From Aurantiochytrium sp. KH105 (lineage: Eukaryota; Sar; Bigyra; Thraustochytrida; Thraustochytriidae), in contig BGKB01000107.1 in NCBI GenBank assembly GCA_003116975.1, positions 62,001 through 126,000 on the forward strand: a stretch of DNA of 64,000 bases, given 5' to 3'. Below the pieces are notes generated by a model, which saw only the letters and a list, made by a program, of their open reading frames with translations, had not been told where the DNA came from and made no database searches. Positions within the stretch are counted from its first letter, which is position 1; each line of letters opens with the position of its first letter. Shown here one piece after another: positions 1 through 64,000 of the stretch. Both the position numbers and the translations under genes were made by a program.

Positions 1-999
1 GTTTTCTTTCTCGACATCGCTGGCGTTGGAATCTTCTCATTTGAGCGCGATGATGTCCCCGTTTCCGAAACCGCTCGGGCTTCGGGTCGCCCATCTGCCT
101 GTGGGCTCGAACTCGAGTGTCTCGAGCCCATGCGCAAATGGCGCCTTCGTTTCGACGGCAAAATGCGCCGCGGCTGTCACACTCCTCAACAGGCGCGTAC
201 TCTTTCAGACAGTGACCTCATCGAGGTTGACGTAGATCTCGTCTACGAACGCCAAACTCCAGTCTTTTACTACATGCGCGACGATTGCGCGGAAACCCTC
301 GCCAAGAATCTTTCGCAGGAACCCTGGGGTATCCAGTTCGCCAAGGTGTGTCTCAATCGTTCCAAAAACCACGGACACTACGAAGACTTTGGCACGCTTT
401 CTGGGACTGTCCGCATCAATGGCATTTCTTCACGCGAATACGCCTTTGACACCTTTAGAGACCACTCATGGGATATCCGCCGCTGGGCCACGATGGACAG
501 TGTACTCATTCTTCTTGTCACGCTCGAGGAACCCTTGCATCTTTTCGGACACGAATACTGGTTTCTCGATCTCACGCTTGTATCCATGCCTGGGAACACG
601 AGCGGGGTCGCGCGATACAGCACGGGCTACATGTTGCCCAAGGAGTCTCTTGACCCCGACGCACCAGTCCTTTGCCTTGTTCGAGGGACCTCCATTCTCG
701 ATGTTCCCTGGGAACGCCACCCCGACGGAACTCGCGAGCCAGAGGCCGAAACGGATGTCGTCATGTATGTTCGTCCCGAGGCCGCGCAAATGCCTGCCAT
801 CCCTGTGCGCGTTCACATGAGCGGCACCGTGCGCCGTCTCATCTACCATCCCGATGGAAATCAATTTCAGTATATGGAGGACGGCCTCGATTTTCGGGTC
901 TCCAACCTCGCCTCTGGCCAACAAGTCAAGGCCTACGGCAGCCGTCAAAGCGGTTTTCGTCAAGGTGACTTTGATCCTTCGCTGGGTGGTTGTGGATAG
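1..999 (+). CDS. Lipocalin-like (AttH/CrtC-type) domain protein, 5'-partial
   Basis: The reading frame is open from base 1 and ends with a stop at 997-999, so the N-terminus lies outside the window. The visible 332 residues resemble the domain found in AttH/CrtC-like lipocalin-fold proteins and in animal proteins related to PEP-utilising phosphotransferases. The marks are 'EPMRKWRLRFDGKM' near the left edge, a 'HYEDFGTLSGTVRINGI' block, and 'TFRDHSWDIRRW' (an RDHSWG.R.W-like signature). No signal peptide or membrane segment can be judged because the start is missing. An internal ATG at 130 is possible as a start but would cut into the conserved 'EPM.KWR' block, so I treat it as internal. Substrate unknown. 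The gene converges on the IPP isomerase gene. The family call is from remembered motif shape only. Confidence 0.6.
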   Translation, partial: VFFLDIAGVGIFSFERDDVPVSETARASGRPSACGLELECLEPMRKWRLRFDGKMRRGCHTPQQARTLSDSDLIEVDVDLVYERQTPVFYYMRDDCAETLAKNLSQEPWGIQFAKVCLNRSKNHGHYEDFGTLSGTVRINGISSREYAFDTFRDHSWDIRRWATMDSVLILLVTLEEPLHLFGHEYWFLDLTLVSMPGNTSGVARYSTGYMLPKESLDPDAPVLCLVRGTSILDVPWERHPDGTREPEAETDVVMYVRPEAAQMPAIPVRVHMSGTVRRLIYHPDGNQFQYMEDGLDFRVSNLASGQQVKAYGSRQSGFRQGDFDPSLGGCG

Positions 1000-1496
1000 A
1001 TAGACATGCCAAACTTCCTCTGTGGACTGATGAAAATACCTGAACGAGGCGAGCGATGTCTTTTGTGTGTCTAGTATCATTTTGTTTCTTTCCATCTGAT
1101 CATGCTGCGACGAACCCAGATTTTCTGCTCTCTCCTGAGAAGATATTCAAATCTTCAAGCTATCAAAAGATCGTGCTGGGTTTTCAAGGTATATGCGTCA
1201 AGTCGATCTTGGTAATAGTGACTGACAGTCTGAAAATTTTGGCTGATCGTGCGAAACCCCAAGACAAAATCGTCTGCACTCAGGGTCTGCTTCCAGGCGC
1301 GGAGAATTCAAATAGTTGTGCTGCTTTTTTACTTTTTCAAAAACAAAAAAAGCAGCAATCGACAAAGTGACTGACACATAAGCTTGTGAATTCACATAGT
1401 AATCTACGTCAAAGTGAATGTAGCTCTTTTCTCTCTCTCCAGCTGGAGAGTTTCTGCGTCTCTGATGTGTAAAGTGCGAACATGCAGCGGAGCAAC
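1000..1496. other. Convergent intergenic spacer
   Basis: This spacer lies between the 3' ends of two convergent genes. It is more AT-rich than the flanking coding DNA, with A/T runs around 1325-1355. I see no convincing gene; the small open frames here have no protein-like composition. Confidence 0.6.
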
Positions 1497-2509
1497 TTAC
1501 TCCTTGGCCGGAGCGATGCGGTGGATCGTTTCGTGGTCCTCGCAAGACTTGAGGTCACCATCGCGCATCGCCTGCCACCACTTGCCAAGGAACATCTTCT
1601 GGATGTATCCGAACCAAGGAGAAATGAGGGTACCCTTCTCCGGGGCCTCCTCGAGGAAGGTCTTGAGCTCCTCCTCGGAAAAGTAGCGCGCCTCCGCGAC
1701 CTCATTAGGCACAGGAGCAACATCGACATCAGCCTGGATGACCAGCACGTGGTCAATCTCGTGCTCGCCCCACTGCGTGCCCTCCATCTTGGCAACGTAG
1801 TGAATACGCGTCAGGTAGTGGAACTTCTCAATGGGCACCTGCTCAGCCTTGATACCAAGCTCGTGCTCGAGCTTGCGGATCGCGGCCCGCTTCACACCAA
1901 GGGCATCCTTGAGCTCCATCTCACCGTCAACCCAAAGAGGGTGGCTGCAGCACGTGTTGGCCCAGTACGCAGGGAAGGTGATCTTGTCATCCGAGCGCTT
2001 CTGGAGCAAGAGCTTGCCCTCCGAGTTGAACAGGAAGACGCTAAAGGCGCGGTGCAAGAGACCCTTGTCGATGTTCTCGAGGAGATGCGTCTCGAGCTTG
2101 GTACCCGGTCGCTCGGCCTTATCCTGCGTGTCGACCACGATCACGCGCTCCTCCATGAGGGCCACCTGCGTGGCATCAAAGCTCTGTGCAATAATAAAAA
2201 GGACAAACGCATACAATTCAAGCACAGCATAGAATGCAGCAGTTAGAAGAAGCAGTAGCAAGAAGGCGTGCAAAGTCACGCAGTTAGTTGAACTTGTCCT
2301 CTTCTTCGACACAAACAGGGATCGCGCGCTTGCGCTCCTCCCTCCCTCGCAGAGTCGCCCACGACGCGTGCTGCTGGTTGGCGCGATACCAATGCCGTCA
2401 TCCATCACAGCCACGTGCGTGCGCGCGGCGCGCAGCAAAAACGCGCGCACAGCGCCGGCGCTACGCGGGGCTCATGGGCACGTACCTCGAGGCTCGGGTT
2501 GGCGGCCAT
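1497..2509 (-). CDS. IDI1: Isopentenyl-diphosphate delta-isomerase type 1, one intron
   Basis: Type 1 IPP isomerase interconverts IPP and DMAPP at the base of isoprenoid synthesis and uses a Nudix-like fold with Mg. I read two exons. Exon 1 is 2509-2486 (MAANPSLE). The intron is 2485-2184, with donor GTACGT and acceptor TTGCACAG. Exon 2 is 2183-1497. The join gives 236 aa, the usual family length, and makes the N-terminus run into 'SFDATQVALMEERVIVVD', typical of the family. Catalytic landmarks are the Cys in 'WANTCCSHPLW', the Nudix-like 'RAAIRKLEHELGI' stretch, and 'WGEHEIDHVL'. The C-terminus 'ISPWFGYIQKMFLGKWW' also fits. The unspliced frame runs on upstream through a hydrophobic stretch (about 2200-2290) that is intron sequence, not a membrane anchor. 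No organelle-targeting peptide is visible, so a cytosolic or peroxisomal location is possible. Confidence 0.93.
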
Positions 2510-2951
2510 GGTTGTGTTGTGTGCGGGGAAGTCTGCTTCGAACGGCGCTCCACGTCGGCAACGAGTCGGCGACGGCGACGATGACGATGGGTTTCTGCTG
2601 TCGCGCAATCATCTTACGCGAAAACGCCAGGGATGCCCCCCTTTTACCTCCCATCTACCAGGAAAGTGTGCAATGGGGGGCAGACACAAACAAGAGCTCT
2701 TTCTTCTTTCTTTTCTTTTCTTTCCTTCCTCGCGTTCATTCACTGTCAATCATTCATTCAATCATGAACGCATTAGCCTATAGCCTAGGCTAATGACATC
2801 ACACGCGCTCATCACATGTCAATTTCGTTTTAATTTTAAACTGCTGGTGGGACTTGGCCCAAAGGCCAAGGACCACAGAGAGAAAGAAGGGAAAAGTATG
2901 CGAGGCACGACGCCGAACAAATCACCGGACCCAAGAGCCTACAGACAGCTT
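2510..2951. other. Spacer upstream of IDI and 3' of the TPR-DnaJ gene
   Basis: This holds the 5' flank of the isomerase gene. A T/C-rich tract lies at 2698-2740 and a palindromic 'GCCTATAGCCTAGGCTAATG' at about 2774-2793. No gene seen. Confidence 0.5.
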
Positions 2952-3826
2952 CTACTTCTTCCTCTTGACGCGTTTCGCATTGGCAAAGCTCTGCCACGTC
3001 TTGGCCCGAGACTCCCGTGTTTCGCGCATGTTTTCTTCTACCTTTTTCACAGACTGCCAATACGCTTGCTCGGACTGCTCCTTTTCTAGCTCGCGTTCAT
3101 TGTATTTGCGCTTCATGAGTTCATTCTTACGACGTTCCCGTTCCCGTGTGGCAAACTCTAGCTTCACCTTGCGATCAGTGGCGACGTCCAGCGTTCCAAG
3201 CTTTTCATCGACCTCAGCGGCGGAGAAGCCCTTGTCGAGAAGCTTTTCCCGTTCCGCAATCACCGAACCTTTGCATTGTTCAATAATGGCCCGCACGCGA
3301 CTACGACTTTCATCATCCTGAAGTCGTTCGTAGGCGCGTCTTACTTCGGCAAAGGCGTCTTCCGCGCGAGCGTCAGTGGTTTTATCCGGGTGAACAAGCG
3401 TCGACAATTTATGGTATCGCTTCTTGACGTCAAAGGCCGTCGCTTGTTCGTTTTGAATGCCCAGAACCTGAAATGGGTTCGTGTTGATCCATTCGTGATT
3501 TTTGCAAAGAATTCTGTCGAGCTGATTGCTCGCGTTCCAGCCGGATGTTTCTTTGCTGTGATCCACAACGCTGCGCGGTCCCTCCGCAGTTGCGTCTTTT
3601 GCTTTGGGTCGGGCTTTTGCCTGCGCCAGATCGCTCTCGAGTGACTCAATATCGTTCATGAAGCTTGCAAGCGGGTCTTCCTCTTCTTCCTCCTCCTCAT
3701 CCTCCTCCTTCTCTTTTTCTTTCTCTTTCTCTGCGTCGGAACTCGCTGCAGGAACAGCAGCATCGCTTGTGGCAGAGGCTGAAGCTGGTTCCGCTTCTAG
3801 AGGAGTATCAGTAGCAGTGGTAGTAT

Positions 3827-3898
<72 letters not shown>

Positions 3899-4367
3899 TA
3901 TTAGGAGTAGCAGCGGTGGCAGTACCGGAGGAAGACGAGGAACCCAGACGCGCACGACATTGCTCCGCGCCCTGGCAAAGGGTCAAGTTCTCTCCATCAA
4001 CGCGAATACCCTCCTCGTATGCGAGAAGAGCATCTTGGACGCGCCCCAAATTCAAGAGGGCCGCGCCGCGTCGCCCATGGGCTTTCCCCCAAGTTGGCTT
4101 TCTTCGCAGACAAGCATCGGCGTCAGCAAGTGCATCCTCGTTCGCCTTATTGCGCAAATGCGCCGCAGAGCGGTTGCTCAGCAGCAGCGCAAGCGCCTCT
4201 TTCACGGCGTCCTCGCTTTCAAACGCCTCGCACGCCACGATCCCTCGCGAGTACGCAGTCACAGCCTCCTCCAGCTTGCCTTCCCGGAGCCGCGCGTTGC
4301 CCTCCTCGCGCGCCTTGGTCGCGGTCTCCACCGCCGCCTCGGCCGCCGTGGTTGGGTCTGCCGCCAT
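2952..4367 (-). CDS. TPR plus J-domain protein, DNAJC8 (SPF31)-like C-terminus
   Basis: The protein has 471 aa from the ATG at 4367; the frame is open further upstream but lacks an earlier ATG. Residues about 10-135 form three TPR-like helical repeats of the STI1/TTC1 kind ('AREEGNARLREGKLEEAVTA', 'LLSNRSAAHLR', 'GKAHGRRGAALLNLGRVQDA'). A poly-alanine run and an acidic E/K stretch follow. The second half carries 'NPFQVLGI', a J domain with the HPD triad at 326-328, and a basic coiled coil ending 'TWQSFANAKRVKRKK'. That closely parallels the DNAJC8 C-terminus, a splicing-associated J protein. The HPD motif implies HSP70 stimulation; the TPRs could dock HSP70/HSP90 C-termini. DNAJC8 proteins I know of lack TPRs, so this looks like a fusion. 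A nuclear role in splicing is inference. Confidence 0.85.
3828..3896. repeat. (CAG)n trinucleotide repeat coding for poly-alanine
   Basis: About 23 uninterrupted triplets, read on the minus strand as GCT/GCA-type alanine codons in the linker between the TPR and J domains. Length is likely polymorphic. Confidence 0.95.
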
Positions 4368-4824
4368 GGCGCCTTCCCGGAGTCGCTCTGCCGCCACCAA
4401 CAACTTACGCGCCGCTGCGAGCGGCGGGGGACCGCCTCTGCCGCACGCCGTGCCGTCCGCGCGCGGGCTCCCTCCGCGTCCGTGCGCGCGAGTCCCGCGC
4501 CGAGAGACTTTGTGCTTTTGCTTTTGCTGGTGCTCTCCAAGTGCACGTGCCCTTCTTGTATTGGCCTCTCAACGTAGACACTGATGTGCGCAACGCAAAC
4601 TTGCCGTATCCCGATTCGTTCTGAATCTGTTCGCCGCGCACATTCGTTGTACGTGTATACGTAGCCATGAGCCTTTGGCGCCGGGTCCCTGGTGTCAACG
4701 CGCGGAACAGCAAAACCCCAAAGGCCGCTCGCTTTGGTCAGTCGAAAAGACCAGGTTCACGGACGTAATAAGGGCGTGGAGCCCCGAGATCCGGACGGGT
4801 GCTGCGACCGCTTTAGAGTAGGAG
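4368..4824. other. Divergent spacer between TPR-DnaJ and SfsA genes
   Basis: A shared 5' region of two divergent genes, GC-rich on the left half. No gene or recognisable site seen. Confidence 0.5.
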
Positions 4825-5748
4825 ATGAGGCCGTTTGCATTTCCTGAGGCGCTCGTGCGCGGCGTCATCGAATCGAGGCCCAATCGCTTCGTCATGATGG
4901 TGCGACATGGAGACGCAGTCTATAGGTGTCATTGTCCGGTGACAGGCGACATTGCCGGCCTCGACTTTGGCCGCGGCGGCATCCCGTGCTTGCTGAGCAA
5001 AAACACCGCGCCCAAGGCCAAGACTGACTTCACCGTCGAAGCCATCTCGCTCGACAACGTCAACATTGCCACCGCGAACGAGGGTCAAGATGCTTCGTGG
5101 ATTGGCATCAACCAGAATCGCGCCAATCGTTACGTGGAGCATTTCCTGAGGCAGGGAGGCTTGCTCGGTGCCTCACAGGAGGATCAAACGCACGTGGACG
5201 TTTCTGTGCCGTCACGAAAACGAAAGAAAACAAAGGCAACGACGGTGACCAACGATGACGATCGACAGGCTACATTAAATTCGGACTCGGAAACGCAGAG
5301 TGAGACCGCAGAGGTCCAGAGAGAACGTGTGCTAGGAAAGTCCAAGATTGACTTTCTCATTGGCGACAACCACTTTTGCGAGGTCAAATCTCCTCTCGGG
5401 TCGATTCCCACCCGAGATCATCCCAACTTTGACCCCAAGCGCAAGCGACCCAATGTTGGCATCACGCATCGTCTCATCCGCCACTTCGATGATCTCAGTC
5501 TACTTCTCGAAACGGATCCGACGGCTGCGGCGTCCATCATCATTTTCTTCATGTATGATGCACCTATTTTTCGTCCGCCCACGACAGACGGCAAAAAGGC
5601 TCCTGCCAAGGAAAAAGAGCAGTACCGGACTGTTCTTCAGGCAAGCACACGCGCGCGCGCCGCTGGTGTACGATTTTGGCAGCTCAACACGCGCATTACG
5701 CCGACGCACGTCCACTTCGTCTCTCACTTTGACTTGCCAGATCTATAG
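4825..5748 (+). CDS. SfsA-family protein (PD-(D/E)XK-like nuclease fold)
   Basis: This 307-aa protein matches the SfsA (sugar fermentation stimulation A) family in order. It has an N-terminal barrel ('RPNRFVMMVRHGDAVYRCHCPVTG'), then 'DASWIGINQNRANRYVEHFL', then a nuclease-like core with 'KSKIDFLI' and 'CEVKSPLG' that supplies the D...ExK residues. Next come 'RLIRHFDDLSLLLE' and 'ASIIIFFMYDAPIFRP', and the end is 'ARAAGVRFWQLNTRI'. A charged insertion of about 50 residues ('SRKRKKTKATTVTNDDD' onward) sits between the barrel and the nuclease core. Bacterial SfsA proteins are about 230-240 aa; the insert explains most of the extra length. Function in eukaryotes is unclear; nucleic-acid binding or cleavage is the family expectation. 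The start ATG sits right before the conserved 'F.....V.RGVIESRPNRF'. Confidence 0.85.
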   Translation: MRPFAFPEALVRGVIESRPNRFVMMVRHGDAVYRCHCPVTGDIAGLDFGRGGIPCLLSKNTAPKAKTDFTVEAISLDNVNIATANEGQDASWIGINQNRANRYVEHFLRQGGLLGASQEDQTHVDVSVPSRKRKKTKATTVTNDDDRQATLNSDSETQSETAEVQRERVLGKSKIDFLIGDNHFCEVKSPLGSIPTRDHPNFDPKRKRPNVGITHRLIRHFDDLSLLLETDPTAAASIIIFFMYDAPIFRPPTTDGKKAPAKEKEQYRTVLQASTRARAAGVRFWQLNTRITPTHVHFVSHFDLPDL

Positions 5749-6854
5749 AAAGCTATGCACCAAGTGCACGAATTGTAGGGGAGACGAGATACACATACGT
5801 AAGCCTATACCAGTATTTCTTCTCTGTACAAGGGAAGCTCTTGCTCACTTCTTTTCCTGCATCAAAAGCAGTCGGTTGTGTGTTGCATGGCAGACTGTAC
5901 TTATCGTTTCCAAGGTTGGTAGGTAGTCCTGTCACCATAATGGAAACCAGTTAGCCGAACCTTGATCGACTCTAGGCCCTACATTATCTTTTCTTTTCTT
6001 TTCTTTTCTTGTTCGCGCCAAGCGCACCAAGCTCAAGTCTCACGTGGCTGTCATTTCCGATCGAAGCCTCCCCGCGATCAACATCATCATCATCCTCACC
6101 CTAGCCACATCCATCATTCATTCATTCACTCATCCATCCATCGCCATCTTCCCCCGCTGGCCAAGCTACTCATTCTCCCCCCACCCAAGATACCCCGCCC
6201 CTATTAGCAGCACAGCGTGCATGCCCGAGGTCGACCCCTCCCTCCCGCTTCGCGTCCGGGTCGAGATCGTCGACGCCCTCGATCGGATCGCCAGGTCCAT
6301 CGAGTTCTCCCGCGGCGTCTCCCCGCCGGCCGTCGAGTCGAGTCGGGCCTGTCTTCGCTCAGTGGCTGCTTTCCAGGCGCCATGCATGACAGCCGCGCAT
6401 GAACATGAACATGAACAGAGCATAACCGCAAGCCCGGGAGGCGCTTCGAGCGAGCGCGCGCGGCGAGCGCTTGAGCGAGCGAGCGCAGGCGCGAGGCCGC
6501 GAGCCCTGCTGCGCGCGGCCCGGGCAGACGCGCGAGGCCTCGCGCGGCGCGGCGCGGCGCGGCGAGCGCGCGGCGAGATCGCGGCGAGCGCGAGATCGGC
6601 GGCATCCATCGGCCGCGGTTGGTGGCGAGGCGCCTCGCCGGCGACGACGGCGCGCGCGGAGGCCNGGCGACGACGGCGCGCGCGAAGGCCCGCCCGGCGG
6701 CGGCGCGCGAGGCGCGGAGAGGCGCGCGCGGCGCGTAGGCCCCGCGCCGCAGACGCAGCGCGCAGCCCCGCCGCGGCCGCAGCTTGCGGGGCGCGCGCCA
6801 GCGTGGACGCGCGCCGAGAGCGGGATATCTGGGATACGCGACGGCAACGGCGAG
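5749..6854. other. Topoisomerase upstream region with extreme GC-rich tract and an N
   Basis: The left part has a (TTTTC)n pyrimidine tract at about 5992-6013 and CATC-rich sequence. From about 6420 the DNA is almost pure G/C with 'gcgcggcgcggcgcggc' type repeats, and one undetermined base (N) sits at 6665. Open frames run through both strands here only because stop codons are rare in such DNA. I find no supported gene. Confidence 0.55.
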
Positions 6855-9401
6855 ATGGACGTCGACGCCAAGAACGCCGCGGGGGCCGAGGCCGCCGCGG
6901 CGGCGCAGGGCGGAGAGGGGCTCACCGTCAAGGAAGAGGGCGCCCTCGCGAAGCAGGAAGCCGAAAAGGCTGCCGCGCGTGAAGAGGCCAAGATGGAGGA
7001 CATCAGCGACGAGGAGGACGACGACAACGACGACGAGGAGGACTTCGAGGACGCTGGCGAGAAGAAGCAGAAAAAGCACAAAAAGTCGAAAAAGCACAAG
7101 AAACACAAGAAACATAAAAGAAAGATGCGCATCATCGATGATGACGACGATGACGACGACGATGACTTTGTCGAGGCAAAGAATGGAAAGGCCGAGGGCG
7201 ATGACGGCGACGACGATGACGGCGACGACGACGACGGAGACTTTGAAGAAGATGACGATGACGAGAGCCGTCAAGGCAAAAAGCATAAAAAGAGTAAAAA
7301 GCACAAGAAGAAGCACAAGAAGAAGCACAAGAAGAGCAAAAAGCGCAAGCGCGAGACCGACGACGAGGATGAGGAAGAAGAAGAAGAAGAAGAGGTCGAA
7401 GCTGATTTCAAGTCTACGAATAAGGCCCCGGCGAAACCCAGCAAAAATATAAAATCGGAAGGTAGCGGCCGCGGTCCCGCGACGAAAAAGGCCCGCGTCA
7501 ACAATGGTAAGGCAAAGACCACGTCTACCTCCAGCTCCGCAGCGAAAAGCGCCAACAAGTCTTCCAACCTGTACGAGATGGGCAGATTGAAACTGCTAGA
7601 GTACGCAATGCAAGCCTATCGCTGGTGGGAGCACGAAAAGGATGGGTCCTTTCACTGGACTCGCATGGAGCACAATGGCATCACCTTTCCAGACCCCTAT
7701 GAACCTCACGGCGTCCCTCTCGTGTATGATGGCGAGGAAATCAAGCTTACGCCCGAGCAAGAAGAAGTCGCCACCTTTTTCGCAGAAATGCCTCTTGATG
7801 GACCCCAGCTCGGCACCCCCAAGGTGGCCAAGATCTTTACAGCAAACTTCTTCAAGGACTTTCGCAATGTCCTCGGGAAAAACCACAAAGTGAAAAAGTT
7901 CGAAAAATGCGACTTTACCAAGCTGCGCGAGCTGGTGGCCCAGCGCCGGGAAGCGAAAAAGGCCGCTCGCGAGGCGCAGTCCAAGGAAACAAAGGCTCGT
8001 CTCAAGGAGATCGAAGACGAAAAGAAGTGCAAGAATTCCTTTGCCATCGTCGACGGCTACTTGCAAAAGGTGGGTAACACCATGATCGAACCTCCGCAGC
8101 TTTTTCGTGGCCGCGGCATCCATCCCAAGACTGGAACGCTCAAGGAGCGTGTCATTCCATGCAACGTGCAGCTGAATCTTGGCCGCGACGACCCCGTCCC
8201 CCCGTGCCCAGAGCCGGGCATGCACTGGCAGGCCGTGGTGCACAAGCCAGACGTCACGTGGCTTGCCGTCTGGAAGGAAAATGTCACGGGCAACCCAAAG
8301 TACATGCAAATGGCTGCCAGTTCGGGCTTTAAGGGCGACTCGGACCGGCGAAAGTATGAAAAGGCGCGCGAGCTCAAGCGCATCATTGGCAAAATTCGCA
8401 AAGATTACGAGCGTAAGCTCAAGCTCAATGGGAAGAACGACATGAAAGATCGGCAGTTGGGTACCGCCGTCTGGATCATTGACCGCCTCGCGCTCCGTGT
8501 CGGCGGCGAAAAGGACGATGATGAAGCTGACACCGTCGGCTGCTGCTCTCTCCGCGTCGAGCACATCACAGTTGACAAGGAGGCCAACACACTTACTCTC
8601 GATTTTCTCGGTAAAGATTCCATGCGACACAATCAGACATATTCGATGGACGACGAGCGCTACGCAGGTGTGGGCAAGCGCGTCCTGAACAACTTTTCCA
8701 AGTTTCTCGAGAAAAAGAAGCCTGACGCTCAAGTTTTTGACATGCTTTCTGTCATGGAGCTCAACGAGTATCTCAAGACGTTCATGAAGGGCCTCTCTGC
8801 CAAGGTGTTCCGTACCATGAACGCATCCGTCACCCTCGAGGAGCAGCTTCCAAAGACAATGCCGCTCTACCTCACCGTCAACGAAAAGGTACTGGCCTAC
8901 AATGATGCTAACCGTCAAGTGGCTATTCTTTGTAACCATCAGCGGACGGTGTCCAAGTCGCAAGAGGCGTCGATTGAAAAATCGGCTGCCATGCTCGAGC
9001 TCCTCAGGAAGCAGCGTGACGAGCTCAACGAAATGTGCAAGCGCACCAAAAAGAACAAGGATCTGCGTAACCTCAAGCCTTCGCTTCCGAGCGATGCCAC
9101 GCCAGAGGACAGGCGCAAGGTAGCTCATTTGTTTGCGCGTCAGCCCAAGTTTGAGGAGGTCAAGCGGCGTCTTAAGACCTGGGATAACAAGATCACCGCT
9201 GCCGAGGTCAGGTACCAGGACAAGGATGATAACAAGTCCGTGGCGCTTGGCACCTCCAAGATCAACTACATGGATCCTCGGATCACCGTCGCCTGGTGCA
9301 AGCGCAACGAGGTCCCCATTGAAAAGACCTTTCCCACCGCTCTCCGCCAAAAGTTTCCCTGGGCTATGTCAGTCGATGCCAACTACAAGTTCGTCAAGTA
9401 A
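6855..9401 (+). CDS. TOP1: DNA topoisomerase I (type IB)
   Basis: An 848-aa nuclear topoisomerase IB, which relaxes supercoils by nicking one strand through a 3'-phosphotyrosine. The ATG at 6855 is chosen because upstream of it the frame is GC-rich low-complexity DNA. Residues 1-230 are alternating acidic and Lys/His-rich blocks ('KKHKKSKKHKKHKKHK'), as in other eukaryotic TOP1 tails. The core domain begins about residue 240 ('RWWEHEKDGSFHWTRMEHNG') and includes 'GIHPKTGTLKERV', 'VTWLAVWKENV' and 'RLALRVGGEKDDDEADTVG'. A linker of charged residues follows. The C-terminal domain holds the active site 'SKINYMDPRI', with the catalytic Tyr at residue 805 (codon 9267-9269). All expected active-site blocks are present, so it should be active. 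No intron seen. Confidence 0.97.
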   Translation: MDVDAKNAAGAEAAAAAQGGEGLTVKEEGALAKQEAEKAAAREEAKMEDISDEEDDDNDDEEDFEDAGEKKQKKHKKSKKHKKHKKHKRKMRIIDDDDDDDDDDFVEAKNGKAEGDDGDDDDGDDDDGDFEEDDDDESRQGKKHKKSKKHKKKHKKKHKKSKKRKRETDDEDEEEEEEEEVEADFKSTNKAPAKPSKNIKSEGSGRGPATKKARVNNGKAKTTSTSSSAAKSANKSSNLYEMGRLKLLEYAMQAYRWWEHEKDGSFHWTRMEHNGITFPDPYEPHGVPLVYDGEEIKLTPEQEEVATFFAEMPLDGPQLGTPKVAKIFTANFFKDFRNVLGKNHKVKKFEKCDFTKLRELVAQRREAKKAAREAQSKETKARLKEIEDEKKCKNSFAIVDGYLQKVGNTMIEPPQLFRGRGIHPKTGTLKERVIPCNVQLNLGRDDPVPPCPEPGMHWQAVVHKPDVTWLAVWKENVTGNPKYMQMAASSGFKGDSDRRKYEKARELKRIIGKIRKDYERKLKLNGKNDMKDRQLGTAVWIIDRLALRVGGEKDDDEADTVGCCSLRVEHITVDKEANTLTLDFLGKDSMRHNQTYSMDDERYAGVGKRVLNNFSKFLEKKKPDAQVFDMLSVMELNEYLKTFMKGLSAKVFRTMNASVTLEEQLPKTMPLYLTVNEKVLAYNDANRQVAILCNHQRTVSKSQEASIEKSAAMLELLRKQRDELNEMCKRTKKNKDLRNLKPSLPSDATPEDRRKVAHLFARQPKFEEVKRRLKTWDNKITAAEVRYQDKDDNKSVALGTSKINYMDPRITVAWCKRNEVPIEKTFPTALRQKFPWAMSVDANYKFVK

Positions 9402-9868
9402 GCCATCTAACAATAAACCAGCCAAAACTATACATTCCAATCCATTTATCCATCCATATCATTTCATTGCGCCTTAGCACCTTCTTCAACACGACACGAT
9501 AGATCAAACAAGTCATGACGCGTTCATTGTTGTCTCTCTTATAGGCAAAAGTAACAGGTGTAAGGTCACAGTCGCTGATGTGAGATCAGATCCTGATGGC
9601 GGATCAAACCGTTTAGCGGGCGTTTCCTAATCGGCGGAAAACGTCTTTTTTTTCACGACCATTTATTGTCTGCGCGAGTCTGACTTTGTCCCGAATCACG
9701 AGGTTGAGTCATCAACGGCTACAACGGCTAGGTGAATGGAATGCGAGTGGAAATTGTGCAAGGCAAGCGATTGAAGCAAACGCCTCCGTGGAGCGGCGCG
9801 AAGGCGCGGAAGGCACGTCAGCTGCAGCGAGCGAGCTTGGGCAGCTCGATAGAGGAGGTACTTGAACG
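9402..9868. other. Spacer between TOP1 and the TTLL gene
   Basis: The 3' flank of TOP1 and the 5' flank of TTLL, with a T-run at about 9646-9653. No gene seen. Confidence 0.5.
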
Positions 9869-12493
9869 ATGCAGACTCCACGCACAGAGTCTGGCGGCGA
9901 CTCTGCGCGAAGTGGTCCGACGCGTGCAGAGCTTCGACAAGCCGAACTACTCAAAAAGCTGCAACAAGAACGCGAAGATCGGGAGGCAGAACGCGCGCGT
10001 GCACTAGTGCTCGAAGAGAAACGCAAGCTCAGGATCAAGGAGCAAGCTCTCGGGCAGGGACACAACGAGATCTCGAGCAGGCTTTTGTTGCCAAAGCGCA
10101 AGAGCAACCGACTGCGTCCCGAAGATTTACGCGCCGAAGAAGACAAACTTCGCGTGCAGCAAGATCTCAAGCTACAAAGAATTGTGCAACGCGTGCAAAG
10201 TCAAGGCCCTGACCCTCGACATGCTGACTTTCTGCGGCGCCTCTCCGACAAGAAACGTGCCGAAGAAAAAGCAGGCGAGGATGAAGCACTGCGTCAACGT
10301 GATCGCCGCGCAGCTGTTGCTGAGGCTGCGCGTCGCGTTGGCCAACGCGTGCACGAGACTGATCTTCGAGCCGGGCCAGAAACTGACGAGTCGAAACTCG
10401 AGGAAGACCGTGAGGGAAAAAGCAATCACGATGTCTCAAATGACAGCAACGACGAGGAAAGCAAGGAGGCTGATGACACGACACTTGTTCCCAGCGTCTA
10501 CACGAAGCACCGTCGCGCGGTAGAAAATGACTTCGAGCTCGAGAGGTCCTTTGATCGCGAACGCTGGGCGCAAAAGCACGGTATCGACGTCAAGACACCA
10601 ATTTTTATCTGCGCGGAGGGCTACCCAGCCGTTCGCGACGAGCTTGTGCGTCGAGGCTGGTTCGAGAATCCCGACAAGGAAAGCACAATCTGGGATTTTC
10701 AGTTTGCACGCACCGTGACCGCTTTCGATAAACGAGGCTTGCGCGAAGACCAAATCATTAATCGCTTCTACGGCACAGGAGAAATGTGCTCGAAAGCGGG
10801 TATTGCCAAAAACTTGCAAGACTTGCACTGGTTCGATAACGCTGACCCGAACGTCTTCTTTCCTCGCTGCTACAATCTTGGCAACTCCGACAAAGCAGAA
10901 CTTGACGATTTTGTCGAGGACTTCAAAGTGACTGCTGCAGAGCGCGTTCTCAAGTTGCTTCAGGCCAAAGTTCGTAATGCCAAGAAACTTGATCAAACGA
11001 ACATTGTTACGGTGTCGCCGTTTCTCGTACGAACCGCCATGCGCGTTGCAAACAAATTTGCCAATCGCTATAACGACGATTACGTGGATGCTCCTGTTGG
11101 GTTCGTCCCACCCGTGGTTTCGCCCATTGACTGGGCCGTCTTAATGCACGCACAAGACGATCTCAATCTTAAACACACCTTTCTCGCTGGAGCTCTTCAG
11201 TATGCCAGATCCGACAATCTCGATCAGCTCATGGAACATTGTATCGCCGAACAAGAACACGATCGTTTCTGGGGTCCTCAAGCCGACCTCGTCAATGAAG
11301 AAGAGACAAAGTTCGAAGATGACCCACGCATTGATGTTCTCGCTCCGAGATCAAAGGCGATGCGCAAATATGTTCGGCACCAGCTGCGAAAACTCGCCGA
11401 AGCCGCGCGAGATGGCTCGCTTGATACCCAGGATGTCCGTATTGATGAGACCGACGGAGTTGTCCAGCGATGTGCCGAGACGCTTGCGCAGCTCATGGAA
11501 TTTCGCGGCGACCAGGGCCGCATTAATGGTGCCGACGGGCGCAACGTGTGGATCGTAAAGCCTGCTGGCAAGTCGCGAGGTCGCGGCATTCAGTGTTTCG
11601 ACAACCTTGAACAATTGTTTCGGTACACTCGGGCCAATACGCAAGAAACCACAAAGTGGGTGGTGCAAAAGTACATGGAAAACTCTCTCATTGTTCACCG
11701 AAGAAAGTTTGACATTCGCCAGTGGGTCCTCGTCACCAGTTGGAACCCACTCACCATCTTCTTTTACGATGACTGCTATTTCCGCTTTTGCGTCGGCGAG
11801 TATTCGCTTCAAGACCTCGAGGATAAGTTCATTCATCTTGCCAACAACTCTATCAGCAAGCATAGTGAAAATTTTTACAATGGGCCCGTCGCAGAAAACA
11901 TGTGGCGCCGCGACGAGTTTCTCAAGCACCTCGATAAGGTCAAGGGTAGGCCGGGAGTTGGTGCAGCTGCGTGGGCAGACCACATTCGTCCCGCAATGGA
12001 GACCATTGTGCGCGCCTCGATGAGCTGTGTGCAGGACCTAGTACGGTCGCGAGCCAACTCGTTTGAAATTTTCGGATTCGACTTTATGCTCGACGACCAG
12101 CTCAATCCATGGCTCATTGAAATCAACAGCAGTCCATCCATGGAGTACTCGACGGCCATCACAAAGGCGCTCGCCAGCGATGCTTTGCGAACTTCGGTGG
12201 CTTGTGTCCTTGATTTTAAGTACCGCATCGACGCTGACGGTCGGAGACGTCTTCGGACCAAGCCTGCGACAGATGTCGACACTGGCTTGTGGAAACTCTT
12301 GCACGCCTCGCCCAACGAGTTCCGTCGCAAGCTCGAAGGCGCAGCAGACCTTGTCCTTACAGGTTCTGGCATCAAGTCGTACAACAAATCCCTGCGTCCT
12401 AAAAAGTTCTACGTCCGTCGACGCAAACCTCGCACCACGAAACCTGCACTTAAGCCAGCCGTGCAACTCCAAGAGGCTCAAATTGATCTCTAA
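9869..12493 (+). CDS. Tubulin glycylase-like TTLL protein (TTLL3/TTLL8 type)
   Basis: An 874-aa tubulin-tyrosine-ligase-like enzyme. The first 210 residues are a charged coiled coil ('LLKKLQQEREDREAERARAL'). The TTL ATP-grasp domain follows. Key blocks are 'NVWIVKPAGKSRGRGI' from residue 559, 'WVVQKYMENSLIVHRRKFD', 'IRQWVLVTSWNPLTIFFY', 'HLANNSIS' and 'FEIFGFDFMLDDQLNPWLIEINSSPSMEYS'. The spacing 'WVLVTSWNPLT..FY.D.Y.RF' matches TTLL3/8 monoglycylases better than glutamylases. These add glycine to tubulin tails in cilia. The ATP and Mg residues (K of VKP, final E and N of EINSSPS) are present. It implies a flagellated stage. Substrate assignment is inference; a glutamylase role cannot be excluded by motif alone. 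Confidence 0.88.
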   Translation: MQTPRTESGGDSARSGPTRAELRQAELLKKLQQEREDREAERARALVLEEKRKLRIKEQALGQGHNEISSRLLLPKRKSNRLRPEDLRAEEDKLRVQQDLKLQRIVQRVQSQGPDPRHADFLRRLSDKKRAEEKAGEDEALRQRDRRAAVAEAARRVGQRVHETDLRAGPETDESKLEEDREGKSNHDVSNDSNDEESKEADDTTLVPSVYTKHRRAVENDFELERSFDRERWAQKHGIDVKTPIFICAEGYPAVRDELVRRGWFENPDKESTIWDFQFARTVTAFDKRGLREDQIINRFYGTGEMCSKAGIAKNLQDLHWFDNADPNVFFPRCYNLGNSDKAELDDFVEDFKVTAAERVLKLLQAKVRNAKKLDQTNIVTVSPFLVRTAMRVANKFANRYNDDYVDAPVGFVPPVVSPIDWAVLMHAQDDLNLKHTFLAGALQYARSDNLDQLMEHCIAEQEHDRFWGPQADLVNEEETKFEDDPRIDVLAPRSKAMRKYVRHQLRKLAEAARDGSLDTQDVRIDETDGVVQRCAETLAQLMEFRGDQGRINGADGRNVWIVKPAGKSRGRGIQCFDNLEQLFRYTRANTQETTKWVVQKYMENSLIVHRRKFDIRQWVLVTSWNPLTIFFYDDCYFRFCVGEYSLQDLEDKFIHLANNSISKHSENFYNGPVAENMWRRDEFLKHLDKVKGRPGVGAAAWADHIRPAMETIVRASMSCVQDLVRSRANSFEIFGFDFMLDDQLNPWLIEINSSPSMEYSTAITKALASDALRTSVACVLDFKYRIDADGRRRLRTKPATDVDTGLWKLLHASPNEFRRKLEGAADLVLTGSGIKSYNKSLRPKKFYVRRRKPRTTKPALKPAVQLQEAQIDL

Positions 12494-12834
12494 CATAATG
12501 TATCTTTCCCGTTCTTGTAGTTTCAATCTATTAGCATGGCCAGGTCACTGTGCCGCTAGCGAGATAGCGCATTGAATTGCATGCTCTGATGTCACAGTGC
12601 CTAGTAGCCAGAGTCTGGCCGAAATCCCACCTCCAAAATCATGATACTCATGTATGTTCCTTCATTTCTTCTCATAATGAGGGAAGAGAAAAGCGTGCTT
12701 ATTAGGCCCTTCAAGTTTCAACACATCGCCTTTGCCAAGTTTAGGTTTCTGATTGCAAGGTTCGCCCTTCTGAAAATCGCAGGTTGTGCAAGAAAAAGGA
12801 AAAGATGATGAAGAATAAGAAGCTACTCCACTTC
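12494..12834. other. Convergent spacer before cassette A
   Basis: The 3' flanks of the TTLL gene (+) and ATPase A (-). No gene seen. Sequence similarity to cassette B starts only at about 12844, just inside the ATPase A stop codon, so this spacer is not part of the duplicated block. Confidence 0.5.
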
Positions 12835-15800
12835 TTAGGATTGACTACTCGAAGCAGAATGCGAAGGGTCGCGGAGCGGGAGCTGAAGTTTCTCGCAGAC
12901 TCTTCTCACAAGCGTATACGCTTCCGTTTGAGCCTCGCTCCCATCCGTCTTGATTTTCACGATAACGTTTCCGGTGGCGCTTTGCGTGTGAGTTCCGTGA
13001 CGATGAAGCTTCACGAGGTAGGGCAAGGTCTGTGGTCCTCTTCGAAGGGAGAACGTCCAATCTGATGAGCTCTGTCTGTCAAGCTTCTTCTCCCGAATGG
13101 CCTTGCAAAACTCATCGCGTACCCGCGAGCCGATGCTAGTTTCGCTTCCGTCCCGAAATTCCGAAGATATCGTGCAGAGTAGTCTGCGCTCCACATCTGA
13201 GAGCCCACTCTTCCGCGCACAATCCTTGCATACACCGTCACGATCATCAAGATTGTGATCCTGAATCTCCGTTACTTGGCCGTCGAAATCGTACCGCCGT
13301 TCAAGTGGCAGAGCTCGGCGGCAGGGTGGACACCAAAAGCATTCCGAACGATGCTCATCGCAGAGGTGAGACCTGCTCTCAGGGCAACTCTTCATGCAAC
13401 CCCCCTTGCGGCACCTCGACTTTCGCTTCTTCTGAGCTCTTGTAAGCCTACGGTAGTCTGAGCTAGGCTCATGCTCCCGACGATGGCGGAGAGACTCGAT
13501 TGTACCAGTGCCGGGAGATGACAGCACGTCCACGGTCGTTTGCCTTGGCACTTCATTAATAATGCGCTGACATCCGGTGCAGCGCGAGCCGGGGCCTATG
13601 ACACCAGGTGCAACGCTGAAAATGTAGTCGCCCTGCGTATCGCTGCCCTTGCGGAGATGCTCATTCGGGTCCTTGCCATTCGCTGTGGACGACGCTACAG
13701 GAGCAAAACCCGCGTAATAATCAACGAAATTTATCGGGCTCATTTCGTCCGAGAAGGGCCATAGGATCATAGGCTGCAAACACTCTGTACAGTGCTCTCC
13801 ACTCGCCAACTTCTCGACTACACGATTATGCGACGAATTCTCAATAAAGCAGTCAAAATCAGCATCAGAGCTCGGCTCAGAAACACACAGGGAGCAGGTG
13901 AGCGGGGGAAATTTGAGACTGCGTCGCTTTGCGTCTCTGGCAAAGCTGATCAGTCGACTTGTGCCGTCTTTGACGTGCTTTTCATGCACCCAAAACCCGC
14001 ATCGTCTTTTCTGATCATCGAGAAGAAAGTCACCTCGGAAACAAGACTCACTCATGCGGTGCAACTCATGGGCAAGCCTGACTGGCGTCATGCTATCATG
14101 GCGGTCGCCTGTAAAGAAGCCAGGCTTCTTGCACGTGGCGCATGATGGCCACTTCTTACGTACATCGTCCTCATATGCCTTGTCGAGTTGATGCGCAGTG
14201 CGAGTCGCGTTCCTACCAGGCTGAATGGGGGATGTGGATGGCGCCTGGGTTCCTTGCATTTTGCGCTTTTTTCGATTGGACGATCGGAGCGTTCGATCGC
14301 TTTTTTCGACGGTAATAGCACGCAGATGTGTTTCCTCACTATCAGACTCACCCGACGATGCATCCTCGCAGTCAGCGCCGGAGTCCGAGTCTGAGTCTGA
14401 TCCTGATTCCGAGTCCGAGTCGTCCGCCTCTGCATCTTTGTCCAGGGTTGCGTCTTCCATCTCAACATCGCTGTCACTGTTTTGGGCATAAAAATCGCTG
14501 GAGCTGTCGTGCCTGCTGTGTCGATTTGTATTTTCCCTGTCATTCATCTCGTGACTGTGTCGGCCGGCATCTCCATTCGTGCTCTCGTTCTCCGCGTGCT
14601 GGACACTCTCATTCTGAAACGCATTGCCGCCCTCGCTGCCGCGATGTTCGTCGTCCTCTTCTTCCATGTCTCCGTCATCGACGTAATTGTCGCCGACATC
14701 TCCGTCGCCGTCACGGTCGTCAACATCGGTATCTGCACCGTTTTCAACGGAGCCAATTCTTGGCCTCCTGAAACCTGGCCTCTCACTTGCCTCGTTCCTT
14801 TGGGTTTCGTCAAATTCTTCGATTGCACGGCTTCCGTCCATGCTACGAGGTGTGGCATCAGGTTCAAGATCGTCACGATCAGGTTCCTCGCGCGTCGTTC
14901 TCGCTGTCGATGCTGGGGTCAAAGTGGGCGGCGAGGTGTCGAGACGTCTCCTTACATGTCTCGACGGGTCGATCGCGGGCCCAGGGGCTTCCTGTCTTGG
15001 CGAGTCCCAGGACTCCGAAACTTCATCTGCCTCCAGCCCATCAATATCCGTAAACTCATTTCTCTCAATGAGCTCATTAGCACGTTGAAATCCATGACCG
15101 TATGTTGGCAACGTAATATCCGCGCAAAAGTCCGGCCGTTCGCAGATCCGCGCTGACGATCGCTGAGGAGAGAAATAGTCGTCCTCGATACGAAGAGGCT
15201 TCTTGCAGTCTGAGCAGGTGACAAAGGCAGGAACTTGCATGAGTGCTTGTATGTCCTGAAGCGAGATGCCGCTTTGGAAAAGTGCTTTTGCGGCAAGGAC
15301 CTTATGCGGGTTGTCGTTGCGAATGATCAGAAACTTGGCAAGATGACGCTTCGGAATGCCTGTGCCGCAGAGGTACTTTTGCTCGATGGTCTGCACCGCT
15401 TCGTCCACCGTGCCTTGGAGACGTCTGCTGTGCCGGTGAAGAATAGTTCTGATCGTAGCGCTATCGCGGTAGTTTCGTGTGACCCGTCCGAGGACCTGAA
15501 GGAAAGAGTTCATCTCGACACCCTTCGAGCGAAGCACCATGACAAATTGCTGCAGGGGGAAATTGAAGCCACGGATGTTCTTCATGAGAACGATGAGAAG
15601 ATTTGCACGGCCGCTCTTGAAATCTTTTTCGACGTCGTCAGCCTCAATGTCGATAAACGCCTGGTGCTTAGAGCACCACCGCTTGTGAATTTTTTCGAGG
15701 TCGACGATGGGAGTGAGGAACTGTTTGAACTTGGGACGTGCCCCTGGGGGGAGACTGATCCATTTCTCGCCATCCAGACCGGCCTTAATGTAGCCCGAAT

Positions 15801-17691
15801 ACAGCCCATCGCCCTTGGGATTGCAGCAGTGATACCACTCTTGCTTTCTCGCCGACGCGTCTTCTTCAAGCTCGTATTCTGGATCGGCAATCTCCTGAAA
15901 CTCCTCCTGGAACTTTTTAACGGCCCTTGCGTTCGAAAAGGACACTGTGCCAGCAAAAGGCAAGTAGTTGACCATTGTCTCGAAGTAGGCTCTTTCTTGG
16001 GCTGACTGAGCGCGTGGCAGGGGCTGCTGATGGAGCAAGTTTGCGCCCTCTAGGACTTTTTGAGCAAAGACCGAAAATCCAGAAATGAAGTCTTGAACGT
16101 CGCTTGACATCGTCGCCGATTTTCCGTTGGGCCCTTGACCGTCGTAGAGGAAAATCGAAGGAAGCGAGGAGGGCGGCGATTCGATGCTCACTGATTGTCC
16201 AAGCCCCCAACCAAACCGGTGATCAGCACCCAGGATATTGCGCGCTACTCGCTCCTTGGAGCTCAGCACGTCGCATGTGCCGCTGAGGTGGAAGCTCACA
16301 GGGATGCGTGGCTCCACAACTTGCTTGAGCTCTAGACTTGTGGCGCCGTCCTTTCTGCTCGCGATGTCTGCTTCATCGCGAACGAGCTTGCCCCAGTGGG
16401 CCGCGCTTAGCCACATGGGGATCTGCTGTTTGCGCTTGCGTTTGTTGGCTTTGCGTCGCGAACTCTTGTCGCTGTTCGAGTCCTTCCCTGAAAGGGTTCC
16501 CCAGCTTCCGACAAGAAGCACGACATGCTTGACATCCCATTGTGTGTCACATTTGTGATTTTCGGTCGTGTACATGGGAAAGATGGGGCGCCAGCTCTTT
16601 TTACCCCCGAAGAAGCGAACTGTGCGAGCTAGAAGCCACGACAGAGGCGTGTACAAATGGTTGCCAACTATGACTGTATCAAACATGGCCTCCGCGTACT
16701 TGCCGATCATGAACTGCCGCCCAAACACGCGGTGGAAGAGCTCGGCACCAAGCTTGACCAACTTGACTTCGTCTTTGTTCTTGACCATAACGGCTCCGCT
16801 CAAGAGCGTGTCCCTGATGAAATCCCGTTTCTTCGCAATTGAATCGATGTCAAAGCGAAGCTTCGTAAGGTTCAAAAGCTCCGTGCGCTCCTTAATCAGG
16901 ACTTTGAGAATTCTCCAGATCCTGTCAATGCTTTCTTCATTTTCCAGCAGCAGCGTCAGATCGGGAAGGTCCCCGATAAAGGTTTGAGCAGGCTGCAGGT
17001 TGTATCCGAAAAAGACGGTGGACTCCATGAGACGATCAGTCGTGCCATTCAACGTGTACCCAACAACGTGGGCGTTGTCGTCCGCGATTTGCTTTACGAT
17101 CGCTCCCGTCGTCGGGTCGTCGGACTTGATGCTTTTGCCACCACGAAGGACTTCGCGAAGGAAACGCGCGAGAGTCGTCGGTTTGTGCTGGCTGCTTAAC
17201 CACTGCAGCCTTACAGGCATAGCACTCAGCACGTACTGGTACGCGAGGAGAGTACTCAGCAGGGTCTTGCCCTCGCCTGGAGCCAGAGGCACCTGCAAGC
17301 CGGGTTGAGTCACGGCAAGTGGACCCAGGTCGCGATCCTCGAAGACGCGGTTTTCCTTCTCGCGTTCATGGCGCACGACGCCCGTCTCCAGAGCCGTCAT
17401 GACGAGCTGCTGCGAGGGGCGAAGAGAAAGATCGTTCGCGCCGCGTTTCGTCTTGACGAAGCGCGCAAGACGAATGAATTGCTCGTTCTTGCGTATCTCC
17501 GCTTCGTCCAGCGAAGAGCGGTTCGTGTCCCATTCCTTGTACTCCTTCACCAGCTCATTCAGGTTCTTCTCCGATATCACCACTTCGACATCGCCCTGGT
17601 GCCGCGCCACGGCAAGGGCTTCCGTTTGCCCCAGAGGGACAACACGCGCGCCCTCGTGGCGGGATGTAGCCATTTTCGATGCTCCGGCCAT
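12835..17691 (-). CDS. Cassette A: giant SF2-like ATPase with Cys-rich C-terminal half
   Basis: A 1618-aa protein of a family I do not recognise. The ATG at 17691 or the second Met (residue 7) could be the start. Helicase-like motifs appear in SF2 order: 'LRPSQQ' (90-95, Q-motif-like), 'APGEGKT' (137-143, Walker A of the form seen in SecA), 'VRDEADIAS' (437-445, Walker B/DEAD), 'HLSGTCDVLS' (468-477, motif III), 'RGFNFPLQQFVMV' (707-719, motif V) and 'QVLGRVTRN' (732-740, motif VI). The Walker A to DEAD gap, about 295 residues, is about twice normal. After residue 825 come CxxC pairs ('CSDCKKPL'), then a Ser/Asp/Glu-rich disordered stretch. The C-terminal third has at least six further CxxC-type clusters ('CATCKKPGFF', 'CTECLQPMILW', 'CTGCQRIINE', 'CPPCRRALP', 'CKDCARKSGL') that likely bind zinc. 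Divergent from partner A. Probably nuclear and nucleic-acid dependent; that is inference. Confidence 0.88.
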   Translation of the reverse strand: MAGASKMATSRHEGARVVPLGQTEALAVARHQGDVEVVISEKNLNELVKEYKEWDTNRSSLDEAEIRKNEQFIRLARFVKTKRGANDLSLRPSQQLVMTALETGVVRHEREKENRVFEDRDLGPLAVTQPGLQVPLAPGEGKTLLSTLLAYQYVLSAMPVRLQWLSSQHKPTTLARFLREVLRGGKSIKSDDPTTGAIVKQIADDNAHVVGYTLNGTTDRLMESTVFFGYNLQPAQTFIGDLPDLTLLLENEESIDRIWRILKVLIKERTELLNLTKLRFDIDSIAKKRDFIRDTLLSGAVMVKNKDEVKLVKLGAELFHRVFGRQFMIGKYAEAMFDTVIVGNHLYTPLSWLLARTVRFFGGKKSWRPIFPMYTTENHKCDTQWDVKHVVLLVGSWGTLSGKDSNSDKSSRRKANKRKRKQQIPMWLSAAHWGKLVRDEADIASRKDGATSLELKQVVEPRIPVSFHLSGTCDVLSSKERVARNILGADHRFGWGLGQSVSIESPPSSLPSIFLYDGQGPNGKSATMSSDVQDFISGFSVFAQKVLEGANLLHQQPLPRAQSAQERAYFETMVNYLPFAGTVSFSNARAVKKFQEEFQEIADPEYELEEDASARKQEWYHCCNPKGDGLYSGYIKAGLDGEKWISLPPGARPKFKQFLTPIVDLEKIHKRWCSKHQAFIDIEADDVEKDFKSGRANLLIVLMKNIRGFNFPLQQFVMVLRSKGVEMNSFLQVLGRVTRNYRDSATIRTILHRHSRRLQGTVDEAVQTIEQKYLCGTGIPKRHLAKFLIIRNDNPHKVLAAKALFQSGISLQDIQALMQVPAFVTCSDCKKPLRIEDDYFSPQRSSARICERPDFCADITLPTYGHGFQRANELIERNEFTDIDGLEADEVSESWDSPRQEAPGPAIDPSRHVRRRLDTSPPTLTPASTARTTREEPDRDDLEPDATPRSMDGSRAIEEFDETQRNEASERPGFRRPRIGSVENGADTDVDDRDGDGDVGDNYVDDGDMEEEDDEHRGSEGGNAFQNESVQHAENESTNGDAGRHSHEMNDRENTNRHSRHDSSSDFYAQNSDSDVEMEDATLDKDAEADDSDSESGSDSDSDSGADCEDASSGESDSEETHLRAITVEKSDRTLRSSNRKKRKMQGTQAPSTSPIQPGRNATRTAHQLDKAYEDDVRKKWPSCATCKKPGFFTGDRHDSMTPVRLAHELHRMSESCFRGDFLLDDQKRRCGFWVHEKHVKDGTSRLISFARDAKRRSLKFPPLTCSLCVSEPSSDADFDCFIENSSHNRVVEKLASGEHCTECLQPMILWPFSDEMSPINFVDYYAGFAPVASSTANGKDPNEHLRKGSDTQGDYIFSVAPGVIGPGSRCTGCQRIINEVPRQTTVDVLSSPGTGTIESLRHRREHEPSSDYRRLTRAQKKRKSRCRKGGCMKSCPESRSHLCDEHRSECFWCPPCRRALPLERRYDFDGQVTEIQDHNLDDRDGVCKDCARKSGLSDVERRLLCTISSEFRDGSETSIGSRVRDEFCKAIREKKLDRQSSSDWTFSLRRGPQTLPYLVKLHRHGTHTQSATGNVIVKIKTDGSEAQTEAYTLVRRVCEKLQLPLRDPSHSASSSQS

Positions 17692-18123
17692 TGTTCTCTT
17701 GCGCTTGCTTGTTCACCTCTACTGGGTGCTTTGCCTCCTTTGCTCCGCTTTGCTTGCGTGGCGTCGGTCGGGTGCTCTTCGTGCTCGTCTTGCTTTGCTT
17801 TGTTCTTCGTCTCGGGGTTGCGGGTTTGCTGCGGCAGGCCGCGCGACGAGCTCCCGCCTTCCTCCTCCATCCCGCCTTCTTCCACCATTTCGCTGCCCTT
17901 TTGAGAGTGCGAATGCACGCGAGGTGAGATCAAGTTTTTTGAGCGCTCTCGAGAGCGCGAAGTCGAGTGGGCGCAGTCGAGAGCGAGAGCGAGAGCACTC
18001 TCTGTGGGTCCTGCCTGCAGCACCTCGGCCGCGCGGCGAATCCCACCGCGCAGGCTGCGCGCGAAGCGGCCCGCGCAGCGAGGATCCCTCCTCCGCCGCT
18101 GGGCGGCCAGGTGATACGAGTCG
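17692..18123. promoter_or_regulatory. Divergent spacer A, ATPase-proximal part
   Basis: This is the 5' flank of ATPase A. It is nearly identical to the corresponding region of cassette B (29100-29545). It includes a cluster of GAGAGC hexamers at about 17940-17998 ('GAGAGCGAGAGCGAGAGC'). Similar GAGAGC-rich tracts occur in the spacers of cassettes B and C, so it is a candidate shared control element. No RNA start can be read from the sequence. Confidence 0.45.
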
Positions 18124-18613
18124 CAGCAGACGGTGGCCACGTGCCATGAGCTTGCAAAACGTGACACGAAGACACTTCTTTGCCAGCGGCGGCAAGCCAG
18201 CCGCAGGTGATATGAGACGCAGCAGCAGCAGACAGTGAGTGTCAAAAGCTTGTGAAACAGGAAACAGGACACGAAGACACTTCTTGGCTAAGACAGCCCG
18301 CAGCATCGCACGGACCGACTTCGCCAAGGGAAGCAGCAGCAGCAGCGGCAGCAGCAGCGGCGGCAGTGACAGCAGCCAGCCGCAAGCACGAAGACCAGGC
18401 CCGCCCAAGCTTGGCGGACGCCGGTGGCCAGGTGACATGAGCTTGCAAAATATGTCACAAAGAAGACACTTCTTTGCCAGCGGCGGCCAGCCAGCCATGG
18501 CCGGTGTCATGAGACGCAGCAGACAGTGAGTGGCGAAAGCTTGAGAAACGTGGCACGAAGACACTATTTGCCAAGACAGCCCGCAGCATCACACGAAGCG
18601 GCCACGCTACCGG

Positions 18614-18644
<31 letters not shown>

Positions 18645-18995
18645 TGGCAGCTGCAGCCGCAAGCAGGAAGACCGCGGCCCTTCAAGCCAGGCTGGCGCCG
18701 GGCAGCAGACGGTGGCCAGGTGACATGAGCTTGCAAAATATGTCATGAAGACACTTCTTTGCCAGCGGCGGCCAGCCAGCCATGGCCGGTGGCATGAGAC
18801 GCAGCAGACAGTGAGTGGCGAAAGCTTGAGAAACGTGGCACGAAGACACTTCTTTGCCAAGCAGCTCGTACGAAGCGGCCACGCCACCGAAAGTACCAAC
18901 AGCAGCAGCAGCAGAGAAGCAGCCACAAGCGGGAAGACCAGGCCCATCCAAGCCAGGCGGACGGCGAGCGTGGACATTTACTCTTGAAGCCAGCC
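18124..18995. repeat. Three tandem copies of a 290-bp repeat in divergent spacer A
   Basis: Copies start at about 18124, 18414 and 18704. The anchor 'GAGCTTGCAAAA' is at 18148, 18439 and 18727, giving steps of 291 and 288. Each copy holds two boxes close to 'CACGAAGACACTTCTTTGCC', the core GAAG-ACA-CTTC being an inverted repeat. Copies also contain CAG runs and 'AGCAGACAGTGAGTG'. Cassette B has a single copy of the unit near 29545-29650. A CACGTG E-box-like site lies at about 18138 and at the matching place in cassette B. The placement, between two divergent start codons, suggests promoter or enhancer repeats. Confidence 0.85.
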
Positions 18996-19341
18996 CCACC
19001 CCCCACCCCCCCCGCGCGCGCCTCAGGTGGACGCGGAGCGGGTTCAGGGTCATCTTAGCAGCGGAGCTTGCCAACGATTTCTCAATCGATCGAGGCCCAG
19101 GTGCACACGTTCATTGTGAAAAGAGGGAGTGAAGTGAGAGCGCAGTCGAGAGCGCTTGCTTGCTGCTGAAGTGACCACGACTAGGAGATAGAGAATTGGG
19201 GGGAGAGGAGGCAAGGGAGCAATACGCAAACAGCACTGCCTCATCTACAGTGCGACGGGCCCGCGCTAGCCTCGCCTCCCGCGCCTTTGGGCTCAGAGCG
19301 CCGCTACCAGGGCTCTCTCTGCCTGCCCGCCTGCCTGCCCG

Positions 19342-19385
<44 letters not shown>

Positions 19386-19852
19386 CACGGGAGTCAGATC
19401 GCGCTCATCTGAGAAAAGCAAGTCTGGAACTGCTGCTGCGCTAGGTAGGGTACGCGAAGCTGCCGGGACGCGGCGCTCCAGGGAAGGCTCCACAGACAGC
19501 CGCGGCGCACGGCCCGTCGCAGGGCGAACAGCTTTGCAAAAGCTCGCGGCTTGCAAGCTTGCTTGCTCGCTGGAGCTGGAATTGACCGTGAGGACGCGCG
19601 AGGAGCCTCGTCCCACGCAGTTTACCCGTGCGCGGGCCAGCGAGACATTGTGTTCCACTACGATTCACCAGAGCAGAGCCACAAAGTTCGTAAGCCTCGC
19701 AACTTGCTTGTTGTGGATTCTACATCGATTGGTTTCGCTGGGCACGTTCATTTACTTTTCTTTCGCATCAAAATTGCACAAAACAGAACGGAGATCTCGA
19801 AGCTACTCCATTCGGGTGAGAGAGAAAGGACCGTCAGGACGAAGTGGACCAG
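18996..19852. other. 5' flank of partner A with (CCTG)n tract
   Basis: Similarity to cassette B continues to about 19050 and then stops. A (CCTG)n tetranucleotide tract spans about 19319-19386. No extra gene is supported. Confidence 0.6.
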
Positions 19853-21013
19853 ATGAATCCCATGTCGAAGACTTGGGAGGAGCTCAGCAAGGATTCCGTG
19901 AAAGAGAAAATGCAACGATTTATCGGCACTGAATCAGCTCGTGTACTCAAATCTTTTTGGAAAGTACATGAGCTCGTCAAAGTGGAGCTGGCTATGAGAA
20001 AAGTCAAACCTACAAAGAAATCTGCAGAAATTCTGGAAAAAATCTTTGCCACCAATTACTTTTACGAGGGAACGCACGTGAAGAACATTGTTCGCGGAAG
20101 ATGGAGAAAGGATGTGGAGAAAACTAAGGCATTGCTCGAGGAAGATGGCTTACCTGGTCACAAAGCCAAAGGCGAAGCAGCTCCACTGACACTATTCAGG
20201 TACTCACTCAAATACCGTCTCACGCCGCATGCTAAAATTGAGAACGACGAAAATCTGGTCATTCAGAATCTGTGGGAGTTCTTTCACGGGAAAGCATGCA
20301 AAACGTATCGATCTTCGATTGTTCATCGCGGTGTTGCCTACTCAACGAAAGGTCGATCTGGGGCGCAGAGCGTGTCAGGCGGTACGAGCATTGCAACAAA
20401 CGATTCGAATAATGCTCAAGCTGCGCATCTGCTCCCTGAAAAAATGCAAACGTCTCCAACGCACGAGAATATTCCTGGCCAAGCTTTAACACCTTCATCA
20501 CAGAGTTCTTCGCCTCCAGGCAATCGAGGTGTAAAGAGAAGGTCAGACTCGATGGACAGCGCCAGCAGTGAGTCCTCAACCATATCATCCATCGTGATAC
20601 CAATTCGACGACCCAAATTGGAGGCGAATACATCAAGAACCTCCAGCGCGGCTCCTTCGCCACAGGTATCATCCATGCCGTTGTCGGCAACAAGTCCGCA
20701 AATGACCCCTCAGTCAAGATCGCGGCAGCCTCCGCGCGAAGTTTGCATGTCGACAAAGAAGACAGAGAAGTCGAAGTCACGAATCAAGAGGGAACCTGAG
20801 TCCTCCACCTCTCGCAGCATGGCGAGGGAGGAAAGAAATGGTACTGAAGCGTGCGACAGAATCTCCACGTTTTCACGAGTCGCGAGTGCGGCGAATGTCG
20901 TCGGCACTTCGTCCAAGGCGAAACGAAAAACAAGAAAGCTCGATGAACGTTGCTCCTCCGCTCATTCTTCATCACCTCGTGCCGGAGAGCCAGGCGTCAT
21001 CGACCTTACCTGA
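19853..21013 (+). CDS. Cassette A partner protein with SUMO-type motifs
   Basis: A 386-aa protein from ATG 19853 (ATG 19862 is also possible), of unrecognised family. Residues 1-170 form a conserved, probably helical head shared with the partners of cassettes B and C. It has 'VKEKMQRFIG', then 'ILEKIFATNYFYEGTHVKNIV', 'RGRWRKDVEK', and the hallmark 'NDENLVIQNLW' at about residue 130 followed by 'YRSSIVHRGVA'. The tail (170-386) is Ser/Pro-rich and probably disordered. It contains the SUMO-acceptor-like 'IKRE' (20783-20794) and ends with 'GVIDLT', a classic SUMO-interacting motif shape, right before the stop. No catalytic motif, membrane segment or zinc cluster is visible. Transcribed away from ATPase A. 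A role as its regulator or adaptor is inference from the pairing. Confidence 0.8.
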   Translation: MNPMSKTWEELSKDSVKEKMQRFIGTESARVLKSFWKVHELVKVELAMRKVKPTKKSAEILEKIFATNYFYEGTHVKNIVRGRWRKDVEKTKALLEEDGLPGHKAKGEAAPLTLFRYSLKYRLTPHAKIENDENLVIQNLWEFFHGKACKTYRSSIVHRGVAYSTKGRSGAQSVSGGTSIATNDSNNAQAAHLLPEKMQTSPTHENIPGQALTPSSQSSSPPGNRGVKRRSDSMDSASSESSTISSIVIPIRRPKLEANTSRTSSAAPSPQVSSMPLSATSPQMTPQSRSRQPPREVCMSTKKTEKSKSRIKREPESSTSRSMAREERNGTEACDRISTFSRVASAANVVGTSSKAKRKTRKLDERCSSAHSSSPRAGEPGVIDLT

Positions 21014-21756
21014 GTTTCGATCATTGAAAGGTAAAGAACTTGAATCTGTTTTCTAAAGTCTCTTGAACGCCATGAGTAAATCGATGCCGAACTCTTGTGC
21101 ACAATCTCGTGAGTTTCTTGTTTCCGAGGTATATGCAAACCATGTGCATCTTGGAACAAACGCAGGTCAGGTATAAGCTATCCGGAAAGTCCAGTGTGTC
21201 TCATATTCATCTTTGCTCTTCCTTCTCATCATTGAAAGAAAGTACTCACAAGACACTTCAAGTTGCAACAAAGAACCAGATTAACTCATAGTAAGATTCG
21301 AAGTTATTCAAGAGATTCTCGAAAATATAAGGAATCGCCTCTCCACGACTGAAGGCCTTGCGCAGCCGCACGCGCTGTCCCTGCAAAACCTGGCTCACAA
21401 GACACTTCAAGTTGCAACAAAGAACCAGATTAACTCATAGTAAGATTCGAAGTTATTCAAGAGATTCTCGAAAATATAAGGAATCGCCTCTCCACGACTG
21501 AAGGCCTTGCGCAGCCGCACGCGCTGTCCCTGCAAAACCTGGCAAAGATTCAATCAGCAGCTAGCCAACGTGGTAGGACAACAACCAGGTTGAACCGGGT
21601 CCTTCAAGAACCCCCCCCCCTCCCCGGTGCGGGCCCTGCAGGGATGTGGAAAACACGGCCTTGTTTAGGCATGCCACATGGGCGAGTAGAATTTGGAATG
21701 GCTCAGCTGCATCGAAAAGATCTTCGTTTGTCGTCACGTACGGGAAAAGAAAGTCG
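21014..21756. other. Convergent spacer between partner A and the orphan gene
   Basis: AT-rich, with no gene. It holds a perfect 149-bp tandem duplication (separate entry) and a C-run at about 21609-21621. Confidence 0.6.
21245..21542. repeat. Perfect 149-bp tandem duplication
   Basis: Copy 1 is 21245-21393 and copy 2 is 21394-21542. I compared them base by base and see no difference. Both begin CTCACAAGACACTTC and end CCTGCAAAACCTGG. It is either a very recent duplication or an assembly artefact. Confidence 0.95.
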
Positions 21757-23700
21757 TTAATCCCCTGACCTCTGTTTCTTAAGGACTTGCTTCATGTTGG
21801 CGAGCTTGTTCTTGAGCTGCTTGTCGTTCGGAAACAACGCTGGCTTGTCGCTTGGCATTGCGCTCCAGTCTGCCTCAGTCTGGCCCCACTTCTTACGGAA
21901 AAACTGGAGAGCATCCTTCATAGCCAAAGATTGGTCAAGGGCTTCTTTAAGCGTTGCGACGTAGCGCGGATCCAGTCGGTCGCGCTTCCGCTTGGGTGCA
22001 CGCTCTGCTTGCGTGTTGCCTTGTGTACTGCTTGCTTCTTGTCCGTGGCCAGCGGATCGCTGAGCTCTTCGCATCTGCATCAACTTGTCGGTGATGGTCT
22101 TGACCTGGACTGGATCCCCCATGTCCATGAGTCCGCGTTGCTCCTCCGCATTTGCCGTAATAGAGCAGTGATGCCCAAAAGAACCATCCTTTGCGTTGAC
22201 ATGCCGAAGCTCGACAAGAACTCTTGGTGAGTTGTTGAAGCGCTTGATAACGATGCAGAAGTTGCAGCCCTCGAGAACCTCTTTGCCAGACCTTGAATGC
22301 CTACCTTTGAACACTAAGTCGCCCACCTCTGGTACGCAAACACTAGCATTAGCTGCCCAAGATGACGCGACTTCATGAAGCGCCCTCAGCGCTAGCAAAC
22401 CACGCTGCACCAACTTCTGATCGAATTTCGAGACACCATTTTCCACTGCTCGCATAGTACTGTCAGCGAACGCTCCGACGTGCTCGATGGCACAATAGGC
22501 TTCATCGAGTAAATTGCCGTCGAGCCCTGCAACTTTTTTTAGGTACGAATTCTGTAAGTCTCGAAGGAGACGAAGTCGAATGCCGTTGCTTTCATCTTTT
22601 GCCCAGAAATCGGTCAGCGGAGCCCCAGGCGAGCCTGTGATCTTCTCCACCAACTTGCAGAGCACCTTGAGATCGTGCACCTGGTGTGCAGCAATGCGAT
22701 TGTTCTTCGCCAGTACGGATTGCGCGTGAGACTGGTTCCGCCGTTGTTGCGCATCAAATTTCGCCTTAAATCGACACTGAAACGTTTGGGACACGGTACA
22801 TGGTCCAGCTTTGATCTTCTGGGAGATGCTTGAGTCTGATGGCTCACGCTCTCCGTCCTCCTGCTGCGATTGCCCTTCCCCCCCTAAAGCGGGTTGCTGA
22901 TGTTGTCGAAGCAAAGCCTTCGCACTTGGTTCAAACATCGCATTGTCGAAGGCACCGTTCTTACGTGAAAAGCCTTCAAGATAGAGGGATTTCTCGACCA
23001 TCTTGATCGACTTCGCGGTTTTCTCCCTTCCCCGCCATTTGCGTGCCTTCTTCTTGCCATTTTTCGGTGGTGCATCGCCCGGACGTTCCGGAGGCTCAAG
23101 AAGGGCTGGGTCGGGACCGAAGCCATGCGCCTTCAAGTCCTGCCGAAGTTCCTCCAGTGCCACATCGAAAGCATGCTGCTTTCCATTAACGTCCGAAGGA
23201 TTGGCACGCTGTTTGTCCGTCCACTTGATGCGCGCAAGGGTAGTGTAGTATCCCCAATCATCGATGGTGAAGCCCCTTGTCTTCGTCATGAAGGAATCAC
23301 AGCCCATGTTCCCCAAGGTCAGTTGCGCGATGGAATCGTCCTTGAAAACGAAAGTAATGTTTGCATCCGAACCCGACTTGTGTGAGGCGATTTTGTAAGC
23401 ATTTTCAATCGCAGCCCGAAGAGACCAAACGTTCTCCTCAAGCTCGCTCAATGGAGCACATAGTTCCTCTGATTCCTCCACTTCTGCAACGGGAGGTGAG
23501 AGATCAACGCCGCCACCTTCCTCTTGGAAGGTGTCTCTTGAGGAGCCATGATCGTGGAGCACAGCATGCAAAAGGTGCGGTTGAGAATTAGCTTCAACGT
23601 TGCTGCTCACGCACGGGCCATCTCGCGACGGCAGAGGCTCGTCTTCGAGCACGTTGGGCGCCTTGGCGTGGCTGTTGGCGGGAACCTGGACGCTCTCCAT
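21757..23700 (-). CDS. Orphan 647-aa protein between cassettes A and B, function unknown
   Basis: The frame is open to 23736, but the first ATG is at 23700 (MESVQVPANSHAK), giving 647 aa. I do not recognise a family. The N-terminal 90 residues are acidic and disordered-looking. Residues about 100-200 look globular ('NITFVFKDDSIAQLTLGNMG', 'GFTIDDWGYYTTLARIKW'). A lysine/arginine-rich stretch ('KNGKKKARKWRGREK') could be a nuclear signal. A helical middle follows ('QSVLAKNNRIAAHQVHDLKV'), then a beta-rich part ('CIVIKRFNNSPRVLVELRHV') and a basic tail. It reads in the same direction as ATPase B and lies downstream of it, with 513 bases between. No second copy occurs beside cassettes A or C. 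Codon use looks normal, supporting a real gene. Confidence 0.75.
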   Translation of the reverse strand: MESVQVPANSHAKAPNVLEDEPLPSRDGPCVSSNVEANSQPHLLHAVLHDHGSSRDTFQEEGGGVDLSPPVAEVEESEELCAPLSELEENVWSLRAAIENAYKIASHKSGSDANITFVFKDDSIAQLTLGNMGCDSFMTKTRGFTIDDWGYYTTLARIKWTDKQRANPSDVNGKQHAFDVALEELRQDLKAHGFGPDPALLEPPERPGDAPPKNGKKKARKWRGREKTAKSIKMVEKSLYLEGFSRKNGAFDNAMFEPSAKALLRQHQQPALGGEGQSQQEDGEREPSDSSISQKIKAGPCTVSQTFQCRFKAKFDAQQRRNQSHAQSVLAKNNRIAAHQVHDLKVLCKLVEKITGSPGAPLTDFWAKDESNGIRLRLLRDLQNSYLKKVAGLDGNLLDEAYCAIEHVGAFADSTMRAVENGVSKFDQKLVQRGLLALRALHEVASSWAANASVCVPEVGDLVFKGRHSRSGKEVLEGCNFCIVIKRFNNSPRVLVELRHVNAKDGSFGHHCSITANAEEQRGLMDMGDPVQVKTITDKLMQMRRAQRSAGHGQEASSTQGNTQAERAPKRKRDRLDPRYVATLKEALDQSLAMKDALQFFRKKWGQTEADWSAMPSDKPALFPNDKQLKNKLANMKQVLKKQRSGD

Positions 23701-24212
23701 GGTCACTTGGTTCACCTGGTTGCTCGTGGCTCTCAATCAAGAGCACTCAGATAAAGGCTTGAATCAATGAGGGAGGGAGCCTGCGTTGCCTCCTTTGCCT
23801 CGCGCGTACAGACAACTTGCAGCGCGGCCGCTACCAGGCGTCGCGCTACCAGGCGTCGCGTAGCGAAAAGGGATGGGCTTGCACAGCGTAGTATCCTCTC
23901 TGCTTGCAGATCGTTGCAGACCCATTCTATTTTTTCCCTTCATGGCGCCTGCCCACCGGGTCGAGTTTCTAATAGCCACTCCCCGTAGTGCGGCAAAAGT
24001 CTTGTATATGTAATCCCCCAAGACCTGCGGTTTTTCCATCGATGTCTCTCGTCATAACGAGAACGGCCGATCAATCGATTCGCCGAAGAGGAAAACGAAG
24101 GTGAAAGGATCTAGGTGCCAACAGGCCTTCGAAGTTTCCTGTATGTTATACTCAGGAACTCTGTGGTTGATTGAGGTAAAAGAAGAACAATTGAGTTGTT
24201 GTTTTACACTCA
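23701..24212. other. Spacer between ATPase B 3' end and orphan gene
   Basis: The 5' flank of the orphan gene. It contains a short direct repeat 'CTACCAGGCGTCGCG' at about 23832-23862. Similarity between cassettes A and B begins only at about 24221, so this part is unique. No gene seen. Confidence 0.5.
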
Positions 24213-27200
24213 TTAGTAGTAACTACTCGAAGCAGAATGCGAAGGGTCGCGGAGGGGGAGCTGAAGTTTCTCGCAGACTCTTCTCACAAGCGTATACGCT
24301 TCATTTTGAGCCTCACGCCCATCCGTCTTGACTTTCACGATAACGTTTCCTGTGGCGCTTTGCGTATGAGTTCCGTGACGGTGAAGCGTCACGAGGTAGG
24401 GCAAGGTCTGTGGTCCTCTTCGAAGGGAGAACGTCCAATCTGATGAGCTCTGTCTGTCAAGTTTTCTCTCGTTGATGGCCTTGCGAAAGCTCTTGCGTAC
24501 GAGCAAGCCTGTGTCAGTCAAGCTTGCGACCGGGAGTTCCATGTTGACTATGCCGAGCAATCTGCGCTCAGAGTCCGAGAGTCGAATCTTCTCCGCACAA
24601 TCCTTGCATACATCGTCACGATCATCAAGATTGTGCTCCTGAATCACTATCACTCGGCCGATGGAAATACACCGCTGCGCAAGTGGCAGAGCTCGGCGAC
24701 AGGGGGGGCACCAAAACCATTCCGAACGATGCTCATCGCAGAGGTGAGACCTGCTCTCAGGGCAACTCTTCATGCAACCCCCCTTGCGGCATCTCGACTT
24801 TCGCTTCTTCTGAGCTCTCATGAGTCTACGGTAGTCGGAGCCTGGCTCATGCTCCCGACGATGGCGGAGAGACTCGATTGTATCAGGGCCGCGAGATGAC
24901 AGCACGTCCACGGTTGTTTCCGTTGGCGCTTCGTCAACAATGCGCTGACATCCGGTGCAGCGCGAGCCGGGGCCCATGACACCAGGTACAACGCTGAAAA
25001 TGTAGTCGTCCTGCTCATCGCGGCCCTTGCGGAGATGCTCATTTGGGTCCTTGCCAGTCGTTGTGGACGACGCTACAGGAGCAAAACCCGCGTAATAATC
25101 AACGAAACTTATCGGGCTCATTTTGTCCGAGAAGCGCCACAGAATCATAGGCTGCAAACACTCTGTACAGTGCTCTCCACTCGCCAACTTCTCGACCACG
25201 CGATCATGCGACGAATTCTCAATAAAGCAATCAAAGTCATCAGCAGAGCTCGGCTCAGAAGCACACAGGGAGCAGGTGAGCTTGGGGAATTTGAGACTGC
25301 GTCGCTTTGCGTCTCTGGCAAAGCTGATCAGTCGACTTGTGCCGTCTTTGACGTGCTTTTCATGAACCCAAAACCCGCATCGTCGTTTCTGATCATCGAG
25401 AGCAAATTCCCCTCGAAAACACGACTCACTCATGCGGTGCAACTTATCAGCAAGCCTGACTGGCGTCATGTTATCATGGCGGTCGCCTGTAAAGAAGCCA
25501 GGCTTCTTGCACGTGTCGCATGATGGCCACTTCTTACGTACATCGGCCTCATATGCCTTGTCGAGTTGATGCGCAGTGCGAGTCGCGTTCCTACCAGGCT
25601 GAATGGGGGATGTGGATGGCGCCTGGGTTCCTTGCATTTTGCGCTTTTTTCGATTGGACGATCGGAGCGTTCGATCGCTTTTTTCGACGGGAATAGCACC
25701 CAGATGTGTTTCCTGACTATCAGACTCACCCGACGATGCATCCTCGCAGTCAGCGCCGGCGTTTGACTCGAAGCCAGAATCCGAATCCGATTCCGAGTCT
25801 GAGTCTGATCCTGATTCCGAGTCCGAGTCGTCCGCCTGAGGATCTTCGTCTCGGGTTGCGTCTTTCATCTCATCATCGCTGTCATTATTTTGGGCGTGCA
25901 AATCGCTGGAGCTGTCGTGCCTGCTGTGTCGATTTGTATTTTCCCTGTCATTCATCTCGTGACTGTGTCGGCCGGCATCTCCATTCGTGCTCTCGTTCTC
26001 CGCGTGCTGGACACTCTCATTCTGAAACGCATTGCCGCCCTCGCTGCCGCGATGTTCGTCGTCCTCTTCTTCCATGTCTCCGTCGTCGACGTAATTGTCG
26101 CCGACATCTCCGTCGCCGTCACGGTCGTCAACATCGGTATCTGCACCGTTTTCAACGGAGCCAATTCTTGGCCTCCTGAAACCTGGCCTCTCACTTGCCT
26201 CGTTCCTTTGGGTTTCGTCAAATTCTTCGATTGCACGGCTCCCGTCCATGCTACGAGGTGTGGCATCAGGTTCAAGATCGTCACGATCAGGTTCCTCGCG
26301 CGTCGGTCTCGCTGTAGATGCTGGGGTCGAAGTGGGCGGCGAGGTATCGAGACGTCTCCTCACATGTCTCGACGGGTCAATCGCGAGCCCACGACCTTGC
26401 TGACTTGGCGAGACCCAAGACTCCGAAACGTCGTCTGCCTCTTGCCTTCCAATAACCGTGAACTCATTTCTCTCAATGAGCTCATTAGCACGTTGAAATC
26501 CATGACCGTATGTTGGCAACGTAATATCCGCGCAAAAGTCCGGCCGTTCGCAGATCCGCGCTGACGATTGCTGAGGAGAGAAATAGTCGTCCTCGATACG
26601 AAGAGGCTTCTTGCAGTCTGAGCAGGTGACAAAGGCAGGAACTTGCATGAGTGCTTGTATGTCCTGAAGCGAGATGCCGCTTTGGAAAAGTGCTTTTGCG
26701 GCAAGGACCTTGTGCGCGTTGTCGTTGCGAATGATCAGAAACTTGGCAAGATGACGCTTCGGAATGCCTGTGCCGCAGAGGTACTTTTGCTCGATGGTCT
26801 GCACCGCTTCGTCCACCGTGCCTTGAAGACGTCTGCGGTGCCGGTGAAGAATAGTTCTGATCGTAGCGCTATCGCGGTAGTTTCGTGTGACCCGTCCGAG
26901 GACCTGAAGGAAAGAGTTCATCTCGACACCCTTCGAGCGAAGCACCATGACAAATTGCTGCAGGGGGAAATTGAAGCCACGGATGTTCTTCATGAGAACG
27001 ATGAGAAGATTTGCACGGCCGCTCTTGAAATCTTTTTCGACGTCGTCCGCCTCAATGTCGATAAACGCCTGGTGCTTAGAGCACCACCGCTTGTGAATTT
27101 TTTCGAGGTCGACGATGGGAGTGAGGAACTGTTTGAACTTGGGACGTGCCCCTGGGGGGAGACTGATCCATTTCTCGCCATCCAGACCGGCCTTAATGTA

Positions 27201-29099
27201 GCCCGAATACAGCCCATCGCCCTTGGGATTGCAGCAGTGATACCACTCTTGCTTTCTCGCCGACGCGTCTTCTTCAAGCTCGTATTCTGGATCGGCAATC
27301 TCCTGAAACTCCTCCTGGAACTTTTTAACGGCCCTTGCGTTCGAAAAGGACACTGTGCCAGCAAAAGGCAAGTAGTTGACCATTGTCTCGAAGTAGGCTC
27401 TTTCTTGGGCTGACTGAGCGCGTGGCAGGGGCTGCTGATGGAGCAAGTTTGCGCCCTCTAGGACTTTTTGAGCAAAGACCGAGAATCCAGAAATGAAGTC
27501 TTGAACGTCGCTTGACATCGTCGCCGATTTTCCGTTGGGCCCTTGACCGTCGTAGAGGAAAATCGAAGGAAGCGAGGAGGGCGGTGACTCGATGCTCACT
27601 GATTGCCCAAGCCCGTAACCAAATTGGTAATCAGCACCCAGGACATTGCGCGCTACTCGCTCCTTGGAGCTCAGCACGTCGCATGTGCCGCTGAGGTGGA
27701 AGCTCACAGGGATGCGTGGCTCCACAACTTGCTTGAGCTCTAGACTTGTGGCGCCGTCCTTTCTGCTCGCGATGTCTGCTTCATCGCGAACGAGCTTGCC
27801 CCAGTGGGCCGCGCTTAGCCACATGGGGATCTGCTGTTTGCGCTTGCGTTTGTTGGCTTTGCGTCGCGAACTCTTGTCGCTGTTCGAGTCCTTCCCTGAA
27901 AGGGTTCCCCAGCTTCCGACAAGAAGCACGACGTGCTTGGCGTCCCAATGCGTATTACATTCGTGATTCTCGGTCGTGTACATGGGAAAGATGGGGCGCC
28001 AGCTCTTTTTACCCCCGAAGAAGCGAACTGTGCGAGCGAGAAGCCACGACAGAGGCGTGTACAAATGGTTGCCAACTATGACTGTATCAAACATGGCCTC
28101 CGCGTACTTGCCGATCATGAACTGCCGCCCAAACACGCGGTGGAAGAGCTCGGCACCTAGCTTGACCAACTTGACCTCGTCTTTGTTCTTGACCATAACG
28201 GCTCCGCTCAAGAGCGTGTCGCTGATGAAATCCCGTTTCTTATCAATTGAATCGATGTCAAAGCGAAGCTTCGTAAGATTCAAAAGCTCCGTGCGCTCCT
28301 TGATCAGGATTCTGAGAATTCTCCAGATCCTGATGATGCTTTCTTCATCTTCCCGCAGCAGTGTCAGATCGGGAAGGTCCCCGATAAAGGTTTGAGCAGG
28401 CTGCAGGTTGTATCCGAAAAAGACGGTGGACTCCATGAGACGATCAGTCGTGCCATTCAGCGTGTACCCAACAACGTGGGCGTTGTCGTCCGCGATTTGC
28501 TTTACGATCGCTTCCGTCGTCGGGTCGCCGGACTTGATGCTTTTGCCACCACGAAGGACTTCGCGAAGGAAGTGCGCGAGAGTCGTCGGTTTGTGCTGGC
28601 TGCTTAACCACTGCAGCCTTACAGGCATGTCACTCAGCACGTACTGGTACGCGAGGAGAGTACTCAGCAGGGTCTTGCCCTCGCCTGGAGCCAGAGGCAC
28701 CTGCAAGCCGGGTTGAGTCACGGCAAGTGGACCCAGGTCGCGATCTTCAAAGACGCGGTTTTCCTTCTCGCGTTCATGGCGCACGACGCCCGTCTCCAGA
28801 GCCGTCATGACGAGCTGCTGCGAGGGGCGAAGAGAAAGATCGTTCGCGCCGCGTTTCGTCTTGACGAAGTGCGCTAGACGAATGAATTGCTCGTTCTTGC
28901 GTATCTCCGCTTTATCCAGCGAAGACCGGTTCGTGTCCCATTCCTTGTACTCCTTCACCAGCTCTTTTAGCTCCTCCTCCGATATCACCACTTCGACATC
29001 GCCCTGGTGCCGCGCCACGGCAAGGGCCTCCGTTTGCTCCAGAGGGACGACACGCGCGCCATCGTGGCGGGATGTAGCCATTTTCGATGCTCCGGCCAT
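24213..29099 (-). CDS. Cassette B: giant SF2-like ATPase, near-identical to ATPase A
   Basis: A 1628-aa protein, about 95% identical to ATPase A by eye and with all the same motifs: 'LRPSQQ', 'APGEGKT', 'RDEADIAS', 'LSGTCDVLS', 'RGFNFP' and 'QVLGRVTRN'. The core from about residue 500 to 860 is almost unchanged. Length differs because the acidic Ser/Asp stretch has extra SD/SE units (about 25765-25810). One patch near the C-terminus (roughly 24470-24690) is much more different from A than its surroundings ('CISIGRVIVIQEHNLDD' against 'YDFDGQVTEIQDHNLDD', and the 50 residues after the last CxxC cluster). The same direction as ATPase A and an open full-length frame suggest a functional recent copy or a pair kept alike by gene conversion. 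Confidence 0.88.
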   Translation of the reverse strand: MAGASKMATSRHDGARVVPLEQTEALAVARHQGDVEVVISEEELKELVKEYKEWDTNRSSLDKAEIRKNEQFIRLAHFVKTKRGANDLSLRPSQQLVMTALETGVVRHEREKENRVFEDRDLGPLAVTQPGLQVPLAPGEGKTLLSTLLAYQYVLSDMPVRLQWLSSQHKPTTLAHFLREVLRGGKSIKSGDPTTEAIVKQIADDNAHVVGYTLNGTTDRLMESTVFFGYNLQPAQTFIGDLPDLTLLREDEESIIRIWRILRILIKERTELLNLTKLRFDIDSIDKKRDFISDTLLSGAVMVKNKDEVKLVKLGAELFHRVFGRQFMIGKYAEAMFDTVIVGNHLYTPLSWLLARTVRFFGGKKSWRPIFPMYTTENHECNTHWDAKHVVLLVGSWGTLSGKDSNSDKSSRRKANKRKRKQQIPMWLSAAHWGKLVRDEADIASRKDGATSLELKQVVEPRIPVSFHLSGTCDVLSSKERVARNVLGADYQFGYGLGQSVSIESPPSSLPSIFLYDGQGPNGKSATMSSDVQDFISGFSVFAQKVLEGANLLHQQPLPRAQSAQERAYFETMVNYLPFAGTVSFSNARAVKKFQEEFQEIADPEYELEEDASARKQEWYHCCNPKGDGLYSGYIKAGLDGEKWISLPPGARPKFKQFLTPIVDLEKIHKRWCSKHQAFIDIEADDVEKDFKSGRANLLIVLMKNIRGFNFPLQQFVMVLRSKGVEMNSFLQVLGRVTRNYRDSATIRTILHRHRRRLQGTVDEAVQTIEQKYLCGTGIPKRHLAKFLIIRNDNAHKVLAAKALFQSGISLQDIQALMQVPAFVTCSDCKKPLRIEDDYFSPQQSSARICERPDFCADITLPTYGHGFQRANELIERNEFTVIGRQEADDVSESWVSPSQQGRGLAIDPSRHVRRRLDTSPPTSTPASTARPTREEPDRDDLEPDATPRSMDGSRAIEEFDETQRNEASERPGFRRPRIGSVENGADTDVDDRDGDGDVGDNYVDDGDMEEEDDEHRGSEGGNAFQNESVQHAENESTNGDAGRHSHEMNDRENTNRHSRHDSSSDLHAQNNDSDDEMKDATRDEDPQADDSDSESGSDSDSESDSDSGFESNAGADCEDASSGESDSQETHLGAIPVEKSDRTLRSSNRKKRKMQGTQAPSTSPIQPGRNATRTAHQLDKAYEADVRKKWPSCDTCKKPGFFTGDRHDNMTPVRLADKLHRMSESCFRGEFALDDQKRRCGFWVHEKHVKDGTSRLISFARDAKRRSLKFPKLTCSLCASEPSSADDFDCFIENSSHDRVVEKLASGEHCTECLQPMILWRFSDKMSPISFVDYYAGFAPVASSTTTGKDPNEHLRKGRDEQDDYIFSVVPGVMGPGSRCTGCQRIVDEAPTETTVDVLSSRGPDTIESLRHRREHEPGSDYRRLMRAQKKRKSRCRKGGCMKSCPESRSHLCDEHRSEWFWCPPCRRALPLAQRCISIGRVIVIQEHNLDDRDDVCKDCAEKIRLSDSERRLLGIVNMELPVASLTDTGLLVRKSFRKAINERKLDRQSSSDWTFSLRRGPQTLPYLVTLHRHGTHTQSATGNVIVKVKTDGREAQNEAYTLVRRVCEKLQLPLRDPSHSASSSYY

Positions 29100-30186
29100 T
29101 GTTCTCTTGCGCTTGCTTGTTCACCTCTACTCGGTGCTTTGCCTTTGCTTTGCTTTGCTTGCGTGGCGTCGGTCGGGTGCTCTTCGTGCTCGTCTTGCTT
29201 TGCTTTGTTCTTTCGTCTCGGGGTTGCGGGTTTGCTGCGGCAGGCCGCGCGACGAGCTCCCGCCTTCCTCCTCCATCCCGCCTTCTTGCCTTCTTCCGCC
29301 ATTTCGCTGCGCCGCTGAGAGTGCGAGTTCACACAGGTGAGATCGATTTGAGAGTGCTCTTTGCAAAATCGAGAGCGAGAGCGACTTGAGAGCGAGAGCG
29401 ACTTGAGAGCGAGAGCAAGAGCACTCCTGCTAGCCCCGCAGCACAGCGGCCGCGTGGCGAAACTCACCGCGCAGGCTGCGCGCGAAGCGGCCCGCGCGGC
29501 GAGGGTCCCTCCTCCGCCACTGGGCGGCCAGGTGACACGAGTCGCAGCAGACGGTGGCCACGTGACGTGAGCTTGCAAAACGTGACACGAGGACACTTCT
29601 TTGCCCCCAGACAGCTCGCAGCAGCATCGCCCGAACCGGCTTCGCTGCAGCCACTGCAACCAGCATCGGCAGCGGCGGCAGCGGCAGCGACCTCGAGCAG
29701 AAGACCAGGCCCACCCGAGCCAGGCTGCCGCCGAGCGTGCCCGCCCAGTGCTGGAGCCAGCCCCCCCGCCCCGGAGGACGCGGAGCGGGTTCGGGCAGGA
29801 AACGGCGCTCTCGAGCGCTCTCGACTCGATTTGCTCCCGCGCCTCGCTCTCGCTCGACGCTTCGTTCTCGCGTCTCGCTGAACAGGCCGCGCATCTTCGC
29901 CTCGCAAAACCAGAATCGCGCGCGTGCGAATCCGAGCGACCGGCGACGCGCGCGCTGCACGCACCGCGCGAGCCCTGCGCCTGCGCCAGCAGCCCTCGCG
30001 AGGGCGGCCCCGGACCCGCTCGTGGACGCGCGCGCGCGAGAGAGAGAAGGGGAGAAAGATCGCATCGCGTGCGGCGGCATTGATCGCGACCACAAGAGAC
30101 ACGTGACGAGGCGACGCGAGGCGACCACGAGAGACGCGACGCAACGCGAGACGAAGGAGAACGACCGACGCGACGGTCCCTTTAGA
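29100..30186. promoter_or_regulatory. Divergent spacer B
   Basis: Lies between the start codons of ATPase B (-) and partner B (+). The left 500 bases match spacer A closely, including GAGAGC runs at about 29362-29421, an E-box-like CACGTG at about 29560, and one copy of the box 'CACGAGGACACTTCTTTGCC' at about 29586. The right half is very GC-rich and matches spacer A patchily to about 29790. The partner frame is open through 29737-30186 without an ATG, which I read as 5' UTR. Confidence 0.5.
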
Positions 30187-31752
30187 ATGTCGACGCCCCT
30201 CGCGTCGTCCAAGTCGTGGGCGCCCATGAGCGCGAACGTCATCCGTGAGAAAGTCAAGCGCTTTGTTCGCGAGTTTGGCAATGAAGATCTGGCAAAGATC
30301 TTCAGCATCGATAAACTCGTCGAGTATGAGCAGGACTTGCGCGAGGAAGATGCAGTGAATTTTTTTTCCACGGTGATGGAGGAGCTCTTCAAAAAAGTGT
30401 ACTTCACCGACGGAAAGCACAACGAGGCCATGGTTCGCACCAAGTGGGATAGTGATTGCGAAAAGATGAGACTCGAGCTTAAAAGGAAACTTGCAAATCC
30501 TTCTCACACGCCCAAAGCAGCTCCGTTCTTGCTGCTGGGTCATCTAATGGAAAATGTCATTGCTCCGCAGGCCTCCGTGGACAACGACGAGAACCTTGTC
30601 ATCAAGAGAATCTGGTCTCTCGTACGCAGTGGGACATGTCAAAACTACACGTCTCATATCATCAATTCTGGCACCGCGAATGGCGGTAGTACCCCTTCCC
30701 GAGACAACAGCACAAGGCGTTCCATGCAAAACGACGAAATAAGCCCAGCTGCCAGAGCTTCGTTTCCTTCCGGTCTTCGGCAGCGCGAAGGCTACGCTGT
30801 CGCGTCACAAGCTGACACAGAGCGTTCGGGCTCTTTCGTGCCTCGGAACCTCGATTCTGAATATGATCAGCTAGCTGACGAGTCGTCGTTTTCGGGTGAG
30901 CATGAAGCGCCTTCGCCGCCGCCAAGCCAGTTGAAATCAAGGGAAAAGAGTAACTCCTTTAGCAGCACCCCGAGCACCTCGTCACTGCTCAATTTGGATC
31001 GAGCCAGATGGCCTGCTTCCTCATCTTCGTCCTCATCCTCGTCCTCGTCCTCGTCCTCATGTTCGCTATCGAAGCGCCCTCACCGAACGTTGTCTTCCGC
31101 ATCGTTGAAAGACAAGAGTTCGTTGGCCTCGTCTTCGTCTCCCACACAGCGCACCAAGTCCGCTCCGCTGTCGATTGCGACGATGCCTGTAGGAGCGCGG
31201 ACGAAGTCATCGTCAGTAGCAGCACCTATTGGCGCTTCAACTGCAGAGCAAGCGACAGCGGACGCATCTGTGAAGGAAGAGACGCCGACATTGCGACGCG
31301 AAAATTCTTCCACGATCAGCGAGATCAAGAAGACGATGAAGAAGGAAAAGAAGAAGAAGCTCCGTGCAGAGGACTATATCGATCTAGACTTGCCCAGCGA
31401 CGATAGTGACCTTGAAGAAGAAGACGCAGTTAATGAAAAGAGCGCCGAGGAATCATCACAGTCGCTGAGTGACAAGACAACCACGTCTGAATTTCAACAT
31501 TCACCTCGACGCGAGCGACCTCTGAAGAGGGAACGCGACGCTCCGAGCAGCTCGAACTCGAATTCCCCAGCTCCCGTCGCCCAAAGCTCGTCTTCGTCGT
31601 CTTCCGGCGACCCTGCTCGCACGAGAGTTTTTACTTCAGAAGGAACCCTTGACTCCTTTTGGAGAACAAAAAGGCCTCGAATCAAGACCGAGAAGCCCTC
31701 GTCTGAGAGACCAGGTAATGCCAGCAATTTCATCGACCTCACCGAGGATTGA
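30187..31752 (+). CDS. Cassette B partner protein with SUMO-type motifs
   Basis: A 521-aa protein from ATG 30187. The head (1-170) is homologous to partner A but strongly diverged, roughly a third identical by eye. It has 'IREKVKRFVREF', 'MEELFKKVYFTDGKHNEAMV', 'RTKWDSDCEKMR', then 'NDENLVIKRIW' at about residue 131 and 'YTSHIINSGTA'. The tail is long, Ser-rich and disordered. It contains 'VKEE', an acidic 'DYIDLDLPSDDSD' (SIM-like with acidic flank), a SUMO-acceptor-like 'IKTE' (31681-31692), and ends 'NFIDLTED', again a C-terminal SIM shape. The contrast with the near-identical ATPases next door is striking. No enzyme motif seen. Confidence 0.8.
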   Translation: MSTPLASSKSWAPMSANVIREKVKRFVREFGNEDLAKIFSIDKLVEYEQDLREEDAVNFFSTVMEELFKKVYFTDGKHNEAMVRTKWDSDCEKMRLELKRKLANPSHTPKAAPFLLLGHLMENVIAPQASVDNDENLVIKRIWSLVRSGTCQNYTSHIINSGTANGGSTPSRDNSTRRSMQNDEISPAARASFPSGLRQREGYAVASQADTERSGSFVPRNLDSEYDQLADESSFSGEHEAPSPPPSQLKSREKSNSFSSTPSTSSLLNLDRARWPASSSSSSSSSSSSSSCSLSKRPHRTLSSASLKDKSSLASSSSPTQRTKSAPLSIATMPVGARTKSSSVAAPIGASTAEQATADASVKEETPTLRRENSSTISEIKKTMKKEKKKKLRAEDYIDLDLPSDDSDLEEEDAVNEKSAEESSQSLSDKTTTSEFQHSPRRERPLKRERDAPSSSNSNSPAPVAQSSSSSSSGDPARTRVFTSEGTLDSFWRTKRPRIKTEKPSSERPGNASNFIDLTED

Positions 31753-32367
31753 TCAAATCACATGAAAGGAAAACTTGTAAACGTCCCAAAGAATATTGAA
31801 TGACTGTGAATTGATGCGATGGAGCGGGAAACGGAAATGTCGTGAGCAGACACTAGCGCCCTCAAAAGTAGCGAGATCGATTTGGCGTCCATGGGATGAC
31901 TTCTGTTGTCTTGTCATACCGACGAGCATTCAATCTCGCTGCCACTTGTCCATATCACATCAATGAAAATTTAAAATAAAACGAATAACGCTCACAGCAA
32001 GAGATTGTGTGTCCAGAGGAACTGTAAATATTAAGCCTTTCCTGACTGACTCATTGAGAGTATTTTTGACATGGGGAAGAGCATCGGAGTCCACCAGCGA
32101 AATGTATTGCCTTGGCAGGCCCGATTCTATCCTAGTGAGCCTAGCATATCTACTTTTATCAACTCCAAAACGACGGTAGAGTGTTTCTCCTACACCATGA
32201 CGGCAGATAGGACTACTGTGTCACATAATGGAAAGAATCCAATGAACATTAGTTTCAGAGAAACGGTGCTTGATGAATCGGGCGGAGGATCCATTGAATA
32301 AATCAGGAAACGGTCGTGACGCAAGTGTATATTCGATGTTTGGGCGTGAATTTTTTTTTGTCTGACT
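31753..32367. other. Convergent spacer between cassettes B and C
   Basis: AT-rich 3' flanks of partner B (+) and ATPase C (-). A 76-codon open frame at 32071-32301 has no supporting feature and I do not call it. No terminal inverted repeats or target-site duplication bounding the cassettes could be found here. Confidence 0.5.
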
Positions 32368-35300
32368 TTAAGATTGGTTAAGAGGAAGGTCAAGTGCCTG
32401 ACAAGCATCCTGCAGAATATCGTGTGCCCGGTTCTGCTGCTCGACATTGTCCGTTTCCAGATCCAGAACGAGAAGGTTGGATCCAACGGTTTCGGCAGAG
32501 ACACCGGAAGCTGACGTTGTCGAGGGACCCTCTGCAGGCCTGTTTGAAGCGGTGTGCACATGACGATGAAGTTTGACAGAGAAAGGAGCGGTTGGTGGCC
32601 CTTTGCGCAAGAAGAATGAACACGCGGGCGATGGATAGGGGAGTTTTTCACGAAGAATTGCCTCATGCAAACTCGTGTAGACTTTGTGTCGCACCGTATC
32701 CTGCTCGCCGTCGACGCGCACCTGCTTCAAAGCGTCGAGAAGCTTGCGCTGTTGCTCAGAAAGTCCTGATTCCTGCGCACACACCTTGCACTGATCTCTG
32801 CTGGGTGCAGTGCTGCACATGCTTGAAGAGGGCAAAGCGCGTCTGCAGGAAGCGCACCAGAAATGCTCGCTTCCGTGCGTTGCACAAAAACGAGAAGCTC
32901 CTTCAGCACGCATCTCTTGGCAGCCTCCCAGACAACAGGTTTCCTTCCGCTGATTCTCCGCTTTGAGCAGCTTCGCGTATGACCCCTGAGAGCTGTGCGC
33001 TCGCCGAAAGGTTCTCTGCCCGTCTGAACGATTTGGGTTGCGATTCATGCGTAGGCGGGTGTTTCCCGGTTCCTCGTCCTCCACTCGCTGACATGCGGAG
33101 CACATTGTTTCGCGGGATGTTGGTCTTGGGTGAGCGCTAAATATGAAGGGAGTGCCGTTCTCGTTGCTCGCTTTTCGAAGCCACTGATTGGAGGATACTG
33201 GCGCATATCCCGCAGTGAGTCTTTTGCTCCCAATGGGCTTGAGGTTTTCGTTGAAAAGCCAAAGGATCAGTTGCTGCTCGCATCGGGCACATTGGTCGTC
33301 GCGGAGAAGCCTGTTGAACACCCGTGGGTCTTCAGACGGATTTCCGACCAGCTGCAGAAACTCGTCGTCGCGGAGAGGCTTCTTCGCGCAGACGAAACAG
33401 AAAAGCTTGAAGTTCTTGGACCTTCGAGTTCCCTGCGCGATAGAGAAGTCGATTTCCACGTTTCCAGATGAGGAAACATGCTTCTTTTCAACCTTAAAAC
33501 CGCAGCGCTTGCCATCTGTGTTCACGAGATACATGCCTTGCATGCAGGCCCTCGGGCTTCGACGTAAAGTGTCCATGAGAAGGTCAGGCACTTGGTCCGT
33601 GAAGGATGCAGAGGTGAAGAAGGCTTCCTTGCTGCAAACGGAGCACTTTGGCCAATTTGAATTGGCTGAGGCATGAACGCTCTCATCCAGTCCATGTGAG
33701 ACCTGCGACGCGTCGCTTTGGATTGTTTGAGTGCTTTGCCTTTGCGATCCGCTGCGCCTGGTCCTTGGTCGACGTTGTTGCTCGCCACCAGGAACCCCAT
33801 CGCCTTCATAGTCAGAATCGCTGTTGCTCTCGTCGGACGAATCGTCAGAGTCCCCGGCACCATTCTCGTTGACATGCTGTCGACGACCACGTCGAGAAAG
33901 GGAAGGAGGCGCGGCATGTGTTACATTGTCTGCGCTCCCATGAGCACCATGGGTAGAAGAAGCATCGCGGGTGGGGGCACTGGTATCGTGGCCGCCATTT
34001 TGGTCACTTGGACTGCTGCGGAGCACATCGACATTTCGGCCCGGGGTTGCTCCACTGCCAGCCCCGCGACTGCTGCTACTGCTGCTGCTGCTCCTGCTGT
34101 TCCTGTTGCTGTTGCTAATGCCGCTGTCGCCAAAGGCGTCATCGTTATAGTGATTCGAAGCGGGATGCGGGTCTGGCCGGGAAGCTTGACCACTGCTTTG
34201 CGCGCCAGAGCTCTCGGCGTCGTTTTCGCTTGCTTCCAACAGAGATGCGTCGTCGCCTGAGGCTCTCTCACTCGAGACCCTGAGCTCGTTGCTCTCCGAT
34301 CTCCCCGATCTTCCCGTGTGAACGCCTTCGGCCCAAAGACGAATGTTAGCTTGCGTGGAATTGTTGGCTTGCGTATCAACAATCTCAACAACGTCAACTT
34401 CCATCTTCTGTGGACGTGTCGGTGCATCAGGCGTGTCACTCTCCATCGCAACTACGGGGTTGTCGTCTTGATCCTCCTCCCCATCCAAGACTCTCTCGCG
34501 CACTGGAGGGGGACCTGCAGGACTATGGTGTGACAAACGCCGCCGCGCATTGATGGAAGCAATTGCCGGCAAGGGGCGTGGCGCCTTGCGCTTTGGAGAC
34601 GGCGATGATGCAGATTCCGAGTCGCTGCTGTCGTGCGACATACCAACGTCGGAAAACTCCTCGAAGGAACGGCGAGTGCTGGACTTGTCAAAGCAGTCCT
34701 CGTACGTCTTCAGAGTGATGTCTGCGCACGGATCGTTCGGTCCACACTCGTATAAGGTGGACGTTGGCGTTGACTCGAAGTTCTGAGGCTTACCACACTG
34801 CATGCACTTAGAAAACCCGGATTGAAGTAGCGTCGCAATGTCCTCCTCGACAATGCCATTCTTGAACAGCGCCTTTGCTGCGAGAAGCTTGTGTTCCTCG
34901 TCATCCCGAATAATAAGGAACTTTGCGAGATGCCTTTTGGGAATACCAGTGCCACAGAGGTAGTACCGCACAAGATGGTCAAGCGCATCGTCGACACTTC
35001 CTTCTAATCGACCTTTGTGCGTCTCGAGGATCTTCCTGATCATATTCGTGTCATGGTGATTACGGGTGACGCGCCCAAGGACCTGAATGAACTGATTCAT
35101 CTTCACACCCTGCGTACGGAGAACCATGACGAACTGCTGGAGAGGAAAGTTGAAGCCACGAATCTTCTTCATGAGGACAACGAGAAGGTTTGCGGCACCT
35201 TCTCTGAGGATAGTCTCGACATTTCTGGGGTCGATAGGCTCAAAGTCACCCGTATCGGGATTCCAACACTCGTGAATGTTCATCAGATCGATGATGGGGA

Positions 35301-37482
35301 TCAAAAACTGCTTGAGTTTGGGCCTTTCAGCTTCCGGCAAACTCACCCATCGCTCAGCGTTACCCGGCCCCGTGACAATGTAGCCTGAGTAGAGTCCATC
35401 ACCAGCTGGATTGCAGCAATGGTAGCATTCCACGACCCTCGCAGATGCGTTTGGGCCAGGCGGACTCTTTTTCCGGGCAATTTTCTTAAAATCTTGCTTG
35501 AAGGTATCGACCGCGGCCTTGCTTGAGAAGGAAGCTGTTCCGGCAAACGGCAAGTACTCCATCATAGCCTTGTAGTGACGTCGCTCCTTCGCAGAGCTCG
35601 CCGCAGCCTCCTCGGAGATCTTACCAGCCCGGGCTTGAACCGTGTAAGAGAACACGGACATTCCAGAAAAGAAGTCACCAACGTCACTTTTGTACTTGCC
35701 TCCAAGGCGGCGTTTCCCGTCCGCATCGTACAAGATGATGGAGGGAAGTGATGATGGAGGATCTTGAATGCTTACCGACTGGCCGAGACCGTATCCGAAC
35801 TTGTGTCGAGCACCAAGAATGTTGCGAGCTACGCGTTGCTTGGTCGACAACACGTCGCACGTGCCGCTAAAGTGAAACGAAACAGGGAAGCAAGGCTCAA
35901 CGGTCGTCGTCAACGTCCTGGCCATCTGTCGCTCAGCTTTGCTGGCGATGTCGGCTTCGTCGCGAATTAGCTTGCCCCAATGCGCCCTGGAGAGCCACGT
36001 CGGCGTCTCGCTCTCACTTTGCTCTTGCCCTCTTCTGGTCCCTGCGAGGGTGGTCCAATTCCCTACAAGAAGAACTGCGTTGTAGGCCTGCGATGGTCCT
36101 GTGCAGGATGAGTTCTCGTAGCCCAGCAAGGGCATCAAGGTACGCCACTGATCTTTCCCGCCATGAAAGCTGACGGTGCGCGAGAGCAGCCAGGAAAATG
36201 GCGTGTACAGGTGATCGCCAATGATGACCGTCTCAAACAGGGCTGGCGCGTATTCTCCGATCCTGAATGTTTTTCCAAAGACGCTCGTGAATAGCTCAGC
36301 TCCGAGCTTAACAATGTGAACCTCGTCGCCCTGTTTGTAGGCCACAGCTCCGCTCAGCATGGTCTCCTTGATGAGAGTCACTCGCTCAAAGTCGGTGTCT
36401 TCGGGCCGAATACCAGTCCTTTCCTCGATGATGCCTTGGATGATGCTCCAAACCCTGTCAAGGCTATCCGGATCCTCGAGCAGCTTGGTAAGATCCGGAA
36501 GTTCCTCAAGAAAGGTCTCCGCAGGCTGGCGATGGTAACCAAAGACGACTGCAGACTCAAAGAGACGAATCGATTTCTTGCCGCTCTTCTTGTCGCGAAC
36601 CACGTACCCTGAAACGTTGGCATTGTCGCAGGCAACCTGATCCAGGATCGACTGTTCGGCTGGAACGTCAGAGCTGAACGCTCGCGTCAATACACCATGG
36701 AGAAAGCTGGCCAGAGTCCACGCTTGCTTCTTGCATTGCAGCCAGTCGCACTGCACGGGCATCTGGCCCAGCACCGTGAGTAGCGCAATGATGGTGCAAA
36801 GGAGAGTTTTTCCTTCTCCTGTGGCGATGCGGCACTGCAAGCCCGGTTGCGTCAACGCAAGAGGCCCAAGATCTCGTTCTTCGAGCCGAAACTCTTCTTG
36901 GTCATTGCCTAGGGCATTCTGGATCCTTTCAACCTGGTGCTCCACCCTTCCGCTCTGGAGGGCGCCGACAACCAGCTGCTGAGAGTGGCGTAGCTGTAGA
37001 GCGGACGAGCCACGGTGACTCGTAACGTACTTGATGACAGCAATGTGCTGTTCGTTCTTTTTCATCTCGAATTTCTTCAAGGGGCGTTCCTTGCCCCACG
37101 GCTCAAAGTCCATCGCGTCCAGTTGCTCGGACAGTATCACCTTGGCGATCCCCTCGTCCACCATGGCGTGGTTCAGAGCCGCGCGGCTTTTCACGGACAG
37201 GATTTCGCAGTTGTTCTCGGACATCTTGGACTTGCTTCGAAATGCGTCGAAGACTTGGTCTTGTGCTTGTGCTTGTGCTTGTGCTTGAGCTTGTGCTTGT
37301 GCTTGTGCTTGTGCTTGAGCTTGTGCTTGTGCTTGTGCTTGTGCTTGTGCTTGTGCTTGTGCTTGTGCTTGCTTTGGAGGCTTGCTCGCTTTGATTTCGG
37401 ATTTGCTGCTGCTGCTGCGCACCCGCTGCCTCCCGGTGCCTCCTTTCGCTGCCCTCCCGCTCCTTCGATCGTTATTACCCAT
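32368..37482 (-). CDS. Cassette C: giant SF2-like ATPase, diverged paralogue
   Basis: A 1704-aa protein from ATG 37482 (the frame is open to 37518 with no earlier ATG). It is clearly the same family as ATPases A and B, with about two-thirds identity in the best core blocks and much less elsewhere. Motifs are 'LRHSQQLV', 'ATGEGKT' (exactly the SecA-type TGEGKT), 'IRDEADIAS', 'HFSGTCDVLS', 'RGFNFPLQQFVMV' and 'QVLGRVTRN', then 'LCGTGIPKRHLAKFLIIRDD'. The N-terminus carries a long Gln-Ala dipeptide repeat. All Cys clusters are kept ('CMQCGKP', 'CSVCSKEAFF', 'CARCEQQLILW', 'CSACQRVED', 'CASCRRALP', 'CKVCAQESGL'). So is the closing 'FFLRKGP...VKLHRH' block. Conservation of the Cys clusters across such divergence shows that they are functional. 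Confidence 0.88.
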   Translation of the reverse strand: MGNNDRRSGRAAKGGTGRQRVRSSSSKSEIKASKPPKQAQAQAQAQAQAQAQAQAQAQAQAQAQAQAQAQAQAQDQVFDAFRSKSKMSENNCEILSVKSRAALNHAMVDEGIAKVILSEQLDAMDFEPWGKERPLKKFEMKKNEQHIAVIKYVTSHRGSSALQLRHSQQLVVGALQSGRVEHQVERIQNALGNDQEEFRLEERDLGPLALTQPGLQCRIATGEGKTLLCTIIALLTVLGQMPVQCDWLQCKKQAWTLASFLHGVLTRAFSSDVPAEQSILDQVACDNANVSGYVVRDKKSGKKSIRLFESAVVFGYHRQPAETFLEELPDLTKLLEDPDSLDRVWSIIQGIIEERTGIRPEDTDFERVTLIKETMLSGAVAYKQGDEVHIVKLGAELFTSVFGKTFRIGEYAPALFETVIIGDHLYTPFSWLLSRTVSFHGGKDQWRTLMPLLGYENSSCTGPSQAYNAVLLVGNWTTLAGTRRGQEQSESETPTWLSRAHWGKLIRDEADIASKAERQMARTLTTTVEPCFPVSFHFSGTCDVLSTKQRVARNILGARHKFGYGLGQSVSIQDPPSSLPSIILYDADGKRRLGGKYKSDVGDFFSGMSVFSYTVQARAGKISEEAAASSAKERRHYKAMMEYLPFAGTASFSSKAAVDTFKQDFKKIARKKSPPGPNASARVVECYHCCNPAGDGLYSGYIVTGPGNAERWVSLPEAERPKLKQFLIPIIDLMNIHECWNPDTGDFEPIDPRNVETILREGAANLLVVLMKKIRGFNFPLQQFVMVLRTQGVKMNQFIQVLGRVTRNHHDTNMIRKILETHKGRLEGSVDDALDHLVRYYLCGTGIPKRHLAKFLIIRDDEEHKLLAAKALFKNGIVEEDIATLLQSGFSKCMQCGKPQNFESTPTSTLYECGPNDPCADITLKTYEDCFDKSSTRRSFEEFSDVGMSHDSSDSESASSPSPKRKAPRPLPAIASINARRRLSHHSPAGPPPVRERVLDGEEDQDDNPVVAMESDTPDAPTRPQKMEVDVVEIVDTQANNSTQANIRLWAEGVHTGRSGRSESNELRVSSERASGDDASLLEASENDAESSGAQSSGQASRPDPHPASNHYNDDAFGDSGISNSNRNSRSSSSSSSSRGAGSGATPGRNVDVLRSSPSDQNGGHDTSAPTRDASSTHGAHGSADNVTHAAPPSLSRRGRRQHVNENGAGDSDDSSDESNSDSDYEGDGVPGGEQQRRPRTRRSGSQRQSTQTIQSDASQVSHGLDESVHASANSNWPKCSVCSKEAFFTSASFTDQVPDLLMDTLRRSPRACMQGMYLVNTDGKRCGFKVEKKHVSSSGNVEIDFSIAQGTRRSKNFKLFCFVCAKKPLRDDEFLQLVGNPSEDPRVFNRLLRDDQCARCEQQLILWLFNENLKPIGSKRLTAGYAPVSSNQWLRKASNENGTPFIFSAHPRPTSRETMCSACQRVEDEEPGNTRLRMNRNPNRSDGQRTFRRAHSSQGSYAKLLKAENQRKETCCLGGCQEMRAEGASRFCATHGSEHFWCASCRRALPSSSMCSTAPSRDQCKVCAQESGLSEQQRKLLDALKQVRVDGEQDTVRHKVYTSLHEAILREKLPYPSPACSFFLRKGPPTAPFSVKLHRHVHTASNRPAEGPSTTSASGVSAETVGSNLLVLDLETDNVEQQNRAHDILQDACQALDLPLNQS
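37259..37376. repeat. (TGCTTG)n hexanucleotide repeat coding for (Gln-Ala)n
   Basis: About 19 units, some with TGAGCT variants. Read on the minus strand they encode alternating Gln and Ala near the N-terminus of ATPase C. ATPases A and B lack it. Confidence 0.95.
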
Positions 37483-38583
37483 CCGGATCGCTCTCGTCAG
37501 GGGGGGTTGGAAGGGCAATCAAGAGATTTGGGAGCGATCTCATCGAAAGTGGGAGCGTTCTCATCGGAAATGGGAGCACACTCATCGGGATCGGTAGTGC
37601 TCTCGTTGAGATTGGGAGCGATCTCATCGAAAGTGGGAGCGCTCGCTCTCATCGGGATCGGGAGTGGGAACCGCAGAAGGAGAGGCCTGAGTGCATTGGC
37701 CGAAAGTGCGTGGGACTTCTTTCATCGAGAGCAAGCTGGCGAGCCCGTGCCTTTGAGACTGCCCTTCCTTCCCCCTCCACTTCCTCGGTCGGCGTCGTCA
37801 TCGTCGTCTGAATGCATTCGAGAGCGCTCGCGCTCGGTACTTCCTTCATCGAGAGCAAGTCCAGAGCACGTCGAGACATGGTCGAGAGCAAGCTAGCTAG
37901 AGCGAGCGTCCATCCACATCCGACGGAGCAATCAGCATCGCGCGAGCGCATGGCATGCTCGAGCCGCGTGCTCGCGCCACCAAGAGCTCCCGAAGGTGCT
38001 CGCTCGCGGCCTGCCCGAGGCCTCGCCCCTCGCGACTCGCGGCTCGAGGAAGCGCCCTGGAGCTGAGCTCGCGCCCGAGCAGGAGGCGGCCGCGGCTGGT
38101 CTTGATTTCCCGGCGCGGCAGAGCCCTCTCGAGAGCGAGGCCGCGCGCGGGCGAGAGCGCGCGCGAGCGGACGCGCACGCCGGGAGCGCGCTCGCACGCG
38201 ACGGCGCGCGACGCGCTGCAGAGGCCCGCGGCGCGGGTCCGGCCCCGGTCTGTCTGTTGGGTGGCGGGCGGGAGGAGGAGCGGACCGCGCGTGGCGACGG
38301 GAGGCGAAGACCACAGGACGCGGCGGCTCGCGTCGCGCTCGTGCGGCGCACTCGCTGACGTGCTCGCTCGCTCGCTCGGTGCTGCTTCGCCCACGAGGCG
38401 ATCGACGACAAAAGAGGCTCGTCTGCCTGCCTGCCCGTGCGACTGAGCATCGGGCATCTGGGCAAGCGCGAGCCAGGGATCCACGACCACGCGAGCTCGA
38501 AGCGCTCGGTGGCTCGCGCCCACGCTGTCCACCCGGATCGGCGCACGGCTGCGGACGTGGACTTTCACGTCAACACGACCAAG
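37483..38583. promoter_or_regulatory. Divergent spacer C with short tandem repeats
   Basis: Lies between the ATG of ATPase C and that of partner C. At about 37528-37671 there are six imperfect copies of a 21-23 bp unit, 'TGGGAGCGATCTCATCGAAA'. Farther right are many GAGAGC words (about 37817-37890, 38130-38160), as in spacers A and B, within extremely GC-rich DNA. The long open frames on both strands here are due to base composition. Confidence 0.5.
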
Positions 38584-39759
38584 ATGACAACGTCTTTGAC
38601 ACCGTCGCACGACCCCAGGACCTGGCGACCCCTTGATGATGAAGCCATTCACGCAAAGGTGACCGTCCTGTTGGAGGAGGTCCCCGAGTTGGCTTGGATC
38701 TGGGACGCCCCAACTCTCGTCGAGATAGAGATGGAGTTGCGTAAGAAGGAAACGAGGCCCTTTTCAAAAATTTTGGAACATTGCTTTGAGAAAAACTACT
38801 ATCCCAGAGGGCATCACGTTCCCGAAGTTATCCGCGCTAAATGGGCAAAAGATTGCAGAATCCTGGGCACCCAACTTTCGAGGCGATTTAAGCGCAGGGT
38901 TTCACGAAATTTTGCAGCACAATTCATTGTCATGCGTTGTGCCTTGCATGATCGTCTCTCGCCTCATCCTACCATCTCCATGGATGAAAATCTTGCCGTC
39001 AAAAAGCTTTGGTGGCATATTTGCGCGCCCACGAGTGGGATCTATCGCTCGCATATTATTAATCATGGCACGGCAATCCCTTCGTACAGCAAAATAACAA
39101 AGCGACCACAACAGGAAAGTGACGAGGGGAAGAGTGTTACGATCGATCTCTCGGGCAGTCCAGATCCGGACGTAGCTGTATGTAAATCACCTGTATCATC
39201 AGCCAACTGCAGCAAGACGAGGCGCCAAGCACCTGCAATTCGCTCGCAAAAAGATGTAAAAACTGTAAATAAAAGACGCGACGAGTCGCCAAGCGAACTC
39301 GATTCAAACGGCTGTGGCTCTTCTTCGCGTTCGTTGGGAAGAAATCGATCTGCGGAGCAACTATCTGAGAAGAAGCCACAACGCTCGGCACAGATGGAGA
39401 AAGACCGTGCGCTACCCAAGGTCTTGCCTTGCAAGCAGGAGATTGATGTTATTGACAAGAGTCGGTTCGATGACAGTAGCGACGATGAAGCTTTTATCGG
39501 TAGCAACTTGGATGGACCAGGTTGTTCAAAGGCCTCGACTACATTGTCCTCTTCGGCAGCCGGCCGCACAAGAACTCCGTTGCTCTCGGCGCGATCGGGG
39601 TCTCCAGGGTCAGGAAGAGGAATTTTGAAGCTAGAATTTCGTCGGGATACAGCGTCGTCTGCGCCGAGTCGGGGTGTCATCAAGCTCGAGCACAGGCCAT
39701 TACCGAAGCGGCGCAAAGTGTTGCCCGGCATCTCGGATCTCTCCGAAGCCTTCATCTAA
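38584..39759 (+). CDS. Cassette C partner protein with SUMO-type motifs
   Basis: A 391-aa protein from ATG 38584; the frame is open upstream to 38437 but without another ATG. The head is homologous to partners A and B, with 'ILEHCFEKNYYPRGHHVPEVI', 'RAKWAKDCRIL', then 'MDENLAVKKLW' at about residue 132 and 'YRSHIINHGTA'. The hallmark sits at the same residue number in all three partners. The tail is Ser-rich. It contains 'VTIDLSGSPDPDV' (39136 onward), a SIM-like core followed by acidic residues, and two SUMO-acceptor-like sites, 'LKLE' and 'IKLE' (39679-39690). A basic patch 'PKRRKV' could be a nuclear signal. Unlike A and B, the SIM-like motif is internal rather than at the C-terminus. Confidence 0.8.
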   Translation: MTTSLTPSHDPRTWRPLDDEAIHAKVTVLLEEVPELAWIWDAPTLVEIEMELRKKETRPFSKILEHCFEKNYYPRGHHVPEVIRAKWAKDCRILGTQLSRRFKRRVSRNFAAQFIVMRCALHDRLSPHPTISMDENLAVKKLWWHICAPTSGIYRSHIINHGTAIPSYSKITKRPQQESDEGKSVTIDLSGSPDPDVAVCKSPVSSANCSKTRRQAPAIRSQKDVKTVNKRRDESPSELDSNGCGSSSRSLGRNRSAEQLSEKKPQRSAQMEKDRALPKVLPCKQEIDVIDKSRFDDSSDDEAFIGSNLDGPGCSKASTTLSSSAAGRTRTPLLSARSGSPGSGRGILKLEFRRDTASSAPSRGVIKLEHRPLPKRRKVLPGISDLSEAFI

Positions 39760-40127
39760 TTTGTTAGTCTAAGGTTAGGCCCAAATGTTATGTTTGCCGA
39801 ATCATCATTTGTTTGTGTTGGCCTACTACCAGCGGCTGCGGTTTGCTGCGGCGCCAGCCAAATGGGCGAATTCCTTGGAACAACCATTGTATACTTGTTC
39901 CTTGTTCCTGGAGCCAGAACATCACATTCTCAAGTCCCCGCGAGTTCTCAGAAAAGAGAGAAAGAGAGAGAGATTCCAGCTGGGCAAATCAGGAACTCGA
40001 TCCTCGTAGCGCTTTCGGAGGGCGACTCCCACGCGCGAGCTGCGAGCGAGCCCGAGCTACTCCAAAGACGAGGCGTGAGCTTGCTCGGAAGCGCGAGCCT
40101 GAACCAGAGCTTGAGCGAGCCAGAACG
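39760..40127. other. Spacer before the MDR oxidoreductase
   Basis: The 5' flank of the oxidoreductase; no gene seen. A purine-rich AGAGAAAGAGAGAG tract lies at about 39955-39972. Confidence 0.5.
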
Positions 40128-41312
40128 ATGGCGTCGGGTAGTACTTCTTCGGCCGCAGCCGGCACGATGCAAGCGTGCTTCTATGCCAAGTTCGGCGGGC
40201 CCGAGGTGGACCAGGTGGGCGAAGTGCCACGACCCAAGGCGCAAGATCTTGCAGAGGGCCAGGTCCTGCTAGAAATGCGTGCATCTTCTTTAAACCCGGC
40301 AGATTATAAGCAACGCAGTGGAAAGCACGCGGCCATCTTGTCCATCAAGCTGCCTCAGGTGTACGGCTTTGACTTTTGTGGCAAGGTGGTCGCTTCCAAA
40401 AGCACGGAGTGGGTTGCTGGCGACGAAGTCTTTGGCATGTGCAAGGGCCTTCGTCGAGGCGGTCTCGCCGAGTTCTTCATCGTGGATGGTGACATTTGCG
40501 TGCGGAGGCCACCAAACATGCCGAGTTTCGACGCCGCAGGCCTCCCACTCGTGGGTATTACCGTGCTTAAAGCGTTTTCCAAATGCAGATTGCTACCCGC
40601 TGCTCAACGAAGCTCCTCGCAAAAAGCGCCGAGAATTCTTGTTCTCGGAGGAGCAGGCGGTGTCGGAACTGTGGCAATCCAGCTTGCCAAAGGGTACTAT
40701 GGCGCTAGTTTCGTGGCAACAACAGCCTCGGCCGGCGAGAAGTCAGATCTCGTTCGCGAGCTGGGCGCAGACCGGGTCGTGAACTACCGTGACGAAAAGT
40801 TTTGGCAAGTTTTGGCGTCATCGTCCGAAGACGATCTCTTTGATGCAATTCTTGATTGTACCGGCGAGGCGGTCAAGTGCCCCTCTCTGCTACGCGATGG
40901 TGGCGGTCTCGTTAGCATTGCAGCTTCGCCGACGGTTGCTGCTTTGCGCGAGTTCATCGAGGAGTCAGACACGCGAAGCTTTCACAAAATCACCTTTGGC
41001 GTCGATGGGTTTCTGCACAGTACTTTCGGAGGATTCATCTTCGATCGTCTTACGGGCGCCGCCTCTCTCGAGTCCAAGTGTCGTAAACGAGGCGGCGGGA
41101 CCTTTGCGCACATTATTGGAACAGGTCATCGCGAGTACGTTGAAATCCTTGCAGCCGAGTACAATGCAGGTCGTCTGCGCACGGTCATTGACCACGTCTA
41201 TCCATTGCGGGATGGCATCCAAGCGATCGAACGGATAGAGAGCGGGCGTGCCAAGGGCAAAGTCATCATCTCCATCGCAGACGAAGAGGCGAGTACGACG
41301 ACGGCCATCTAG
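40128..41312 (+). CDS. Zinc-independent MDR oxidoreductase (quinone oxidoreductase/RTN4IP1-like)
   Basis: A 394-aa medium-chain dehydrogenase/reductase; the ATG at 40128 precedes the usual 'MQACFYAKFGGPEVDQVGEV' start. Family landmarks are 'SSLNPADYKQRSG', 'YGFDFCGKVV', 'GDEVFGM', 'GGLAEFFIVD', the NAD(P)H-binding 'ILVLGGAGGVGTVAIQLAK' and 'LGADRVVNYRDE'. The Cys/His zinc ligands of alcohol dehydrogenases are absent, placing it with quinone oxidoreductases and RTN4IP1-like proteins. These use NADPH to reduce quinones or enones. No clear mitochondrial presequence is visible. The exact substrate cannot be inferred. Confidence 0.9.
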   Translation: MASGSTSSAAAGTMQACFYAKFGGPEVDQVGEVPRPKAQDLAEGQVLLEMRASSLNPADYKQRSGKHAAILSIKLPQVYGFDFCGKVVASKSTEWVAGDEVFGMCKGLRRGGLAEFFIVDGDICVRRPPNMPSFDAAGLPLVGITVLKAFSKCRLLPAAQRSSSQKAPRILVLGGAGGVGTVAIQLAKGYYGASFVATTASAGEKSDLVRELGADRVVNYRDEKFWQVLASSSEDDLFDAILDCTGEAVKCPSLLRDGGGLVSIAASPTVAALREFIEESDTRSFHKITFGVDGFLHSTFGGFIFDRLTGAASLESKCRKRGGGTFAHIIGTGHREYVEILAAEYNAGRLRTVIDHVYPLRDGIQAIERIESGRAKGKVIISIADEEASTTTAI

Positions 41313-41836
41313 AAACTGCGCAAGTCGCTGTCGATGCAACGCAGCTCCATCATCCGCGGGCGAAACATTTCGGAGTCGGTCTAGGCCTACCTATACAAAA
41401 GTAAAACTAATTTGTTATCATCACTTCTTTCTTACGCACACGTTTCGAAGAAATGCTTCGGGCAAGTGAAAGTAAGAAAGGACAAACTTTTGCTTTTTTC
41501 CGGACAGGTCAATCCATGCAAGAGTTCGAAGACCACTGACTTCTACCTCTCTTTCTTTCTCTTTTTTCCTTGGCTGAGTGGCTGTCAGGAGTGTGTGTTA
41601 GCGGTGCTCAGAATGACCCAAAATCGTGCATTTTCTCCTTATCTACCCCCTCCTTGAGGGTTCAACTACTGCTAAGCAGGGAGAGGGCCTCGTGAGGAAA
41701 TCGATCAGAGCTGCAACTTAACCGTAGCAGGCTGTCTGCGCGCTGTCTGCTCGTGCGCAGGTGCGTGCGCGGGCGCAAAAGCAGCAAGCGCGCAGGAGTC
41801 GGAACGGAGAAGCCAGAAGCATACTCTCGTGTCGTC
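41313..41836. other. Spacer between MDR gene and XPG/SWIM gene
   Basis: The 3' flank of the oxidoreductase, with TAGGCCTA at 41382-41389 and pyrimidine tracts. A weak inverted match exists between CTACCCCCTCCTTGAGGG near 41650 and the complement of the sequence near 46187-46201. It could be the decayed outer end of a transposon but is too poor to call. Confidence 0.4.
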
Positions 41837-44050
41837 ATGGGCGTTACGGGGCTGCTCAAGCAACTGCACTCGAAGCGACGCAACATCCAGCTCTATGAAC
41901 TCTTGCACGGCAAGGATGTTGGGATTGACGCCTTGGTCTGGCTGCACATGTATGTGAGCGTGCAGCATGAAGAGGTCTCAAAGGGCAACTTCACTAGCGT
42001 CGTGCAGGGTTTTATTGGGCGGCTTAAGAAGCTGAAAACATGGGGCGCTCGCCCTATCGTCGTCTTCAATGGCGTTTCAAACGAAATGAAGGCAAACACG
42101 AACTCTGCAAGAAGCAACAAACGCGATAAAATGGTCAAAGGTTTGATGGAAGACCTACAAGCTTGCCTCAACGCCGGCGAGGAGCCTTCGACCGCGCTCA
42201 TGGAAAAGATCTCACAGGCAAACGCTGGCGTCACCCGTGATCTTGTTTACGCGGTCATCAGGCAGTTGCGAGTGGAGGGATACCCTTATGTGGTGGCACC
42301 CTACGAGGCAGATCACACGCTCGTGGCGTTGCTCCATGAAGGTTCCATCCAATACATTATCTCAGTTGACTCAGACATGCTCGTTCACCACGGCGGAAAT
42401 GTCGTTGTCATCCCACCGAGCTTTTGGCAGGACGGTTTGGGCATTCTCTACGACCCAGCGGCAAATACTGCGCCAGCAGATGAATCAACCGCGCTCTGCG
42501 ACCGTCCACGTGACTTGGGTCTTATCATTGACAGAGTTGTAGGACAGCACGCATGCGAGCCGCGTGAAGCGGCGGCCGCTGTGTGCCTTGCGTACGCGTT
42601 ACTCGTGGATTCGGACTACCACAACTTGAAAGGCGTTGGGGCAGAGACGGCACTGTTCGTCATGGAGCTGCTCTTACATCGCAGGGTCACGCTGGAAAGC
42701 TGGAAAGACCCTGATCAGCTCGCGGACATTCTCTGCAACAATTACGCGAAGCAACTACGCAAAGAGGATGTTGTCTCGGACATGAAAAGGGCGAAGGGCG
42801 GTCTTCTTGGGGGCATCGCGCTGCACCTTGCGAAGCGCGAGATCAATCATCTCGATGAGAAGGTGGCGATTGACACGGGATGCATTGAACGTTTCGGCAA
42901 AACAAGTTTCGACCGCGAGCAGGTGGACCTCATCTCCCTGGGCCTGCTTTGCATGCGTGATGGATGTGGATGCCAGAGGGAGAAGCCAAAACACCATGAC
43001 GTTGGTCGGGGCTATTATGTGATCCAGCCTCAGGACACGGTCCACCCTGTGCAGCTCACAGAAGACCTTATTATCGGGGCCAAGATGTGTGAGGAACAAG
43101 TTGACACAGCATCGCGTGCCCAGTTGGCCCGCTGGCTCCGCACTCGCGGGCAATTTGCGTCTGGCAAGAAGAAGCATAAGCTTTGCGCGAGCGTGCGTGC
43201 CCAAATGGCTGCTGAAGCAGTAGCAAAGAAAGAGAATCGCAAGCTTACCAATCTGCGGTGCCCAGAGGGCCTCAGCGTCCTGCAGCTGCTGAGGAACTGC
43301 GGACGGAATGTAGACCTTCCACTGCTAGATAACGCCGAAGCCAAGGCTGCACTTGCCGCCATCCCGTCAGACCGCTGGATCACCTATATCGGCGAAATGC
43401 AAGAGCGAGCGCCGCTGGTATCGGAACAGTTCTTACAGAAACATTTCAAGGACGTGTGTACGAAGAAAAGTGTTTTTCGAAAAGGTTACAAGCGCATTTG
43501 CTTCCGCACACATCTTCGCGGATTCGCAGCCTACTTCGTACCGAATGGAGACAAGCCTGCCAAAGAGTGCTGGTTCAGGCTTCACTGCCCAAGGTCGATG
43601 GTCAATGCCACCTATCCTGTCTTTGTGCGTTGTTCCATCGAATGGCATGAAGCGATGGACGGACGGCCTCCGTACGTGACAAAAGTCTGTGACCAGATGT
43701 GCGCCTGCCCTGCCGCCCGCGTTGATCAGGGATGTGTGCACGTGTGTGCTTTGCTACAAGCCGTGCAGAATCTTCGTCGCCGAGACCCGCGCGACAACTG
43801 TCCAACGAGTTTGCGCTGTGAATGGAACACGGCACGTGCCAAAGTCGAGGAGGACCTGGTGAACAATGAGATCTCTTCTCTCGTCTTTGAGAAGGCCGAT
43901 CCTTCCCAACAAGAACAGAGAAAGAAGCACAACCCAGTGTGCATGTCAAATGATCTTGGTCGTGGAGCCTACGACCCCCGGCCCCCCTGCTGCAGTCAAT
44001 TCCGTCCTACGGGATTTGCAAATGCGAGAAAAGTCCACGTTGATTCCTAA
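41837..44050 (+). CDS. XPG/FEN1-type nuclease with SWIM zinc finger, probably transposon-borne
   Basis: A 737-aa product from ATG 41837, chosen because family members start MGVxGLL. Residues 1-100 match the XPG N-terminal region ('MGVTGLLKQLHSKRRN', 'DALVWLHMYV'). Residues about 145-185 match XPG-I ('VAPYEADHTLVALL', 'ISVDSDMLV'), keeping the acidic metal-binding residues. Near residue 620 is a SWIM-type finger of CxC..CxH form ('QMCACPAARVDQGCVHVCAL'), followed by 'CEWN' and 'YDPRPP'. After a run of C residues at about 43980-43990 the plausible continuation lies in another frame up to 44297. So the gene is either shifted by a homopolymer change or has a sequencing error there. XPG nucleases cut 5' flaps; SWIM fingers are common in transposon-encoded proteins. 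It converges on a DDE transposase piece. Confidence 0.75.
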   Translation: MGVTGLLKQLHSKRRNIQLYELLHGKDVGIDALVWLHMYVSVQHEEVSKGNFTSVVQGFIGRLKKLKTWGARPIVVFNGVSNEMKANTNSARSNKRDKMVKGLMEDLQACLNAGEEPSTALMEKISQANAGVTRDLVYAVIRQLRVEGYPYVVAPYEADHTLVALLHEGSIQYIISVDSDMLVHHGGNVVVIPPSFWQDGLGILYDPAANTAPADESTALCDRPRDLGLIIDRVVGQHACEPREAAAAVCLAYALLVDSDYHNLKGVGAETALFVMELLLHRRVTLESWKDPDQLADILCNNYAKQLRKEDVVSDMKRAKGGLLGGIALHLAKREINHLDEKVAIDTGCIERFGKTSFDREQVDLISLGLLCMRDGCGCQREKPKHHDVGRGYYVIQPQDTVHPVQLTEDLIIGAKMCEEQVDTASRAQLARWLRTRGQFASGKKKHKLCASVRAQMAAEAVAKKENRKLTNLRCPEGLSVLQLLRNCGRNVDLPLLDNAEAKAALAAIPSDRWITYIGEMQERAPLVSEQFLQKHFKDVCTKKSVFRKGYKRICFRTHLRGFAAYFVPNGDKPAKECWFRLHCPRSMVNATYPVFVRCSIEWHEAMDGRPPYVTKVCDQMCACPAARVDQGCVHVCALLQAVQNLRRRDPRDNCPTSLRCEWNTARAKVEEDLVNNEISSLVFEKADPSQQEQRKKHNPVCMSNDLGRGAYDPRPPCCSQFRPTGFANARKVHVDS

Positions 44051-44298
44051 AATCTTCAAGCTCATTGAAGTATGCGCACAAGGTACTGAGGGAGGTGAAA
44101 CGGGCATGTCGGTTATGTATACGAGAGAACATGCGGCGAAAACTCGCTATGATCTCTGGTACAACTACGCGACTGCCGAGCTACAACGGACAGGTCTCGA
44201 CAAAATCTCGCCTGAGCTCTCTGAGGCTTGGGAGTCGGAACTCTGCGCTGATGATGCGGAGGCTGATCCTGATCAAGAGAATGACGGAAGCTTTTGAA

Positions 44299-45471
44299 AT
44301 AGGGTAAAACCTCCGATTTTCAACATCAATGTTAGAAAAATCATTTTTCGATCAAAAATCAACTTTTGGTTGTAGGAGTCGTGTAGAGCGTGCGAACGAG
44401 CATGGAGAGCTCGTAGTTTGATCAGTGAACGAACTCAGTCGATTGGTGTTGCTTGAGATCAATTATAGTTTTCAGATTTTTCCTCGCCACGGAGCCACCG
44501 ACCTATGATTTCCACACGCAGATTTTGCGCAATGCTTCTGAGTCTGGTTTTAGTAACATACTTAGTTTTATATTTGTTTACTTTTACCGAAATTGGTCTA
44601 GTGTTACTTTTCTCTACGAGACACATTGTTACTATCTATTTCGCTTGTGGCGACGATTCCAGCTGACATAGGCCAGGATTAGCGATCTCAGGGAGTGATC
44701 GAATGAACTCTACGGTCATGCGAAAAAGTTGTGCACGTTTGGCTTGCCAAGGAAGGTTTTTATCCCATTGTTTGATCTTGGTCAAGGAGCTCACCAAATG
44801 GCAACGTTTAGCTTGCCGCCTGTGTACCCAGAAAGAGCAGCGTTTGCAAAAAGTGCCGCTTTCACGAGATCCTCCTCTTCCATTGTATCCGGAACGCTCT
44901 CCGACGTTCCAGCTGGAACTTCATCAGCGTTCTGAGGAGGGTTTGGTTCGCGTGATGAGCTCGCCTCTTCTGAGACATGTTCCTCTGAGCTTGCAGAGAG
45001 GGAACGTACAAGCTCCAGCAGCTCTTGCCGAGACCGCTGAATCGAAACACGTTTCCCTGCGAGTTGTAGGACCTCAATGAGTTTTGTTTTTGTAATCTTG
45101 TCGTCTCGCGCAAACTCGAACGAGAAATCCTTATTGGAGTAGGAAAGCGCGGACACCTGCTTCTTCAACGAATTGTTTGACCGTCTTCTGTTTCTTCGCC
45201 TTGATTGCAGCCTCACGGGACTTGTCTTGAGCCTCGATGCCTTTAAGTCGCTCGAGATCGTACATGTCCTTCGACCGCCAGGAATCCATTGATACACGTT
45301 TTCTCATACAAATGTATTGGCCGGCTTATTTGGCTTATTTTATGGCCTATTTAAAAATACCATTGATTTGCAACATGGTCTTAGTGAGTAGTAGTTAACT
45401 CCTATACGATTTCTCGGGCGCCGATTCTGTAGCAAATCGGTGTGATGTGCTAATCGGAGGTTTTACCCTAT
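44299..45471. mobile_element. Nested 1.17-kb DNA element with 18-20 bp terminal inverted repeats, TA target site
   Basis: The left end 'AGGGTAAAACCTCCGATT' (44301-44318) and the right end 'AATCGGAGGTTTTACCCT' (45452-45469) are perfect inverted repeats. If the ends start at GGGT, both are flanked by TA, a 2-bp target duplication as in Tc1/mariner and some other families. The element sits 2-3 bases after the last stop of the XPG/SWIM frame and about 15 bases before the last codon of the DDE piece. It thus appears inserted between two convergent genes of an older transposon. It carries only a small disrupted gene, so it is probably non-autonomous. The superfamily cannot be fixed without a transposase. 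Confidence 0.8.
44791..45289 (-). pseudogene. Small gene inside the nested element, two overlapping frames
   Basis: From ATG 45289 a charged helical start is read ('MDSWRSKDMYDLERLKGIE'), ending after 52 codons. A second frame continues as protein-like sequence with helical and acidic stretches ('ITKTKLIEVLQLAGKRVS', 'RQELLELVRSLSASSEEH') to 44791. One frame change near 45150 separates them; a small intron is the alternative. No DDE or helix-turn-helix motif is recognised. Function unknown. Confidence 0.4.
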
Positions 45472-45484
45472 GAAGATTCAGTGC

Positions 45485-46185
45485 TTACTTATTTGCAGGT
45501 GCCGTGATGGGCGGGCCATTTAGACTCACTAGGCAGCACGCGACCTTGAAAGCCGCAGTTATTATAATATATCCACCTGATGGATTGGGACCTTTTGGGT
45601 GAGCCAATGGTAGTCTTTGACACGATATATTGCTCTCTCTACGTGAATCCGAAAGTTTGCGATTTTCCGTGTGACATTTGCCTCCTCTCGTGTAAGCGTG
45701 TGCTGCCCCTTGAATCGTTTTGGTGGCATGCACAGATATGCACCCTTTCGCTTGGCCAGCTCATCAAAGATTACGAAACCTTTGTCAGCCATGATGCTTT
45801 GACCCGGGTGAGCGCAGACCTCGTAGAAACCCGATCGCTCTGTCAGTTTGGGGTCTGATATACGTCCTGGATAGGCAGCAGACTGCCATGCAATAGTACC
45901 ACAAGCACTCAGACCAATCAGCAACTTGGCTGTATTGCGCGCCTTGTATTCGCTCCAAGTTGCACTCTGAGCCATTGGGTTGTCTGGTACTTGAATTTCG
46001 AGCTCAGTGGCATCAGGAATCCAGCTGACCGTATGGTGACGAAGTCGATCAGAGACGTCTTTGGGGCACGTAACATCCAGCATATACGGCAACGTAGTTG
46101 GAAACATGCGCGAGAAAGTATGATGCAGAAGATGGATGTCGAATTCAAAGGTGACTTCGAAGTTCGCCAAAGACGTATAGACCAC
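45485..46185 (-). pseudogene. DDE_Tnp_4-type transposase fragment (Harbinger/ISL2EU-like)
   Basis: The 207-codon open stretch 46185-45562 matches the DDE_Tnp_4 endonuclease. It has 'VSWIPDATELEIQVPDN' (first D/E region), 'SATWSEYKARNTAKLLIGLS', 'AYPGRISDPKLTERSGF', 'GQSIMADKGFVIFDELAKRKGAYLC' (second D), and 'RKIANFRIHVERAIYRVKDY' (final E region). The family's closing stretch ('ITAAFKVACCLVSLNGPPI') is in another frame and ends at 45485, so the 3' end has one frame change or a tiny intron. The N-terminal DNA-binding part is absent: a stop lies directly before 46185 and no ATG is available. It could be an upstream exon or, more likely, a truncated decayed copy. It probably belonged to the same transposon as the XPG/SWIM gene. 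Confidence 0.8.
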
Positions 46186-46613
46186 TTATCCCAAGAGGGG
46201 TAGGTTTGGAGCGAAATAGAGCATTTTCAACGATGCGATGGATGGTTGCTTGGTTAGGTTTGTTGGGGTTAGGTTAGCGCTTGTGCAAGGCCAAGACCAA
46301 TCCGTCGGCGGCGCAGACCACGCAACGACTGTCGAAGATCTCGCGAGCGCAGCTAGTCTGCGACAAGAGCCTTCTTGCCGCGCACTCGCACGCCCGAGCT
46401 CGCAGCCTTGCGAGCTCTTCCCCACCCCCGCGCCCGCTCTCCTCGCGATACCGTTCGTTCGCCGAGGGACGCAATTCGCAGCGAGCGAGTGGCGAGCAGC
46501 AACCGCGGACCTCGCCAGGGACGCGCAGCCAGAATCTAAAGCCGCAGGCGTCGCGTAGCGCGACAGCATAAGCTAGCTAGTTAGCAAGCAAGCAAGCAAG
46601 CAAGCAAGCAAAG
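46186..46613. other. SerRS upstream region with (GCAA)n tract
   Basis: The 5' flank of seryl-tRNA synthetase. A (GCAA)n run at about 46583-46612 lies directly before the start codon. 'GGTTAGG' words occur at about 46250-46275. No gene is supported. Confidence 0.6.
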
Positions 46614-47978
46614 ATGCCTCTCGGCCTTCCCCTGTTTCGCGACCCCGAGTCGCTGGAGCAAATCCGCAAGTCGCACGAGGCGCGTTTTCCCTCGGAGCAG
46701 GACAAGGACCTCGTGGACCGCATCGTCAAGGCGGACGAGGAATGGCGCCAGCTTGAGTTTGACGCGCAAAAGACCAAGGAAGAGAAAAATGCGGTGAGCA
46801 AGCTCGTTGGCCAAAAGAAGAAGAACAAGGAAAACGCGGACGAGGAACAGGCCAAGGCCCGCGAGCTCGGCGCCGAGGTGGAGCGCTTGCAAAAGGCCGC
46901 CGAGGAAAAGCGAGCCGAGCTCGACACCTTGCTCCCGCTTGTCGGCAACCTTGTGCACCCTTCGGTGGTTGTGCACGATGATGAGGATTTCAACAAGATC
47001 GAGTCGACCTATGGCGAGAAGAAGCCCGCCGACGGCCTGCAGGCGCACAACCAGCTGCTCTGGCGCATTGATGGCTATGAGCCAGAGCGCGGCAACAAGA
47101 CCGCAGGCCACCGTGGCTACTTTCTTAAGGGCCCTGCTGTGATGCTGAACCAGGCTCTCATTACGTACTCGCTGCAGTTTCTCACCAAAAAGGGCTACAC
47201 CCCGTTGCAGCCGCCGTACTTTATGAACAAGGACGTAATGGCCGGCGTTGCGCAGCTCTCTGACTTTGACGAGTCCCTCTACCACGTGACGGGCGAGAAG
47301 GGCGACAACGAAAAGTATTTGATCGCCACCAGCGAACAGCCCATTTGCGCCTATCACATGGGTGACTGGATGCAGGACAGCGATCTGCCTATTCGCTACG
47401 CGGGCATGTCCACCTGCTTCCGAAAGGAGGCCGGCAAGGCGGGCAAGGACACCTGGGGTATCTTCCGCGTTCATCAGTTTGATAAGGTCGAGCAGTTCTG
47501 CATCACTACACCTGAAAAGTCGTGGGAGATGCACGAGGAGATGCGCAACATTGCCGAGGAGTTCCTTCAGTCGCTCGATCTCCCATACCAGGTCGTCAAC
47601 ATTGTCTCTGGTGAGCTCAACAACGCCGCCGCTAAAAAGTACGACATTGAGGCCTGGTTCCCTAGCTATCAAGAGTACAAGGAGCTTGTGTCTTGCTCGA
47701 ACTGCACGGACTACCAGGCGCGCGCCATGAACATTCGCTTTGGCGAGAAGCAGGATAAGCAGTACGCACACATGCTCAACTCCACGCTCTGCGCTCTTAC
47801 GCGCACCATCTCCTGCATTCTCGAGAACTACCAGGAGAAGGACGGTGTCCGCGTTCCTGCGGTCCTCGTGCCCTACATGGCTGGCATGACCTTTATCCCC
47901 TTTGTGCGCGAGCCGATGGAGAACAAGGCCGAGAAGAAGCAGCAAAAGGCCAAGGCCAAGAAGGCCGCCGCCAAATGA
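46614..47978 (+). CDS. SARS1: Seryl-tRNA synthetase, cytosolic
   Basis: A 454-aa class II synthetase that charges tRNA-Ser. The N-terminal 110 residues form the tRNA-binding long coiled-coil arm ('EQAKARELGAEVERLQKAAE'). The catalytic domain follows, with 'HRGYFLKGPAVMLNQALITY' (motif 1 region), 'IATSEQPICAYH' (TxE serine loop), motif 2 'CFRKEAGKAGKDTWGIFRVHQF' split around residue 267, and motif 3 'LCALTRTISCILENYQ' near 390. It starts MPLGLPLFR, lacks a targeting peptide, and ends in a Lys-rich tail ('KKQQKAKAKKAAAK') as eukaryotic cytosolic enzymes do. The gene is intact and single-exon. Confidence 0.97.
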   Translation: MPLGLPLFRDPESLEQIRKSHEARFPSEQDKDLVDRIVKADEEWRQLEFDAQKTKEEKNAVSKLVGQKKKNKENADEEQAKARELGAEVERLQKAAEEKRAELDTLLPLVGNLVHPSVVVHDDEDFNKIESTYGEKKPADGLQAHNQLLWRIDGYEPERGNKTAGHRGYFLKGPAVMLNQALITYSLQFLTKKGYTPLQPPYFMNKDVMAGVAQLSDFDESLYHVTGEKGDNEKYLIATSEQPICAYHMGDWMQDSDLPIRYAGMSTCFRKEAGKAGKDTWGIFRVHQFDKVEQFCITTPEKSWEMHEEMRNIAEEFLQSLDLPYQVVNIVSGELNNAAAKKYDIEAWFPSYQEYKELVSCSNCTDYQARAMNIRFGEKQDKQYAHMLNSTLCALTRTISCILENYQEKDGVRVPAVLVPYMAGMTFIPFVREPMENKAEKKQQKAKAKKAAAK

Positions 47979-48091
47979 TAAACCCATTCTCTCTTTCTCG
48001 TTTTTTTTTTATTGCTTTCCTTTTCCCTCTTCCTTTTTCAAGATCTCGTCTGATTAGGCCAGGCCAGGCCAGACCAGACCTGATCAGCTTG

Positions 48092-48131
<40 letters not shown>

Positions 48132-49216
48132 GCCGTGCTGTGCTGCTGCAGCCAGTAGGCCTATCTACCAGTACCGCACACTAATGAATCTACTCCGGGA
48201 AAGAAGCTGTGCAAATTACCACGATTACTTGCAAGGGTCTAGCTTCTGGCCAATCGGAGGTTGCATTTTCACCCCGCCGCCAAGCTCGCCAAAGTGTAGC
48301 CCCAGCTCCCGCGCCCCAAGAGCAACAGCCCCTCACCTTGCCTTCATCGCTATCGCGAAGGGGTTTCGTTGGCAACAGTCAACTCCGGCCAGAATGCTCT
48401 CTGTACCCGTCACGATCCTCTGGCCAACTGTCTCTGTCTCCGTCTCCGAGGCGGGCGCGGTCGCAGCGTCACGTTGCGCTGTGTTGCACGAGCCTTATAG
48501 GGTTGCCTACTCTGCAGCTAGCTGGCCTGTCATGTGTGAAATGGGCTGCAGCCGCATGCCCATCGCATCGTCGGCGGTGTCCATACACGCGTGCACGTGC
48601 ACACATCACCTTATGTTAGAAGGTTGACCGTCTCCGCCCCGTTTACTTCTCGACTGCCTTTGGTGCGGCCGATGCCGGTGCCTGTGCGGTGGCGCGAACG
48701 TCTGTCTCTCGGATTCGAGCTGTCTCTGCGTTGCGTACGCACCGAATCCGAGCGAGATACGCCCGCGCCCGCGAGCCGAGCCCCTCGCGTTTGCGCTTTT
48801 TATTACATAGAAGTTGGGACATTGTAATTCGCGCACGTGACATGACCGACCTAGGATCTGCAGCTATACCGGTCGGCCCAAGCATCAAGCATCTTCTGCG
48901 CAGGGCTGCGGCGCGCAGGGCGCTGCAGCCGCGACTTTGGGCTCGCGCGCCAGCTGGCCTGCGCGGCGCTGGCGGCAGTGCGGCCAGGAGCCTGGTTTGC
49001 CACCTGCAGCTAGCCGGTGCTTTGGCACGCGACGGCAAACGTGTGTGTGCTGCCACGCGTGCTGTGCGCGGTGCGGCAGTGGGTGCTGAGATGAGACGGC
49101 GAGCAGAGTCGTGTCGTAGGCAGGAAGGCGAGCAGTGTAGGCATCGGCAGCATATCGCAAACACGGGCTCGACGTGCGGCGGCAGCAGCGGCTGCGGCAG
49201 GAGCAGCAGCGAGGCC
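47979..49216. other. Long spacer between SerRS and HGGG zinc-finger gene
   Basis: Contains a (CCTG)n tract at about 48090-48131 and TAGGCCTA at 48156-48163. The right half (48690-49216) is open in the frame of the next gene but composed of Arg/Ala-rich low-quality sequence, so I treat it as 5' flank. A longer N-terminus of that gene cannot be excluded. No other gene seen. Confidence 0.5.
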
Positions 49217-50335
49217 ATGGCGCCCACGGCGCGCCGCAGCGAGAAGAAGTCCTTCACAACGTGCTCGGAGAACGGGTGTGCCAAGCTCGCGAGGCGCGGC
49301 GGCAAGTGCGTAAGGCATGGCGGCGGGTACAGGTGCAAGGCTGAGGGCTGCACGCACAGCACAGCGGGGCCGAACAAGTTTTGCGTCTCGCACGGCGGCG
49401 GACGCAAGTGTACGCACCCAATGGGCTGCCGAAAGACCGCGAGGACGTCCTTGGGTCTCTGCTCAACGCACGGTGGAAAGCCGCGCTGCTCGGAACCCGG
49501 CTGCACGCGTTTTGCGCGTCTCAAATCCAAGTGCAATCGCCATGGAGGCAAATACTTTTGCTCGCATCCCTCTGGTTGCCGTAGGACGTGCGATGGGCCC
49601 ATGGACCTTTGCAGGGCTCATGGAGGCGGCCGTAATTGCGCAGTCAAAAATTGCGCCCATGCCGCAAAGCAAGGAGGTCGCTGCTTTGCGCATGGCGGCG
49701 GCGCGCGATGCACTGTGCCTTCGTGCCACAAGGTTCCAAAGATGCAAGGCATGTGCATGTCGCACTATCGCTTCCACTCAAAGGACATAACGAGTCGCGC
49801 TCCTGACATCACTCTCGCTCCACAGAATGAAGCGCCCGCCTCTCTTTACAACAATGAGCTTATTAACGACAACTTGAGTGCGCATAATGAACGCGGTGTA
49901 TCAGACTTGGCGTTCAAAATCGCTGTTGCGGCCGCACTCGCCAAGAGACACGCTCCTGCGCGTGATCTCACCGCGCTTCGGGAACACGACGTTGATTGTG
50001 ATTCTTCCAGTTCACCTACGGATTCTGGATCGTCTACTCCCTCGATTTCTTCGCGGACGTCCATACCGCTATTGTGGCAAGCGCCAGTATGGGCGCCGTG
50101 CTCGCTAGGCTCGCAGGTCTCGCAATCGTCTCCGGGAACAACGCCCCCGCAAGTTTCGCAAGTCCCGATTCTTCGGCCGCACATTTCGCAAGAGCCGTCA
50201 TCAAATCCAAGTCTTCTGATGCTGCAGGCGCGAGCAGAACCTATCTCCTCGTCTCTGCTTCCTTTGCCATTCTCGCCAAACTTGACTTCCTTAGCTTCGG
50301 CCATCCCTCTTGCGTCTTCAATTCCAGACGCGTGA
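49217..50335 (+). CDS. HGGG-repeat zinc-finger protein (WRKY19-like type)
   Basis: 372 aa from ATG 49217. Residues about 10-175 are six or seven tandem Cys/His modules of about 24-26 residues of the form C-x(4)-C...GG-x-C-x(2)-HGGG/K-x(2)-C. Visible ones are 'RHGGGYRC', 'SHGGGRKC', 'THGGKPRC', 'RHGGKYFC', 'AHGGGRNC' and 'AHGGGARC'. Such proteins are often labelled WRKY19-like in oomycete and other stramenopile genomes and probably bind zinc and nucleic acid. The rest is Ser/Pro-rich and disordered, ending in a Lys run. No WRKY domain proper is present. A transcription-factor role is inference. Confidence 0.82.
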   Translation: MAPTARRSEKKSFTTCSENGCAKLARRGGKCVRHGGGYRCKAEGCTHSTAGPNKFCVSHGGGRKCTHPMGCRKTARTSLGLCSTHGGKPRCSEPGCTRFARLKSKCNRHGGKYFCSHPSGCRRTCDGPMDLCRAHGGGRNCAVKNCAHAAKQGGRCFAHGGGARCTVPSCHKVPKMQGMCMSHYRFHSKDITSRAPDITLAPQNEAPASLYNNELINDNLSAHNERGVSDLAFKIAVAAALAKRHAPARDLTALREHDVDCDSSSSPTDSGSSTPSISSRTSIPLLWQAPVWAPCSLGSQVSQSSPGTTPPQVSQVPILRPHISQEPSSNPSLLMLQARAEPISSSLLPLPFSPNLTSLASAIPLASSIPDA

Positions 50336-50596
50336 AGAAAAAGAAGAAGAAGAGGACCTGAAAAGTACTATTTTGTCAATCAATTATTGTCGACATCAAA
50401 GCGTAGACCTCTACTTTGTGTTCTTTGTGGTAAAGTGCAGACTTGCTCCAGGCTCCGTTTCGCGAAGGTTATGCCTCGAGCTTGCTCGATCCTCGCATCA
50501 AGGAACGCACTTTCGCACGCAAGCAGGCGAAACAAAGGTGACGAAAATACCAAAGGTTCCAAAGGCGCCAGCACCAGAACCAACCAAATAGAGAGA

Positions 50597-50630
<34 letters not shown>

Positions 50631-50690
50631 CTACAATTCCGTGCGCACGGACTCGGCCTCGGGAGTCCTTTACCTCGCCTTGAGCACAAG
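50336..50690. other. DDX31 upstream region with (AGAC)n tract
   Basis: The 5' flank of the DEAD-box gene; an (AGAC)n repeat runs from about 50597 to 50630. No gene seen. Confidence 0.55.
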
Positions 50691-53168
50691 ATGCTTCTCA
50701 ACATTATCGAGGACGGCGACGATGCGCCGTCGCCGCCCCCTTCTGCACGCAAGAAGCGCACTAATCCGCAGCAGCAGCAGCAACGCCGGCACCAAGAGGT
50801 CAAGCGTGCCAAGATGGCGCCTGGCGCGCGGACCAACGCTTCGAGGCCCGTTGCGCAGCGAGGAGCTGCGCAGGCAGCCAACAAGCAGCGCCAGTCGCAA
50901 GGGCAAGAGCAAAAGTCTTTTGCACGGGCACCCAAGCCCGTCGCAACCGCTAACGCAACAGCCAATGGCGTCGAGACGAGCTCCGCCCCCGCCGCCCCTG
51001 CCGCCACCGCCGCAACCCCCGCCCCCGCCACTCAACGCAAGAATCTGAAAACGACATCTTTCCCGAAGCGCCAGCAACAGCAGCAAAAGCAGCAGCCACG
51101 CCATAGCAAAGCTGCGCAGTCAACGTCTGTGGCAACTTCTACAGCAGTCTCAAGCGCCAAAAAGCGTCCGCGGCCTGAAAGCAATGGTAGCGCTCCCCAA
51201 GCTGTCTCGCGCGTGGCTACGGCTACACCCTCGGCCCCTCCTCGCGTTGCCACACCTTCAGCTCCTCCGCGTGAGCAGCATGCAGACCTCTCGTTCGATG
51301 AGCTGGGCCTGTCGACCGAGCTTTCGAGCCTTCTCGTGGCGCCCACGAGCGAAAATGGCATGGGCTTCATCCGACCCACCCTTGTCCAGTCGCGTGCCAT
51401 TCCTGCTCTTGTAGACGGGCGCGACGTCCTCATCAAAAGTCAGACCGGGTCCGGCAAGACACTTGCCTTTGGACTGCCAATCATTAACAGTCTCCACAGA
51501 CGCGAGGAGAGAATTTCTCGTTCGAGCGGTCTCCGTGCACTCATCCTCTCTCCCACACGCGAGCTCTGCTACCAGATTATGCAAGTACTCGAGCGCGTGT
51601 CGAAGCCGTTTCACTGGCTCATTATTGGTTCTCTGATCGGTGGCGAGAAACGAAAGAGCGAGAAAGCACGTCTCCGCAAAGGATTCAATGTTCTCGTTGC
51701 CACGCCAGGTCGCTTCCAGGATCACCTCAAGAACACGCAGACGCTTGGCGATACGCTTCGCAAGGGTGCACTGGAGTGGCTCGTTCTTGATGAGGCAGAT
51801 CGACTTACGGATCCTGGTTTCTCCAAGCAAATCGAGTCGATCCTCGACTGGATCGACGAGAACGTCAAGACCGAGGAGCGCGTTCGCACACAGACCGTTC
51901 TTTGTTCTGCAACGCTTAGTAGCGAGGTCAAGGAACTCTCAAATCGCAGCCTTCACGACCCAGTTACTATCGATATCGACCCAGCCGAGGCGGCGCGCGC
52001 AATGGCTGCCGCCTCCGGGTCGCTTTCGGGGGCCGGAGCAGAAGGAGACGAGGTTGCAGAGAATGAGGTCGTTGGCAGTGAGGCAGTCGCTGTGCCAAGC
52101 ACGTTAATGCAGCACTACATGATTGTTGAGCAAAAGCAACGCCTTGCCGCGCTTTGCAGCTTTGTTCTCCGTCAGGTCAAGCGCTATCGCTACAACGTCA
52201 AGATGCTTCTCTTTGTATCGTGCCGAGCAGTCGTTGACTTTTTGCATGCCGTTCTGACCAAGATCGAGTGGCCTCCTCGGCGAAAGTCGGACCTTGGCGA
52301 CAGCGACGACGAAGACGATGACGACGCTGCCATGGATCACAACAGAGGCATGGGCACGAACTGGTGGAAGTTGCACGGCAGTATCGACCAGGCGGAGCGC
52401 CGCAAGGCTATCAAAGACTTTAGCAAGGCGAACCACGGCGTTCTCATTTGCACCGATGTTGCAGCTCGTGGTCTTGATCTCCCCTTTGTGGATTGGATTG
52501 TGCAGTATGATCCTCCTAGTGAAATTTCCGAGTACGTGCATCGCGTTGGACGCACGGCGCGCTCCGGACAACGAGGATCGGCGCTCATTTTTCTTACGCC
52601 CTCTGAGCAGGCGTATTTGGGAATTTTGCAAAAGCATGGAATGCGACTTTCCCAGATGCACGTGCAGACTGTGTACGCTGCGCTCTCAAAGTACGCGATC
52701 CCGGCCGGGGAGGCTGCGGCTCCTGCCCGACGGGCCAAGGCCAGATCCAGCGCGCTCCTCAAAGCCCAGAATGACCCCGAAGCCGCCGCAGGTCTCTTGC
52801 AAGTGAAGATTGAGGATCTCGTCGACAGCGGTGCCGCAACGCGGGAAGGTGTCAAGGGAAAGAAGAAGCCTGCTTTTCGCGGATCTCTCAAAGCCCGCGC
52901 TGAGGACGCATTTGTTGCCTATGTGCGCGCCTACGCTGTGCACTCGAAAGAGACGAAACACATCTTTCACCCGAAGCAGCTTCATCTCGGTCATGTGGCA
53001 CGAGCCTTTGGTCTCCGGGAACAGCCCAAGGGCGTGAGTTCGACCAGCAAGACTCGTTTTGTCGCCAAGAAGGAATACAAGTCCAAGAAAAAGTCTGAGC
53101 GGGACTTTGAGAAGCTTGCTCGCAAGGTCTCGCAAAACGTCAAGACCCACTCTGAGTTTTCTGCATAA
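50691..53168 (+). CDS. DDX31: DEAD-box RNA helicase, DDX31/Dbp7 type
   Basis: An 825-aa nucleolar-type helicase of 60S ribosome assembly. The N-terminal 200 residues are low-complexity (Ala, Gln, Pro). The core has 'RPTLVQSRAIPAL' (Q-motif region), Walker A 'TGSGKT' near residue 253, 'GSLIGGEKRKSEKARLRKG' (typical of Dbp7/DDX31), 'VLDEADRLTD' near 367 and 'CSATLS'. A second RecA domain has 'DVAARGLDLP' and 'YVHRVGRTARSG'. It ends with a DUF4217-like stretch ('RAEDAFVAYVRAY' ... 'HLGHVARAFGLREQPKG'). An acidic insertion interrupts the second domain ('GDSDDEDDDDAAMD'). All catalytic motifs are intact. Confidence 0.94.
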   Translation: MLLNIIEDGDDAPSPPPSARKKRTNPQQQQQRRHQEVKRAKMAPGARTNASRPVAQRGAAQAANKQRQSQGQEQKSFARAPKPVATANATANGVETSSAPAAPAATAATPAPATQRKNLKTTSFPKRQQQQQKQQPRHSKAAQSTSVATSTAVSSAKKRPRPESNGSAPQAVSRVATATPSAPPRVATPSAPPREQHADLSFDELGLSTELSSLLVAPTSENGMGFIRPTLVQSRAIPALVDGRDVLIKSQTGSGKTLAFGLPIINSLHRREERISRSSGLRALILSPTRELCYQIMQVLERVSKPFHWLIIGSLIGGEKRKSEKARLRKGFNVLVATPGRFQDHLKNTQTLGDTLRKGALEWLVLDEADRLTDPGFSKQIESILDWIDENVKTEERVRTQTVLCSATLSSEVKELSNRSLHDPVTIDIDPAEAARAMAAASGSLSGAGAEGDEVAENEVVGSEAVAVPSTLMQHYMIVEQKQRLAALCSFVLRQVKRYRYNVKMLLFVSCRAVVDFLHAVLTKIEWPPRRKSDLGDSDDEDDDDAAMDHNRGMGTNWWKLHGSIDQAERRKAIKDFSKANHGVLICTDVAARGLDLPFVDWIVQYDPPSEISEYVHRVGRTARSGQRGSALIFLTPSEQAYLGILQKHGMRLSQMHVQTVYAALSKYAIPAGEAAAPARRAKARSSALLKAQNDPEAAAGLLQVKIEDLVDSGAATREGVKGKKKPAFRGSLKARAEDAFVAYVRAYAVHSKETKHIFHPKQLHLGHVARAFGLREQPKGVSSTSKTRFVAKKEYKSKKKSERDFEKLARKVSQNVKTHSEFSA

Positions 53169-53824
53169 AACCTGCACCCCCTTGCGTGAGAGGCAGTCAA
53201 AGAACAAAAATTGAATAAAGTGGTAAAGTTTCGAACTCTTTTTCAAGGCGCAAACTAGGCCTAATATCGATCTGACACTTGAACGCCGAACGCTGGTGGC
53301 TCAAGCGATACAGTACGCTCGGTGCTTTTGAGATTGTCAGAAGTGAACAAAAAGCGCAAAATTTTAATAACTGATCCGGGCAGGTGGGTTTGTTCTGATT
53401 GCGTCTCGCTAAAGACGAACGCAAGTGGGTGGTCAATGTACATTTTTGCAAAACGAAGCAGAGCTGAGTGAATCTTGGACCCAATTTGAAACAGTCTGGC
53501 GAGGTCCAAGGTAAACAGCAGGAGCATCAAACCAGCGCTCTTATCGCAATCTCGAACTTTTTGACGGCGGCGTACAAATATCACTTTAGGCATGAACTAA
53601 TTTTGCGAAGTGATTGCACTACAAAAACCAACGAAATTCATTTTTTTTTCACAACCAACACACAACACGTATGGAGGGAGAATGAGAGAGGCTCAGAGAA
53701 ATATATCAAGACCGCACACAGCTGCACGAGCTACAACTGCAAGCCTGAGGGCTCGGGACGAAAGAGATGCGAACGGCCAAAATAATTCAAAGGAAAAAAG
53801 AGTAAGAAAAAGAGCAGAACCAGA
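53169..53824. other. Convergent spacer between DDX31 and USP10-like genes
   Basis: AT-richer 3' flanks with TAGGCCTA at 53256-53263. Open frames of about 100 codons on either strand show no family resemblance and I do not call them. Confidence 0.55.
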
Positions 53825-55852
53825 CTAGTGTTTCCGTGAGTAAAAAAGCAAATAAGCGTCACGGTTGTCAAGCACCTCACTGAGCGATTTGGGCTTGGCT
53901 TTGCCATCGTTGTGCTCCATCCAGGCGCCCGTAGCGGTGTCCAGGGTCCAGGAAATGTAGTGGCCCTGCACAGCCGCATTTCCTTGGTGTTGCACGACAG
54001 CGTGCAGTTGGTACTCACGAAGTTCTGCCGGCGACGAGATGCGCGTCGCAAAAGTGCCAGACGGAACCATCGAAGGGACCGCCCCAGGGCCCGCTGCCGC
54101 TATTGGTTCTGTTCCTGGCTCTCCTGCACCCGCTGTTGCTGAAATCGCTGCTGAAGATGATGCCGCAGAAGAGGCAGCAGCGCCTTGCGCGTGCAGCTGC
54201 TGTCTTAACTTGGTCGACAAGTAGTTGTCCGGAATGACTAGTTTGGACGGATACGTCACAAGCTTGTTGAGCTTGAGCGGACTGTTCGTCTTTTTATCGT
54301 ACACGAACCGTTTGAGATGCAGAATCAGCACGCGCGGGAGCTTGTCAAAGAGCAGAGATTTTTGTCCACGCTGAATGTTGCCGTGTTTCTGCGACAGGAG
54401 GTCCGTGAGGATCTCCGGGGACATGAAGAGGTCCAGACCGTCTAAAACGGATCGCACCGCCTTGTTGAGCACCTCGAGCTGCAGACACATGAATGGCTGC
54501 AGTGTAATGGATTCGCGCGCTCCTGGAGTTCGCAGACTGCTGCGCACGATGCCCTGGAAGCTCTCCGAAATAAAGGTCTGCACCGACGCCTCGTCATCGT
54601 CGTGGTGGTGCCCGACCCTGGTTGTGACGTGGTTTCGCCCCTTGCGACCCACTTCCTGCCAGCCGTCGGCATCCGCGTCTCCGTCTCCGCTCGACTCGTC
54701 GGCCCAGGCGCCCATGTTTGAAGCCTCGATGCTTTCGAGCGAGACATCCAGATGGTTGTTTCCATGGGCAGCCTCGTTGTTGCTACCATTTGCCCACGGC
54801 GCATCTGAGGAGGGTGACTCTGACGAGGATGAAGCGCCAGACTTGAGGAGGGCTACCTGCTCATCGTTGAGGCGATCCAAGAGCCATTCGAGGAACTCAT
54901 GGGCATCCTGCTGCGGCACGTGGACCCGAACTCGAGTTTCCTCCGAGGTCGGATCCTTTTGAATGCGATTGGTGAGGCCCTGGTTCTCGAAAAAGTCCCG
55001 AATGAGCCAAATAAATTCGTCAGGCCGCACTGCTGTGGCGCCTGCTGTCACTGGACGATCGAGGTACGCCTTTGCGAGCTGCTCGGATCCAAGAAGTTCC
55101 ACTGCCAGCTCGGACAAACTACGAAGGGTCTGCACCTCCTCAAGACGTTCGGCATCGAGAGATGCCTCAAGATCTGGGATCTTGTCGAGAACAGCGAACC
55201 AGACGGAGCCGAGCGAAGGTGTCAAGACTAGACTCTGGATTACAGCGTTGATGAAGCACGTGTTGCCCAGATTGTACAACCCACGCCTTGCCGATACAAG
55301 CGTTTTGCGCTCTGGCGCGTCGAGGTCGAGCCGGTGTTTGGCTTTGCGTTGCACGAGCGCTCGCAAGTACGAGGCCATTTCGGCCTTGGCGTTCGGTGGG
55401 TTCGAGATTTCCTCGGGCACATTCGATGCCTGCTGCTGCTGCTGCTGCTGCTGGTGCTGCTGTTGCTGGGCAGCCTGGACGGGTTCTTGTTGCACGACCT
55501 GGGGCGTCGTTTTCTGCTGCGAAGGTTGGACGGCGGCAGGCGCAGTGGCCGCCGCGGGAGGCTGCGTCACAAGGAGCTTGTGGGGCTTGTGCCACACCGA
55601 GATGGGAGCAGCGGCGGGGCCGCTGTCGTTCGCCGCTGTGGCGGCTGCTGTTGCTGCTGCGCGATTCGTCTGTGCTTTCGTAGGCGCGCCATTTTGCGCA
55701 GCGCCGGGGCCTGCGCTCGTGCTCGCGCTCGTGGCCGCGGCGGCAGCGGCGGCGGCGCGCGACTTGCGCTGTAGCGCTGCCTTCACCGCGGGATGATCGC
55801 CAGCCGAGATGTCACGCACCTCCTCCGCCGAGAACCTGCCAAAGGCCAGCAT
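53825..55852 (-). CDS. Ubiquitin-specific protease, USP10-like
   Basis: A 675-aa deubiquitinase. Residues 1-150 are Ala/Gln-rich and disordered. The USP domain starts with the Cys box 'GLYNLGNTCFINAVIQSL' (catalytic Cys at residue 199) and continues through 'QQDAHEFLEWLLDRLND'. An acidic insert follows, then 'LPRVLILHLKRFVYD' and the His box 'VQGHYISWT' (His at residue 631), 'WMEHNDGKAK' (Asp) and 'AYLLFYSR'. The arrangement, with the 'FQGIVRSSLRTPGARESITLQPF' region, is closest to USP10/Ubp3, which in other eukaryotes act with G3BP/Bre5 in stress granules and ribosome quality control. No CxxC zinc ribbon is evident. Active-site residues are complete. Confidence 0.88.
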   Translation of the reverse strand: MLAFGRFSAEEVRDISAGDHPAVKAALQRKSRAAAAAAAATSASTSAGPGAAQNGAPTKAQTNRAAATAAATAANDSGPAAAPISVWHKPHKLLVTQPPAAATAPAAVQPSQQKTTPQVVQQEPVQAAQQQQHQQQQQQQQASNVPEEISNPPNAKAEMASYLRALVQRKAKHRLDLDAPERKTLVSARRGLYNLGNTCFINAVIQSLVLTPSLGSVWFAVLDKIPDLEASLDAERLEEVQTLRSLSELAVELLGSEQLAKAYLDRPVTAGATAVRPDEFIWLIRDFFENQGLTNRIQKDPTSEETRVRVHVPQQDAHEFLEWLLDRLNDEQVALLKSGASSSSESPSSDAPWANGSNNEAAHGNNHLDVSLESIEASNMGAWADESSGDGDADADGWQEVGRKGRNHVTTRVGHHHDDDEASVQTFISESFQGIVRSSLRTPGARESITLQPFMCLQLEVLNKAVRSVLDGLDLFMSPEILTDLLSQKHGNIQRGQKSLLFDKLPRVLILHLKRFVYDKKTNSPLKLNKLVTYPSKLVIPDNYLSTKLRQQLHAQGAAASSAASSSAAISATAGAGEPGTEPIAAAGPGAVPSMVPSGTFATRISSPAELREYQLHAVVQHQGNAAVQGHYISWTLDTATGAWMEHNDGKAKPKSLSEVLDNRDAYLLFYSRKH

Positions 55853-57769
55853 TTTCTCGTGCGCGCGCGCGAGGGGAGCGTGCGCTTGACGCCCGCCGCG
55901 CTTCCGCGCTCGCTTTCCCGCACTCGCGGACCCGCGCTCGTGCAGCGGGCGGCGAATGATGTCTACTAGGTAGGCCTAAACAGTGACTAGGCCTAGGCCT
56001 AGGCCTAATGTAGTAAATCTTCATCATTGCAAGATGTGGTGCGCATAAGAAATCACTTGACTCACAGCCCACAAAGTACGGCACTGACGGCAGTAGGCCT
56101 GGGCCTTGGCCTTGGCCTGTGAAGATCATCATCAATCATCATCATCATCATTTTCGTCATTATCACCGTAGGTCTAGGCCTAGAAGACCATCAGAATTTA
56201 AGATTGTGAAGGGGCGGGCGAGTGAGCCCAGCCCGCTTACGCTTGTGGCCAGGCAAAAACTGTGAACGTGGGATCTCGGACTCGTCTGCGTCAGTCTGTG
56301 CTGCCACACCCTGCAGCAGCAGATCCGAGAGGGATCCGAAGAAACCAAATGGTGGTACACTTGGAAAGAACAAACTCGGTTCTGCAAGCCTTGACTGCGA
56401 TCGGCAGGTTTGATTCTTTGCTACCTTTTCCAAGTCTTTGGTGCGTTTTCTTCAGAAGAGACACAAGTATTTAGTATGCATCATTTCTACTCGAGAAGAG
56501 CAAAAGTTGGGCTCTTCAAGTTTTGACAGGATAACTTGACCCTGCATTGCCTTTTGCGTGTCACTGATGCATTTTTCAGCTTCCCGCGCACCATCAGACC
56601 CACGACAATCATTCTTCTCTCTTCCCCCTTCCCCCCTCCCAGACAACAAAACCCCCAAAATTGAGAACATCAACCAAAGACTACACTACCTCTATCTCCT
56701 CCGCGCCACGCCAACCTCTTCCTCCTCCTCCACAATTCCACATTTCCCAAGCGCACATCACCGCCACATCCCTCTCGGCCTCCGACGCCACCTCCGGCGC
56801 TTCTTCTGTCCTGCTTTCGCTCGCTCGCTCGCTCGCTCGCTCGCGCGCCAGCGAGCGCAGCGGGTCCACGACGTCGTCGCTGTGCGCACTCCCCAGCAGA
56901 CTCACAACACAACTGCCTCCCCGACGGAGAGAGACCGCGAGACAGACAGGCAGGCGGTCCGCGAGACACCCGCTCCCCAACCCCGCCGCCGCGAGGCCGC
57001 GCTGCGCAGCGCCGCGCAGCGCGCCGCAGGCAGGCAGGCAGGCAGGCAGGCAGGCCGCGTCGCGCCGCGCCGCGGGCCGTGCGGTCGCGCGGAAGGAACC
57101 GCGCGGAAGGAACCGCGGTTTGTCGAGGTTTTGAATTGGGTGCCCAGTTATAGATAGTATAGTCAGCCGGACCAGCTTGGCGAGGGAGCAGGAAAAGGGA
57201 GGAGAAGAAGAGTCCAGCCTGCGAGAGCAGAGCCCGAGCTCGCGCGCGACACGACCGTCTCCGCGCTGCGCTGCGTCGCGGGCATTCTCCGGCGGCGGCT
57301 CCTCCCCGCCCTCCCCCGGTCCCGCGCGGAGCACCGGCGCGCGGGCGAGGGCCGAAGGCGGCGCTCGCGACGTTGATCTCGCAGTCGAGCTCGCCGGCAA
57401 GCTCGACCTCGAGGCCGTGTCCTGCGACAGCTGACGTAGGTGCGCAAAAGCGTCCCACCCACCCCCGGGCGGAGGTACGTACGCACGTACGCGCAGACCA
57501 CGATCGAGCGGGTCGACCTCGTGCGCGGCAGCGGCGAGCGGGCGGGCAAGCGGGCGAGCCGGCCAGGCCAGGCTAGGCCAGGCCAGGCCTCGAGTGAGGG
57601 CGGGCGGAAGGCCTGCAGCGGAACGGAACGGGACGGGACGAGCGCACCGTGCCGCACGAGCTGTCTGTCTGTCTGACTATCTGTTAGGCCGACGACGGCG
57701 AGGCGTCTTGGCGCCGCGATACGCGACGAGAGGATCTACGAGACGCCTGTGAGCGTTGCTGCGCCCGCG
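55853..57769. other. Divergent spacer between USP10-like and FIS1-like genes
   Basis: About 1.9 kb without a supported gene. It contains TAGGCCTA sites at 55971-55978, a triple overlapping run at 55988-56007, and another at 56175-56182. There is a CT-rich stretch around 56590-56780, a (GGCA)n run at about 57026-57055, and a GC-rich stretch with long compositional open frames on both strands from 56820 to 57660. 'GGCCAGGCCAGGC' words lie near 57560-57595. Confidence 0.55.
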
Positions 57770-58684
57770 ATGTTTGCCAAGGAACTTGCCAACGCGGAGG
57801 CGCTGGCCACGACGGAGTTTCTACAGAAACTCAAGGCGGAGTACGACTGCGAGCTGCGCAAGGAGCACGCCTCGCACTTGTGCAAGCTGCGCTACGGAAG
57901 TCTGCTGTGCTGCAGCGCCAGCCGCGGCCTGACGCGCCGCGGCATCGAACTGCTCGAGGAACTCTACGCGCATCTGCAGCACGAACCACCGTCGACGCAG
58001 CCCATCACCCCCAAGAGCATCCCGGTGAGTGACGAACTCCCGCATGCACCTGTGCGCTTCGCGCAACGCGGTAACCATCTAGAGGGCGTCGAACCCGTGG
58101 TGGAGGACGGCTACGTTCTCCTCAGGTCTGTCAACCCGGACGACGGTGATGCCACAGACCAGGATGTCGACGTGGATGACTTTGACTCCCACAGCGGCGA
58201 GGGGGATACTGACGACGATGACGACGACGACGACGACGACGGATTCGAAAAGACCCCCTGGAGCGATGCCGGGGAGGACGAAGACCAAGACGCCGCCGAG
58301 CCCGAGCCAGTGACCCCAGGCTTTGACACCGACATCCCAGAGGATCCAGCGCGCGTGCTCACGCGACGTATCTCGGTGGATTCCCGTGGTGGACTTGGCT
58401 TTGCGGATGAGCCGATGCAAGAGTCGCTCATGCCCGTTGAGTGTCTTTATTACATTAGCCTTGCGTACTACCGCCTAGGGGATTACACCCCTGCGCTAGC
58501 TACCTGCGACAAGCTTCTTCAGGCCGCCGAGGGACTGCTCACCGATACAGTGTGTGAACGCACCCATCGTCTTCGCAAGGCTGTCACGTATGCTCGTCTC
58601 GGTCGCGGTGCTCTGGGTGTCTTTGTCACCATTGGCATGGTCGTCCCAGCTATTCTCTGGACGCGCGGCGCTCCCTCGAACTAG
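57770..58684 (+). CDS. FIS1: FIS1-like mitochondrial fission protein with acidic insertion
   Basis: 304 aa from ATG 57770. The N-terminal 72 residues match the first helices of FIS1 ('HLCKLRYGSLLCCSASRGLTRRGIELLEELY'; compare the RKGI.LLEELL block, split here to stay brief). The last 84 residues match the second TPR-like repeat and tail anchor ('ECLYYISLAYYRLGDYTPAL', 'CDKLLQ', then 'GALGVFVTIGMVVPAILW'). Between them lies an insertion of about 148 residues, rich in Asp/Glu (a D-run at about 58216-58240). Normal FIS1 is about 150 aa. FIS1 sits in the outer mitochondrial and peroxisomal membrane by its C-terminal anchor and helps recruit the dynamin machinery. The frame is continuous, so the insert is translated unless spliced; no good splice signals are obvious. 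Confidence 0.8.
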   Translation: MFAKELANAEALATTEFLQKLKAEYDCELRKEHASHLCKLRYGSLLCCSASRGLTRRGIELLEELYAHLQHEPPSTQPITPKSIPVSDELPHAPVRFAQRGNHLEGVEPVVEDGYVLLRSVNPDDGDATDQDVDVDDFDSHSGEGDTDDDDDDDDDDGFEKTPWSDAGEDEDQDAAEPEPVTPGFDTDIPEDPARVLTRRISVDSRGGLGFADEPMQESLMPVECLYYISLAYYRLGDYTPALATCDKLLQAAEGLLTDTVCERTHRLRKAVTYARLGRGALGVFVTIGMVVPAILWTRGAPSN

Positions 58685-59123
58685 CAGGCAAGCCAACGTA
58701 TCACATTGCATCGCATCGCATCGCATCGCATCGCATCGCATCGCATCGCATCGCATCGCATCGCATCGCATCGCATCGCATCGCATCGCATCGCATCGCA
58801 TCGCATCGCATCTCCATGCTCCGAGTAAGCGACACCCGTACGAGGTTGACCAAGAGGGAGGGTGTGCTCGAGGCCGCCCCCTGTACATATGCACGGTTCG
58901 TGCGCGTCTCAAATCGTCTTTGGCCCCTCCTCTGAACCGTCTTCATTTAGAACTTTTATTTATTTTATCATTCCTTTCTCTTTCTCCATGTTCGACTTGA
59001 CCCCTTGCCTCCTTTCTTTCCGTCGTACTACGTTGATCTCTGTCTCTATCTATTGAAGTGAAACGCAGGGATACGTCGGAGCATTGAGCCTGGGCCCAAG
59101 GAACACACCATCTCATCTTCATC
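58685..59123. other. Convergent spacer with (GCATC)n pentanucleotide repeat
   Basis: A run of about 21 GCATC units spans 58708-58812, starting 24 bases after the FIS1-like stop codon. The remainder is T/C-rich. No gene seen. Confidence 0.9.
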
Positions 59124-60500
59124 TCACTTGCTTCCCTTTCTTCGGCCCCGACTGCGCTCTGCCTTGCGGCGCACAACAAAGGCTGCCAGACCAAATACAA
59201 CAATTCCAACAAGTAGAACAATCCCGACGTCCTCGAGAGTTATTAAGCCATCGTTTGTGGAAGAGCCGAGCCCCACGGGGTCGCCGCCGTTGCTCGTTCC
59301 CTTTGAGAAAATGCTGCCGCCATCAGCGCCACCATGGCTGGGACCTTTATTAGGAGATGCAGACGTTGAGCCCGAGCCCTGTCGCATGAGAGCGCGCAAA
59401 TCCTGCAGTCTTTGAGCAGCAGGCTTAAAGTCTGGCTTCTTTTGGAGACAAATCTGAAAGTTTGCCAATGCCGCCTCGGGTTCACCGAGTTCGATCAATT
59501 GGTTCCCAAGAAGATAATGCACCAATGCTGTCGCGGACCCAAGCGATATGACGTACTGGAATATCTTGGCTGCGTCAGCGGTATAACCTGCGTCCCGAAG
59601 GACAATAGCCAAGTGCGTCAACGCGTCCTTGTCATCTGGCTTCAGGTATAGAGCGCGACGCAAGCTTTGCACAGCTGCGTGCGACTCGCCCATAAGGCGA
59701 AAGGCGTTACCAAGGTGACCCCATGTTCCAAACATGATTGGATTTCCCCGTCCAAGCTCAAGCAGCTTACGCTGCATGGCGTCGCGAACGAGTGATGGTT
59801 TCATGCCACCAATCAACCGCTTCTCTGACTCTGGTTCGGTAAAGCCCGGGAGGTGTTCTGCGCGGCGCGAAATTCCGGGCAAATCATCCCACCGCGTCTC
59901 GAGTGCATCCCACGAGGGCTCGTCCCAGCCTGTGCGAGACTTGTGGCGCTCCACTGTCGGGAAATCGTCTTCGTTTAGCACCGTGCCGTCCTCTAGAAAG
60001 ACGTCATCGTACAAGTATGCCTCCTCGGCGAGCGAGAGATCTTCAACTTTGGCGCTACCATCAGCTCTGGCTGACAGGGGGTTGGCACGGCCGTTTTGCA
60101 GGTCGAGACCAGAACGATCTTCATCGCGTCGCTTTGCAAAGGCAAGATTGCTTTTGCCATTGTGCCCACCACGCTGCGATGAGCGGTCGGTGCCAACTGT
60201 CCCATAACCCTTTGCCAGAGGTGCCGACACGCTCGAGGCGTACATTTCGATAAAGCCCGCATCCATGAGAGTATCCATGTCGATTCTGCTTTCCGAAAGG
60301 GTCGCGCACGTGTCGCCAACGGCGGTGTCATCGCAAGCCACCGGTGCACGTGGTGATTGCAGCACGTTGGCCCGCGTTACGTCGTCTGCGGCCTCCACGG
60401 CACCGTTCACGTTCACGAACCTCCTTGTGGCCCGTACAGATGCCACGAGCAAAAGAAGCACAAGTCTCCATGCCGCGCGAGTTCCTGCACCGCGCCCCAT
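59124..60500 (-). CDS. Type I membrane protein with luminal TPR repeats
   Basis: 458 aa from ATG 60500, chosen because it begins a signal peptide ('WRLVLLLLVASVRATRRFV') after a short basic stretch; the frame is open upstream to 60773. Residues 30-250 are acidic and poorly conserved-looking. Residues about 265-370 contain three TPR-like repeats ('MFGTWGHLGNAFRLMGESHA', 'ALTHLAIVLRDAGYTADAAK', 'VHYLLGNQLIELGEPEAALA'). A Ser/Gly linker leads to a single transmembrane helix ('VGIVLLVGIVVFGLAAFVV') and a short Arg/Lys tail, giving a lumen-out, type I topology. I do not recognise the exact family. A secretory-pathway scaffold or chaperone cofactor is possible. Confidence 0.72.
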   Translation of the reverse strand: MGRGAGTRAAWRLVLLLLVASVRATRRFVNVNGAVEAADDVTRANVLQSPRAPVACDDTAVGDTCATLSESRIDMDTLMDAGFIEMYASSVSAPLAKGYGTVGTDRSSQRGGHNGKSNLAFAKRRDEDRSGLDLQNGRANPLSARADGSAKVEDLSLAEEAYLYDDVFLEDGTVLNEDDFPTVERHKSRTGWDEPSWDALETRWDDLPGISRRAEHLPGFTEPESEKRLIGGMKPSLVRDAMQRKLLELGRGNPIMFGTWGHLGNAFRLMGESHAAVQSLRRALYLKPDDKDALTHLAIVLRDAGYTADAAKIFQYVISLGSATALVHYLLGNQLIELGEPEAALANFQICLQKKPDFKPAAQRLQDLRALMRQGSGSTSASPNKGPSHGGADGGSIFSKGTSNGGDPVGLGSSTNDGLITLEDVGIVLLVGIVVFGLAAFVVRRKAERSRGRRKGSK

Positions 60501-61488
60501 CTTCTCCGAGCAACCGCAGATATCGATCGAGACTTGAAGCCGCCTCGTCCTTGGCCAAGGGCCAAGGTTTGCTTGTTCACGTGCGCCGAGCGGCCATGGA
60601 ACCTCTGCGGAACCTTTGAAGAACTGCCGCTTTGTTGTTGTAAGAGTCATTGCAAAGGTTGGGCGGCTCGAAGCGACGCGGAAGAGATGGATGCCTGATC
60701 GTGGTGTAGGCCTAGGCCTACTCGTTTTCAGACGTAGATGAGCTTGATACCTAAGATTTATGGACTCCTTCATCGTGCTTCTTTGTCCAAACGACCAGCC
60801 GCAAGCTCGGAAATTGGCTCATGCCATGATTGTTTTCTCAAGCGAAAGACTTGAAGCATCGACGCATGGCGCACTTGATCCACGCCTCTCACTCTCCACA
60901 ATTGTTTGACTGGCCGTGCGGCAAGCATCGTACAGTACGAACTCTCTGTCGCGGCGAGGCGAGGTCGTCCTTTCCTTCCTTCCTTCCTTCATTCATTCAT
61001 TCGTTCGTTCGTTCATTCATTCATTCATTCATTCATTCATTCATTCATTCATTCATTCATTCATTCATTCATTCATTCATTCATTCATTCATTCATTCAT
61101 TCATTCATTCGTTCATTCTGAGGTGGTTGTTCAACAGTGTTAGGCAGCGCGCACGCTGCCTACGAGCCTCGGCGAGAAGCGCAGAGAGAGAGCCCAGGCA
61201 AGGCAAAGCAAGTTCGCGGCAGGTCGAGGGCGGCACGCGCGGCGAGCCGGTCGACGGCGGCGCGGCGCGAGGCGCTCGGCACGGCGCGCGGCGGGGCTTC
61301 TCCCCCGCGCAGCACGGCGGCGCGAAGTTCCGCGCGCAAGGGCGCAGCGAGGCGAGGCGATCTGCCAACTTTTGGTGGCTGCGAAGCCGCGGCGGCGCGA
61401 GCGCGAGCGCGAGCGCGAGCGCGAGACGGACGAGGGGAGCAAGCCGGGCGCGGCGAGAGCGACTGCGACAGACAGCGACAGCGGCAAG
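60501..61488. other. Divergent spacer with (ATTC)n tract
   Basis: The shared 5' region of the membrane TPR gene and the ABCF gene. It holds TAGGCCTAGGCCTA at 60707-60720 and a long TTCC/ATTC/GTTC tetranucleotide tract at about 60970-61118. A GC-rich stretch with GAGCGC repeats follows (about 61400-61425). Histidine/serine-rich open frames through the tract are artefacts. Confidence 0.8.
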
Positions 61489-64000
61489 ATGGGCAAGGGC
61501 AAGAAGAAGGGCGGCAGGAAGAACTTCCTGGACGACCTCGACACCGAGGCGCAGCAGGCCCAGGAGAAGAAGAAGGAGGAGCAGGCCCAGGAGGGCAACG
61601 GCGAGAAGCTCTCGCGCAAGCAGAAACGCATGCTCAAGCTTGCCAAAAAGGGCAAGCTCAACGACGACACCCAGTCCAAGAAGACCGAAGACGATGACGA
61701 CGACAACGACGATGACGACGACGACAACACCAATTCCAAGTCTGGTGGCTTTGGCGCTCTTGACTCAGAGGATGATGACGACGATAATGATGATGATGAC
61801 GAGGAAGAGGACGAAGCGCCCCAGCCCAAGGCCGCCGCAGCAGGCTTTGGCGCGCTAGACGACTCCGAGGACGAAGAGGACGAGGAAGAAGCGGCACCGG
61901 CGCCAAAGTCTAACAAGAGCAAAAAACAGTCCAAGAAGGACAAGAAGAAGCAAAAGGCGGCCTCCGCTGGCGGTTTCGGCGCTCTGGACATGATGGAGGA
62001 CTCGGAAGACGAAGCCCAGGATGAGAACGACGACGACGACGATGGCGACGACGACGCCGGGCAGGCCGCCACCTCGTTCGCGGCTCTCAACATGGATGAT
62101 GATGACGACGACGAGGAGGAAGAGGAAGAGGACGATACCAAGAGCTCCAAGTCGAAAAAGAGTAAAAAGGACAAAAAGGAAAAGAAAAAGAAGAAGGAAA
62201 AGTCGAGCCGCAAGTCTCGCAAGGGCGGCAGCGACGAGGACCAAGACGACGAGGATGTTAACGATGATGATGCCGACGAGGCCTCGAGCAAGTCGAAGAA
62301 ATCGTCGAAATCCAAGAGCAAGAGCAAGGACGACGACTCGGAAGGTGACGCCAAAAAGGGCCGCGGAAAGAAGGGCAAGCTGAGCAACAAAGAGCGGCGC
62401 AAGCTCAAGGAGGCACAAGAGGCAGACGAGCGCGAGCGCCTCGTGTCCGAAATCAAGTCCAAGCCCACCGAGTTTGCCGTCTCAGCCACCGCCATTAATC
62501 GTGACGACGCTTGGGAGAACGGAAGAGATATCAACATTCCCAGCTTCACCGTGAGTGCCTATGGCAAGACTCTCTTCCAGAACGCAGAGCTCAAGATTGC
62601 GGAGAACCGCAAGTACGGTCTCATCGGCCGCAACGGCGGCGGTAAGAGTACGCTTTTGCGCCTCATTGCCAACGGAGAACTCGAGATCCCCCCCAAGATC
62701 GATACCATCTACGTTGACCAGGAGGTCCCAGCCGACGACACCCCGGCCGTCGACATGGTGCTTCAGGCCGATACAAGGCGCACTCAGCTTCTCAAGCGCG
62801 AGGAGGAAGTCATGGCCATTCTCGACCGCGAGGAAGCCGACGACATGTCCATGGAAGAGCACGAAGCCCTTTTCAACGAACTCTCGGACATTAGCAACGA
62901 GCTGCGGCTGCGCAACTCCGACGCCGCCGAAGCCAAGGCTCTCACCCTGCTCACGGGTCTTGGATTCACCCAGGACATGTTGCGCGCCCCAACAAAGAGC
63001 TTTTCCGGTGGTTGGCGCATGCGCGTCTCCATTGCGCGCGCTCTCTTCCTCGAGCGCACGCTGACCCTGCTGGATGAACCGAGCAACCATCTCGATCTCA
63101 ATAGTGCCATCTACCTCACTGATGTGCTGCAAAAGTGGAAAAAGACCATTATTCTCGTCTCGCACGATTCCTCGCTTCTCGAGGCCGTGTGCACCGACAT
63201 CATGTGTCTCGCGGACCTCAGCATCCAGTACTACCGCGGCACGTACTCCCAGTTCGAGGATCAGCACAAGATTTATTTGGAGAAGATCAAGAAGGAGTAC
63301 GAGAAGCAAGAAAAGGAGCTGCGCTCTATGAAAAAGAAGGGTGTCACCAACAAAAAGGCTGCCGAGCAGCTCGCGGCGAAGAAGAAGCGCGAGGGCGGCG
63401 GGGCGCGCAAGAAGAAGGGCGCTGGCGGCGACGATGATGCTGGTGGCAACATCGGAGGCTCCCTGGCAGATCGTCAGCTCTTGCAGCGCCCCAAAGACTA
63501 CGTGGTCAATTTTGACTTCCCCGAGCCTGAGATTGAGCTTCAGGGCAACTACATCTCGGTCGAGGACGTCGCCTTCAAGTATCCTGGCGGCAAGACTCTC
63601 TTCAAGAAACTCTCTTTCGGTATCGATAAGGACTCGCGCATCACCATCGTCGGCGCCAACGGTATCGGAAAGAGTACGCTCATGAAGCTCTTTGTGGGCG
63701 ACTTGGAGCCGACCAAGGGCGAGGTCAAGATCAACCGTGGTGTGCGGATTGCCAAGTATCACCAGCACTTTCTTGACGTTCTCCCTGCAGCCGAGACCCC
63801 AGTGGACTTTTTGCGGCGCATTCACAACATTACCTATCAGGAAGCGCGCAACACGCTCGGCCGATTCGGTCTCGAGGGCTCGGCTCACGTAATCAAGCTC
63901 ATGAACTGCTCGGGAGGTCAAAAGAGTCGCGTTGTCTTTGCGAACATGGCGCTGCAGCGCCCGTCCATCCTCTGTCTGGATGAGCCCACTAACCATCTCG
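61489..64000 (+). CDS. ABCF-type ATPase (ABCF1/GCN20-like), 3'-partial
   Basis: An uninterrupted frame from ATG 61489 to the window end, about 837 codons so far. Residues 1-330 are alternating acidic and Lys-rich blocks with four copies of an 'FGALD..ED' motif ('GGFGALDSEDD', 'AGFGALDDSED', 'GGFGALDMMED', 'TSFAALNMDD'). The first ABC domain has Walker A 'GRNGGGKST' (from residue 380), signature 'FSGGWRMRVSIARAL' and Walker B 'LTLLDEPSNHLDL'. A linker follows. The second domain has Walker A 'GANGIGKST' (from 722), signature 'CSGGQKSRV' and 'LCLDEPTNHL' at the edge. There is no membrane domain, as expected for ABCF proteins, which act on ribosomes or eIF2/GCN1. The long charged head resembles ABCF1/ABC50, which binds eIF2, more than short-headed GCN20; that is inference. 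Confidence 0.93.
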   Translation, partial: MGKGKKKGGRKNFLDDLDTEAQQAQEKKKEEQAQEGNGEKLSRKQKRMLKLAKKGKLNDDTQSKKTEDDDDDNDDDDDDNTNSKSGGFGALDSEDDDDDNDDDDEEEDEAPQPKAAAAGFGALDDSEDEEDEEEAAPAPKSNKSKKQSKKDKKKQKAASAGGFGALDMMEDSEDEAQDENDDDDDGDDDAGQAATSFAALNMDDDDDDEEEEEEDDTKSSKSKKSKKDKKEKKKKKEKSSRKSRKGGSDEDQDDEDVNDDDADEASSKSKKSSKSKSKSKDDDSEGDAKKGRGKKGKLSNKERRKLKEAQEADERERLVSEIKSKPTEFAVSATAINRDDAWENGRDINIPSFTVSAYGKTLFQNAELKIAENRKYGLIGRNGGGKSTLLRLIANGELEIPPKIDTIYVDQEVPADDTPAVDMVLQADTRRTQLLKREEEVMAILDREEADDMSMEEHEALFNELSDISNELRLRNSDAAEAKALTLLTGLGFTQDMLRAPTKSFSGGWRMRVSIARALFLERTLTLLDEPSNHLDLNSAIYLTDVLQKWKKTIILVSHDSSLLEAVCTDIMCLADLSIQYYRGTYSQFEDQHKIYLEKIKKEYEKQEKELRSMKKKGVTNKKAAEQLAAKKKREGGGARKKKGAGGDDDAGGNIGGSLADRQLLQRPKDYVVNFDFPEPEIELQGNYISVEDVAFKYPGGKTLFKKLSFGIDKDSRITIVGANGIGKSTLMKLFVGDLEPTKGEVKINRGVRIAKYHQHFLDVLPAAETPVDFLRRIHNITYQEARNTLGRFGLEGSAHVIKLMNCSGGQKSRVVFANMALQRPSILCLDEPTNHL

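Follow-up and report, generated by a model that had tools for sequence, protein, structure and literature searches.

A tandem array of divergently paired genes for an SF2-like ATPase and a partner with SUMO-interacting-motif-like sequences in Aurantiochytrium sp. KH105

The window, as we call the whole 64,000-nucleotide stretch of Aurantiochytrium sp. KH105 DNA analysed here, carries three divergent gene pairs (A, B and C), each with a large ATPase gene on the minus strand and a partner gene on the plus strand, which together form one head-to-tail tandem array in a single orientation. The two genes represent protein families without profile-level annotation in the libraries searched that always adjoin each other in this genome, a finding of interest even if the partner-matching reading given below is wrong. 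We read the pair as a possible SF2 motor with a dedicated partner that would read SUMO, and we give this reading a probability of about one in three (0.35). Moreover, the motor body has been homogenised between the A and B loci by gene conversion, leaving the end of the ATPase, the outer spacer and the partner specific to each locus.

Results

The array, its flanks and the second haplotype

The window corresponds to positions 62,001-126,000 of a 261-kb contig (C107) in a 76-Mb genome of 367 contigs. Its GC content per 2 kb ranges from 47 to 62%, mostly higher than the 43-47% given for four labyrinthulomycete strains (PMC10101102). The flanks of the array are ordinary: to the left lie genes for topoisomerase I and for a tubulin-tyrosine-ligase-like protein, and to the right those for a zinc-type dehydrogenase, an SPB4-type helicase and a seryl-tRNA synthetase. 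A PfaA-like polyketide synthase matched its profile along positions 6-1035 and scored 930 bits where the cutoff is 1010; among 14 bacteria and archaea taken as controls, 11 gave this profile as well at scores below cutoff. Taken with genes that run long in one frame and with a WRKY19-type zinc-finger protein, the synthase would point to a thraustochytrid.

Pair A consists of ATPase A (12835-17691, minus strand, 1618 aa), recognised by its open reading frame, SF2 motifs and sub-cutoff Pfam matches, a divergent spacer of 2161 bp with 61% GC (17692-19852) and partner A (19853-21013, plus strand, 386 aa). In pair B, a spacer of 1087 bp with 67% GC (29100-30186) separates ATPase B (24213-29099, minus strand, 1628 aa) from partner B (30187-31752, plus strand, 521 aa). 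ATPase C (32368-37482, minus strand) has 1704 aa when counted from its first ATG at 37482, within a TTG-started frame open to 37518, and is followed by a spacer of 1101 bp with 68% GC (37483-38583) and by partner C (38584-39759, plus strand, 391 aa). The frames were thus found where the initial annotation had placed them, in the same divergent layout three times; for the partners its frames are present, but the ATG starts (19853, 30187 and 38584) lie slightly inside earlier GTG-started frames. Spacer A contains internal direct repeats at ~18.1-18.9 kb and its first ~500 bp match spacer B at 85%; spacer C gave no blastn match to spacers A or B at an E-value of 1e-3.

Contig C100 is, between 30 and 90 kb, collinear with positions 1-60.3 kb of the window in blocks 90-96% identical, apart from insertions, and therefore is the other haplotype of this region. 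It carries all three pairs in the order seen in the window. The whole-genome queries were ATPase C, the tail of ATPase A, a helicase half of ATPase C and, on the partner side, only the heads of A and C; the search scored best candidates alone. Six loci with an ATPase and a partner head were found, three in the window and three on C100, all six divergently paired and none with either gene alone, which bears out for this genome the proposal that the two genes have been kept together. The extra matches were a low-complexity QA repeat on contig C178, obtained with ATPase C, and two of 41 bp on contig C263, obtained when 2 kb of DNA from ATPase A served as query.

The ATPase is a divergent SF2-like protein

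The ATPases of A and B are 92% identical and those of A and C 43%, in agreement with the homology among pairs that had been claimed for both genes. ATPase A contains the SF2 motifs I (APGEGKT, residue 137), II (DEAD, 439), III (SGT, 470) and VI (QVLGRVTR, 732). All six ATPases keep GEGKT, DEAD, SGT and the motif VI-like QVLGRVTRN unchanged, and in every copy motifs I, II, III and VI stand in order with their catalytic residues. The distance between motifs I and II is unusual, at ~290-300 residues. ATPase A also has a long acidic Ser/Asp-rich linker and eight CxxC motifs, two of which overlap, and repeated CxxC motifs occupy the C-terminal part of the protein; the description as an SF2-like ATPase with Cys clusters is therefore upheld. 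Near residues 1427-1447 there is a C-x4-C...C-x2-H arrangement which, by eye, we take to resemble WRKY19-type fingers, and no profile matched this stretch.

The library scans covered two of the ATPases, A and C, all three partners, and ATPase B by its tail only. In ATPase A, Pfam SecA_DEAD (PF07517) matched residues 42-160 at 14.7 bits (cutoff 24.6) and Helicase_C matched the motif V-VI stretch at 14.6 bits (cutoff 23.5); both are sub-cutoff and follow each other in the correct order, SecA_DEAD at motif I and Helicase_C at motifs V-VI. ATPase C matched neither model. When SecA_DEAD was scanned against the Aurantiochytrium genome itself, its single match was ATPase B, at 19 bits and an E-value of 0.02, also below the cutoff of 24.6. 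In the ATPases scanned, no DEAD, ResIII or SNF2 model reached its cutoff, nor did Helicase_C, and neither ATPases nor partners matched a RING or SNF2 profile. PADLOC gave nothing above chance for ATPase A, ATPase C or any of the three partners (best E-value 0.094, on the QA repeat of ATPase C), and the remaining library matches had E-values of 0.04 or worse and involved unrelated or low-complexity models. The earlier statement that neither protein matches a known family thus holds at the level of family cutoffs in Pfam, PHROGs, PADLOC and NCBIfam.

The closest similarity seen was to a ResIII-type helicase of Sinorhizobium phage Phosso (XYS97225.1), whose alignment with ATPase residues 687-831 spans 147 aa with 27% identity and runs across the end of lobe 2 and the Cys ribbon that comes after it in both proteins. 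The two share the motif V-VI signature GF..P..FVM..RS....QV.GRV.R. This helicase was the single record found of 50,697 in a tblastn search with ATPase A, at an E-value of 0.02, and the pairwise E-value of 4e-8 overstates the match. With ATPase C the alignment to this helicase is limited to 49 aa (E-value 0.001), and ATPase C did not recover it in the phage tblastn, where its one match was at chance level (E-value 9) and to a different phage. Compared with helicases of the ResIII/Helicase_C type, the ATPase differs in its motif I-II spacing, its acidic linker and its large Cys-rich C-terminus. AlphaFold2 modelling of the ATPase core with five sequences gave a mean pLDDT of 33.9. Our reading is that the ATPase belongs to SF2 as a divergent member.

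The partner and its SIM-like motif

The partner has a conserved head of ~165 residues followed by a low-complexity tail. The heads of A, B and C are 30-33% identical, with E-values of ~1e-22 to 3e-17 within one genome, far beyond chance, and over their whole length partners A and B share 28% identity. None of the four libraries gave a profile above chance for the partner. Partner A ends in VIDLT and partner B in FIDLTED, the IDLT in each resembling a SUMO-interacting motif (SIM). When the tails were shuffled, the probability of [VIL]DL[TS] in the last 10 residues was 0.0001 for A and 0.00095 for B. Partner C has no such motif at its end but an internal IDLS at residue 187, for which the probability of occurring anywhere in the tail is 0.04. 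We regard the ends of partners A and B as putative, SIM-like motifs. Hence, of the SUMO-type tail originally described, a short SIM-like motif remains, terminal in A and B and internal in C.

Searches for homologues

No clear relative was found among the prokaryotes, phages, plasmids and viral contigs searched. In IMG/VR no homologue turned up for the ATPase core, for either of two motif blocks, for the Cys-rich tail or for the partner, and the GTDB genomes gave none for the core or for one motif block; every scan of this kind rests on two short peptide patterns, which distant relatives would escape. Plasmids queried with ATPase A yielded no homologue. In a sequence search of the PDB, ATPase A had one chance match (E-value 0.74), the core profile had none, and the partner head had 13 chance-level matches (best E-value 0.22). 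A literature search at the level of titles and abstracts gave nothing on this gene pair, which is no proof of its being unpublished.

Gene conversion between the ATPase bodies of A and B

At the DNA level the A and B loci are 93.65% identical over a block that reaches 6 bp beyond the stop of the ATPase gene at one end and ~0.5 kb upstream of the gene at the other, and outside this main block there are only weaker, scattered repeat matches. Synonymous change between partners A and B is saturated, and their mutual distance equals that of either from C. The initial proposal that pairs A and B are a recent joint duplication is consequently not borne out: the similarity covers only the ATPase and ~0.5 kb of the spacer.

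Trees including C are disturbed by its long branch, and for this reason we used site patterns in four sequences, the A and B ATPases on both haplotypes. At ATPase residues 1-1249, 76 informative sites group the sequences by haplotype (HAP), 5 by locus (ORTH) and 3 show the CROSS pattern; at residues 1333-1618 the counts are 3, 68 and 2, respectively. In ATPase A these parts correspond to a converted tract at 13945-17691 (minus strand), which groups with the B sequence of the same haplotype, and to a locus-specific C-terminal part beyond it at 12835-13695 (minus strand, ~residues 1333-1618). According to the site map the spacer beyond ~250 bp also groups by locus; the outer spacer and the partner stay locus-specific, as does the ATPase end. 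Over residues 600-869, A and B lie at a synonymous distance of 0.017 on C107 and of 0.049 on C100, compared with 0.111 and 0.076 between alleles. In the trees with C, the haplotype splits were supported at 100 and 90 in two body segments, and the locus splits in the ATPase tail by only 58-67 of 100 bootstraps.

These patterns indicate that, within each haplotype, the motor body has recently undergone gene conversion between the A and B loci, which themselves go back to an older duplication, and that the likeness of the A and B ATPases is largely due to conversion. Unequal exchange replacing the ATPase bodies is a less likely alternative. The locus-grouping sites increase gradually toward the 3' end, and the homologous block ends 6 bp beyond the stop.

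Rates of change between haplotypes

The ratio omega between haplotypes is 0.34, 0.47 and 0.18 for ATPases A, B and C, 0.97, 0.73 and 0.06 for the respective partner heads, and 0.96, 0.71 and 0.27 for the whole partners. The tail of partner C, with an omega of 0.55, is not strongly constrained, unlike its head. Between A and B, the ATPase tail has an omega of 0.49-0.68, not above 1. A and B evolve faster than C, with p = 7e-5 for the heads and 8e-5 for the ATPases in Fisher tests of C versus A plus B on rounded counts. Among nine control ORFs, seven had an omega of 0.01-0.24. High values are not special to the partners, since the other two controls, a WRKY19-type zinc-finger protein (0.52) and a TPR fragment (1.01), reached them as well; the TPR (292 of 549 aa), topoisomerase and zinc-finger controls were compared over partial length only. 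The fast change of A and B reflects either relaxed constraint or positive selection, which two haplotypes do not distinguish.

Discussion

We propose that the ATPase would work as an SF2-type ATP-driven motor, a nucleic-acid translocase or remodeller that is probably nuclear, and that its Cys-rich C-terminal modules are probably zinc-binding. The partner head would attach to its own ATPase at the variable C-terminal region, and the SIM of the partner would bring the motor to SUMO-modified targets in chromatin, repair or defence. An old tandem duplication in one orientation would have given rise to the three units, with C as the constrained copy and A and B diversifying. SUMO-linked SNF2 translocases and SUMO-targeted ubiquitin ligases such as Uls1, HLTF and Slx5-Slx8 combine a motor, Cys-rich modules and a SIM. 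The pair described here is like them in layout only, with the elements split over two proteins and no match to an SNF2 or RING model. Against the proposed SUMO-reading motor we count the absence of a family model at cutoff, the long motif I-II spacing, the gradual 3' rise of locus-grouping sites, the shortness of the SIM motifs and the lack of a terminal one in C. The same side of the balance holds the low pLDDT of the core, the missing helicase-type matches of ATPase C, the ATPase-tail omega below 1, the modest bootstrap values for locus splits and the two control ORFs with high omega.

The locus-specific end of the ATPase is a natural candidate for the partner-binding part. A bolder version, which we consider unlikely, would be a new eukaryotic two-gene system in which a conversion-homogenised motor is combined with interchangeable specificity partners that diversify fast, each motor recognising its own partner through its locus-specific C-terminus. 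If such partner matching were true, the array would be a natural experiment in modular motor-adaptor evolution, and gene conversion would delimit the general and the pair-specific parts of a large enzyme. An edge effect of conversion gives the same picture as a partner-binding tail.

This last point also belongs to the alternative that we take most seriously, although we would bet against it, namely a plain tandem duplication of neighbours with a shared upstream region, in which the genes were duplicated as a block, form no complex, and partners A and B are relaxed. Three units in one array and one orientation, partner omega values near 1 and a conversion that fades at the block edges, which accounts for the ATPase tail, are all in line with it. 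However, the three partners are open and intact on both haplotypes despite their saturated divergence, and the terminal IDLT has been retained in both A and B.

A further serious rival, though a somewhat unlikely one, is that the pairs constitute a genome-defence module, in which the motor would sense or remodel foreign nucleic acid, the fast partner would be a surface for target reading or counter-adaptation and C would keep a core job. SF2 motors are common in defence, and an array of paralogues whose partner heads in A and B change fast beside a more conserved motor would be consistent with such a role, but PADLOC gave no match above chance, and omega does not exceed 1, so that with two haplotypes relaxed constraint explains the rates equally well.

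A domesticated or still selfish element, such as a two-gene transposon or a killer-antidote or drive unit, is quite improbable. The unit has two genes, an obscure origin and several copies, and transposon-related sequences lie near it at 41.5-46.2 kb and 21.8-23.7 kb. Nevertheless, no copy was found beyond this locus with the queries used and both haplotypes carry all three pairs, which disfavours the selfish element suggested at the outset; in addition, the Pfam scan found no transposase or integrase domain. The accompanying statement that no terminal repeats were found stands for pair A, the region scanned, around which there are no inverted repeats of at least 18 bp. Finally, we think it very unlikely that the ATPase is a SecA-derived translocase relative and no nucleic-acid motor: it has the GEGKT motif I and ATPase B is the single SecA_DEAD match in its genome, but these matches are sub-cutoff, confined to the motif I region and lacking in ATPase C, and the motif V-VI region of ATPase A leans to Helicase_C and the ResIII-type helicase.

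Other features of the window

Between pairs A and B there is a gene of 659 aa (21757-23736, minus strand), the last 114 residues of which match an equal-scoring frame in 18 places at 78%; a longer relative resembles, by eye, a MULE-type transposase protein. The two haplotypes differ structurally at several points. Just downstream of partner A, C107 has a perfect direct duplication of 150 bp (21245-21543), where C100 has a single copy as judged from the alignment ends, and the interval 9461-9762 measures 0.3 kb in the window and ~2.3 kb on C100. C107 has an insertion (41537-46232) that the C100 allele lacks; its coding content includes an XPG_N/XPG_I nuclease-like protein (41753-44050) with a SWIM-like Cys motif seen by eye. 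The insertion has four other long copies, 95-98% identical over ~2.6-2.7 kb, and probably represents a mobile element that carries a nuclease of XPG type. Nested in this insertion is a 1.17-kb repeat (44299-45471) with inverted ends of ~30 bp that are 90% matched; with 18 other near-full-length copies at 98-100% among the matches listed, it is a recently active small DNA transposon.
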